DNA from: Rosellinia necatrix
Taxonomy: Eukaryota; Ascomycota; Sordariomycetes; Xylariales; Xylariaceae
Direction: 5' to 3'
DNA length: 64,000 nucleotides
NCBI GenBank assembly: GCA_021209875.1
Contig: JAGYVD010000007.1
Location: 310,001 to 374,000, forward strand
Part shown: positions 1-64,000 of the stretch, in pieces
Position numbering within the stretch: position 1 is the stretch's first letter
How the letters are laid out: every line of letters starts with the position of its first letter
Notes under the pieces: model-generated
The model's database searches: none
What the model saw: only the letters and a program-made list of their open reading frames with translations
What the model was told of the DNA's origin: nothing
Program-made: the position numbers and the translations under genes

Positions 1-3000
1 ACTAAAATATATTTAAACTATAAAAATTTTAAACGCTGATAATAAAAATTAGCACGATGTTATAATTATAATATAAACTAGCATAAATTTTAAAATTAAG
101 CAATATTTATTAACGCTTAATATAAAAAATATTTTAGTTAAATATATAATTTAAGTTGTTAAAATAAAGCTTTTGTTAATAGCAGCGGCAAAAAACAAAT
201 ATTTGCAAGTTAAAAAAAATAATTAGAACTATAATAAAAAATCTAATAATTAAAAAAATTAGCGTTAAAAAAACATAGATTAAAACAAAAATAAAAAAAA
301 GTAATATAATAAAAATAAAAAAAAAAGCCGTAAACTTAAATAAAAAAAAAAAAGTAATAAGAAAAAAAACGGCTAAAATAAACGCAAAAATAAATACGAT
401 TGCTACTAAAAAAAGCGCGTTAATACAGCTAAGTTAAACTTGTTTATATTAAACGTAATATTATTTTATATTTTATTTAACTTTAAATTAAATAGTAATA
501 AAATGTTTATTATAATCGATTATAGCTAATTATATAAATATTACGATTAAATGTTTAATTTAGCGTATAATTAGGGTTAATATGTTGCATGTTATATTAA
601 ACGTCTAGCTAAATATATTTAAAACGTATTATTTTTAATTAAGTGTATTTATAAATAATATAGTATATTGTTTATATTATATAATATATTGTTTTAATAT
701 TTATATAAATATAATTGTTTTAATATTATATTAAAAATTACGTAAAATTATTATTTTTTAAAAGAACTAATTAAAAATACTGTAATAAATAAGATTATAA
801 GTTCTAAACTAAATAATAAAGCGATTATATTATTTGTTTAAAAAGCACCCGATAAAATATATAATTTTAAAAAAGCAAAAATAAAAAACAGTAATTTCTT
901 ATATTTTAAAATTACTATTTAAAAATCTATTAATAGCGAAAATATTATTATAAGCTTAAATATAAGCTGTATTTGCTTAATAATAATAAAGTAATTATTA
1001 AGTAAATTTAAACATATTTTTAAAAATAAACAGGCTAGATTTAAAAGGTTAGAAATAGTTAAATTAAATATAAATAAAAAGCTATATTAAAATTTTATAT
1101 GTTAAGCAATAATAATTATAAATTTTATAATTATTAAAATTTATTAATATAGCTTAAGTTATAAAAAAAAAAAATTAAAATATTATTAAAAATAACTTTT
1201 AAATATTTACGAAGTATTAATTAATTATAGTTTAAACGTAGTTATTTTTATAAATGTTAAAAATTTTAAAATATTTTTTAAATATTTTTAAAGTAAACTT
1301 ATATGTTTATAAAATAACTTTAATATAAAAAGTTATTTTAGCGCTTAAAATATTAATACTAGCACTAGCTAAATATAAACCGCTATTAAAAAACAGAGAT
1401 TTTATATTTAAGCTATTATAAAAAAATAATATAGCAGCTTTAATTAAATTTATAATTTCCGCGAGCGTAATAATAATTAATCTGTTTTTTAAAACTAAAA
1501 CTATTTTTAAAAGTACTTAAATAAATATAATTTAAAAATAACTATATTAAAAAAAATATTAAAAATATATAAAAAATTTTTTAAAAGCTGTAATAATAGC
1601 TGCAGGCCTAGCGGCAGTTAAAGCTATAAATATAATTAATTTACTACTGTTTAATACTAGCTTGTTATTTAATACGTTTTATAATATTACGTCAGCTATT
1701 AATTTTAGCATTTTTATATTTAAAAATAAAATATATATTTTTAATAAATTTAAATTATTAAACATGTATTTATTAGCGGACCTTGTATTAATAACTTTTA
1801 TCATCGCAGCTATTACTATTAATATATACTAAAATTACAACATAACTTAGCACTTGGACTTAATTATAATAAAAATTAACGCGATCGTTAAAATAATTAG
1901 CACGTTAAAACAATATAAAATTCCTTTAAAAAGCTTTTTTTTTAACAAGGTTTTCGATATAGCAAACGTAACAAGTGAGATTAATACAACTAATGCACTT
2001 GTAGCAAAGGCTGGCAAATAGCTAAACAAAGCTTTAAAGCTTAAAATCTAGGAAATTTTATTAATATTAAGTATAAAAAAGCCTAGTAAAAAAAATAAAG
2101 TTAAAGCTTTAAATAAACAGTTTATTTATATAAAAGAAGATATTATAATATTAAAAATTTTAAGTTATTAAAAAAATACCTGATATTTAAAAAACTAAAA
2201 TATTATTAATATATTAAAAAAAACAAATAAAAATCTTTTTAATAAATAATTAGCAATAAATAAAACTAAACTTTTAATTATATTTTTTAATATATATAAT
2301 TAAAAATAATTAATATAATATTTAATAAACTTTATAAGCAAAATAAAATAAAATAAATTAATAGTTCTTTTTATTTATATATTTAACTTTTATTATATAG
2401 TTTATATATAAAAAAACTATACTTATATTTAATAGTTAATTTAAAAGTCTTAAATAAAGTCGCTGTTTTAAATAACTACCTGTTATTGTTATAATTTATA
2501 ATTATCGCGTTAATTAAAAAAAAATATTTAATTATAGTAAACGCAACTATATTTTTTATTAATTTATAGTTTATTTTAATTATTAAAACTAATTTATAAT
2601 AATAAGTTTTTAAAAACTAAAGCGATTAATAATAGCTTTAATAAGATTTTGCAATATATTTATATATATTTAACGTTTTATAAATAAATTGTTTTATTTT
2701 TATAAACATTATTATAAAGCTTTTATTAATAATATTATTATTTTTTAGATATTAAAACAAATTATTTAGCTTATTTATATAATATTTTTATATTATTTAA
2801 TAAAAAAAATTTTTTATTTTTAAAAAACTTTTATTATATATTTTTTATAGAACTTTTAAGCTTCTAAGTAAACGTTTTAAATATATCGATAATAAAAGAA
2901 CAGCTGGCAATATTTAAAAACTTTAGATTTTTAAATTAATTAAAAGTTTTAAAGTAATATTTAAAAATATAAGATTTTTTATATATTGTTATTATATTAT

Positions 3001-5541
3001 ATTAAAGTTGTAAAACTTTTATAAAAATATAAAACAGAGTTATTTAATAAAAATATAAAATAAAACAATATAAAATTAATAATTATAATAAGCGTTAAAT
3101 ATATTATTAGTTTATATATTTTAAATTAATTATAGCTGAAATAAAATTATTTAAAGCTTTTAAAACTTAATCTATTTATATATTATATTTTATTATTACG
3201 ATTTTATAAAAATATTATATATATAAATAAATAGCTTGCTAAAAAAGCTTTAAAGTAATATTATTTTATATTAAAAATAAATATATATAAAAATTAGAAT
3301 TAATAATTTTAAATATATAAATATTACTAGTAATATTTTTAAGTTATTATATGTTATAATTAAAAATAAAATATAAACTTTTTAAACTAAAAGTAGTTTG
3401 CGTGGTTTAAACATGTTAACGTTTATAAACTATAATTAAAGTTTTAATTAACTTAATAGTTTTTTATTAATTATTTAACGATAAAAATATATTAAATTAA
3501 ATTAAGTTTAACAGTAGATTTATAAATTATATAAATAAACGTTTAGTTAATATGTTTATATATTTGTTATAATATAAATTATAAATATATTATATGTTAG
3601 GCAGGCTAAACTTTGTTCTAAATATATTTAGTTAATTAAAGAATATTATTAATTTAGTAAATATTAAAAAAAATAGTTTAAACAAATAAAAACTAGTATT
3701 AAATAATATATAAATAATATATTTAAAACTAATAATAAAAAAATAATAAAAGCTGAAATTATAGCAGATTATATTAAAGATCCTAAGTATTAAAAAGTTT
3801 TAAAAGCGATCTATAAAAGCAATAAAAACGTTGCAAATTTTTTAAGCCTAGATATTTTTTATAATTATAAATAATTTATTATATAACATTAACTAGAAAA
3901 ATAAGCATAAATTATATATATTTAAAAATAAATAGCTAAATTTTTAGTAATAATATATAATAATAAGCACTACTTTAGCAAACAGCATATAATAAAAAAT
4001 TAAAGCTTTATATAATTAAGTTAAAAATTTATAAAATAAAAATATATTTAGATTATTATAACAAATATAAGTTATGTAGTACTAGCAAAAAAAGCTGTAT
4101 AATAATTATTAATTTATTTAACTAGAAAATATTAAGCTAATAAAAATAATTGTAATAAATTTTATTATAAGCTTATTTAAAGTATTATTTTTAGCTATAT
4201 TATAGCAATCAGAAAAATTTAATTATTATAATATATTAATAATAATAATATATGCTATATTAAAACGTTTATTATTTATATTTAGCAATAAAAAATATTT
4301 TATTAAAAACTAGGCAGAAGTATTAGTTAAGCAATTTTTATTATCTGATTAAAACGTATTAAGCGGTATTATTTCTGATCAAAATCGCAAATTTATTTTT
4401 AAATTTTAAACAGAGCTTTAAAAAGCTATAAAAGCAAAACTTTTAATAATAACTTTTATTATTTATAAAATAATAAATTATTTAAACAAAAAATTAAATA
4501 ATAAAATTGCTATTTAATATTATATATATATATATTTAAACTATAAATAAATAAATATGTTGTTATTTTTATAATAAAATTTAAATAAAACGTACTTAAA
4601 ACTTATTAAGTTATTAGTTTATAAATAGCTTTTTAAATTTTAGTTATTTAAACTAAATAAAATTTTTGCTAATATAAAAATAAATATAATTATTAAAAAT
4701 ATCTGATTTATATAAAAACATTTTTATAAAAATATAAAGTTAGCTATAAATTTTATAGCAGCGCGCGTAAAATAATATTATAACAATAAGTATAAATTAA
4801 TAAAATTTAATATAAAAATAAAATATATTTAAAGTTTTATACGAAATATTATTTTTTAAAAGCTGTTTAAAAGTATTTTTAATAGCGCGCAAAATTTTAA
4901 AAGATTAAAAAAAATTAATAAATTAGCTTATAAATTAAAATTGCCGGAGATTTTTAATATTTATTTTATTATTTTAGTTGTATATTTATTATTTAAAAAC
5001 ATAAGCAAAGATTTTTTTATTAGAAAATACTAGCATTAGGCTTAATGTTTAAAAAGCAGGACTTAAAAAAAAGTGATTTATTTAAAATTAAAATAATTTT
5101 TAAGTATTAAATAAACTATATTAAAAATAGATTTAATTATTTTATTAAATAAAAAAAATACGGCTATAAAAACAACTAATAAAAATCGGAGTAGCAACTA
5201 CGTAATATTAAAAAACTAATTAAAAAATATTAGAATTAAAAAAAAAATAGACCTCGGCTAAAAAAATTAAAAAAAAGCTATAGCCGATTTTATAAACAGT
5301 AAAAAAAAAGTTATAATTATTAAAAATAATAACGTTTTATTATAGCCTTAGCATTTAATATAGTTAAAAAAAAAAAGCTTTTTATTTAGCTAGTATAGCT
5401 AGCTAAATAAAAATTATATAAATTAAATAAAGTACTAGCCTAAGGCTTTTAGTTTTTGCGGGACTAGAAGCCTTTTTTTCTTTAATTCTATATTATATTT
5501 TTATAGACTTAATACTATACTACCTTAAATAAACTATACTA
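1..5541 (+). mobile_element. RIP-destroyed Ty3/gypsy chromovirus, 3' part with pol relics and 3' LTR
   Basis: A+T-rich DNA without open frames, but the + strand still reads as a Ty3/gypsy pol if C-to-T and G-to-A changes are allowed for. Around 2715-2960 a reverse transcriptase core is legible (INNIIIF, then ELLSF, then QLAIFKNFRF, then LKVLK*YL). Around 4200-4570 the integrase core gives ISDQNRKFIFKF followed by remnants of the PQTDGQSE-NQT stretch. Around 5050-5260 a chromodomain-like tail is visible (YGYKNN, RPRLKKLKKSY), followed by an A-rich tract and the 3' LTR. The order RT, integrase, chromodomain is that of fungal chromoviruses. The 5' end and 5' LTR lie left of the window or are unreadable. 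It cannot be active: nearly every frame is interrupted. Domain names rest on recall of family motifs. Confidence 0.75.
5356..5541 (+). repeat. 3' LTR of the chromovirus, heavily RIP-mutated
   Basis: This 186-bp segment aligns along its length with 46240-46425. Where that copy has C or G, this one mostly has T or A: for example the other copy begins TGACACAGTCA and this one TAATATAGTTA. It directly follows the chromodomain relic, the expected place of a 3' LTR. Both copies share the ending AAACTATACTA. A few small indels separate them. Confidence 0.8.
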
Positions 5542-6174
5542 AAAATTAAAAATTTTATATTTAAATAAAAATATTATTTATATTATAATATTTTTTTTAG
5601 TTTATATATAAAATTATAATTATATTTAAAATATATATATTGTTTATTTATAACTTAACTAAATTTATTAGTTTAAAATTATTATAAAATATTATTATAA
5701 TTTATTTTTAATTAATTTTAAAAACTAGTTTATTATTAATTAAATTATAAAAATAATTTGTATATTTTAATAAACTTAAAATTTAAGTTTAAAATTTTTA
5801 AATAAATTAAATTTAATTTAATTTTAAATTTAAATAAGTTTAGCTAAAGTTTTTTTTTTTATATTTAAAATATTATAAATAAAAATATAATTTATATTAA
5901 ACAATTTTTTTTAAAAATAAAAAATATTTATTATATTAATTTTAATTTATTTTTTTAAAAAATTATAAGTTTAATTTAATATAAATATAAATTAATAATA
6001 AATTAAAAATTATAACACTATTTATATTATTAAAAATTTAGTTTATATATTTTTACTACATTATTAATTATAAAACAAAAAATATTATTATAAATATAAT
6101 ATTATTACAGCTTTTAAACATTTTTTTAATATTAAAATATTTAATCTATTATTTTTTCTTCTGTTTTAATTAAA
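5542..6174. other. A+T-rich stretch without a recognisable gene
   Basis: Continues the RIP-like base composition after the LTR. No frame, LTR pair or motif could be recognised. The composition switches sharply to normal at about 6175-6200, which marks the edge of the gene island. Confidence 0.6.
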
Positions 6175-7392
6175 TAAATTCAAAGCTATTTCAAGCCTAA
6201 TATGCCTAAGAGTTAGGGTTATAGAAAGGGAAGTTGGGTGGTGGAGCCCTGACCCTAGTAGAACCCAATCAATAACATGCTACTTCTGCAGGTGGTATCG
6301 TGGTATAGCGTGGCAGTCATGTTCCGTGACAGATATATTGGATGAGTAAAAAGATGATGTGTTAGCAGTAGAGGAATTAATCCCAGTGGCCGAATGATTT
6401 GACTTAAATACAGCACTAGGCTTAGACCTTCCGTCACTGAATTACACCTACTGCACCTGCCACCTGTCCCAATCACGATCGCAGCAGGCAAATCCAACAA
6501 ATGGAGATCTATGTAAGCAAGAGGGCTACTTCTTGCAGGTATAGTAGGACCTTCCAAAAGCCAGTGCAGAGAGATACCTAGTAAAGGTGATGAATGAGTA
6601 GGTGGATAGTGGAGTTAGGGATTCACGGGTCCATAAATAGGTGATAAAAAGAAGGAAGAGGATAGATTAATAGAACAGGAGGGGAAGGGAAATATTTCCT
6701 CCTTATGAAATGAATATGGAGTAATGTCTCTACCTGATCTACTTAAAAATATCAATAACTATGCTTGCTTATTTTCTCCGTTTTTTCTAAACAAAGCTTC
6801 TGTTGTCTTTGTTGTTCTCTTATATCATCTTTATTATATCCAATGCATCTTCTAAAATATCTGCAATAAGTCAACTACCCTAGCCATCCATCTATAAAAG
6901 GGGAAGCGAAGGACACACTGTACCTTGTAGATGTGATGCACCTCGGACTAGGTGATATGCCAAGCTTCACTCCATGAATAATTAGCAGCTGCCGCGCGCG
7001 TTTCTAGTGCCGTGGAAGACACTACTCAAAGAGCAAAGAGGGGAGGGGCGGGAGAGGTTTTATATGACGGTAATTTGAAGCTAACGGCACTGTTAAATAC
7101 ACGTAATATACGCGATTCGTGATCTGTGATATTGATATGTTGGGCTATGGCTGGGATGTTTAGCTTACACAGGGAAACAACGACCACAGCGAAATATCCG
7201 CAGGAATAGTCCTCCAATGTACACAAACAACAGTAACAACAACAAGGGCATAACGACGCTAATTAGAGTGGATGGGTAGACGTGGTGATTTGTGTCAACA
7301 TGCTCTCGAAAAAGACAACATTATCCTACTACAGGAACAGGGAACACAATGGAAGAAATGCCTTATCCATTTAAAATCCCAGAATGGCACCC
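6175..7392. other. Intergenic region of normal base composition
   Basis: Lies between the A+T-rich block and the stop codon of the 7393-8547 hydrolase gene. Short open frames exist on both strands (for example 6255-6557 and 7026-7226, both -), but none resembles a known protein or shows intron logic. It is probably the 3' flank of the hydrolase plus unique spacer DNA. Confidence 0.5.
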
Positions 7393-8547
7393 TCACTGGT
7401 CGAGAAATCGAATGGCCTCTTCCACGGCCTTTGCTGCCTGCGATTTCCATCCCAGCAAGGGTGCCAGTGCAAAGATATCATGAGGGGCATGTGGCACCTC
7501 ATATACGCTTAGGTGTCGTTCTTCCCCTCCGTCATCCGCTGAGCTCTGCACCTGAATGAATTTCTCAATGTCTTCCTTCAACACTTCTGCACCTCCCCAC
7601 TGCACCCACATAGGGACCTTTGTGGGGATAGCGGCTTTGGAAGGCGAGAGGTACGGGTCGCTGCGGGTCACGCCGAGGCGTTCATCTGGTAGAAATTGCT
7701 GATAAGTCCAAGCGATGAGCCTAGGCGCGACGTGGTCAACGTGAGTGGCCGGCCGCTCATCGGCAGCTTCCACGTCTATCGACATATCAGGCCACGGACT
7801 CCAAAGGAGAATGGCTGCGGGTTCCGGTAGGATGTCCTGATGGGCATTGACATAGCGAAGCAGTGCCAGCGCAAGATGGGCCCCGGCAGAGTCGCCCGAA
7901 ATGACAATATCACCCGGGGGTATTTTAAGTTGTGTGATGAGATAATCGTAGGCGGTAACCGCGTCCTGGAGCGCGGCGGGGAACCGACCGCCGGGGAGGG
8001 AGGCGAGGCGGTACTCGGGGCAAAAGATGGCACAGCCTGGAGAGTACTGCGACAACAGAGAGTAGCAAAAGCCCATGTCAACGTCGCGGGCGCTTCCGAG
8101 GACGTATGCGCCGCCGTGCAGATGCAGGAAGACACGCTGGCCCGGGGGATGCTCGTCGGGCGCCGAGATGGGCCGCGGAGACCATACGGCCCCGACATTG
8201 GTGGGAGTGATGGAAGGATCACAGAGCAGCACGTCCTGGTACAGCTCCCTTCTTGCCCCCGGCTCAACCAGAACAAACCGCCTCCCCTCTGTGCCGGGTT
8301 CGAGACTCACGGCCAGCTTGAGCTCGACTGTGGCGATGTAATGGCAAACGTACATGAACACCGTGCGCGCGAGAGACTGACGGTATGTCCAGTGACGGTC
8401 GGGCCGGAGAAGAGGGATCGAGTACCACAGCAACAGACCGGGAAACAGTGCCAGCGTATAGATGGCGAATGCGATCGTGTATAGAGCCGCACCAGGCTGG
8501 CGGCTCCAACTGATAGGCATGATGGCGGAGATGAATGCCGGCTTCAC
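7393..8547 (-). CDS. Alpha/beta-hydrolase of the hormone-sensitive lipase type, membrane-anchored
   Basis: A single-exon gene of 384 residues. Residues ~20-45 form a hydrophobic segment, a likely membrane anchor or signal-anchor. The hydrolase core starts near residue 135. HLHGGAYVLG (HGG at ~144-146) forms the oxyanion hole of the HSL/esterase family, and GDSAGAH (~218-224) carries the nucleophile serine at ~220. WGGAEVLKED near 320 is the acidic-residue region, and PHAPHDIF near 355 supplies the catalytic histidine. The family hydrolyses carboxylic esters or lactones and includes esterases of fungal secondary-metabolite clusters. It is the outermost gene of the island, about 10 kb from a PKS that lacks its own release domain, so a role in releasing or trimming the polyketide is possible but inferred. 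The Met at 8547 is followed at once by the hydrophobic segment. Substrate unknown. Confidence 0.87.
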   Translation of the reverse strand: MKPAFISAIMPISWSRQPGAALYTIAFAIYTLALFPGLLLWYSIPLLRPDRHWTYRQSLARTVFMYVCHYIATVELKLAVSLEPGTEGRRFVLVEPGARRELYQDVLLCDPSITPTNVGAVWSPRPISAPDEHPPGQRVFLHLHGGAYVLGSARDVDMGFCYSLLSQYSPGCAIFCPEYRLASLPGGRFPAALQDAVTAYDYLITQLKIPPGDIVISGDSAGAHLALALLRYVNAHQDILPEPAAILLWSPWPDMSIDVEAADERPATHVDHVAPRLIAWTYQQFLPDERLGVTRSDPYLSPSKAAIPTKVPMWVQWGGAEVLKEDIEKFIQVQSSADDGGEERHLSVYEVPHAPHDIFALAPLLGWKSQAAKAVEEAIRFLDQ

Positions 8548-9519
8548 CTGAAGCTAGATAGGTAGGTATGACCCTACCCGTGGTCCTGTTTGTCGCAGTC
8601 ACTGGCGGATGGGAGGTTTAGAGCACGCAGTCGGCAAGCAAATTATACCTACCACAGATTATAGGTTATAGGAGAGGTGATAGGGGTTCTGAATCTATTA
8701 GGTAGGTAGGTGCCTACAGGTAAGTAGGTACCTACAGGTAAGCGTTACAGTTACCTACATACATATCGCATATGTGATTGGGTGGCCCCTACTGCGCATG
8801 TAGGGGTATCTGCAGGTGCTTTTCGGGGTCTTGGGGGCCAGGGGGTGCTAGAAACCACCTGGGCAGTTGTTTATGACGAAGGGCCTAATTGAATAAGGGA
8901 CCTCGGGAGTCATAGTTATAGGGGGTGGTTCCGGGGGGACTACATCCCCGCACCCAATTCCAATGCACTGCAGGAAGAAAACTGAACAACACAATAAATT
9001 AAACAACTTGGTCGATTCCTAACAAGTCAACACACACGAGATGAAAATATTATTATTATCTTGTCCTGGCTACACATGTTAATGGAGAAAAGGGATTAGG
9101 TACCTGCTTACTTAAGTACATACTACCTAGGTAGTAGTAGTAGTAGCAGTAGTAGTAGTAGTAGCAGTAGTAGTAGTAGTAGCAGTAGTAGTAGTAGTAG
9201 CAGTAGTAGTAGTAGTAGCAGTAGTAGTAGTAGTAGCAGTAGTAGTAGTAGTAGCAGTAGTAGTAGTAGTAGCAGTAGTAGTAGTAGTAGCAGTAATAGT
9301 GATATTAACGTCTAATCTAGGTAGGTAGTTACTACAAATTCACCTATTCAGTACGCTATGTGCCCTACGGGTAGTCGGAACCGTGCCCGAGATACTGCCA
9401 TCATTGTCTCTTCTGTGACATGTGCCCTATTTCACAAGCTTAGCTCAACTGTTAGTTGTAATAGACAAATTGTTTGTTCACCCCACAGGCTCGCTCCACC
9501 GTTCAGCCGAGGTAATAAG
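8548..9519. other. Intergenic region with TAGGTAGG-type short repeats and a minisatellite
   Basis: Spacer between the divergently placed hydrolase start and the 3' end of the CFEM receptor gene. It holds clustered TAGGTAGGT / ACCTACCT units (about 8560-8575, 8700-8760, 9125-9130, 9318-9330) and the 18-bp minisatellite described separately. The part just above 8548 must contain the hydrolase promoter. No gene was recognised. Confidence 0.55.
9131..9292. repeat. 18-bp minisatellite, nine perfect copies
   Basis: The unit is five GTA triplets plus one GCA triplet. It repeats nine times without interruption (162 bp), then breaks into GTAATAGTGATA. It lies in intergenic DNA and is not part of a recognisable frame. 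The higher-order period, with GCA in every sixth triplet, suggests expansion of an 18-bp unit rather than simple triplet slippage. Confidence 0.95.
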
Positions 9520-11194
9520 TTAATGCCCATCGTCGGGATGAGCCCTTTGCAGTGCCATCTCAACATCTGGAACACGCGATGAGCTGTGCTCATCGGCATT
9601 ATCCTCGCTCCGACTGGTCGCGACAGTCGATGCCAACGTGATATCCCAGTATGGCCTGAACTTCTTCCTATCCCGCTTGGCTTCGTTTCGCATCTCGACT
9701 CCGGGGTCCTCAGTTGCCTTTAGTGGTTCCCTGGACCGAGTCGGGTGCACGAAGCCGCCGAACCAGTGGAGAACGGGCAAGACGAACCGATAAAGGCTAG
9801 GCAAGCAGGCACATATGATCCCCACATAGAGCTCGAGAGCTGACCATAAAAATATAGGGACCGCATCGACTGCGAACAGTTCAGAATGTGACAAAGGTAA
9901 ATAAATGGGCCAGGGGAGTCGCGTGACGTACGAGGTGAATTTACGGAAACAGTAAAATGGGGTATCGTCGTCAGCCGCACAATACTGAAGGCAATCGTTC
10001 TACCCGCCAATGGGCTGTTAGTCAAGGTGCTGCATGGTTGCCGGGTGAGAGCCTGGGATGGAACACGTACAGAGATCCAACCGAGAACATGATCAGGGTG
10101 GCGATCTTGTTCCAGAGACTGAGCTTCAGGTGCCTCAGGTACGGAAAGGGCAGAGCGAGGATGACAAGATCCTGAGCAAGGTCCACGCCGCCCCCAGACC
10201 AGCTCACAGCATTGGCACTAATACACCAGCCTTGATGTTCGCCATCCCATTGGGTCCAGAAGTAGCTCACTGGACTGCATTGGAATATCGAGATGAAGAA
10301 CCAGGTGATCCAGATGATGAGGTTCGCAGCGAAGGTGGCCCATAGCGTTTTCGATGCTTGGGTGAGGCTGAAGACGCGGATATAGAACAAGATAATGGAG
10401 CTCCGGATCAAGATTCGACAGATTCCGTAGATTTGGAAGTCGCTCAGGGCTATCTTGAAGAAAGTGGTGATGTTGTCAGGATCCACTTCCCAGATATCCG
10501 TCCCGAAACCAAGGCGTGTAGCTGTGCAGTGCAGGATTAGATTTAGGAGAAGCACAAAGCGGCATGCACGACCATTCATTAGTACATACCCTTAATAACC
10601 GTCCCGAGTAATACACCACCCGTGAGCTACACGATGTTAGTTTCTCTGCACACAGATTCCACCACAGCGACAGGAAGCGACAGGAAACGACAGGAAGCGG
10701 GCTGAAATACCAGGGCGAGGAAATTGCATAGATCATCCCACCAGAACTTGGTGGCCCCCCGGAACCGCGATATCAGGCGCAAGAGGACGGCCAGCCCAGC
10801 TAATCCAAACAGGACAGAAATGGGGACTAGGAAGGAATGATTGACGACTGGTTGAATGCCGCATTGCAGGGAAGTGAGTTTCTTCGCAGCTGGGTCACAA
10901 GTCAGCCAACAAGCCCGAAGGGATGATCTCAAGAAGACGCGAGTGGAGGCTTGAGAGTCAATTGCATCGCGTACCAAGGGCCTGCCGTATAGTACAAGTG
11001 ACAAAGATACAGGTGCTGACCTGAGCTCCAAAGGCTTCATTCGAACATTGGCAAGCAGTGTCCAATGCACCACAGGTCGAGTTGGCAATGGCTGCGCCAA
11101 GGCAGGAGACCTATACTCATTATTAACTTGGCGTACGGTAATTTCGATATTGGTACCCTTTTAGACTTACGGCACAAGAGGGGAGACCCTCCAT
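9520..11194 (-). CDS. CFEM-domain seven-transmembrane receptor (PTH11-like / rhodopsin-domain family)
   Basis: Six-exon model, - strand: 11194-11171, 11110-10975, 10889-10711, an exon ending at 10071 that starts near 10580 (its 5' boundary is unresolved), 10014-9932 and 9869-9520. The start ATG lies in GCCATGG. The N-terminus is a CFEM domain with all eight cysteines: LPSC, VSC, NSTC, DTACQC, VSTC, FVTC and SLQC. It includes the Asp of ALDTACQC that coordinates haem in studied CFEM proteins. Then come membrane segments (VPISVLFGLAGLAVLL; VLLLNLILHC; the FFKIALSDFQIYGICR region; ATFAANLIIWITWFF; LAQDLVILALPF; WSALELYVGIICACLP) and a charged cytoplasmic tail of about 80 residues. The family holds fungal GPCR-like receptors such as PTH11, which sense surfaces or hosts. 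A signal peptide before LPSC is missing: an in-frame stop lies upstream, so an extra 5' exon is possible. Its link to the PKS cluster is positional only. Confidence 0.8.
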
Positions 11195-11326
11195 GGCGGT
11201 GATGATGATGATGTGGTACACAATGAGAGCCTAGATGTAGGGCCTTGTAGTACCTGGGTGGGAGAAACTGGATAGCAATGGGCTCAATGAACTCAATGGA
11301 CTCCGTTTCTCATGTACACTACGGGG

Positions 11327-11334
11327 TTATAAAT
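11327..11334 (-). promoter_or_regulatory. Possible TATA box of the CFEM receptor gene
   Basis: On the - strand this reads ATTTATAA, about 130 bp upstream of the chosen ATG at 11194. It is the only TATA-like element close by in a balanced-composition region. This is a sequence match only. Confidence 0.35.
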
Positions 11335-12865
11335 GCTGCTAGGTGGCACGCCGGGGAAACCCATACCAGATGAAAAGCCTCCTGTAGGCGAGCGGTACCA
11401 GGAGCGTTTTAGCTAATCTCTAGTATCGAGCACTGTTATAGAATACGACAGCCCGAGAATAACTCGGGGTCCCTAGCGGAGCTGGCCTTCCAACAGAGGA
11501 TAGGCGATACTTACGCAGTATATCGTGGCGGATCACCTAATCCCAATTTTATAATCCTACCCTCCTATCTTGCGCCGGTTAAGACAGCAGTATAGGTTTG
11601 CCCTAAAGACCAAATGCAACACCAGCGCACGACGCACGTCAGCGGCACTGCATATCTATAGCACAGGAGCGTAGCATTTCACAGAGGCGCAAACCCATAA
11701 ATGCAACACATACTGAGTGAGGCACACTGCTAGGTTTACATTCATATCGGCCTTGCCAACCTAAAAATAGTCTAACTAGCTGCTTGGGCGAGACCCGCCA
11801 GCTCGCTTAGCATCTAAGGCCATGTGGATTCCCAGGAAAGAAAACGGCTGAAAAAAAAATATGTAGGCCTCAGAATTAGCTCTGCTCGGGGAATAGATAA
11901 TCTGCTAAGGCTGCCAAGATCTTTGATAAAGTCCTCCGCAGAGACCCACGAACTCCATATATAAGTAGACCGGGGGTCTTGTCACCCTCAGGGTGGCCCG
12001 CCGGCACCGTACCCGGCACCGTACCCGAGCGAGGGCTGCATAGCCTCAGTCGAGTACCATAGGGATGGGACCGCTGCTCCAACGCGGGCGTGGGGACGGC
12101 GCAGTCGACGCGCGCAACGACGACGATATGGCGCGGGGGGCCACCAATAGAGACACCCAGCCCGACATGCATGGCAAAGCAGATAGAGGGCGAGTTTGGG
12201 GGCGTCAGCATTCACAATCCTCACTTTGTACCTATGGTAGGTGATGATGATATGGCATCGTGAGATTATCGGCCTGGCGGTTGAAGATGGGGTGTTGTCT
12301 AGGGTAGCATTCAATCTGCTCTAGCTTCGTCAGCTGATGTATAGTCCACGACTCTTATGCGTCAGAGTCTAATGTAATGCTACTCTTACTGCTTGGATGT
12401 TACTTGGACCGTTTGGGCCCACCCCAAGCCAAAACACCACCTCCAGCTGCTATCACTAATACATGGTGGCGCATATACTGCCTCGAAATCTTACTAGAGC
12501 CTATGCTGTAACCGTAGGACGCCGCTTTCGTAGAAGTGGTAGCTAAGGTGGTGTACTGTTCTTCTTGTCTTTTTGGATATATTTCCAGACAGGCTGTGAA
12601 ACAGGCTCTAGGTTCACTGCAAAGGTGCCAAAGGTAGGTGGATTACAAGACACCCACTAGCATTGGCTAATTATAACTGTTTATAACCGTTTATCCTATT
12701 ACAATACGTCATGCCCCCTGGCACCTATCCCCACTCCCATATGTCGATGTAGTGTATGGAACGCCCCGAGGGGCCTTTCTGTAGGACAGTACTTTGTACT
12801 ACCTACCAACAAGATGGGAGAATACGAGCACAAGTTCCTCGGTAAGGAATTAATTGTATTACTCG
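11335..12865. other. Intergenic region, no supported gene
   Basis: Between the receptor promoter and the 3' end of the PaxU-like gene. Overlapping - strand frames at 11876-12211 and 11988-12314 lack recognisable domains. A short tandem duplication (ACCGTACCCGGC type, about 12005-12028) is present. The segment 12699-12911 is an open frame only because it overlaps the 3' end of the next gene. Confidence 0.45.
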
Positions 12866-13783
12866 TCACAGCCTGCTCGCACCTTGCCAGGTCTCTCCCA
12901 CAATCCTCCAATAGCGATTCGAGTCCGATCTCATATGTGCCACATGGCCACTCCCATTGAACAGCTCCAGCTTGACATCAAACCCTTTCGAAATCGCCTC
13001 AGCAGCGTGTTTTTCAACTGATGTTGACGGGCAGATTTTGTCGTCGTGACTGTATAGATATGTCCGCCGCACCTCTCGGTTTCTGGCCGGATCGTTGTGT
13101 GCAATGGACCACGTAGCCTGGTTGTCAGGGACGCCGAAAACTCGGATGAGAACCCAGCAGGTCAATGCGACAAGATGCGCCATGGGCAGTACGAGAAGCC
13201 GGCCCCATCCAGGCTTCGACGATGCCGTCAAGACGTTGACGTTAAACTGATAACTCCAGATCCCGGGGATCGAATCGAACAAAGTGACATGATTAGGGAG
13301 GCTGGTGGGTTCAGAGACGCCTTCCGCTTGTCCTCCGGCGTCCCTGGAGCCTTGATGGGATGAGAAATGGTTGTACAAATGATAGAGAGAGCAAGACCCG
13401 CCACCCGACAGGGCATGAATGAGTAGTCTAGGCGGGGCCGTACTATCATGAGCCCCAGCCTCCTTGAGGATGGTCCGGATGAGATCGACGGCAGGTGCCG
13501 AGTCACGTGAGCCGATACTTGGCCAGACCAGAGCCGCGAGGCGAGATTTGACAAGCAAGATGGGCGACAACGGGTAAAGTTCTTGGTATTTCCGAACGTA
13601 TTGGACCAGGTGCCCATCACGGGCGTCCATCCAGCCCAAAAGAAGCACGAGGCGTGGGTCGGCCGGCCGACCGGCTGCCGAGTCTTCGGGCGATTGCGGG
13701 CTGTCCCTAGGATGTAGCAGGTAGACGGCCGGGGACAGACGCTGCAGGCCGGACAGGGGGTTGGCCCGGGTGTTTGACCCCAT
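12866..13783 (-). CDS. PaxU/TMEM53-like alpha/beta-hydrolase (DUF829 family)
   Basis: A single-exon gene of 305 residues. After a ~40-residue leader comes LVLLLGWMDARDGHLVQY (45-62), the first core strand and the GWMDA signature of the DUF829/TMEM53 family. LLIHALSGGGSCSLYHLYNH (120-139) holds the nucleophile Ser126 in a SGGG elbow. VTLFDSIPG at 166-174 and a hydrophobic stretch at ~195-215 (LLVLPMAHLVALTCWVLI) follow. TYLYSHDDKICP (241-252) gives the catalytic Asp and NGSGHVAHMR (276-285) the His. PaxU, a member of indole-diterpene clusters, belongs to this family, and related proteins occur in other fungal metabolite clusters. The chemical role is mostly unknown. It is divergently transcribed from the MFS transporter across ~710 bp, which suggests co-regulation. 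It is a candidate trans-acting release or tailoring hydrolase for the PKS, by inference. Confidence 0.85.
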   Translation of the reverse strand: MGSNTRANPLSGLQRLSPAVYLLHPRDSPQSPEDSAAGRPADPRLVLLLGWMDARDGHLVQYVRKYQELYPLSPILLVKSRLAALVWPSIGSRDSAPAVDLIRTILKEAGAHDSTAPPRLLIHALSGGGSCSLYHLYNHFSSHQGSRDAGGQAEGVSEPTSLPNHVTLFDSIPGIWSYQFNVNVLTASSKPGWGRLLVLPMAHLVALTCWVLIRVFGVPDNQATWSIAHNDPARNREVRRTYLYSHDDKICPSTSVEKHAAEAISKGFDVKLELFNGSGHVAHMRSDSNRYWRIVGETWQGASRL

Positions 13784-14494
13784 CGTGCAAGGGGCAGGCC
13801 AACAAGAAGGGTCGTGGGAATAGGGAGGATGGGATCAGACGAAAAAAAAAAGAAAAAAAAAGAGTTAGGGCCACGCCGTGAGAAAATGGCGGCAGGAGAG
13901 AGATAGGAGATGGAAGGATGTTATTCAATTGTAGAGAAATGGCGGGAAGGAAACGCGCACTTTAGGCAGCAACGGGGGTCGGACGCAGCCACGGCTCACT
14001 CACGAGCGGCAGGTGCCAAGTTGCATCGGGCGCATGACACGCTGATGTGCATTCCCATTATATTAACACACCACCTTAGCGGATCCCGCCTCCCTTCCCA
14101 CCGGATACCCTTCCCATGCCTTCAAGGCATCTCCCTATCCGAAGCTATTCGCTAACACACTACAGAAGGAGGCAGTGTGTCGCGGTTACACTGCAGCGAA
14201 GCTAGCGGATGGACTGAAATATAGTAAACCGCCATCGTTACCACGCTAGGGAAACACGAGGAAAAGGTACAATGCAACCTGAGGTCGTCTTATACCCACC
14301 TGATGTGCTTTTGTTCCTTAATCCTCAGGAGCGTAAACCCGAACTTCCGTTTTTTGCTACGATTGCTGCGAAACGGTCGGTATGAATTACCTGGCACATC
14401 GCTTTTGATCCCCTAAGGCACGAGGAAGGGAACATCACCCCAACCCTCACCACCTGAGCTCTGCCATCCCGTCGTTGAATCGCAGTTCAGGAAG
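13784..14494. promoter_or_regulatory. Shared divergent promoter region between PaxU-like hydrolase and MFS transporter
   Basis: This 711-bp intergenic interval separates two start codons that point away from each other. It contains an A-rich tract (13841-13862) close to the hydrolase start, which reads as a T-rich tract in the direction of that gene. No specific factor site can be named with confidence. The geometry suits joint control. Confidence 0.5.
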
Positions 14495-16543
14495 ATGGCA
14501 GATAGCGACAGCTCCGACAACCGGGGCGCCGATGGCCTTGGACACTCAGAGCACCCGGACCGCTACTTGAAGGGGTATCGCCTGGCCGTCGCCATACTGG
14601 GGTAATTAAGTGGCCGCTCCGACCGCGATCACGCATTGCACCGATAGCTGACTGACTAACTCTGCGTGCAAGTCTAGGGATTGCTGTATTTCTACCGACC
14701 GCCGAGGCCTCCATCGTCAGTACGTCGTTGGTCACTATCTCCAAGGATCTTGCAGGGTACGGCCAGAGTAGTTGGATTGTCACCTCCTACCTGTTGACAT
14801 ATACTGGTAATTATGAGAAAGCTTCGTATCGCCAACATATCTCCAGGATGTCGTCCTGATGTTTGTCGTGTAGGGTTTATCGTAATATGGTCAAAGCTGT
14901 CTGATGTTGTTGGCCTGCGGCCTTCCCTGTTGGTCTCCGCCGTCCTTTTCGCCGGATTCTCGGCGGGGTGCGGCTCGGCCCGGTCCATAACCCAACTGTA
15001 AGTGATCCCGGTTCTTGTCGATCTTCACACCATCTATCGTAGCTAGCCATGCTTACCCAAGCTTCGAAGTATAATCTTCCGCGCCTTTCAGGGTATGGGC
15101 GGTGCCGGTTTCTATACGCTACCGACGATCAGCATGTTCCAGCTCGTCCCTGCGAGTCGATACAGCCAAGTCAATACAATCTCGTCCTCGTTCATGGCTA
15201 CAGCTCTTTTGCTCGGTCCCATAATTGGCGGCGCTATTAGTGAAGCTGGGAACTGGCGTTGGATATTCTTTCTCATGTAAGACAAACTAACAACATTCTA
15301 TGAAGATGAATACGACACTGACCAGGTTGCGCTTAATACTCACCAGTCTCCCGGCTAGCGCTGTCTCGATGGTCCTTGTCTTTTCCGTTCTACCCAGCCG
15401 ATTTCCCCATCATTGTGATGATGTCGTTGAGTCTAAGACTTCTCGCACATTGAGACCCTTGTATTTAATCAAAAAAGTAGACGCTTTAGGTGCCTTTTTA
15501 CTGCTCAGCGCGTCGATACTCTTGGTGACAGCTTTAGAGGAGGGTGGATCAACATTTCCATGGCGCTCTGCTGCCATCATTGTTTTCTTTGTTCTATCCG
15601 GATCTCTCTGGATAGGATTCTTTCTGTGGGAGTCATTTGCTTCCCGCGAAGAATCAGAAGTTGACCCTACGTTCCCCCGAAACTTTTTTAGTAACCGAAT
15701 CTTTCTCGGGGTTCTCTTGTAAGTACTTCTAACCATCCAAGTCTGGTGTGTAATATTTTTTGGCTCATATGTTATTTACGGCAGTGGGTGCTTTTTGTCT
15801 GGTGTACCCCTTATCGTCGCAGTCATCGAGCTGCCGCAGCGATATCAGATTGTTAACGCAGCGTCTCCTGTTGAGGCAGGTACTCAATTGTTAGCATATG
15901 CCGCGACCCTCCCATTGGGCATTGTCACCTCCAATACGGTAACAGGAAGGCTACGTGTTCCATTTATATACCCGCTTCTAGTTGGCGCCACGTTACAAAC
16001 ATTGGGATTTGCGCTCTTATCAACCCTGCCTAGCACTCTCCAGAGCCCTCCAGCACAATATGGCTACAGCGTTTTATCCGGTATAGGGATGGGAGTGAGT
16101 GTGGGGGCTTTTTATGTGATCAGTCCCATTGCGGTCGAGAAGAAGTATCAGCGTAAGTCCAATTCCCACGGCACCAATAACCTCGGAGGTTCTGACGCTG
16201 TTGTCAATTTCTAGACCTGGCAGTTGGTGCTGTCCTTCAAGCACGTCTTCTCGGAAGCGCTGTAGGGATTGCCATCGTGAGTAGCATTCTTACCGATTAC
16301 GTAAAAAATCATCTGGACTCTGTACTGCCAGACAGTCGACCCGAAGACTTGCTACAGTCTGCCACGAATCTGAGTCGCTACCCACCAGACGTACAAGCGA
16401 AATTCAGGGACGTTTATGGCACAGCATTCAACTTGCAAATGAAAGCTACTGTCGCTTTCTGTGCTGCACAGTTCCTGACCGTCATCTTGATATGGACCAA
16501 GCGGCCGTTACGATTGGCCGTAGATGGAACACTCGCGCAATGA
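14495..16543 (+). CDS. MFS efflux transporter, 14-TM drug:H+ antiporter type
   Basis: Seven exons: 14495-14601, 14673-14806, 14874-14997, 15070-15276, 15347-15718, 15785-16152 and 16215-16543. They sum to 1641 nt, giving 546 residues in one frame. Introns are 62-72 bp; two use AAG acceptors (before 14673 and 15070). Visible motifs: YLKGYRLAVAIL at the first helix, STSLVTISKDL and SSWIVTSYLLTYTG (helices 1-2), GFIVIWSKLSD (loop 2-3 motif), FRAFQGMGGAG (motif B region), LLLGPIIGGAISE (motif C of antiporters) and NWRWIFF (the W-R-W-F box of 14-TM members). Later helices follow, with a loop near EDLLQSATNL. Such pumps sit in the plasma or vacuolar membrane and export metabolites. Its place between the PaxU-like gene and the PKS makes it the likely exporter of the cluster product and a self-protection factor. 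Substrate not known. Confidence 0.9.
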
Positions 16544-18586
16544 TTTTTATTACCAGTTTGAGGAATGTCCCGGTTCGTTACTAGTCACGCGTTGGAGTAA
16601 AGCCGGGGAGGAATGTAACCAGGCTACTCGTCGAAATTAGGTAGATCTATCACAGCTGGGTTTGAGCTATAGATATGTTGGGGGCTTATATTCAGAGTGT
16701 ATTGAGAACACATTATTCCTATAATGTTCTCTTATGTATTTGGCAACAATAATTCTTGAAGTCGTATGGTTCAAAACACTGAAACTAAGTGCCATCACAT
16801 TGTGTGTAGAGTCGTTTAGGTCCTGGGGGCCGGTATCAATTGCAAACCCAGTATCAGCATCGCAGTTCATAGCCACTCTTCTAGTTCCGTTCCTCATAGT
16901 AGGTATTTTTGTAGTTAAGTACCTATTGTGAGATTCGCCAGGGTGGTAAGTTTTATGGGTTACAAGTAGCTTCCTGGCATATTTATATAGAAAAATACAT
17001 CGGTACTACGTTCGGCGCGTATAGTGTTGTAGTTTAGGCTTGTAACGCTACCTACTATAACTCCCGGTAGATAGGCACTGAAGGACAGCGGACACACATA
17101 TACATATGCTTACCACATTCGGGGTGTGAATGACATGCATCTTGGCGGCCCGGTTACCCCTCCACGGTAGATTCCGCGGACCTATACAATAACTATACCT
17201 ACCTAGGTACGCTTTGGCGCACCACACAGCCACTATTTCACACCCACCATTTCGCTACTACTCGAATCCACCAAAGAAAATAGGTGTTGAGCCAAGTGCT
17301 CCAGGAACTTTAGTGTTCTTGCACCGGGACGCAATTCAGGTTAGAGAAATCCAATTACCGCTCACACACCATTACGAAATACATAAACACTTAATATCTC
17401 AGCTGGTGGCTGACATACAAGACTGCGGTCGGTTGTATGACTATTAATGGTATATATAATCTATGAAGTCAACAAGGAGATTCCTTGTGGTGCACATGTA
17501 CGCACGCGCGCGCATGTGCATGCAAGCTGTAGGACAAATACACATAATCTATTCAGCTGGCCTTATAGCCCCCACAGGCCTCGTGGATCAATCTCACATC
17601 GTTCCCCATCCAGTCCAGCTGCCCCTATCCTATCTTCACTCGCCCAGGTAGTGAGTGGGTGGTGGGAGCCCCTCGAAGTCTCCTCAATGGACACTTCGTT
17701 GTATTTTCTATTATTACCTGCAAATCAAAAAGGCCGCCTGGCATCACTGTTGCCTTCTGAGTGGCGCAAGGCAGTCCGGCCTTCCGGCTTCTTCATCAAA
17801 GACAACCGTATCAACCTATTCTTCAGTATGCCTGATCGGAAGGCAGCATTAGAAAGGGGGAGGAGGTAGGGGTCGGCAGTCGGCCTGGCCATTATGGACG
17901 CGGTACGGCGACGGGCTGTTTCGCTGGTATGTTGCCGTTGTATTGACAGCTGAATGTGTGCCGCATAGCCATGCTTGGTAATGTAATACGACGTTTACTA
18001 CGATTCTCCACGCACTTTTGGAAAGCACTCCGCTACACGGGCGGGTTTTATAACTGCGACCACTCGAAACGGCGGTGTGCAACGTCAGCTTTAGGGGCAT
18101 GCAAGGTACTTGATACTGTCCCGTTCACCCCATACTGTCGTTACACAACAGATGCCCAGGCGCGGAATCCTTCTTAGAACAGTGTGTTGCATGCAATTGT
18201 GAGGATTAGCATTTCGCGCCCGGTACACACCTGTGCGACCAACTGCTGTTCTAGACTCTGTAGGACGGTCTGCTACCACCACCCCGGGTGACAGGATTCG
18301 AATACGCTGGACGCCAATGCCTTTGTTCAATAATGGCGATTTAGCGTCATCGTCTCGGATCCCATTGGGGGGTCTAGATACGCGTCACTTGTATCACGGA
18401 GATGGATTCAGCTTCATACCAAAGGGCATGTAAGACCATGGCATATTCGAAGAATAAAAGGCCTACCCACCTAATGAAAGTCCTGTTCTCGTGATGAATT
18501 ATGAACCTGCGTACTCGGAACTCAGAGTTATACTCATCCAATACGATTAGTACAGGCAACTTGTTTACGGAACAGAAACGGTCCCT
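16544..18586. other. Intergenic region upstream of the PKS, no supported gene
   Basis: About 2 kb between the MFS stop and the PKS start. Small frames on both strands (for example 17447-17869, +) resemble nothing recognisable. An alternating CG run flanked by GCATG units lies near 17499-17525. The region must contain the PKS promoter; an A+T-rich GAATAAAAG at about 18450-18460, roughly 130 bp before the ATG, is a possible TATA-like element. No zinc-cluster regulator gene was found here. Confidence 0.5.
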
Positions 18587-21500
18587 ATGCCTTCAGAGTA
18601 TACTCCCAACTACGAGAATGGGCCCCTTGAGCCCTTGGCCGTAATTGGCATGTCCTTTCGGTTCCCAGGATGTGCAGAATCCGTGGATGCCTTTTGGGAC
18701 ATGATGATCTCTAAACAGAGCGCATCTACCGTAACACCGCCGAGCCGGTTCAATGTTGATGCCCATTACCACCCCGGCCCTCCCAGGATCGGCACCATGT
18801 CTTACCGCGGTGGAAACTTCCTTGACGGAGACCCGGTCGACGCCTTCGATGCCCGCTTCTTCTCCATCGGGGCGGCTGAAGCCCAGGCTATGGACCCCGT
18901 GCACCGGCTGACCCTAGAAGTCGCCTACCGCGCCCTTGAAAACGCAGGACTCTCGCTGGAACACATATCGGGATCCAAGACGGCCGTGTTTGCTGGATCC
19001 TCGTCCACTGACTACTCAACCATGTTAAGTAAAGACCCGTCGCATATGGCCAAATATACCGCCACCGGCACGGGGAGTAACATGATGGCGAACAGGATCA
19101 GTTGGTTTTTTAACCTAACGGGTCCTAGCGCCAGTGTTGCAGCGGCGTGCTCAAGTAGCCTTGTAGCCTTAGACATGACTTGTCAGTCTATTTGGGCTGG
19201 CGAGGCCACTATGGTGAGTTGCTATTACGAAGTTACCCCTGAAAGTAGGGGGAATCATTAAACTAAAGATATGATCAGGGGCTTGCCTGCGGCGGGAACA
19301 TTATCTTGGCACCTGAAGGTGGCATGTGGCTGGACAACCTTGGCATGTTGTCAAAAGATAGCCAATGCTTCACTTTGGATACACGAGCCAATGGGTTTGC
19401 TCGTGGTGAGGGTTGTGGTGTAATTGTCATCAAACCACTAACTACAGCCGTGAGGGACGGTGATACGGTTCGAGCCGTCATCAGGGCCACACATTCGAAC
19501 TCGAATGGCAGGACTGCTGGACTCACGCAACCCAGCCATGAGGCACAGCGCCGCCTAATTCTTGACACGTACGCAAAGGCAGGATTGGATATGTCGGCAA
19601 CCAGGTATTTCGAGGCCCACGGCACAGGTAAAACGATTCCTCCTAGCCCCCCCCCCCCCTTTTTTTCAAATTCAAAGACTTACACAGACTTAGGAACACC
19701 ATTGGGTGACCCTATAGAGTTTGGAGCAATCGGAGCAGCTTTCGAACCATACAGAACCTCAAAAGAGCCTCTTTACGTGTTCGTTCAATCTACTCCGTCT
19801 ACCTCTAGAGGCCTTCAAACCCGGCATGAGACCGACTGACGGTGTGTGACAGGGGATCTGTAAAGTCAAATATTGGCCATCTTGAAGGGGCGAGTGGCAT
19901 TGCGGGCGTCATCAAGGCAATCCTAACGCTCGAGAATGGAGTGATCCTTCCTAACGCTGAGTTCAACGACATGAACCCCAGCATTGACGCCGATTCGTTG
20001 AAGATTGCCGTTACAAAGCACCCGATCGCATGGCCGACGCCAGGTCTGCGGCGAATTTCGGTGCAATCATTTGGGTTCGGTGGCTCTAATAGTCATATTA
20101 TCCTCGATGATGCATATAACTCTCTACATCTGCGAAATCTAGAAGGATCTCACAACACAAATCCGTCACAGATGAGTCCGGATCAGAATACTGACAACCC
20201 AACATCTCCTTTTGATGTTTCGGCATCATTACCCTCCAGACTGCTTGTTTGGTCTACCGAAGATAAAGAGGGGATTATGCGAATGAAGGAGACCTGGGGG
20301 GAATACTTCAGCTCGCTAAAGCATTCGCTACGTGGCGCTGATGCCAGCTATGAATATCTCCGAAATCTAGCCTACACATTGGGACTGCGTCGAAGTCATC
20401 TAATGTGGCGGTCTTTCGGGGTTGTGACGGACATAGGATCCTTGGTTGACGTGGCATCCGGGATGGTTGGACCCATCCGCGCTATTAGCAATCCCCGATT
20501 GGCGTTTGTCTTTACGGGCCAGGGGAGCCAGTGGTTCGCAATGGGAAGAGAGTTAATCGATCGATACGATATTTTCAGAAACAGCCTTGTCGATGCCAGT
20601 TCTTACCTCCGAAGTCTTGGGTGTGGTTGGGATGTCATTGGTATACGCTCATTTCTCTATTTCCCTATCCTGTTTGCTCGAACTAATCTGTGGTGTCTAG
20701 ACGAACTAAACAAGAACGAGGCGGAATCCCAGTGTGATAACGCGCGATACAGCCAGCCACTATGTACGATTCTGCAAGTTGCTCTGGTCCAACTTCTAGA
20801 CAGCTTTAGCATTCGCCCCACGACGGTTATAGGCCATTCATCTGGAGAAATTGCTGCTGCGTAAGTTGCAAATGTCTAAAATTCCGAACTCAAGTTTAAC
20901 TCTTTCCACTTCTAGTTACTCTATCGGCGCGATCTCACGGAGGTCTGCGTGGAGGCTTGCTTACTGGCGTGGCGCGCTGGTGGCAAATCTTGACCAGAGA
21001 AGCTCAACAAAAGGCAGCATGTTGGCTGTAGGATTATCGTCAGAAGAGGCAGGCAAATATCTTGATGCCGTTGAGGTAGACCTTGGAAGCCGGCGCTTGG
21101 TTGTTGCATGTGTCAACAGCCCCCTGAACGTAACCATCTCGGGCGACTCTTCGCATATGGATTACTTACAAACCATTCTAAATCGAGCAAGCGGCATCTT
21201 CACCAAAAGGTTAAAGGTTAATGCTGCATACCACTCATTCCAAATGCAGGTAATAGCGGATGAGTACTCGAGGAAAATAGGGGCCCTCGAGCCCGGATCT
21301 TCCATGTTCAGGGGCAACGGCCCCGTAGCCATGGTTTCCACAGTAACAGGCACAGCAGTCTTGGCGGAATCTCTCTGTTCGAAGGAATACTGGGTACAAA
21401 ACCTTGTATCACCCGTGCTCTTTTCAGAGGCCCTGGCGACGATATGCAACCTAAAGCTGGAGAGTGAGGTCAACGTGTTGCTCGAAATCGGAGCACACTC

Positions 21501-24500
21501 AGCTCTCCAGAGCTCGTGCAAGCAAGTCCTTCGGGCACTTGGCAAGGAGGACAGTATCGAATATGTTTCGCTACTTTCTCGGTCTTCTTCGGCGGTTCTG
21601 TGTTTACTAGAAGCTATGGGACGGTTACATTGTCTTGGGTATGCTGTGGACCTCCCCCGGATAAATAACGTCGAGATAATAAAGCGCACTTCGAAGGGGG
21701 AGAAAACACCCACATGTCTACCATCACTTCCAGAATATCCATTCGACCATTCAAAGTCATATTGGTATGAAAGCAGGATTAGCAAGGGCTACAGGTTCCG
21801 TAAATTTGGCTGGCATCCGCTTTTAGGTGTACCTGACCCGGACTGGAACCCGATGGAGGCCAAATGGCGCCACACTATCAGTGTGCTTGACCAACCGTGG
21901 ATAGAAGATCACAAAGTAGGTCTAGATGGATCCCTCATCACCACAAACTATCATTATAAACTATCAACATAGAGGCTGACCAGACCATAGATTGACGGCA
22001 CTATGGTATTCCCCGCCGCAGGGATGTTCGTCATGGTGATTCACGCCGCAAGGCAACTAGCGGATTCCTCTAGGAGGCTGAGGGGATTTCAATTCAAAAA
22101 CACAACGTTTCACTCAGTATTCAAGATCCCGCCGGGTACAGCCGGGATTGAGGCCAACCTGTATATGCGACCTCAGAGCAGGGGTGCACAGGTTCACAAT
22201 CGCCAAGGCTGGTACGACTTTCATCTGTACACTCACGACGATGATACGAACGAGTGGCAGGAGAAGTGCCATGGCTCAGTTCAGCTATCATATTATCCAG
22301 AGAGTGATAGCAAGTTCGACCCCAGTCGCGAGATCCAAGAATGGCAAAAAGCCCAGCAGAATCTCTATACTGATTCATTACGCGCTTGCACCGAAAGGGC
22401 TGATATTCGTACCGTATATGACGGCTTTGAGGAGTTAGGATACGGCTATGGTCCCTCATTTCGAGCAATTACGGCTCTTTCACATAACGGCCGCGATCTG
22501 GCCGTGGCCAAAGTACAAACACATCGCGAGGAGGGTCCCACCCTGGATCACATCATCCATCCCGCCACGCTTGACTGTATATTTCAAGTCATGTTCATGG
22601 CTTTGACCTCTGGTGCCACAAAGCGCATCCAACTGGCGGTTCCCTCTCACTTCGATAGCCTCTGGGTCTCAAATGGTGACCTAAATTTCCCAGATGCTGA
22701 ATTCCTTCAAGTTAGTGGGACAGCACGGCGTACGGGTTTGCGAGAATGTCGCGCTTCTATTACCGTCATGGACTCAACCTCAACTCAAAGCCTGATCCAA
22801 GTCGAGGGCTTCACCACGACCGATATAGCTTCAGGAGAAGGGTGGTCGACCCACGAGGAAGACCATGACACGGAGGCAGAAAACATCTGCCACACTGTCC
22901 ATTGGAAACCGGACCTTGAGCTCATGTCTAGTGCTCAAATACAAAAATTCTGCGATCAATCAGAGGCCTCTGAACTCAGTAATGCCGCTGAGCTTGTTGA
23001 ATTCTTTACTAACCTAGACTTTCTAGCGACTACGTACATTCGGGACACGCTCAAGTCACTCAGCCTAGAGACTATCATGAAGCTTAAAACTAATCGCCGT
23101 ACAGATATGTACCTAAAGTGGATGAACAGCCAAATGGATATTCTCAACGCAGGAAATTCACCTTTCAGTACCAATGATTGGAAAGACCGCCTTGCCGATC
23201 GTGAATTCATTGCCGATACCGCAAACAGAGTAGCTAAAGCGAACCCCACAGGTGCTTTGTACACAAGTGTAGGGACGCATTTGCTTAAACTACTCACCGG
23301 GGAGATCGATACATTAGATTTTCTATTCCGTGGCGAGCTAACCAGAGAGCATTATTACTACACCGTACGTTTTAGTTCAGTCTTGCAATCTTTATTCCGT
23401 ACGATGACTGACAACCAACTCTATTCTAATTATAGTGGGAGTCTATACCCGCAGTGAACAAGTTTCACTCCTTTCTTGATGCTCTTGCCCATAAGAACCC
23501 GAACCTCAATATCCTCGAAGTTGGGGCGGGTACTGGTGCTACTACAGTCCAGTTGATGAAGACTCTCGCCCCGGCACATGGTGTCGACAAGTCCTTTACA
23601 CCGAGATTTTCCCACTTTGACTTTACCGATCTCTCTCCATTTTTCTTTGGGGCCGCAGAGCATCAATTCAGCCATCTTGGTTCAAGGATGCGATACAAAA
23701 AGCTCGACATCGAAATAGATCCGACGCTGCAGGGGTTTGAAGAAGGCTCGTATGATCTCGTCGTTGCTGCTGCTGTAAGTCTTCTAAAATAACAACTACA
23801 AGACAGCAACATGGATGCTAAAATCACGTCGTCAGGTCATCCATACTACATCCGACGTAACTAAAACTCTGGAGAACTGTAGAAAGCTGCTCAAGCCGTA
23901 CGTGGTATCAATCATATCGGTGATATATATTACAATATTGACAATACCTTTTCTAGTCATGGGACGTTGGTTCTTTGGGAGGGCACTGTACCTCATGGGT
24001 TGAGATCAAACTTCGTCTTCGGCCTACTTGACGGTTGGTGGTTAGGTACGTCGACATACGTTTGGTAGGATGTCATAGCAAGTCTAACTGATATTGATCC
24101 CCATCTAGCCTCTGAACCATTTCGACAAGAAAGCCCATGCCTCGATGAAAAGAAATGGGACGAGGTATTAATGGAAGCTGGGTTTACCGGCGCCGATGTG
24201 GTGTTACGAGATTACAGCAGCGATATTTGTCACGAATTCAGCATCATCATATCAACCTCAACTCAAGAAGTTCCACCGGTTCTATCCGTATCTCCAAGAG
24301 AGGAGATTTTCATCATTCATGAGCCCAGTCAACAAATATTAGCGGAGAGCTTGAAGACATCTTTTGAGACGGCCAATATTTCGGCCGTGGTTCAAGTGTC
24401 ATCAGTCAACAGCATACCGAAGCCGTCGCCCAAAGAAACCACCAGCCTAAGGAGACTCCTTGTATTTATATTGGAATTAGACCAACTAGCATGGTCCGGG

Positions 24501-27083
24501 ATGAGATCGGAAGTTTTTAGCACTTTGCAAAGTCTCCTGGTGTCAACAACCAAGGTGCTTTGGGTTCAACGCGGCGATGAACCTGGGCACGGCGTCATTC
24601 ACGGCCTCTCGCGGGTTGTCAACTCGGAGATAAACAATGACGCGCTAAGTTTCTTACACCTGAAGGGACGGGGCACTGTTGGAGAGGAGCAATTACAGTT
24701 GGTCGCTCTTCTCAGTAAGAGGCTCTTGCTCTCTATTCACGATGCCGACACCGAATATACCGAAGACGGCGATGGTTTTCTGCGGATCCCCCGTCTATTA
24801 ACATCATCGGTTCTGAGTAATGAAGTCAGGCAACGGAGCAAAGAAACTCGGAGAATCCGACGGAAGTGGAATCATGACAACGTTCCGCTACGCCTCGTGG
24901 TTGGCACTCCGGGTCTCATCAATACTCTACATTTCGTGGATGATAGGAGCGCAACAAGGGAGGCGCTTCGACCTACAGAAGTAGAGATACACGTGCAGAA
25001 CGTCGGCCTGAATTTCAAGGATGTACTCGTCTCCTTGGGGTGGCTTAACGAACAAACCGTGGGATGTGAGATTGCTGGGGTTGTGACACGGTTGGGCGCA
25101 TACGCAGCGAGCAACAGTGAGCTCCGCATAGGTGACAAAGTGGCGAGCCTCGCGACCGACTGCTATCGGACCCTTGTCCGCTGCGATTGGCAAAGCGTGG
25201 TCAAGATTCCCGACGGGATGGAGCTGACCACGGCGGCGGCGATGCCGGTGAACTTCACCACAGCCTGGCATGCACTACATGATATCGCACGCGTGCAACC
25301 TGGCCAGACAGTTCTCGTACACTCGGCTGCAGGGGGCACCGGGCAAGCTGTCCTCCAGATCGCACAGCATTTCGGAGCAGAGGTTTTCGCAACCGTGGGG
25401 TCCCAGGAAAAGAAAGACTTACTAACAGAACGATATGCCATTCCGGATGACCACATATTCTCGAGCCGCGATGTCTCGTTTGCCCCCGGTATTCGACGTT
25501 TGACTGGTAACAAAGGAGTCGATGTCGTTGTAAACTCGCTATCAGGCGAAGGCCTGATCGCTTCGTGGGAATGCATCGCTCCTTATGGGCATTTTGTCGA
25601 GATCGGCAAGAGAGATATAAGGACACACAGCAAGCTCCCCATGGGTATATTTGAAAGAAATGCCTCGTTCACGGCCATCGACATCAGCAAACTTTGCGCC
25701 GACCGACCGAAACTAGTCGGGCAGGCATTAAAGCAAATCCTAGACTTGGTAGCAAAGGAGGTCCTCAACCCGGCTTACCCTCTCCAGGTCTACGGTATAG
25801 CCAAAATCCAAGACGCATTCCGGGCTGTGCAGTCTGGGAAGACTATGGGGAAAATAGTGTTCGAGCTAGGGTCTGCTAATATCGTCGATGTTGTTCTACC
25901 CAAAAGAGCCAGCCAACTTATGAACCCTAACGCGACCTATGTTATTGCCGGGGGTTTAGGAGGCCTGGGTCGGAGCACAGCGACTTGGATGGTTAGGCAA
26001 GGGGCGCGCTATTTGATTCTACTCTCGAGGTCGGGAGCCAATACTCACTCCGCTAGGTCCTTTGTCCGCGAATTAGAGGATCAGGGGGCTCGCGTGAAAA
26101 CCCCGGCGTGTGATATTACCATCGGCAAAAATCTGACATCAGCGATTGCTGAATGTCTCTCGGATATGCCAGAAATCAAGGGGTGTATTCAAGCATCCAT
26201 GGTGTTACATGATTCTCCTTTCGAGACGATGACCTTCGACGCATGGGAGGCGGCTATCACTCCGAAAGTCGCCGGGACTTATAATCTGCATGATTCACTG
26301 CCTCGAGGATTGGACTTCTTCATCATGTTCTCGTCCATCGCCGGCGTGTGCGGGTCGCGTGGCCAGGCGAACTACGCAGCCGGCAACACGTTCCAGGACA
26401 GCCTGGCGAAATATCGAAGGGAGAGAGGAGAGGCGGCTACGGCCCTCGACCTTGGGCCATTCTACGACGCGGGGTGGATGGCTGACAAGAAAGATCTCCA
26501 AAAAACGTATAGCAAGCTCACCAACGGCCCTCTCAACCAACAGGACCTCTTTGCCCTCTTAGATTACTTCTGCAATCTTGACCATGCAAATTCCGACGGC
26601 GCTTCCCTACAATACCAGACAGTCGTGCTTCGGGTAACTGCGAGTCAAGAAGCCTCCTACTTGCAGAAACCTATGTTCCGCCATCTAGCAGCCGCGGTCA
26701 GGCATACGGCTCACAAACCTAGTGAAGACGCCTCTAAGGGGACGTCCACGGCAATAATGAACGGTCGGGTAGACTGGGCCCAGGTGTTTTCGAATAAGAC
26801 CGTAGCCACGGCGGGTGCTTCAGAAGCAGTGAAGGAGGCTCTAGCAGAAAAGATGGCAACGGTTTTATCTATCGAGCGCAACGAGCTCGATTCCGAAGCC
26901 CCTGTGCACCGATATGGGGTCGACTCGCTCGTAGCTGTAGAGCTTCGGAACTGGCTGAACAAGGAAGTCCGCTGCGAGCTCGCCATATTGGACTTCATGG
27001 GTAACGCTACAATTGCGACGATCAGCAACACGGCCGTCTCAACGAGCATATTCCGTAAGGCGAGCCCTCTTACTTCTAGTTAA
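18587..27083 (+). CDS. Highly reducing iterative type I polyketide synthase (KS-AT-DH-MT-ER-KR-ACP)
   Basis: Eleven exons: 18587-19213, 19279-19627, 19694-19778, 19853-20640, 20701-20860, 20916-21915, 21991-23364, 23436-23774, 23836-23897, 23957-24045 and 24109-27083. They sum to 7848 nt in one frame, 2615 residues, normal for HR-PKSs. All ten introns (55-75 bp) are GT...AG. KS: Cys188 (AAACSSS), His323 (EAHGTG), His363 (NIGHLEG). AT: GHSSGE with Ser663. DH: His1002 (WIEDHK) and Asp1198 (HPATLD). C-methyltransferase: SAM motif EVGAGTG at 1489-1495. ER: nucleotide fold HSAAGGTG from 2029. KR: GGLGGLG near 2240, catalytic Tyr2380 (NYAAGN). ACP: phosphopantetheine Ser2564 (GVDSL). Every catalytic residue looks intact. 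It should make a linear, C-methylated, reduced chain from malonyl-CoA and SAM. There is no thioesterase, reductase or acyltransferase tail, so release must come from another protein. The product cannot be predicted. Confidence 0.95.
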
Positions 27084-27689
27084 CGTATGGACATATTGGT
27101 TTTGAGGCCGGTGTAGCGCGGGAGACCAGAGCTTTTGTCATATATCGGATATCCATAGTGAAGTTTAGCCATAGGGGGTCGAAACTGGGTCGCAAGTAGC
27201 TAGTTTAGTATATAGCAGGACTCAATTCGGGTAGTCAGTGCTACGCTATGTGTCTTTTACTCCTGACAATTTTGATCCGCAGAGATGCCCACGCCTCTGG
27301 CGGCGATTTTGTGTACTTATTAACTAGACCTAGCGCTCATTGACATAATCGACCGTCATTAAGTCACTCCCAACTATCGAGTGGTCAGCACACGCGTTAG
27401 ACCAAGCTACCAACCGCTATGATGATCGCATTTTCCGGCAAAAATTATAGAGCAACGATCCGCAGGCCTGGCAGTCAGTCGGTCGCGCGGATGAGGTCGC
27501 AGCCGTGCGCGAGACCGGCGCTGGCGAAGGAGCAGCCGCTGCCCCGGATGAACGGGCTGCAGTGGCCGTCACAAACGCCGCTCTTACTACATTTTCATAA
27601 AGCAAGTACGTATAGGCCAAGCATTACATCCGATCTACGCCCGCCATGACAGACGAAATTCAGGGTAGGGCAACATGGTAGAAAGGGGC

Positions 27690-27729
27690 AAGAAAGAGGG
27701 GGGGAGGGGGGGAGGGAGAGAAAAGGGGG
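27690..27729 (+). other. G-run tract with quadruplex potential
   Basis: Four or more runs of three to seven G separated by A or AGAGAAAA on the + strand. The spacing fits an intramolecular G-quadruplex. It lies ~600 bp downstream of the PKS stop codon, in non-coding DNA. No function can be inferred. Confidence 0.5.
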
Positions 27730-28445
27730 CACTGTATTTGAATGGTCGAAGGGGTTAAGGGTTGCGAGGACCGCCGCCCCGGCCACGACGACGACGGGCT
27801 TGATGAGTTAGAAGAATTACATGACGGCGACTTGGCTGTGCGAGATATATTGCCATCGACAAATGGCTATGGGTGTTGGGGGTTGGGAGTCGTTGGTGAT
27901 CGGATTGTGTCTGTTAGACGATGCGCACGGCTACATTATATAATTCATCTACACTCAGCAAAGTGTTGATTAAAAGTATCTCTACCTTATTTTGATGCCA
28001 TTCTGAACCCCCTGCCATCTTAAACCAAAGTTCACATGTGGACAAGGATGCCATAGACTGTTCGATCACTTCAAGCTGCCGTCAGCAGCGATGATCGACA
28101 GAACAACAAGACCTCGTCCGATCACCGTCGTATAACAAATTCGCATTATCAGACCATAGTTCGGGGGTATGACCTCAAAATGTTAACCTTATCAAGTTCT
28201 TTTCCTGTATCAATACCTTGATCTGACAGGACGATGCCTACCTGCACGTTATACAGTAGGGCATATTGCGTACTGTGCCCAACGGATCTGTTATTGACTA
28301 TATTATGCCACTCTCTACACAATTAAATTGCTATTCTAGTAGGTCCCACGGTTGTCGCGGGCTAAATATCTTTTACGCTTAGTATTTCAATCTACAGGTG
28401 AGAGACGGAGCCCATTACTGCTAACCGGCCCTAACTTTAGTTATA

Positions 28446-28578
28446 GCACTGCTTTCTTAGCACACGCAGAGGGTCCTAGTTTGGCCAAGTTCACGGATCT
28501 CTTAAGTAAGCAGGTCCCATTTATAGAACTTGAGCCCATACGGTTCAGGACCCTCCACCGGCGCTAAGAAAGCAGTGC
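28446..28578. repeat. 133-bp foldback (long imperfect inverted repeat)
   Basis: Outer arms GCACTGCTTTCTTAGC (28446-28461) and GCTAAGAAAGCAGTGC (28563-28578) are perfect 16-bp complements. After equal 7-nt gaps come GAGGGTCCT (28469-28477) and AGGACCCTC (28547-28555). A third, slightly imperfect pair is GGCCAAGTTC (28483-28492) with GAACTTGAGCC (28526-28536). A ~33-nt loop remains. It could be a small MITE-like element or the precursor of a small RNA. No target duplication was seen. Confidence 0.7.
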
Positions 28579-28889
28579 GCCGCGCAGCCGGAAGCGGACA
28601 ACGGAGCAGGCTCATGCGAACCATTTCTACGTTGTAGCCAGCTAAGGTAACAGGCAATATGTTACGTGCATTGTACCTACATATTTACTGTTCAAGTCAA
28701 CCCCATGTCTTTTCCTTTTCAAATTTTTTAATATCCTAAACACCGTAACCTAAACATGTAACGACTGTGTAAGTAGCCCGCGAGTAGGTAACCCGTAGCG
28801 CTCCTCTAACTTGTGGATAGCAACTTGTTCCCTCCTCAGGAAGCATCTTAGACTCCTATGCCGCCAAGAGCGCGTATCTGTGCTCCTTC

Positions 28890-30782
28890 GTCAAATGAAA
28901 AAAAAAAAAACCATGATGCCTCCGTCAGCCATCCCTAGTACAAGAGAATCACGCCCAACCAGATATGCCGTGACGCCGGCAGCATTGGGGACAAAATATG
29001 AACTCCCTCCCGCGCCATGTAATGCGCAATCCCTCCTCGCCAGCCACGATACCGTACGGATGGTTTCTGGGCGTCCGAGTCGGCCAATTTGCGTCTAGGG
29101 ATCGGGCGCCATGCTGGGTCATCCAGAGAGCCCGTCGGCGGCATTTCGCCGCTGGGAGAAAAAGCCATGGTCGATAGCATGTCGATGTGCCCGAGATCCA
29201 CCTCCTTCATGGCCGCGCCAGTCTTGATGTCTCAGAGCGTCACGCGGCCATGAGGATCGGATGTTGCTATGGTTTGGCCATCCGGGCTGAGGCTAACTTC
29301 GCCCACGGCCCCCTTGCCCGGGGGCCCCCCTGTGGAAATGTCGTCGCTTCCGGACTTCCAATTAGGGGCATGCCACACATGCACATCATCGCGGCAGCAT
29401 CCACTGGCGATGGAGGAACCATCGGGTGAGAAGGCGAGCGACGAGATAGGCCGCGGCGATCGCGATGTTGCACTTCCCACCCTATGACCAGTTTTTACAT
29501 CCCAGACTTCGATGCGGCCAAGGGCGGAAATGGCCAGGAATGATATTCCCTCCCTCAGCAGAAAAGACACCGGGTTAATTGGCCCATTGCTGAGCGTGTA
29601 ACGGGTTCCGAGCTTGCCGGGCCCTATATGCCAAATCTTGCAAGTTCCATCGGCCGAGCATGAGGCTATGAGTTTGGAATCGGCTGAGAAAACGACGTCA
29701 TTAATGGCGTTGCCGTGGCCTTCAAGTGTATAGATAGGATCCGCGGCGTTTGGCTTCGTCCGCTCCCCGTCAGACTCGCTAGGCTTGTTCGCATTATTAG
29801 CACGATCCGAGACGCTGCTTTGAATTTCAGTCCCAACATTCTGGGCCTTATCCAATTCCTTGATACGCCCTTCGTTGCATATGCTATCCACCCTCCATAC
29901 CCTCACTTTGGGATCGTCAGTCCCAGTGGCTAGAAGCTGTCCATCCTGTGAGAAAACGACCAACCTTACGATTCGGCGGTGATGGATTGTTTCAAAAGGG
30001 AACTATAGGCCCTTATCGCTGAGCTTGGTGTTGTTGTCGAGACCACTAATATCCAATATGTCTACAGTAAGACCACTTGCCACAGCAAGCCTTCTCGCAT
30101 CGGCCGAAAATGCTACCGAGTTAACAGAACTATGGTAATCCAATGTATGAAGAAGCCGGCCTGTATTCGCATCCCACAGTGTTGCCGAGATCTCCGCCCC
30201 AGCCGCGACCATGCCACCTTGGGATGCCCCCCGTTGGCGTGAAAAGGCGACAGAGTATACCCAGCCGCCCCCAGTTAGTAGTGTATGTTGTGTTTTTCCT
30301 GTCTCGACGTCCCATATGCGCACCGTCCCATCGTCTGCCCCCGAGGCGAGTAGCCGGCCGTTCGGCGAAAAGGCTACACTGCGGACCCGACCTGCGTGAC
30401 CCCGAAATACACGAGAATCACGCTCCCAATACCGGTGCACTGGGCCTCGCGGCGACAGCCCCGGAGGTGCCTCGGCGATCCAGAGCTTTCGTATAAGACT
30501 TCTCTCGGGGCAGAAGACCAGGGTAGTGTACACGGGAACACCGGGTGCCTGAATAGATTGGTGGATATAGATGAAGTGCAGCGTGTCGCGGATCATCACT
30601 TGCAAAGTTGCACGCGGCGATACATTCATATCCATCAGATCTCGGGGCGTGGCGCCAGCCGCTCGTGGGAGGCCCAAATCTATCTTTTGAAGTTTAGCTG
30701 CAGCAGTAGACAGTTGGCCATGGATGACGAGCTGTTCGATCCACTGGAGGAAGTGGTTTGCGAGAAACCAGTGGAGCTTCTC
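28890..30782 (-). pseudogene. NACHT-WD40 (NWD/HET-E-like) NLR gene, 3' half: linker and WD40 propeller
   Basis: C-terminal half of an NLR gene whose N-terminal half lies at 61185-63560. The frame enters at the transposon junction with EKLHWFLANHFLQWIEQL. That segment and the later VYTTLVFCPERSLIRKLW are the usual NWD linker before the propeller. About nine divergent WD40 repeats follow: HAGRVRSVAFSPNG with VRIWD, VNSVAFSADA, VVFSQDGQLLATG with VRVWR, HGNAINDVVFSAD with KIW, IEVWD, ISSLAFSPDG with VHVWH, VSLSPDGQTIA, and STMAFSPSGE. A ~50-residue polar insert sits in one repeat. In-frame stops occur at 30003-30005 (TAG) and 29232-29234 (TGA in the WD position of TL-W-DIKTG). A frame change near 29100 leads into the probable C-terminus (RDSLVLGMADGG). 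In the family, WD40 repeats recognise non-self and NACHT oligomerises to trigger cell death; this copy cannot do so. Confidence 0.85.
30778..30782. repeat. Target-site duplication TTCTC, left copy
   Basis: TTCTC directly precedes the TGTCA start of the left LTR and recurs directly after the TGACA end of the right LTR (61185-61189). Five base pairs is the usual duplication length of LTR retroelements. Confidence 0.85.
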
Positions 30783-30998
30783 TGTCAGGCCAATAGATCA
30801 TATAGCGAGGTACCAGCTACCCTAGGGGGTAGCTCTAAAGGTATAATTATGTATATAAGAACTGAAGGCTTTTTATTTAAATAATAAGCCTAGGAATTAA
30901 TAATATTAAGTTTTATTTTTATATTTAGCTATTTATTTGTTATTTAGCTGCTATTTTATAATAATTAAACTTTATTTTAAATAATTTTAATATAATTA
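30783..30998. repeat. Left LTR of the outer element
   Basis: 216 bp, starting TGTCAGGCCAATAG. It aligns base for base with 60969-61184, allowing C/T and G/A differences. The first ~75 bp keep G and C that the right copy has lost (AGCTACCCTAGGGGG against AGCTATTTTAAAAAA). The rest is RIP-mutated, including the terminal TGACA, which here reads as about AATTA. Confidence 0.87.
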
Positions 30999-33900
30999 AA
31001 ATAGTTAATATAGTTATTTTAAGCTTATTTAAAAATTTTATTAATGTTTAATTAATTATTATATTAATATTTAGCTAAAATATTAATTTAATAATTAATA
31101 AATAATTAAATTTAGCTATAATAAAAGCTTTTAAATGAACTAAACTAAACTAAAAATAAAAATAATTAAAAAACTTTAAAATAAAGCTATTTTAAAAATA
31201 TTTAATAATAATAAAAATTGCTTTTAAAAAATAAAAATAATATTTTTTTAAACTGTTTTATTTTGTTTTAAATATAAAAATAAAACTTAAATAAAAATAA
31301 ACGTTTTTTAAACAGTTTTATTTTTTATTTTTATTTTATAAAAATAAGTTTAAAAATAAAACTATTTATATTATATATATTTTTATTTATTTTAAAAATT
31401 TTATTAAATAATAATAAACTAGCTATTTTATTATAATATAATAAAATAATATTATTATAATTATATAAAAATATTTTTAATATTAATTTTATAATAATAT
31501 TATTAATAATATTATTAATAATTTAATTAATATTATAATATTATATTATATAAATTAAATAAGAAATAAATTATTTATAAATTTTTAAAATAATATAAAA
31601 ACTAAAATAAAAATTTTAATAATTTTTTAATAAAACTTAAGCTATAAATTTATTAATTTAATTAAATTATTATATATAGTTTAAAATTATAATAAAAATA
31701 ATTTTGAAAATATATAGCGATTTTATTACAGCTGTTTAATAAATAAAATTATTTATTAAAATTATTTTTATTTTTTAAAATTAAATTTGTATATTTTAAA
31801 AAACGTTATAAAATAATAAAAAGTTTTATTTATAATATAAAATAATAATCTTTTAAATTTAATTTAGTTTATATAAATATAATATATTATAATTATTAAA
31901 AATTTAGCTATTATTTATTAAATTATTAATTTTTATTAAATATAGCTAATATTATTAATTAAGTTATAAAAGCTAAAAATATATTAAATTTTATAATTTT
32001 ATAAAAATTTTAATTAATTATATTTTTTAAGCTTAAAACTTTTATTTAATTAATTTTTAAATAAAATAGTTTAGTTTTATTTTTTATTTTAAAATTTAAA
32101 TTAAGCTTTAAATAAATAAAATTAAATTATATTAAATAAATTTAAATATAATAATATTTATTAAAAATTTTTAAACTAGTTATATTATTTAAAATAGTTA
32201 TAAAAACTTAAAACTTAATTAAAAATTAAAAAGCTTTTAAGCTAAGCTATATAAAAAAAACTTTTTATTTTTATAAAAATTAAAAATTTATTAAAATAAA
32301 TTAAAAAATATATATTAATTTTAAAATATTATTTTAAAAACTTTTAAAAATATTAAGCAAATTTTAATTTCAATTAAATTAAAAATATTTAAACATATTA
32401 TTTATAAAAAAACTTTGTTTTTATAGCTATTTTAAAATAATATTATTAAACAATAAAAAATTAAATTTAATTATTATTTTTATTTTTAATAATATTAAAA
32501 TATAAACTTATTATATAGTTTAATTATAAAAACTTATTATAAAAATTAACTATTTTTAAATTAATTAATTTTAAAAACTTAAAAATTTAAATTTAATTAA
32601 AAACTTTTTAAATATTATTAATTAAAATATATTATTAATTTAAAAATATAAAAATATTTTTTAAGCTTTATATATTTTTAAATAAAAAAATAATAAGTTT
32701 TAAAAATATATTAATTAAGTTTTATTTAAAAATAAATTTATTATTTAAATAGTTTAATAAAAACTTTAATTTTTTTATATATAAAATAAAAATAAATTAT
32801 AATTTTATATTAATTATAAAAACTAAATAAAATATTTAAAAAAACTAAATTTTTTATTTTTAATTATAAAAATATTAAACTATTTATTTAATTTAAAAAT
32901 ATTTATAAAAATTAATTTAAAAATATATATTATTAGCTATATTTTTATAAATAAAAATAAAAACTGCTTTGTATATAAAATATAATTATTTTAAATATTT
33001 AATTATATTATTTAAACTTATTAACGCTTTTATAACTTTTTAACAATATATTAACTATATATTATTAAGTTTTATTAATAATTTTATATAATATATTTAA
33101 ATAATATTATTATTTATAACTAAAATAAAACAACTTATATTTAAATAGTTTATAATATATTTATTAAACTATATTTATAAAAACTATATATTAATTTAAA
33201 AAATATAATTAGTTTATAAATATTATTTTGTTTTTAAAGTTTATAATAATTTTAAATAATATTTTAATAAATAAAAACAAAGTTACAGCTATTATAAAAT
33301 AGCTCTAGCTTTATAATATTTATAATATTTAAATATTTTTAAAATTTATTAAATTTTACTGCTGTTTTATATAAAAATAATAATTTTTAATAATATTAAA
33401 AATAATAATATTTAATAATATATTATTTTAAAAATTATAAAAGCTAGAGCTTTATTATTATATATTTAATATTAAGCTATTAATTATTTTTATATATTTA
33501 AATAATAAAAGCATTATTTTTTTATTTTTAATATTAAATTTTAATTTTAACCGATTATTTAAACTATAACTATTTTATTATAAAATTTTAACTAAATATC
33601 AAACAAGCTAATTAGTTATAAATTTTAATAAAATTTAATTTTAAAATAAAATATAAACTAAACTGTTAAAATTTTGCAGATAAGTTATTTAAACAATTAA
33701 ATTATAAAAACATAAAAGTTAAACAAGAAGCTTATTAAAAATATTATTTTAATTTTGAAAAAGTTTAAAATAATATTAAACTTATAAAATTAAACTTTTA
33801 TAAAAACTAATTTCATTAAAAAATATAATAAATTAGCTAGTAATTTTAAAAATATTAAATATTTTTTAAAGCAGTGTTTTTAAAGTTAAAGCTTTTATAA

Positions 33901-34341
33901 ATAGCTGGGGGTTTATAGTAAAAAAATTAATAAAACAGACAGCTTAAATAAAAAAATAAAATAAAATATTTTTGTTTGTTTTACTAAGTTTATAAAATTA
34001 TAAAATAATAATATAAAAAAAAGCTATGTTTAATTTATTAAAATTATAAACAGTTAATTATAAATTTATAAGCTGCTTATAATAGTTTTAATAACGCTAA
34101 AGCTTTTAAATAAATTTTTAATTAATATTATAAAAAATATAACAAGCTAACAAATTTATTATTTTAAAAAATAAAAACAGCAATAAATTAAAAACTTAAA
34201 AGCTAAGTTTTTATAATAATTAAAAAACAAAATATTATAATTTAAAAATTATATATATATTTTAAGCTTAAACAATTTAATAAAAAACTATTATAAAACT
34301 ATTATAATATTTTTATATTAAAATATTAAAACATAATTAAA
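30999..34341. other. A+T-rich interior, no gene
   Basis: RIP-like DNA between the left outer LTR and the nested gypsy element. No frame or domain relic was recognised. A few GC-containing islets such as AGCTAGAGC (about 33300-33450, in both orientations) hint at older repeats. Confidence 0.6.
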
Positions 34342-34528
34342 TATAAAGCTATCTCTAAGAGGAACCATCTCCCGTTAGAAACCTTTTTTCGGGAAGCCTT
34401 CCTTTAGGAAGCTTTTCTCGGTAAAGCTTTTCTTTTTAAAAGCTTTTAAGAATTGCTGTATATTAGTTATTTAAAAATAAATAATTAAATTAAATCTTTA
34501 TTTTTTTTTAACTTTTTAATGCCTATTA
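34342..34528 (+). repeat. 5' LTR of the nested gypsy element
   Basis: Contains CATCTCCCGTTAGAAACC and CGGGAAGCCTTCC, G+C-retaining where the 3' LTR has A/T. It pairs with 44941-45126 over its full length. It begins TA and ends TA, as expected if TG...CA ends were RIP-mutated. Confidence 0.78.
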
Positions 34529-37500
34529 TATAGTAGCTAACAACTTTAATTGATTTTTTTCTTTTTTTTTTCTTTTTATACAGAACGGTTAGCTTTTCAG
34601 CAGACTTGTTTTTTTTAAATATATTCTGCTTAATTTAGTTAAAAATACGTTTTTTTTATTAAGCTTGATTTTTAGCTGCTTTTTTTTTTTGTATTAAAAT
34701 ATTTGTTTTTTTTATTCCGACAAGCTTTAGCTTTTTTTTTTTTTTTTAAATTATCGTGTTATTATTAAACTTTTATAGTTTGTTATTAATAAACTTTTAT
34801 AGTTATTAGTATTAACGTGTTATTTATAAAACTTTTAATAAAACTTTATAATTTAAATATAAACGCGTAATTTAAAAACAACATATAATCTAAAAATATT
34901 TCTTATTTGCAACATCTGCTTTTATTTTGCTGTAATAGCAGCTTATTTTTTTTATAGTTTTATTTTTATTAATAAAAACTTTTTAGTTTTATAAATTTAT
35001 TAAAATTAACAGAATATTATTTTTATTATTAAATAGCTGTTTTTTTAAAACAACTATATAATATTTTAAATTTAAAAAATAGATTAGTTATTGTTTACTA
35101 GAATTTTAAACTTTAATTTTAAATTTAATAAGTTTTAAAACTTTTACTATTTTTTTTAAAAAAATATAATAAAATTTAAAAGCATTTAATTTAAATTATA
35201 CTTAAAAAATAAATAATTAATATATATAATGCTTAATAAGCTATAAATAAAACTAACAAGCTTATTTTATTAAAAGCAGTTATATATAAACTTTTTATTC
35301 TATTGTTTAAATAAATCTATTTAAACTTATTTTTTTTAAATTTTAAAGTTAAAACTATTTTTACGTTAAAAGTATTAAAAAATATAGCATTATAAAGCTT
35401 AAAAAAACAGACTTTTTTTTTGTTTATATTTTTATTATTTTTATTACCCGACCTGCTACTACTACTACCCCTACTTTTACTACTTTTAAACCTGCTTTTT
35501 TAAGCATTATTTAATAAAAATTTCTAGCGTTATATAATAAAAATAACTATAATAATACAGGTTTTTATATAAAATAACAACGTTAGAAATATAATAAATA
35601 ATATATTTAAAGCAGCTAATATTATTTTTAAACGATTAGCTTTTATATTAAATAATAATTAAGCATAAAAAATTTATTTAGTTAAATATTTTTATTTTAA
35701 CTTATTAAATATTTTTAATACAAGCGATTATATTATAGTTAGAAAAAATGCTTATTAAAAAAATGTTTATTTTTTTGCAGCTTTAATAAAACAAAATGCT
35801 TTAGATTTTATTAAAATAAAAATACTACAAAATAACTTTTTTTAGCTATTTTAAAGCAACGTTTAGCTTTAATATATAAATATATTAGATAATTTTATTA
35901 AAGCAACAATAAGCGCTAGTTTTAAATATATATTAAGCAAACTTAAAATAAAATATTATAAAAACACTGCAGACGTTATTAAACAAACGTTTATTTATTT
36001 TTATAATAAACAGCTAATATTACAAAAAATACTAATTTAAATATAAGCTATATTTATAATTAGAAGCTGTTAAAACTTAAGTTTTATTTTAAATATATAG
36101 TTCTGTAATTATATATAAAACTAGTTTTATTTAAATTTATAACAGCTATATAAAAAACTAATAGTATTTATTAGCTTAAACTAATTTTTTAATTACGTTA
36201 AAAAAAAACCAAAAGCATATAAAATTATATTGCTGCATTATAATAAAAAAAAAAAACAACTTTTTTTTTTTATATAACTTTTTTATTTTCCCCTTGTTAT
36301 TAAAACTATTATTCCTTCGGCATAAAAATTAATAAACAATGCTTTTTTTAATTAAAAAAAAAATTAACAAAACAGCAATTTTATAGCGCAACATAGTCGC
36401 AGAAACTATAAAAAAACTTATAAAAGCTAAAAACGTTTTTAAAACTATAATAATATATAAAACTATAATAGATTTTAAATATATAATAAAATTTTTTTAT
36501 AATAACTTTAAAAATAAAAACTATACGTTAAATATAAAACGTTATATTATTTATAAAAATATAAAAAATTATAATAAACAAAAGCGTAAAACTTATTATT
36601 AAGCGTAAAAATTATTTAAACAAACATTCTGCAAATAAATTTAATTATAACAGATTTTAAAAAAGTTATGCTAATATTAACAATAAAATATTACTACTTG
36701 TCGACAATAATTAATTAAAAGCTTAAAAACAGAACTTATTATAGCATAAATATATTATAATAAAAAAATTAAAAAAAAACTTTTTATTAAATATTTTAAT
36801 AAAAAAACTAAAAAAAATAATACTGCTTATCCGATTTTTTTTAACGTAAATTTATTAAATATTTAATAAAAAAAACTAAACGCTATATAATACCGTTATT
36901 ATAATACGTAATTTTTAAACAAAACTGTTTTTTTTGTTTATATAATCAAAAAGTAATACATAACATAAAAACTATTGTTGCAGTTATTAAAAAATAATTA
37001 GTTTAAGCTAAATAAAATAAAAGCTTTTTTAGCCGATAAAATATTCGATATAATATATATAATATTAAACAGCACTTTATATAATAAAAAATAGCATTTA
37101 ATAAAATATATATATTTTTAATTACAGGTTATAGTTAATAATATAAACAAAATTACTACAGTATGTTTTAATACCGGCTGTTTTATAATAATAATAATAT
37201 AAAACTGGCTAAATTAATTTATATTATATATAAAAAAAATACAGTTTAAATCGCTGATAATAGTAAATAAAGTTAGAGGCTTAGTTATTTTTGCAAAAAA
37301 AACCTAATTTTAGCTAAATATTGCCGGAGAAATAAACTATATATTTAAATTAAAAGTTTTTTAAATTAAAGCTTAGATTATAAATAAATTAAAGCTAAAC
37401 TTACTGCTAAAAACAGACTTTATAAATATAAATAAAGCTATTATTAATTTTTATAAAAATTAGTTATATTTAAAAGCTATAATAATATTGTTATGCTTAT

Positions 37501-38329
37501 AAAAATTAGTACTAAAAACAGCTAATAAAACAACATGTTATAATAATAATTAATATTATAATACTACTGCATATTATAATTATAATATTAGTTGTTTATA
37601 TTAATTTTTATAATAAAATAGCGATAACTTTTATTAGGATTATATGTTTATATTAATAATTATAAAAGCATTAAAAACAATAATATTTTTTACAAGCTTA
37701 AAAACTGTTTTTTTTATTAATTAAACTTATTAAAACATTATTATACAGCGAAAAACGTAAATAAACATAATATTAAATTGTTAGAACAATAATTATATAT
37801 ATATTATATAAAAAAAATAAACTTAGTAGCAGCTGCATTAATATTAAAAATCTATAAATAACTTTTATATGTTATAAAAGTTTAATATATTTAAAAAACT
37901 TTTGTTTTATTTAAAATAATTAAATAATTTAATAATAACATTTAAAATATAATAAAATATATTAAGTTTAATATATTTAAAAACTATTTTTAAAACGCAA
38001 AAGTTTAAATTAATACTTTATATAAAAACTAAAAACAGAGTATATATATATGCTTTAAATAATATATTTATAATAAAGCTAAAAACATTTTTAAAAAAAC
38101 ATAAGATCTGGCAAATAAAAAATATTATTAAAATAAATAAAAATAATATAATATAAATAGACTTAGTTAACAGATAATAAAATTAAATTTTTAATATAGC
38201 AAAGCTATATATACTAAAAATTAAAAATTAAAAAATCGCAGATAAATAGTTTAAATTTATATATTAAAATAATAAACTTGATTTTATAAAGCAACTAATA
38301 TTATTTAAATGCCCGATATTTATTATATA

Positions 38330-38770
38330 ACGTTATATAAATAATAAAAAAAAAAGTTAAGTAATAGTAGACTTTTAATCGCTAAACAAGATTATTATAT
38401 TTAACGCTTATTTATTGCTAATATAAAAAACTATTATAGCTAGACTTAAAAAATGCTAATATATTATAATAGTTAATTATTTTAAATTTTTTTATTAACT
38501 ACTAATATAGTTATGCTATCGAAACAAAATAGTTATTATTTTTTTAAAAAGCTTTTATATATTTAAAGTTATATTAATAAGATTTAAAAATAGCTTAAGC
38601 TATATTTAACGATTTATAAACAATATTTTTATATTATACAGCTGATTTACAGCTAGATATATCGATAACGTTGTTATATTTTTAAAAACTATTAACAAGT
38701 ACTACAAGCATATTAAAAATTTTTTTTAAGTGTTTAATAATATTAACTTTAGTTTAGAACTAATAAAGTT
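38330..38770 (+). pseudogene. Reverse transcriptase relic of the nested gypsy element
   Basis: Frame from 38368 reads VVDF*SLNKIIIFNAYLLLI, the decayed form of the gypsy RT block VVD.R.LNK....DAYPLP. Further on, codons at 38652-38690 read ARYIDNVVIFLKT, in which the second catalytic Asp of YIDD has become Asn (a G-to-A change). The following residues resemble the usual gypsy spacer. Interrupted by many stops. Confidence 0.75.
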
Positions 38771-41700
38771 TTTTATAATATATTTTGCAGTAAAACTATT
38801 AAATTTTCTAATAAACAGCTTTAGTTTTATAATTATTAATAATTAAATTAAAGCTATTTAAAAATTTAAATTATTAATAACTTTTATAAACTTAGAAATA
38901 TATATTAAAATAATAAAATTTTTATAAAAGTTTATTTTATAATATTAACAAAAGCTTTTATTATTATAAAAAAAAAAAATAAAACTATTAATAAAAGCTA
39001 GAACAGCAAAAACTATTTTTAAAACAATTTTAGCATAACAGCGTTAAACAGTAAAAATTATATTTAAATTAATTAACTTAAAAATTTAAAGCTTTAAAAT
39101 TATTTAAAACCAGCTTATAAATATAAGCTATTTTAAACATTAGAACTATAAAAAACAGTTTTTTATTAAGCTTAATATTTTTTGCAAGCAAAAATATAAA
39201 ATAATAGCTTTTTATTTAAGCTTTATATAAAATAACAAAAAGATTTTTGTTAATAATATTAAATTTATTTTATTTTTAAGCAAAACTTTTATATAAGAAA
39301 AAACAATTTATTAATTTATTAAATCGGAAGTATTTATATTAGTTTAAATATATTATTAATTATAAGCGCAGATATAATTTTGCGTACTATTAATAGTAGT
39401 ACTAACAGATTATTTTGCTATACAGAGCATTATAAAATAAACAAGCTTAAAATTAGTTAATATTTTAAAATTAAATATTAAATTAGTAACGGCGTTTATA
39501 TATTTATTTTAATTTTAATTAAATATTTATTATATATTAAGTTAATTTAACCTGGTGCTAAATGCTTTTTTAAAATTACCGACGGCTTATAACGCCGATA
39601 ACGCTATTATTTAAAATAATAAAAACTAAAGAACTTTTAAAAATGTTATTAAAAATTTTAGTTATATTGCAGCTATAGAAATTAAAATAAATAACATTTA
39701 AAAAAAAAAGCTTATTTAAAGCTACAAAAAAAACCTCTGCTTTGCTAAAATAATAAAAAAAATAAGCAAATAATATAAAAAACAACTGCGGCAAATATAT
39801 AAGTATTTAAAAGAATTAGTTTTTTATTATAGCCGGCTATTAGTTTATTTTTTATATAAAATTTAAAATAAATTATTTTATGCAACAGATATTTAAAACA
39901 AAATAAAATTATATATTCCAGCTAATTATTAACAACAGCTGTTATAAATAGCATATAATAAAAAATATTATTTTAGTTTTTAAAAATATATTATAAACTA
40001 TAAAAATTTATTATTTATAAGCTTTTAAAATAAATTTTTAAATATATTTAATACTGTTTTTAATGTTTTAAATATATAATTAATCAGCAGAAATTATTAA
40101 AAAAATTAAAGCTTATTATAAAACTATTATAGTTATACTATATTATTATAATAGATTTTATTATTAGTTTACTGAAAGTTTTAGCAATAAATATTTTTTA
40201 AAAAATAAAAAGTTATATAGTTTATAACGCTTTTATGCCGGTTATTTATAAATTTTTTAAAAAAATATTATTAATACTTAAAAACGTTATATATAAAGCC
40301 GAAAAATAAGCAGAAGTTTTTATACTTATATTATTACTATATAATTAAAACATGCTAGCAAAAATTATTTTAAATAAAAACTTAAAATTTATATTTAAAT
40401 TTTAGCAAACTTTATAAACTAAAATAAATATATTGCTAGAAATAATAACAAGTTATTATTTTTAAACTAATAGTTAAAGCAAAAACGTAATTAAAATATT
40501 AAAATTATTATTTATTATTATATTATATTTTTTAAAACGTTATAAATAGATATTATTTTAATATTATAATATAATTTTAATAATATTAAATTAATAGCAG
40601 TAAAAAGAAGTTTTAACGAAGTAGTATTAAGCTTTAAACTATAAAGTTTTTTATTAATTATAAAAATATTTTGCAAATTAATTAATTTTAATTTTACTGC
40701 TAATTATATTAAAAAATATAAAACAGCAATTTAATTTGCGGCAGCTAATACAAAAATCTGTTATAATATTAAACATAATTTAATTTAATTTTAAATAAAT
40801 AAAAAATTTTTTATATTTATATAAAAATACTACCTGCTTAAGAAACCCCGCAAAAATAATTATAACAACGGACGGAACTATTTATTATACTGCAGAAAAT
40901 AAATAAACTAGCATATAAATTAAACTTTTTTAAATATTAGCGCATATATTAAGTTATGTTTATCGTATATTTATTTTTAGCGCCGCCGGAACTAGACTTT
41001 TTTAACCGAAAAAAAAAGCGTTTTAAGCGTATATACGTTAAAAAAAACACAAATAATTTCGTTTTTTATAAAATTAAAACTATATTAGCTTAACAGATTA
41101 ATAAAACCAGCAAACATTTAATATTAAAATACTTTATTTAATAAAAAGGATATAAAGTTTTATATAATAAATAATATTTTAAAACATTATTTATATAAAA
41201 CGCCGCTGAACTAATAAAAGCTTTCGATAAAAAAAAACCAGTTATTTTTAAAAAAATATATATTAAACGCGTTAAAAAAGCAAAACTTATAACAGAAATA
41301 ACAAGCGATTAATAACAGATAAAAACTATTTTAATTATTAATATATAAATATTACTGCGTATAGTTTATAACTTATAATAAGTATATTTAATCTATTTAT
41401 TTAGGTCGTTTATTCGGCTTATTTTGTTTAACGCATATAATAGCAATTATTTATTTACCCCGGTTTTTTTTAAACATATAATATATTACACGTAAAACTT
41501 TTTTATATAAAGCTTTTTTTTTTTTACTTATTAAAGCTTTTATTTTTTATTAATATATACTATTTTATTTATTATTTAATATTTTAGTTTATTATTATTT
41601 TATAAACATATTATAGTTTATATTATAATTTATTATTTTTTATAAATATATTATTTACGTATTTTTTTTATTTAAAATAGCATCCGCGGAAATAATCCGC

Positions 41701-44700
41701 CGGCTTACTGCTAACTAGGATTAAATCGTTGCTTTTAATAATAACTTAAATAATAACTAAATTAATAAGCTTATTTAAAAAAAAATTTTAAAATTTATAT
41801 TTTATTACAGTAGTTAAATTAAAATAACGATTATAACAGCCGATTTTTTTTATAATACTGCCTATAAATATAATTAGCAAGAATATTATAAATCAGTTAT
41901 TAATAAAATAATAGCCCAGGTTTTTTATTTATTTATAATTAACGCAAAATTAAAAAAACGCAACTATAAAAAAAACCAGCTAATTTAAACAGATAATACT
42001 TTACTAGTTGCAGGTTTACCGACTTTTTAAAAATATTAAAAACGTATTTTTAAACAATATTTAATTTAAAACGATATTAATAACAACTGCGTTATTACTA
42101 ATTTAGCTATAATAGCGTTATACCGACAACTTTTAAATTTAAACTATATTTTAAAATTAAAAGCAGCTTAAAAAATAATAAAACAGAAATTAAAAAATAA
42201 CTATATAATTATTAAAAATTATTTTAATATTTTAATTATAAAAATATAAAAGCTTTTAAAATTTTTAGTAGTACTAAATATAATTTTAAAACGCTTTTTA
42301 ATTAAATTAAACTTTTGTTAGCTTAAATAAAACTTAAATAACTAATAGTATTAAAAGCTTTTTAATTAATATTTTTTTTAAATAACTTATTTTTTAAATA
42401 ATATAAACTTAATAAAAATATTGTTCCTGTTTTTACTATTTTTATTAAAGCAATTAATAAAAATAAAAATAAATTTTTAATAATAAAAACATTTTAATAA
42501 AAAAACATTTTAATAAAAAGAACATTTTAATAAAAAAACATCCTAATTATAAAATTAAAAATATTTCGCAGGTCGTTAATAAAGCTATTATTTCTACAAA
42601 TAATGCTGTTAATATTAAAAATATTTTAAAAAATAATAAAGCTATTATTATAAACATTTAAACAAAAAAAACCGGTAAAAACGTTAAACGTTAAATTATA
42701 TTTGCAAGCTAACAAAAATATTAACGTAATTTAAATGTTGCGCTAATAATATTTTTATATTAATAAAAATAATAAATTTTATAAATAATTAAAATAGCGA
42801 TATAAACGATAAAATTAATACTTTTTATTAAATAGTTATTATTTTTGATTAAACTTAAAATATGTTTAAACAGCTAACTATTATTTAATAGCTTTAATTT
42901 ATAAATAACGCTATATAAACTTTTTTTAAACGGCTTTAAATTAATAGTGCTACTTAAACAATATTTAAACAACTTTAAAACTTAAACATTTAAATATTAT
43001 TAATATAAAGTTAAACTAAACAAGTTTAATAGCTAAAACTTTATAACGTATTAATTAATATTATAAATTTTACGTTATAACTATAATAAACGTTTTTTTA
43101 ATACTAAAAAAATTTATAAATATATTTTTAGCGATATTATATATAAAAGCTAATATAAAGTTATATTTTAACGATTAAAAACTATTAACAACCGATTAGC
43201 AATAACTGTTAATATAACAGCAAATATTTAGCACGAAATAATAAAACAATTATATAAGCATTTTTAAAACTTAAAAAATAATACAGCAGCGTTAATTTTT
43301 TATTTTTATTGTAAAAAAGCATTTTAAATTAAAAATAATTTAATAATATATTATAAAAGCTTTATAAACTCGATCGTTTTATTTAATTAAACTGTTTTAA
43401 TAAATAAAGTTAACAAAATAAAAAATCTGCTGAACAATAAACTTAAAAAATCTTTAAACGCGATAATTAAAGCTATTTAATTATTAATTATTAAAATTTT
43501 TATTTTGCATACTTAAATTATAAAGTTAAAAAAAAAAATATAAGATTATAATTATACCGCGCTAAACATTTTTTTAAAATTAAAAATTATTAATCGCAAA
43601 ATTAATAAAGCTATTTAAACAAAACGTAAAAGTTTTTTAATAATTTTTGCGCTGCTATTAATTATTTAATTAAATATAATACTAGCAATAATAATAACAG
43701 CAGCATAAATAATTATAATATTAACAGCATTAATTATAACAGTATTAATTATAACAGTATTAGTTATAACGCTTGTTTAAACAACAGCAGCAAAAAAAAC
43801 TTTTTTAATTAAAAAAGTATTTGTTAGCACAAAAACTATTTAAAAATAAATAATTATTAAAACAAGCTTAAATTTAAAAAAAATTACTATTAAAAACAGC
43901 TAATAAACGCCGTTAAATATAATAAATATTTTTAAGTATAGTTTAGCTTTTTAAAACGCTAAAGCATAAAGTTTAAATAACGTTTAATATTTTTTTTTTG
44001 TTATTTTTAATTTTTGCTTTATTATTAATAATTTTTTTTTTGTTACTAACGATTTTTTTTTTATTGTTTTTTTTAAAAAATAATAACATCGGTTTAATTT
44101 TAACATTTTTATATTATCGTTTTTTTATATGTTATAATGATTGCTAATTATAACTTATTGTTAATTTATTATTTCCGCTGTTTAATTATTTTTTTTATAA
44201 CGTCGGTTTTATATTTTAAATATTTATTTTAATAATTTTTATATTTAGTTTTATTTTATTTTTAATAGTTATTTATTTTAATTGTTATTTTTTTATAAAA
44301 TAAAATCGTTATAATAAACAACTTGCTAAACATTTATTAAATAATAAAGCTTTTATTAGCAATTTTTTTTTTATTTTATTTTATTTTATTTATTTTTGTT
44401 ATTATTTTATTAATTTTATAAAACTCAAAAGCTTAGTTTTTGCCCGATAACTTTATAAAACTTGAAAGCTTAGTTTAATTTTAGATTTAAATATTTTAAT
44501 AAAATTTAAAAGCTTAGTTTAATTATTTTAATAAAACTTAAAAGCTTAGTTTTTGTTCTAGCTTTATAAAGCTTAAAAGTTTAATTTTTATAACTTTGCC
44601 GGCTTTTTTTTTAGCCTAACATTTTCCGAATCATTTTTAAATTTATATTAAATTATTTTTAGCCGCCAATTTTTTTTTTTTTTTTAGCAGCAACTTGCTG

Positions 44701-44940
44701 TTAACTTTTATTTTTTATATAAATTTTATAAAAACGCTTTTTATAACGCAGATAATACTTTTTTTTTTTTTTAGTTTGTTTTTTTTATAACGCATGTTTT
44801 TTTTTTTTAGTTTATATTTTTAGCCGTTTTTGCTTTTTTAATAATAATAATCGGCCATATTTTTTTTTTTTTTATGTTTTATTATTTCGCCGGCCTTTTA
44901 TAATCAATAAAATCGTTAATATCTTCGTATAAAAAGCAAT

Positions 44941-45126
44941 TATAAAGCTATTTTTGAAAAAAACTATCTCTTATTAAAAACTTTTCTTTAGAAAGCTTTT
45001 TTTTAAAAAGCTTTTTTTAGTAAAGCCTTTTTTTTTAAAAGCTTTTAAAAATTGCTATATATTAGTTATTTAAAATAAATAGTTAAATTAAATCTTTATC
45101 TTTTTCCAACTATCTAATGCCTACTA
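44941..45126 (+). repeat. 3' LTR of the nested gypsy element
   Basis: Aligns with 34342-34528; most G and C in the 5' copy have become A and T here in the first third. It is followed by TTAAA, as is found before the 5' LTR. Confidence 0.76.
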
Positions 45127-46239
45127 TTAAAATTATTAAAAATTATAGTTAATTATTTTTAAAAAGCTTATTTAAAAATATTTAAAAATATATTATTATA
45201 TATTTAATATATTAAAAATTAAAGCTAAAATATATTAATTTTATAATAAATTAAATTTATTATTAATATTAACTTATTTTTTAAAAAAATATTTTATAAT
45301 TTTATTATAAAGTTATTATTTTTATTTTTAAACTAAAAAACTTGCAATAATATATTAATAATAATAAACTAGCTAAACAAATATATTTTTATATTTTTAT
45401 TATTATTAAATTAATAGCAGCTGGGCTAATAAATTTATTATTTGCTTATATATTTATTAAATATAAAATATTTTAAAAGATTATTTTAAATAAAAGCTTT
45501 ATATTTATTAGTTATTTTAAGCTATATTATATTACCGGCTAATTATTAGCAGAAAATTAAACACACCTTTTTATTTTTAAACAAATAGTTAAACAAAATA
45601 ATAAAACTAAGCTTTAAAATATTATTTATAAACTTTTAATTGTTTTAAACAGATTAATCAAGCTAAAAAATTAATAATAGCAAAATAAGTTTATAATATA
45701 TTAATTTATTTAGCTTCTAATATAGTTTTATTTAAAATATTATTTAGTTTTTTTTAAAAGTATTTTTAATTAATTTATAAAACTTCTAAAGTATAATTTA
45801 AAAACAGCTATAAAAAAATAACTTAAATTAAATAAACTTATTAAATAATATAGCAGCTGCTAAAATATAATAATTAAAAATATATTAAATAATATAATAA
45901 AATAAGATTACTTTAAAAATTTAAAATTAAATAATTAATTATATTATTTATTAAAAATATTAATTAGCAGCGACTTAATATTAAGCTAGCAAATAAATAT
46001 TTAAGCTTTTTAAAATATTAAAACTAATAAAAAATAAAATAATAGTTTATAAGCTAGAATTATTTTTAATTTATAAAATATATAATGTTTTTTAATTAGT
46101 TTATTTAAACTATATTAATAACGCAGCAAAACTTAGCATTTCTGTTTTAAAAGCTTATAGCAATTTAAAAAAAAATATTATTATATTAAAAATTTTTTAA
46201 AAGAAAAAAATATTTAATAAAATAGCAAGGATATATTAG
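45127..46239. other. A+T-rich interior, no gene
   Basis: RIP-like DNA between the gypsy element and the solo LTR. Nothing recognisable was found. Confidence 0.6.
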
Positions 46240-46425
46240 TGACACAGTCAGGAAAGGGGGGGCTCTTTATCTAGCTAGCGGAGCTAGCTAGATAAGGATT
46301 GTGTAGCTTAGATAAGGTAACCTAGCCTAAAAGGCTTCTGGTCCCTGCGGGACCAGAAGCCTCCATCGAATCTACATCACACTTTTACAGACTCAATACC
46401 ACACTACCCTTAGTAAACTATACTA
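46240..46425 (+). mobile_element. Solo LTR of the chromovirus family, lightly mutated, TSD ATTAG
   Basis: 186 bp from TGACACAGTCAGG to AAACTATACTA, with ATTAG immediately before (46235-46239) and after (46426-46430). It corresponds to the LTR at 5356-5541 but keeps nearly all G and C, including a G-run and an inverted CTAGCTAGC...GCTAGCTAG. Flanking DNA is fully A+T-rich, so this copy landed in DNA that had already been mutated, or escaped later rounds. There is no internal element on either side, so it is a solo LTR. Confidence 0.85.
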
Positions 46426-46447
46426 ATTAGCAATAACAATTTTTAAA

Positions 46448-49127
46448 GGCCTAAACAAGCTTGCAAGCGTAATAAAAATTACAAAAAAATTAAAAGTTAT
46501 AAGTAGAAAAAACCACACGTGCAGATAGACTAATTATTTAGCTTATGTTTTGTTGTACAGGTTAACTTTTTAGTAGTTAGTTTTTTATTTTTATATAAAC
46601 AGCCGAAAGCTGTTTTTTTAAACAGGCTGTATTTATATTTAAATTTAATCTAGGATTTATATCGTATAACGCGTATATATAAGTGCAGTCCGCCGCGTAA
46701 AGCCTCTAAAGCTTGTATATGCTATAAAATTAAATATATTATTAAATATGTTTTAAAACTTATATAAATAATAAAATTTAAATTATATATTATAAAATAA
46801 TAATAATTTAGCTTGATATTTAAATAAAAAATATTATATTAGCTAATATATTTTAATAATATGTTAAAATAATTTATATAAATAAATTTATATAACTTTT
46901 ATAAAATAATATATATATATATTAAATAAACTTTATAAAAGTTTTTTATTTTATATATATATATATGCTAAACTATTAATATTATATAAAAACCTGCATA
47001 TATATTAAATAAGTTTATAATTTTTATTTTATATAACAAGCTTTATATATATTTTATTTAGCTCTATTAAAAAAAACTTTTAAATAAAGATTTTTAATAA
47101 GCTTTTTTAAAAAAAAAAACTAAAGCTTAAATAATTATTAATTATAATATAACTTTTTATAATTTATTATAAAACATAGAACTATTTATAAAAAAGTTTT
47201 TAAAGCTAGTATTTTATTTATATAAAAACTTAAATATTTTTTTTTAAGTTTTATAAAAGCTTTAAAATTAAATATATATTATAATATTTTTTCAAAAACG
47301 CTAGTTAGCAGTAACAGATTTAATAATAAATTAGTATTTATTTTATTATTTAAATATTAAATAAAATAACATTTAAAAATTTAAATAAATTTTTATATTT
47401 TATATTTTTTTTAAAACATAATTATATTTTTATTTTTTAAAAGCTTTAAAAAATATTATTTTTATAAAATTTTAAATATTTTATATCGCTTTAAATATTA
47501 TGTTTAAGTTAATATTATTTTATATATTATTTATATAAAATTTTAATATAAACAGAAATTTTTAATTTAAATTTTTTTTTTTATTAAAACAATATTTTTA
47601 ACGTTTAATTATATATTTTAAAATTTAATTCATAATAACTTTATAAAAATAGTTTTTAATAAAATAAATCTGTTGAAAATTTTAATAATAAAAAGTATAT
47701 TTTTATTATTAATAAAAATATAGCTATTTATTAAAGTTTTTAATAAACATGTTTTTTTTATTTATTTAAAATATATTAAAATTTATAAAATTCTTTTAAA
47801 ATAATTAAATAGTTTTTAAACAGTTTAAACTTAATTTTGTTTAATATTTTAATTTTAAAGTTTAAAAATATAGTTAATATTTTTATTTTTAAATATAAAT
47901 TAGTTTAAAAATAAGTTTAACAAGCTTTTTAATTTTTATTAATACTTACAATATAAAATTATTAATATAAATATATAAAATATTATTAATATATTTTTAT
48001 AATATAAAACATTTAAATAATTATTAATATATAATTTATGTTCTGCTATATAAAAGTTAATAATATTAAAAAGTAAACAATTTTTATAGCTAGTTTTTTT
48101 ATTAATAAAAATATTTTAAGCTGTATTTAAATATAAAATAATTATTAGCGATGTTTATAAATTTATTTATTACTTAAGCTTAATATAATTTTATATTATA
48201 TAAATTATTATGTTTTTATATTATATGTTTATATATTTTTTAATTAGTTTTAAAAAATATTAAAATAATATATTATTATTTTATAATTATTAAAAAATAT
48301 GTTATAATTATATTATTTAAAATAATAACGTTATATAAAGTTGTTTTAATAATATAATAATTTATATATTATTATTAATTATTTTTTAAAAGTTTAAATA
48401 AAATTTTAATAACTAGGTTATATATAATTTTATAATAAAAATAATAAGTTTAAAAATAAAAGTTTTTATAAATTTTAAATAGCTTTATAAATATAAAAAC
48501 TTGTTTTTATAATTTTATCTTATTAAAAAAGCTTTTTTGTTTAATAAAATTTAACAGGTATTTTAATCATATATTAATTAAAGCTTTTATTTTATTTTAT
48601 ATAATATTATTTTAAATAAAAGCTTTAATTATTATAACTTTTTAAAGTTATTTTTATATTATTTAAATATTTTTATAGTTTTTATAATATTAGTTTAAAA
48701 ATATTACTATTATTTTTAAGTTTTTATTAAATATTATAATAAAAGTTTATATTTTTATAAATATTTTTAAATATTATTTAATTTTAGTTTATTTTAATAA
48801 ATTAAAAAAAACATTATAAAATTTATTAATTTATTTTATAAGTTTAAATCGTTTTTTTTAATTTTTATTTTATATAATATTTTATTTTTTTAAATTAACT
48901 GTTTATTTTAAAATATTAAGTTTTAAGTTAAATAGTTTTATAAATAGTTTATTAATTTTAGCTTTTATTTAATTCTAGTTTTAAAATTATTTTAAGTTTT
49001 TAAATAATTTATTATTTTTAGCTGTATAAATAAAATATTTATTTTTAATATTAAATTAGTTTTTATTTTAAAAATAATAATATTTTATTTAATATATAAA
49101 CTTTTTAATTAAATTAAACGTTAATAA
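46448..49127. repeat. Long direct repeat copy A (~2.7 kb)
   Basis: Begins GGCCTAAACAAGCTTGC and stays collinear with 56320-59007 to the end (AAACTTTTTAATTAAATTAAACG). Differences are mostly transitions. It includes the conserved islets TTGTACAGGTTAACTTTTTAG, ATAAACAGCCGAAAGCTG and GTGCAGTCCGCCGCGTAAAGCC. No coding motif was recognised, and the ends do not look like LTR ends. The element class is unknown. Confidence 0.85.
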
Positions 49128-52100
49128 AATATTTGACAGAGGTGTGGATTAATCTGTGGGAAGATTTATTAATTATTAAAAGCGTGGTAATACTCTGGAA
49201 ATATTTAGTATAAATAATCAAATTTATTAAAAAGCTTTTATTTAATATAATAAGCTATAGATATTTATATATATTAATTATATAATAAAACAATTTTAAA
49301 ATTGTTTTTGTTTTAAATATATAACGTTTAAAAATACAGCATTAAAACTATATTTTATATATATATATTTTCTGTTTAAAAGATTTTTAAAATAAAATTT
49401 CTAGTTTAATTGCTAAATTGTTTTATATTATTATTATATATTTTTAAATTAGTTAATTTATTAATTAATCTATTGTTTTATTTTTAATTATTTTTTAGAT
49501 TTTTTATTTAAACTAGTTTTTTTTAAGTATTTTTAATAAATTAGTTAGCTTATGTTTTAATAATACGCATATTTTATTAATATAATTAGCTTGTTTATAT
49601 ATAATAATAAATAAAAATAAAATTATATACCGCAGCTTTTTTTTAAAGCTATAAATAGCTTATTTTTAGTTATATTAACGCGTTTAAAAAAATTTTTTTT
49701 AAATGTATATTTTTAATTATATTATTATTTTATATTTTAATTAAGCTTAACAACTTTTTATTAACGTTTAAATATAATTAATAATTTATTAGCTGTTTAA
49801 ATATAAATTAGTGTTTAATTTTTTATTTTTAACGTTTTTTTTTTTTTTAAATTTAAATATATAAGCTATATATAATTTTTTGCTTATATATTTTTATTAA
49901 ACTTTAATATATTAATATAAAATATAGTTTTTTATTATTATTTTAAAATATGTTTTTATTTTTAATAAATTTATTGTTTATATTTATTAAAACTATAATT
50001 TTAAAGTTTTCTTATAATTATATTAATTTATAAATATTATTATAATCTATTATATATTATATTTATTAATTATATTGTTTTTATTTATTAACGCATATTT
50101 AAATTATTAATAATTATTATAAATAATTATTAAAATAATTTTACTGCTGTTAAACCTATGTTTATGCTGCTGCTGCTACTGCTGCTGCTGCTGCTGCTGC
50201 TATTTTTACTGCTACTGCTGCTTCTGCTGCTGCTACTGCTGCTTTTATTACTACTGCTATTATTAACGCTGCTTCTGCTGCTTTTATTATTTTAGCTATT
50301 TATATTGCTATAAATAATATTTTTAATATTTTTTTCTGCTTGTTTATAATTTATTTAAATATAATTTTTAAAATTAAAAAAATATATTAATTTGTTTTAA
50401 TAACGTTTTTTTTAAATTTATTTTTATTAAGCTTGTTTAATTTAAATTTAAGTTTAAATATTAAAAATATACTGTTTTAAGTTTTTTAAAGCTTTGTTAT
50501 AATTAATGCTGTTAAACCGCCGCTATTAAACTTTATATAGTTATATATATTATTTCTGCCTGCTGTTTTTAATTTAAAATATTATATAATAAATAGCGCT
50601 GCTGCTGCTGCTTTTAATATTGTTTTTTATTTTAATTGTTTATATTTAAAACTAATAAATATTATATAAAAAATATTTTATTTAAACTATATTAGTTTTA
50701 TATTTATTAATTAATTAAATAAATTATATTATAAAGCTATTAAATATAATAGCTAATATTAATATTATATTTTTAAATATAAATATATTTTTAGTTTATA
50801 TTTTATTTTATATGTTTTAATTAATTAATTAATATATAATTAATAATATAAAATTAGTTTTTATATATTTAATTAATAATTAAACGTTTTTTATATTTTT
50901 TATTTTATTTTTAATATTAATATAAATAATTATTATAAGTTTTATTAATTATTAATTAATTTAAAATAAACTATTTTAAACTTTAAAATTTTATTACGTT
51001 AAATTTTTAATATTTTAATAAAAAATAAAATATTATAGCTTTAAAAACGTTTGTTTTTATAAATTTTTATATTTTCTGCGCGTTTTTAGCTGCTTTTAGC
51101 GCTTGTACTTTTATAGCCGGTTGCTTTTCTGCCTATTGTTTTTTTTATATTTTTTGCCCCTGCTTTATTATAGTTTTTCTGTCCGTTTTTACTACATAAT
51201 TTATATTTTTAAGCGCTGCTTAAAAAGCTTATTATAATTTAATTTTAAAACGTTTTTTAATATGCTTAAAAATCTAATAATTTAAAAATCTTAATAAAAT
51301 TAAAAATAAAAAACGCTTTTTAAAAGTCGTATAAAATTAAAAAGTTTTTAAATATTTTTATTTTTAAATTTTTTAATTAATTATTAAAAGTTTAAACTAA
51401 CAGCTTATTAGTTTTTTTATATTATTATATAAATTATTTAAATTAAATAAAGCTTTAAAATATTGAAATTATATTTATATAAAGTTTTTATAAAACTATT
51501 TATTAATATTTAATTAATAAAAAATATTTTATTATAAATAAACTTTTTAATATTTTATTTAAACTATATATTTTATATATTTATATGCTTAAGCTTTATA
51601 ATAATTTTTTATGCTTGTTAATTATTAAATAAATTATTTAAATATTATTTAAATAAATTATTTATATTTTTTTAAGTTTAAAATAAAATTTTTAAAAACT
51701 GTTTTAAAGCTATTATTTTTTAGCTATAAAGCTTATAATAATAACTTTAGCTTTTATTATAAATATTAAAATTATATATTATTTAATAGTTTTTAAAAAT
51801 TATATTTTTATATAAAAACATAATATATTTATATAAAAACGCCTAGTTTTTATATTATTTATAAATAATATATTTTTATAATTAATAAAACTTAAGCTAC
51901 TAGATTTTTATTTTTATATATAATTTTAAAAATTTTATATAATATAAATAATAAATTATTTAATTAGCTGCTTTTATATAATTTAAGCTTAAGTTTATAA
52001 AATGTTTTAATAATCATATAATTATAAACGTTATATTTAGTTATAATATAATCGTTATATAAAATATTAAGCTGATTTTTTAATATATTTTAATTTTTTT

Positions 52101-55100
52101 AAAGCTTGTTTTATATATTTTAACAGCTTTTTATATAAAAATAATATTTTTAAAATTTAAATATTATTAATTAAAATAAATTAAATTATAATTTTTTAAT
52201 ATATTAATTATATACTAATATAATTATTTTTTTATATAGTTATAAATTATTTTAATTTTTAAAAACTAAACGATATTTTTTATTTTTAAGCTTATAAGCT
52301 TTTTAATCTTGCTAATAATTTTTTAGCTAATTTTTATTGTTTTTTTATATATAATTAAAAATTGTTTATATAAAACAAAATAAATATTTTATAATTTAAA
52401 ATATAAAATAAATATAGTTTTTATTAAATATAATTAGTTTAAAACGTTTTAAAATATTTAAAAATTTATTATATTATAATAATAAAAGTTTTATAGCTTG
52501 TATAAAGTTTTATTTAATAATATAGCTTTTTTACTACTTAAAACTATTTAATATTAAATATATAATAAAAGTTTGCTGCTGTTTAAAATATTTAAAAATA
52601 TTAATATTATATTAAACTATTTAATTTTTAAGTTAAAATATATATTAATTATTATTATTACTTAAAAAAATTTACTGTAAATATTATAGTATATATTAAT
52701 TAAAATATATTTATTATTTATAAATTTTTTATATAATTAGCTTTGTTTTATAAACTTTTAAAAAAATTTTTATTAAATTTATATATAAACATTTATTTAA
52801 ATAATAATAGCTTGTTTTTATTTTTTTATTAGAACTATTTTTATAACTTTTTTTTATATTGCAAGCATTTTTTTATATGTTTTTTTTTAAAAATTGTTTT
52901 AAAAATAATTTTAAGTTTTTTTATTTTATAAAAGTTTTTAATAAAGTTATTCTAATATATTTAATTTTTAAACTAATTTTTAATTAATTAGCTTTATATT
53001 ATTATATTATAGCTGTAAATATAATATATAGTATTTTATGCTTGCAATCTTTAAAATATAAAGCTTTTATTTGTTTTAAAAAAAATGTTTTTTTAAAAAT
53101 ATTTTATTTATAATTTTTTAATAAATTAATCTCTAGCTTTATATATATTATCATAATAAATATTAAGCTTTTTATATTATTTTTAGCTTTTATTTAGTTT
53201 TTCGCGCTTAGTTTTACGGCTTGATCTGCTTATAAATAAAAATATTTTATATATATATTTATATTTAAGTTTTTTCTAGCTTTTTATCGCTTGTTTAGCT
53301 AATTAAAATTAGCTTTTTGCTGGCCTGCTTAATAATCAGCGTTTTTATTATTATAAAATTTATAATATTTTTAAAACGCTATAAATAATTATTTTTTTCG
53401 CGTGTTATAATTATTTTATTTTTAAAGCTTTTTATTAAAATTATTTTTAGCTTAAAAGTTATCTTTAAAATAATAAGTTTTTGCTGCTATATTTAAAAAG
53501 CTAATTTTTAGCTTAAAATCTGCTCTGCTAATATATTTATTTTTAACTTATATTTATTAGTCTAGCTAACCAGGCTATAAATAAAAATGTTTATAATATT
53601 TTTTATATTTTTAAAAGCTATATATAATATATCTTTAAGCTTTTATTTATTATTTATTTTATGCTGCTATTTATTTATTAAATTTAAAGGTTTTAGTTTT
53701 TTACTGCTGTTTATTTAATTTTAATAGCTAGTTTTTTTATTTTTAAAATAAAACAATATTTTATTAAATTTAATATTTTTATAATAATTATTTTTATAAT
53801 TAAAAACTTATACACGATATAAATTAATTATTTTATATTTAATTAAATATTTAATATAAGCTTAAGGTTTAATTTTATATATTTACTGCTTTTTAGCAGC
53901 AAATTTTTTTATTAAATATATGCAATATTTATATATATATATCCTGTTTTAATCTAATTATAAATTATTTATTAACGTTTTTATTTAAGCTAGGTTATAT
54001 TATTAGTAGTATTATATTAATTAATATTTAAACATATAATAAAAAACGTAAAAATTCTAAGCTTTAAAAAAGCTTTTATTATATAATTAAACAGCTGTTT
54101 AAATTACTTCTAGCTATAGTTTTAATAATAAGCCGGCTTTATTTAATAATTTATTTATTTTATCGATTATTTTTTTACTAGCTTATTTAATATTTTTAAC
54201 AGGCTTTTTAATATAAAATAAAAAAGCTTATTATTAATCTTTTATTTTTAGCTAAAGCTTATATTAAGTTTTATTTTTACAAGCTATTATAAAATATTTA
54301 AATCGCTTTTAATAATATAAATTATACGCTTATAATATTTTTTATTTAACGTATAAATTATTTAATTTTTAAAAACTTATATAATTGTTTTATTTATTAA
54401 AAATATATATAAATTAACTTTATATATTTATTTTTAATTATTAAAGCTAAGTTTAATTTATTATATTTTATTAAATAATTAAACAGATTTTAATATAGCT
54501 TTTAAAAAATTAAACAGTTTTTTATTTAAAAATCGTTTAAATATTTATTATATTATATATATAATAATATATATTTTATATTTAATATATAAGATTTTAT
54601 TAATTTATATATTTTTAGCTATATATATTAATGCTTATAAAGCATAGCTTTTAAATATTTTAATTATTAATACTAAAAATTTTAGAGTTTTTTTAATTTA
54701 AAAATTTTTAAAATAGCTTATAAGCTAAAATATATTAAAATGAATTAAATATAATTAATTTAATAGTATTTTTAAAATTATTTATAATATTTTGCTTATA
54801 TTTAATATAAAGTTTTTGTTTAAATATTAAAAATTAAGTTTATATTTAAAAAACTAAAGTATAATACTTAATAAATTAAGCTATTAAAACATTATTTTTA
54901 TATTTTTAAAACGTAATAAATAATTAAAACTATAATACTAGATTTTTTTTAATTAAACAAACTTTTAAAATAATATTTATATAAAACTTTTTATTAACGT
55001 TATATTAATAAATATTATATTTATTAATAAGTTTTTTAAAACTAAATAATAATTTTAAATAATTTTTCTGCTTCTGCTTAAAATAAAAAACTATAAAATG

Positions 55101-56319
55101 CCTACGTAAACTATATTTTTATTTTTAATTAAAATAAAAATTTAAGTTTTAATAGCTTTTATTATGAATTAAATATAATGCTTTATAATTATTAATTAAT
55201 ATATTATTTATTAAAATATATTTTTAAATCTAATCGTAAAAACATCTTTAAGTTACTAGCAATTTTTTTAATAAAATTAAAATAGTTCGATTTTTATTAT
55301 TAAAATTTATTATATTATTTAAACTATTGTTTTTTTTTATTAACTTTTTAATTTAAATAAGCGATTTTATTCTGTAAGTTTTTATAATATATATAAAACT
55401 ATTGTTTTTAATTTTTTAATTTTTATAGTATTAGTTTAAATTTTGTTAATTTAATATATATTAATTTTATTAATTATAAACTAAAGCTTATTATAAAATT
55501 TAAAAGCTAAAATAAATATTTCTAGCTTTATTTAAATATAAGCATTTATAATTTTTAGCTAGCTAAATTATTTTAGCACGTTTTTAAGCTTTACTGTTTT
55601 AATATATTATTATATTAGCTAAAAATCCGTTTTATATTTATTAACCTGCCAAGCTTGCAAATATTTTAAACTTATTTTTTTTGCTTTTTAACTTATATTT
55701 ATAAATTATAGCATTAAAAATCTTGCTATACTTTATTAAAATAAATATATTTTTTTAATAGTTTATATTTAATTAATATAATAAATTATTAACGTTTTTA
55801 ATTAAGCGTTATATAAACATTTACTGCTGCTAAAAATTTTTGCTGCAAACATTTTATTTATATTAAAAAGCTTTAAAATTACTGCTTTTTAATATATTTG
55901 TTTTATTTTTATATTATGTTATTATTTTAATTTTATTTTTAAAAGCTTTAGCAATAATTATTTAATACTTTTATTAAATAAAAAAAAAAAAAAATAAAAC
56001 AAGCAAAATTATATTATATAAAATAAAAATTAAATTTTTAAACCTAAAATTAAAGTTTTAATATTTATATTAATAATAATTTTTATATATATAATATTAA
56101 TTATTTTATTAATTTATTTATATATAGTTATATAATACGCTTAAAAATAAGCTTTATTTTAAAACTAAATAAAATATTCTGTTTAAACATTTAAAATTTT
56201 AATAGTAATTTTTGAAATAATAAGTTTAAAAATATTAAATATTAAAAAGTTTTTACGGTTAAAATTTCTATATAAAGCTTTTTATACGTGTATTTTTTAT
56301 ACGTTGTATTTTTTTTAAG
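49128..56319. other. A+T-rich segment between the long direct repeats
   Basis: About 7.2 kb of RIP-like DNA without open frames. A short patch at 49133-49196 keeps more G (for example GACAGAGGTGTGG and CTGTGGGAAG). A CTG/CTA triplet tract lies at 50165-50290. Small coding-like islets occur, possibly on the - strand near 53200-53560, but none can be named. It may be the body of the outer element or of an element bounded by the repeats. Confidence 0.55.
50165..50290. repeat. CTG-rich triplet tract
   Basis: Runs of GCTGCTGCT with interspersed CTA and CTT, unusually G+C-rich against its surroundings. A shorter sibling run lies at ~50595-50615. On the - strand it would read as a Gln- or Ser/Ala-rich stretch, common in retroelement gag proteins, but no frame supports this. 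Confidence 0.75.
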
Positions 56320-59007
56320 GGCCTAAAGCGAGCTTGCGAGCGTAATAAAAATTGCGAAAAGGTGAGAGTTATAAATAAAAAAAACCAGACGTGCGGATAA
56401 AATAATTATTTAGCTTATGTTTTATTGTACAGGTTAACTTTTTAGTAGTTAGTTTCTTACTTTTATATAAACAGCCGAAGGCTGTTTTTCCGGACTGGCC
56501 GTATTTATGTTTAAATTTAGTTAGGGATTTATATCGCGTAGCGCACGCGCGTAAGTGCAGTCTGCCGTGTAAAGCCTGCAGAGCTTACGTATATTATAAA
56601 ATCAGATATATTATTAAATATATTTATTAGGACTTATATAAGTAGTAAAATTTAAGTTATATATTATATAACAATAATAATTTAGCTTAATACTTAGATA
56701 AAAAAATATTATATTAGCTAATATATTTTTATAATATGTTAAAATAATTTATATAAATAAGTCTGCATAACTTTTTATAAAATAATATATATATATATAT
56801 TAAATAAACCTTGTAAAAGTTTTTTGTTTTATATATATATATATGCCAAGCTATTAATATTATATAAAAACCTGCATATATATTAAATAAGTTTATAACT
56901 TTTGTTTTATATAACAAGTTTTATATATATTTTATTTAGCTTTATTAAAAAAAACTTTTAAAATAAAAGTTTTTAATAGGCCCTTTAGAAAAAAAAACTA
57001 AAGCTTAAATAGTTTATTAATTATAATATAACTTTTTATAACTTATTATAAAACATAAAACTATTTATAAAAAAATTTTTAAAGCTAATATTTTATTTAT
57101 ATAAAAATTTAAATATTTTTTTTTAAATTTTATAAAAGCTTTAAAATTAAACATATATAGCAATATTTTTTAAAAAACACTAGCTAGCAGTAGCAGATTT
57201 AATAATAAATTAATATTTGTTTTATTATTTAAATATTAAATAAAAATAACATTTAATAATCTAAATAAATTTTTATATTATAAGTTTTTTTAAAACATAA
57301 TTATACTTTTATTTTTAAAAGCTTTAAAAAATATTATTTTTATAAAGTTTTAAATATTTTATATCGTTTTAAATATTATATTTAAGTTAATATTATTTTA
57401 TATATTATTTATATATAATTTTAAAATAAACAAAATTTTTAATTTAATTTTTTTTTTTTTTTATTTTTATTAAAACAATATTTTTAATATTTAATTATAT
57501 ATTTTAAAATCTAGTTTATAATAACTTTATAAAAATAATCTTTAGCAAAATAAATCTGTTTAAAATTTTTAACAGCAAAAAATACGTTTTATTATTAATA
57601 AAAACGTGGCTATTTATTAAAGTTTTTAATAAACATGCTTTTTTATTTATTTAAAATGCGCTAAAATTTATAGAATTTTTTAAAATAATTAAATAGTTTT
57701 TAAATAATTTAAACTTAATTTTATTTAACACTTTAATTTTAAAATTTAAAAACATAGTTAATATTTTTATTTTTAAATATAAATTAAACTAAAAGCAGGC
57801 TTAACAAGCTTTTTAATTTTTATTAATATTTATAATACAGAATTATTAATATAAATATATAAAATATTATTAATATATTTTTATAATATAAAATATTAAA
57901 ATAGTTGTTAATATATAGTTTATATTTTACTATATAAAAGTTAGCAATATTAAAAAGCAGATAATTTTATAGCCAGTTTTTTATTAATAAAAATATTTTA
58001 AGCTATATTTAAATATAAAATAATTATTAGTAATATTTACAAATTTATTTGCTATTTAAGCTTAATATAGTCTTATATAACGTAAGTTGTTATATTTTTA
58101 TATTATATATTTATATATTTTTTAATTAGTTTTAAAAAATATTAAAATAATATACTACTATATTTACAATTATTAAAAAATATGTTATAATTATATTATT
58201 AAAAATAATAACGTTATATAAAATTGTTTTAATAACGTAATAATTTATATATTATTATTAATTGCTTTTTAAAATGTTTAAATAAAATTTTAATAGCTAG
58301 GTTATATATAATTTTATAGCAAAAATAATAAATTTAAAAATAAAAAGTTTTTATAAATTTTTAATAGCTTTATAAACATAAAAACTTATTTTTATAATTT
58401 TAGCTTATTAAAAAAGCTTTTTTATTTTATAAAATTTAGCAGATATTTTAATAATATATTAACAAAAGCTTTTATTTTGTTTTATATAATATTGTTTTAA
58501 ATAAACGTTTTAATTATTATAATTTTTTAAAATTATTTTTATATTATTTAAATATTTTTATAATTTTATAATATTAGTTTAAAAATATTATTATTATTTT
58601 TAAATTTTTATTAAATGCTATAGCAAAAGTTTATATTTTTATAAATATTTTTAAATATTATTTAATTTTAGTTTATTTTAATAAACTAAAAAACATTATA
58701 AAACTTATTAATCTGTTTTATAAGTTTAAATCGTTTTTTTTAATTTTTATTTTATATAATATTTTATTTTTTTAAATTAACTGTTTGTTTTAAAATATTA
58801 AGTTTTAAATTATATAGTTTTACAAATAGTTTATTAATTCTAGCTTTTATTTAATTTTAGTTTTAAAATTACTTCAGGCTTTTAAATAGTTTATTATTTT
58901 TAGCTATATAAATAAAATATTTATTTTTAATACTAAGCTATTTTTATTTTAAAAATAATAATATTTTATTTAATATATAAACTTTTTAACTAAACTAAAC
59001 GCTAATA
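56320..59007. repeat. Long direct repeat copy B (~2.7 kb)
   Basis: Begins GGCCTAAAGCGAGCTTGCGAGCG. It is collinear with copy A over its whole length, and its first ~300 bp keep more G+C (GCGTAGCGCACGCGCG, GAAAAGGTGAGAG). It is therefore the least mutated copy of this family at its left end. Both long copies stop at the same place, so they are complete copies of one unit or a segmental duplication. Confidence 0.85.
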
Positions 59008-60094
59008 AAATAATTATAAGCATTTTAATTAAAAGTTTAGTTTATATATTAGCTAATAGTTTAATTAAAATGCTGTTTAAAAAATAAAAAAATATTATAC
59101 CTGACTTTTTTTTTAAAGCTTATTTTTTAAGTTTGCTTTTTATTTTTTTAACGTTTTTTAAAGCTTTAAGTTTTTTTTTTAAAAGCGTTTTTTTAAGTTT
59201 TTTTTTAAAACTTTTTAATAGCTTTTTTTTAACGCCTAAATATTATTAGCATATTATTTTTAAAATAATATATTATATAATATTTTATAAATATATAAAT
59301 TAACGTTTAATTTTTTTATAACTTTTTATTTATAAACTTATATAAGTTTTTAAAATAAGTTTATTTATTTTAAATTTTTAACTTTTAATAAATAACAACT
59401 TTAGCAAAAGCTTTATTAAGCTTTACTATATTTTTATATAAATAATATTTATTATTTTTAAACTAAAATAAATAGTTTATTTTTGCTTATTTATAGTTTA
59501 CGTTTAATTAAAATTTTTTAAAACAGGTTATAATTTTATTTTATTTTTATTTATATAATTATAAACATTTTAAAATATTTTTTTATTATATATTAAAATA
59601 ACTTTATAAAATATTTTTTATTTATTATTTTAAATTAAAATAAATTTTTAAAAAAATACTTTTAATTTTTATTATTAATAGTTTTTAAAAACTATTTTTT
59701 AAAAAGTTTAAAAGTTTATTAATAATAATATTAAATATATTTTTTTAATATTTTTAAAAGTTTTAAAATATTAAAATTTTAAGTTTTTAATATTTTTAAT
59801 TAAAACAGAAATATTTTATTTATTTTATATGTTTATATTATATAAAAGTTTTATTAACTTAACTATATTATTTATATATATTAACAAGTTTAAAAATAAA
59901 AATTTAAAAGCTTTATAATATATAATTAAAACTATTTTAATGTAGTTTTTATTAATATAAAATATAAATATAAAGTTATACATTTTGTTTATATTTAATT
60001 TTGCAACAAAAAAATAATAAAAAAAAAAAATTAAATTAAAAAGCTATTATAAAATAAAAATATAATAATAAGCAATTTTTATAAATAAAATTTA
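59008..60094. other. A+T-rich interior, no gene
   Basis: Unique RIP-like DNA between copy B and copy C. It starts with a foldback (TAAGCATTTTAATTA near 59014 pairing with TAATTAAAATGCT near 59071). Nothing else was recognised. Confidence 0.5.
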
Positions 60095-60376
60095 AAAGCT
60101 TAAAACAAGCTTGTAAACGTAATAAAAATTACAAAAAAATAAAAGTTACAAATAAAAAAAACCAAACGTACAAATAAAATAACTATTTAGCTTGTGTTTT
60201 ATTATATAGATTAACTCTTTAGTAGTTAATTTCCTACTTTTATATAAACAGCTAAAAGCTGTTTTTCCGGACTAGCCGTATTTATATTTAAATTTGGTCA
60301 GGGATTTATATTATATAACACGCGCGCGCGGGTGCAGTCTGCCGCGTGGGGCCTGCAGGGCTTGCATGTGCATATG
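60095..60376. repeat. Short truncated copy C of the long repeat
   Basis: Matches the first ~280 bp of copies A and B (AAGCTTGTAAACGTAATAA, ATAAACAGCTAAAAGCTG, GTGCAGTCTGCCGCGTGGGG). It keeps the G+C-rich end CGCGCGCGCGGGTGCAG better than either. It then stops abruptly at the AAT microsatellite. It is truncated relative to A and B. Confidence 0.82.
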
Positions 60377-60377
60377 A

Positions 60378-60968
<591 letters not shown>

Positions 60969-61184
60969 TATTAAACTAATAAATTATATAATAAAATACT
61001 AGCTATTTTAAAAAAGTAGCTTTAAAAATATAATTATATATATAGAGACTAAAAGCCTTCTATTTAAATAGTAGGCCTAGGAATTAATAATATTAAGCCC
61101 TACTTTTATATTTAGCTATTTACCTGCTACCCAGCTGCTACCTCATAGTGACTAGACCTCACTCTGGGCAATCCTAACATGACA
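60969..61184. repeat. Right LTR of the outer element
   Basis: Partner of 30783-30998. Its first half is RIP-mutated. Its last ~100 bp keep normal composition (ACCTGCTACCCAGCTGCTACC, then GACCTCACTCTGGGCAATCC) and end CATGACA, the inverted complement of the TGTCA start. TTCTC follows. Confidence 0.87.
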
Positions 61185-61189
61185 TTCTC
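61185..61189. repeat. Target-site duplication TTCTC, right copy
   Basis: Identical to 30778-30782 and directly abuts the terminal TGACA of the right LTR. Confidence 0.85.
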
Positions 61190-63560
61190 TTGGATACCGG
61201 TGTCTTGGGATGGATCCAATACCCAGCCGAGGTGCGTGATCCAGTGTAAAAGAGAATAGCTTGTCGTGGTTGTTTCGGCTCTGGGGCCGCCAGCCAGGAT
61301 GCTTCCAAGATAGTCAAGACGTCTTTAGGTTAGCTTTGAATGTCTTTCAATGATCTCCGAATGGTCAGCTGTGTATCCTCGACTATGTGCCTAGGCGAAG
61401 GGGTGCAGGAGCCAGATCTAACCTCCTATATCGCGGAGAAAGGCGGAACATTTTCGCAGGATGTGGTTGATATCCATACGCTTGCCCAGATTTAGGAGAT
61501 GTTCGAGTTCATTAACTCGTATTGGCCCATGAAGAAGCGCGATGGTCGAAATTACCCGGGTGCAGAATTTCTCGTCTCTATACGGGAGGGATATGAGCTT
61601 CCAATCCATGTACTCATACAATTCAAGAAGGCCTTCACATCTTTTGATACCTTCTATCACATCTGAGGCATGCAACGCCTCATCAGCTCGTAGCACTACA
61701 CACACTATGTCCACCCACAAGTAGTTCCGGAACGGTCGTTCGAGAAGCTTTCCAGAGATACAACGCTCTAGCTCATCATCGTAACGCTTCTCCTTGGCGA
61801 GTTCTTGAACACTGGTCTGAATATAATGCATCTGGCTGAAGCACGAGCCAGCTAAATTACTTTCAAGGTCCAAGTGCAGGTAGCGCTTTTTATCTCCTGT
61901 TCTCCCAATAAGAGAGTTTCTGAACGCAGCATCGCCACCACGGCCGCTCTCAAAGGAGACCAGCCAGCGGATCTTGTCTGACAAGGCGAGCGATTGTGTG
62001 ATAATAAACAGAAATTCTTCTATTCCCGGCCAGTTAGAGCTTGCTTTGTTGAAGCATTGGTCAAGAGCACCAACAACCAGATACGTCTCTTTGAACTCGC
62101 CATCTTCGATCATATTATAGAAGACCGCCGAAAGTGCAGGGAAATCTCTGGGGTGGTGGAAAGCATCGCGGTTGGTTGAAGCGAGTTGGTTGGTGAGGTG
62201 TCGTGCTAGCTCGGGTTGAGCCTCGAGTATGAGCCATATAAGACTGCGGAGAGCGGTGGCCGGGTGATTGTCGTGAGGGCGGTTATGATTAAAGAAGAAG
62301 AACGACAGCTGACGAGAATCGCGTAACCCAGTGTGCACTTTATCGGTGAGTAGCACCTGCACCATGCTAGTTAGAAGGATCGTCTTACCCTGCCCCGGGC
62401 CGCCGCTTATACACAACAATCGGTTTACGTCGTCAACTTTCTCCCAGTCAATAAAGAGCCTGTATTGCGTCGAAGAGAGCAATGTATAATAAAATCCAAG
62501 TAACAGGTCATCCTTATCATGCATCTGTAGTGAATGGATGTTGTGACGGGGATCGGCTATACCGAGCTTTTCGAGCAGTTCTCTTCGCAATTTAGAATCG
62601 GTCCTTGACGTGAACGCGGTTGAATAGGGGCAAGACACGTCCCGCAGCCTCTACAGCCTCGACACCCCTACAGCGAATTTCTAACGCGCTAGATATGGTC
62701 TTGTTTGAGACACCGAGATCGCGATCCGAAAAGTGGACGCATACTGTAGCAATTAAGTATGAAAGCACAGCTTGGTAGAGGGAGAGTATCGCTTCCTGAA
62801 GCTTAGGTTGGCGTTGTTGGCGATTGTCCCCCTCCTTGGCCGCCTCCCCTAGTGTCATCTTTGATAACCAGCAGTACCACTCAAGTCGTTAAATGATATA
62901 GAGAACACCTTCGCAGTCTCTCTCGGCTGCTTCCGTCGGGTGTAGAAAGAGCTATTGAACCCCGTCAGCTTTAAACTAGCCAGACATGCTTTACGCTACT
63001 GATCGCCGATTGCAACGCGTGCATAGGTAGGTTAGGTAGATTAGGTAGGTCGTCCTGCCTTTTCTGCGGCATAGCAAGCCACAACCCACACAAGAACGGC
63101 GTCAGCTGGCGTTGGCTCGATACAGCCGCAGAGTATATCCTGCAGTGGTGTGCTTAGCTCGGCCGCGACGTCATTGCCAGCACACGAATACTCTTGCTTC
63201 GTTTCTACTCCTTTAGCGAGCCAGAGGTTGAGGATATTCTCCATGTTGGATCGACGCGTCTGAGACGAGCTCTGGTTGATCGGGCTATCGTTGACCTCAG
63301 ATAGGGGCGCTTGTAGCGGGATGTCCGGAACGGTTGGCTATAAGTTACAAGACGATATTGTCTCAAACCATGATATGAGCCCTGGGTTCTCTGTTTGCAG
63401 CGTCTCGTAGACCTCGTCCCAAAGGAAGTTCGATATCTTGGAGCTGGCTACTAACGGTTGATCAGATGATCCTTTCTGGCTTTCCCTGGCTTTCGATGTT
63501 GCTGATTTCCCTCCACCCGTCCGCTTGTGCGGCTCGCCCTGATCGACTTGCGTGGAAATT
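61185..63560 (-). pseudogene. NACHT-WD40 (NWD/HET-E-like) NLR gene, 5' half: N-terminal region and NACHT domain
   Basis: N-terminal half of the NLR cut by the transposon. From the 5' side: SSKISNFLWDEVYETLQ (near 63450-63400), the typical NWD N-terminal start; PADAVLVWVVACY (near 63090); RLEWYCWLS (near 62880); LQEAILSLYQAVLSYLIATV (62800-62740). The NACHT frame spans 61418-62638, with P-loop GGPGQGKT at 62404-62381 and a Walker B-like strand YLVVGALDQC (usual family form DALDEC, so two acidic positions are altered). After its stop at 61418-61420 the NWD helical region continues in other frames: IVEDTQLTIRRSLKDIQS, then RLDYLGSIL...LLHWITHLGWVLD up to the junction. Defects: TAA at 62889-62891, a frame change near 62600-62640, loss of the expected HQSAKDFL segment, and TAA at 61325-61327. 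Some breaks could be undetected introns. Non-functional as it stands. Confidence 0.85.
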
Positions 63561-64000
63561 TCTTATGTAAAGGTAAATGGTCTGTGGTGTTGATGTTCAG
63601 ACGATGTAATGCTTATCCTCAACTAAAATGCTACCCAAGCACTGTATTCTGGCTACGCCTATGTATTTATGGAATTAAATACATATGACAAGTCATGTTA
63701 ACAAAGTCTTGTGATCAAAAGACACCAGTTAAAAATAGGAATCTGTTTTAGATTTATCACAAAGGGCATTTCAAGGGAGACTGGAGGGGAACAAATCAAG
63801 GGAGGTGGATTAATGCATGTTTTGGCGGAAAAGTTTTTTTAAAAATAATAAAGAAGCGCTGGTATGGTGATAAAATATCTGCCATCAAATGGCAGGAGGT
63901 TCCTGCGCGGTAAAGCCACCTTGCTAACTTCTTTTCTCACTGATATCTAAGTCTGTAAGGGGAGGTACGACCCACAGTGTCGAGTGGTTAGCTACTACGG
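63561..64000. other. 5' flank of the NLR pseudogene, no gene seen
   Basis: Normal base composition. No open frame, RNA gene or repeat was recognised. It should contain the former promoter of the NLR gene, and possibly a missing first exon with the start codon. Confidence 0.4.

What the first reader, a model, noticed from the sequence alone, without database searches (positions are those of the whole stretch)
28890..63560. One NACHT-WD40 NLR gene split by a 30.4-kb nested transposon with exact target duplication
The left gene end (- strand) starts EKLHWFLANHFL and the right end finishes LDPSQDTGIQ. Removing 30783-61184 and one TTCTC joins them in one frame, in the linker that precedes the WD40 propeller in NWD proteins. 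LTR ends TGTCA/TGACA and TTCTC on both sides fit a single retroelement landing. It appears to record the loss of an incompatibility or immune-type receptor by transposition, in a strain where other isolates may keep an empty, intact allele.
Basis: partly seen in the sequence, partly recalled or inferred. Interest (0 to 1): 0.88.

Follow-up and report, generated by a model that had tools for sequence, protein, structure and literature searches.

The report
Immune-receptor pseudogene split by nested retrotransposon
A fungal immune-receptor gene is cut in two by a retrotransposon that other transposons later landed in, but the gene carries many other damaging changes, so the transposon may not be what killed it; this is an ordinary kind of gene death.

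Summary
A minus-strand NACHT-WD40 (NLR) gene from 63559 to about 28900 is interrupted at 30783-61184 by a unit with TGTCA/TGACA ends, a 215/216-bp LTR pair and TTCTC on both sides. Both halves, searched apart, have the same best relative, an uninterrupted Rosellinia necatrix protein; two further relatives also run through the site. The insert family is real: 45 solo LTRs and 6 longer LTR pairs were found in the same genome. A 6.7-kb copy elsewhere shows that the 30.4 kb is one such element with a second LTR element and a further nest inside it, mostly mutated by RIP.

The gene also has a lost start codon, seven stops, an out-of-frame deletion and a rearranged 3' end. Three stops and the start loss look like transversions, against one transversion in 216 LTR columns, so decay may predate the insertion; the order is not settled. 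No other isolate could be compared.

A by-product is a RIP edge effect: in 12 of 12 outer LTRs of the six long copies the outer 55-60 bp is far less converted (left 11/198, right 28/168 sites) than the inner end (130/168, 146/196).

The parts
61190..63559 (-). 5' half of the NLR pseudogene (NACHT_N region and NACHT ATPase region)
   Evidence: tblastn to P0002 residues 1-784; Pfam NPHP3_N 78.2 bits, cut-off 24.8; NACHT_N 20.6 and 55.1 bits in two pieces, cut-off 30
28900..30782 (-). 3' half of the NLR pseudogene (linker and WD40 region)
   Evidence: tblastn to P0002 residues 779-1292 and P0142 residues 793-1364, 1521-1616; Pfam WD40 88.2 and 76.2 bits, cut-off 27
62952..63061 (-). 110-nt stretch without protein match, probably the gene's intron
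   Evidence: P0002 residues 166/168 and P0142 residues 177/179 abut across it; splice sites not tested
62595..62599 (-). junction of an out-of-frame deletion of roughly 90-100 bp
   Evidence: P0002 residues about 287-317 have no counterpart and the frame changes; P0142 likewise lacks a match for 298-322
30778..30782 (.). target-site duplication TTCTC, left copy
61185..61189 (.). target-site duplication TTCTC, right copy
30783..30997 (+). left LTR of element A
60969..61184 (+). right LTR of element A
30998..34341 (+). element A, first internal piece
   Evidence: collinear with 6.7-kb copy L061
45148..46230 (+). element A, second internal piece (may begin at 45127)
   Evidence: collinear with L061
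60470..60968 (+). element A, third internal piece, after an (AAT)n run
   Evidence: collinear with L061, L062, L063 and the two large nests
34342..45126 (+). nested LTR element B; LTRs 34342-34528 and 44941-45126, flanked by TTAAA at 34337-34341 and 45127-45131
   Evidence: 187 columns, 34 transitions, 1 transversion, 2 gaps; TTAAA on both sides (weak in AT-rich DNA)
46231..60469 (.). further nest, unresolved: repeats 46531-49131 and 56403-59012, and terminal-like repeats near 46.5, 56.3 and 60.1 kb; about 1.07 kb of element A is not found here

Best explanation
One fungal NWD-type NLR gene (NACHT_N, NACHT, WD40) has become a pseudogene. An LTR retrotransposon (element A, 215-bp LTRs) integrated once between the codons for IQ and E in the linker before the WD40 region and made a 5-bp TTCTC duplication. 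Other elements then landed inside A, and RIP converted most of the nest to AT-rich DNA, giving 30.4 kb. Shown: one gene, one landing with duplication, nesting, C-to-T type mutation, and at least nine further lesions in the gene. Inferred: the integration mechanism from the anatomy. Not settled: whether the insertion was the first lesion; I lean towards the element having landed in a gene already in decay.
For: Exact junctions and duplication. LTR pair with transitions and one transversion. Same best relative for each half searched apart, P0002; three uninterrupted relatives run through the site. 45 solo LTRs and 6 long pairs of the same family; duplication exact in 29 of 35 solos and 5 of 6 long pairs. 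Full 6.7-kb copy collinear with the pieces in the window. Only one copy of the gene in the genome; next NACHT relative 32% identical. Further lesions.
Against: No reverse transcriptase, integrase or other transposon domain was found in the 6.7-kb copy, read in pieces in six frames (heavy RIP makes this expected). About 1.07 kb of A is missing beside the inner nest, and the 35-kb copy on C1 has the same related element at the same (AAT)n edge, so A may not have arrived empty. One of 6 long pairs and 6 of 35 solos lack an exact duplication.
Confidence: 0.93

Rival explanations
1. The insertion itself killed a working gene; the other lesions came afterwards.
For: The insert separates the ATPase region from the WD40 region. 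Four of the seven stops are of the C-to-T / G-to-A type that RIP beside the insert could make, two of them (61420, 61327) within 235 bp of it. The gene has not diverged faster than its relative: 25 against 53 private changes with outgroup P0003, 49 against 60, p 0.34, with outgroup P0142.
Against: Three stops and the start loss look like transversions and two changes are deletions or rearrangements, none of which RIP makes; LTR pair has one transversion. GC of the flanks is 0.45-0.62 up to both junctions, so little RIP leaked out.
Confidence: 0.35
2. A arrived together with part of its nest as one larger unit, rather than being enlarged in place.
For: The window copy and the 35-kb C1 copy share a related 4-kb element joined to A's (AAT)n run by the same edge sequence.
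Against: The left flanks of that element differ between the copies; an element that prefers (AAT)n runs would give the same junction; 6.7- and 7.1-kb copies exist without it.
Confidence: 0.1
3. Two unrelated genes or an assembly join.
For: None found.
Against: Same best relative for both halves, three uninterrupted relatives, exact duplication, single-copy halves. Raw reads are not held.
Confidence: 0.02

Closest known systems
NWD-family pseudogenes of Podospora anserina (PMC1805685, passages seen)
   Same: NACHT-WD40 receptor genes found as pseudogenes; NWDp3 lacks a start codon, lies beside a transposon relic and is thought to be split; NWDp1 and NWDp2 are killed by RIP
   Different: NWDp3 was split by a proposed 60-kb inversion, not by an insertion with target duplication; here the gene body itself is not AT-rich
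het-v V1 allele of P. anserina (PMC9262711, passages seen)
   Same: a transposon cluster occupies an incompatibility locus in one allele
   Different: there five genes are replaced and the allele was tested by genetics; here one NLR gene is interrupted and nothing is tested
Rosellinia necatrix 'putative heterokaryon incompatibility protein R' (P0002)
   Same: best relative of both halves, 76-81% identity in the long blocks
   Different: uninterrupted, but Walker A reads GQGTT where the window has GQGKT and its last residues match the window only weakly in another frame (E 0.027)
crapaud LTR element of Podospora (PMC10787394, passages seen)
   Same: full copies show RIP, solo LTRs mostly do not
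   Different: different element; the passages seen do not describe spared outer LTR ends

Membership tests
NWD-type fungal NLR | NACHT_N domain (PF17100) | tested here: met
   55.1 bits in one piece (cut-off 30), 20.6 in the other
NWD-type fungal NLR | NACHT-type ATPase with Walker A | tested here: met
   NPHP3_N 78.2 bits, cut-off 24.8; NACHT 26.3, just under its cut-off 26.7; GQGKT present (motif name recalled)
NWD-type fungal NLR | WD40 repeats at the C-terminus | tested here: met
   88.2 and 76.2 bits, cut-off 27
NWD-type fungal NLR | role in incompatibility or immunity | not testable with these tools
   no assay; the relative's name is an annotation
HNWD / het-D, het-E type | near-identical tandem WD40 repeats | tested here: not met
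   no tandem array in 28890-30782 or 61190-63560
LTR retrotransposon | TG...CA LTR pair in direct orientation | tested here: met
LTR retrotransposon | fixed-length target duplication, many copies, solo LTRs | tested here: met
   29 of 35 solos and 5 of 6 long pairs exact; 45 solos found
LTR retrotransposon | reverse transcriptase and integrase genes | tested here: inconclusive
   no transposon domain in L061, 18 pieces; heavy RIP
LTR retrotransposon | primer binding site and polypurine tract | not tested
   -
RIP | C-to-T and G-to-A changes confined to repeats | tested here: met
   63 of 64 substitutions between the LTRs are transitions; 12 LTRs against one solo LTR
RIP | RID methyltransferase gene and sexual-cycle dependence | not tested
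   -

The most novel reading that the evidence does not exclude
RIP in this fungus stops short of the ends of a repeated element. The same 215-bp LTR sequence is little mutated where it abuts foreign DNA and mostly mutated some 100-200 bp further in, on both ends, in 12 of 12 LTRs of six long copies (outer 11/198 and 28/168 convertible sites, inner 130/168 and 146/196), while 35 of 35 solo LTRs aligned are nearly unmutated (at most 15 transitions). Element B, nested in A, shows the same polarity. This would give the distance from the homology edge at which the RIP machinery starts, read from one genome.
Probability: 0.55. Interest if true: 0.5.

Novelty: new member of a known kind. Interest (0 to 1): 0.3.

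Why it matters
It is a clean, checkable case of an NLR gene taken apart by a retrotransposon in a RIP-active fungus, and a reminder that the visible insertion need not be the killing event. The by-product, a mutation gradient at the ends of repeats, could be measured genome-wide and would bear on how RIP recognises homology.

Tried and rejected
Relative-rate test: with outgroup P0003 the window gene seemed to have fewer private changes than P0002 (25 against 53, p 0.002); with the closer, full-length outgroup P0142 this vanished (49 against 60, p 0.34). I draw no conclusion from it.

Species: MCM4 from the genome has its best-scoring named relative in Xylaria sp. FL1777 at 92%; the library is clustered at 90%, so the family Xylariaceae is likely but the species is not identified.

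Transposon class: no Pfam transposon domain in L061. The inner nest 46.2-60.5 kb was not resolved. The 5 left and 30 right LTR ends without a partner were not examined.

Papers: for 'RIP spares repeat edges' I ran the searches and looked for edge or boundary terms in PMC4858203 (none), PMC7296669 (which says RIP leaks outward) and PMC10787394; I found no description, in this library only. For NLR genes hit by transposons.

Full report
Where it lies. The window is C3:310001-374000 of a 49.1-Mb, 12-contig genome. MCM4 places it near Xylaria and Nemania.

The gene. Reading the minus strand, the right half carries NACHT_N and NACHT matches and the left half WD40 matches. Searched apart, each half has P0002, an R. 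necatrix protein of 1331 residues, as its best relative: E 1.7e-228 and 3.4e-254. P0002, the metagenome protein P0003 and the Nemania protein P0142 run through the insertion point without a break. The genome holds one copy; the next NACHT match is 32% identical.

The insertion. Pairing the 56 left and 81 right LTR ends gives 45 solo LTRs of 213-219 bp and 6 longer pairs of 6.7, 7.1, 9.1, 30.4, 35.3 and 38.8 kb. The duplication is exact in 29 of 35 solos fetched (four of the six others differ by one base) and in 5 of 6 long pairs. A comparison that tolerates C/T and A/G changes lays the 6.7-kb copy L061 onto 30783-34341, 45148-46230 and 60470-61184. Between these lie element B (34342-45126, TTAAA on both sides) and an unresolved nest. 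GC inside is 0.10-0.15 in the 5-kb blocks measured, against 0.45-0.62 in the gene halves.

The other lesions. Where P0002 has its start, the window reads ATT. Stops stand at 63340, 62891, 61420, 61393, 61327, 30005 and 29234; roughly 90-100 bp are missing near 62598 with a frame change; and after about 29.2 kb the frame shifts and some 156 residues of P0142 are missing before its C-terminus matches again to 28900. Taking relatives as the ancestral state, three stops and the start loss are transversions. Against one transversion in 216 LTR columns (432 bases of LTR), the chance of so few if both clocks started together is 0.067 with three events and 0.023 with four. This assumes ancestral residues and no gene conversion between LTRs, so it is a hint only.

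The edge effect. Against one solo LTR (C1:3500715), the 12 LTRs of the six long copies have 11/198 convertible sites changed in the outer 60 bp on the left and 28/168 in the outer 55 bp on the right, but 130/168 and 146/196 at the inner ends; outer is lower than inner in 12 of 12. Copies were found by their outermost 25-27 bases with up to 3 mismatches, so those bases are favoured, but the bins beyond them are not. Between B's LTRs the left keeps G/C in 23 of 26 differing sites in the first half and the right in 6 of 8 in the second half. Solo LTRs are known to escape RIP (PMC10787394, passages), and a length limit for RIP is stated in PMC1805685 (passages). In Neurospora RIP is said to leak outward (PMC7296669, passages).

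Verdict. A real, ordinary event: an NLR pseudogene with a nested LTR insertion. Close precedents exist in Podospora.

Noticed in passing
window 30783-61184 and G000 copies on C1, C2 (two), C10, C11: RIP edge effect: outer 55-60 bp of the outer LTRs little converted, inner ends mostly converted, 12 of 12 LTRs.
   Followed up: partly
G000, 45 places, 35 fetched: Solo LTRs of 213-219 bp are nearly unmutated while the long copies are AT-rich at their ends and through most of their length.
   Followed up: partly
L061 1-370 and 7081-7500: The 6.7-kb copy of element A lies between two parts of a PF09994 (alpha/beta hydrolase-like) gene: profile 179-286 at 97.5 bits and 111-143 at 16.2 bits, the latter under the cut-off.
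   Followed up: partly
window 18587-27083, + strand: Pieces of a highly reducing polyketide synthase (KS, AT, DH, KR, ACP domains) in several frames; introns or decay not examined.
   Followed up: no
window 1-6200: Another AT-rich block; 1-5513 matches in inverse orientation a stretch of the 38.8-kb nest on C2.
   Followed up: no
P0002: The uninterrupted relative has Thr for the Walker A Lys and a C-terminal tail that matches the window weakly in another frame; it too may not be functional.
   Followed up: partly
window 60340-60500 and C1 copy: The same related 4-kb element abuts A's (AAT)n run in both copies with the same edge.
   Followed up: partly
window 31001-60900: Remaining C bases in the AT-rich nest are mostly before T (1050 of 1972), often in AGCT and AACT.
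   Followed up: no
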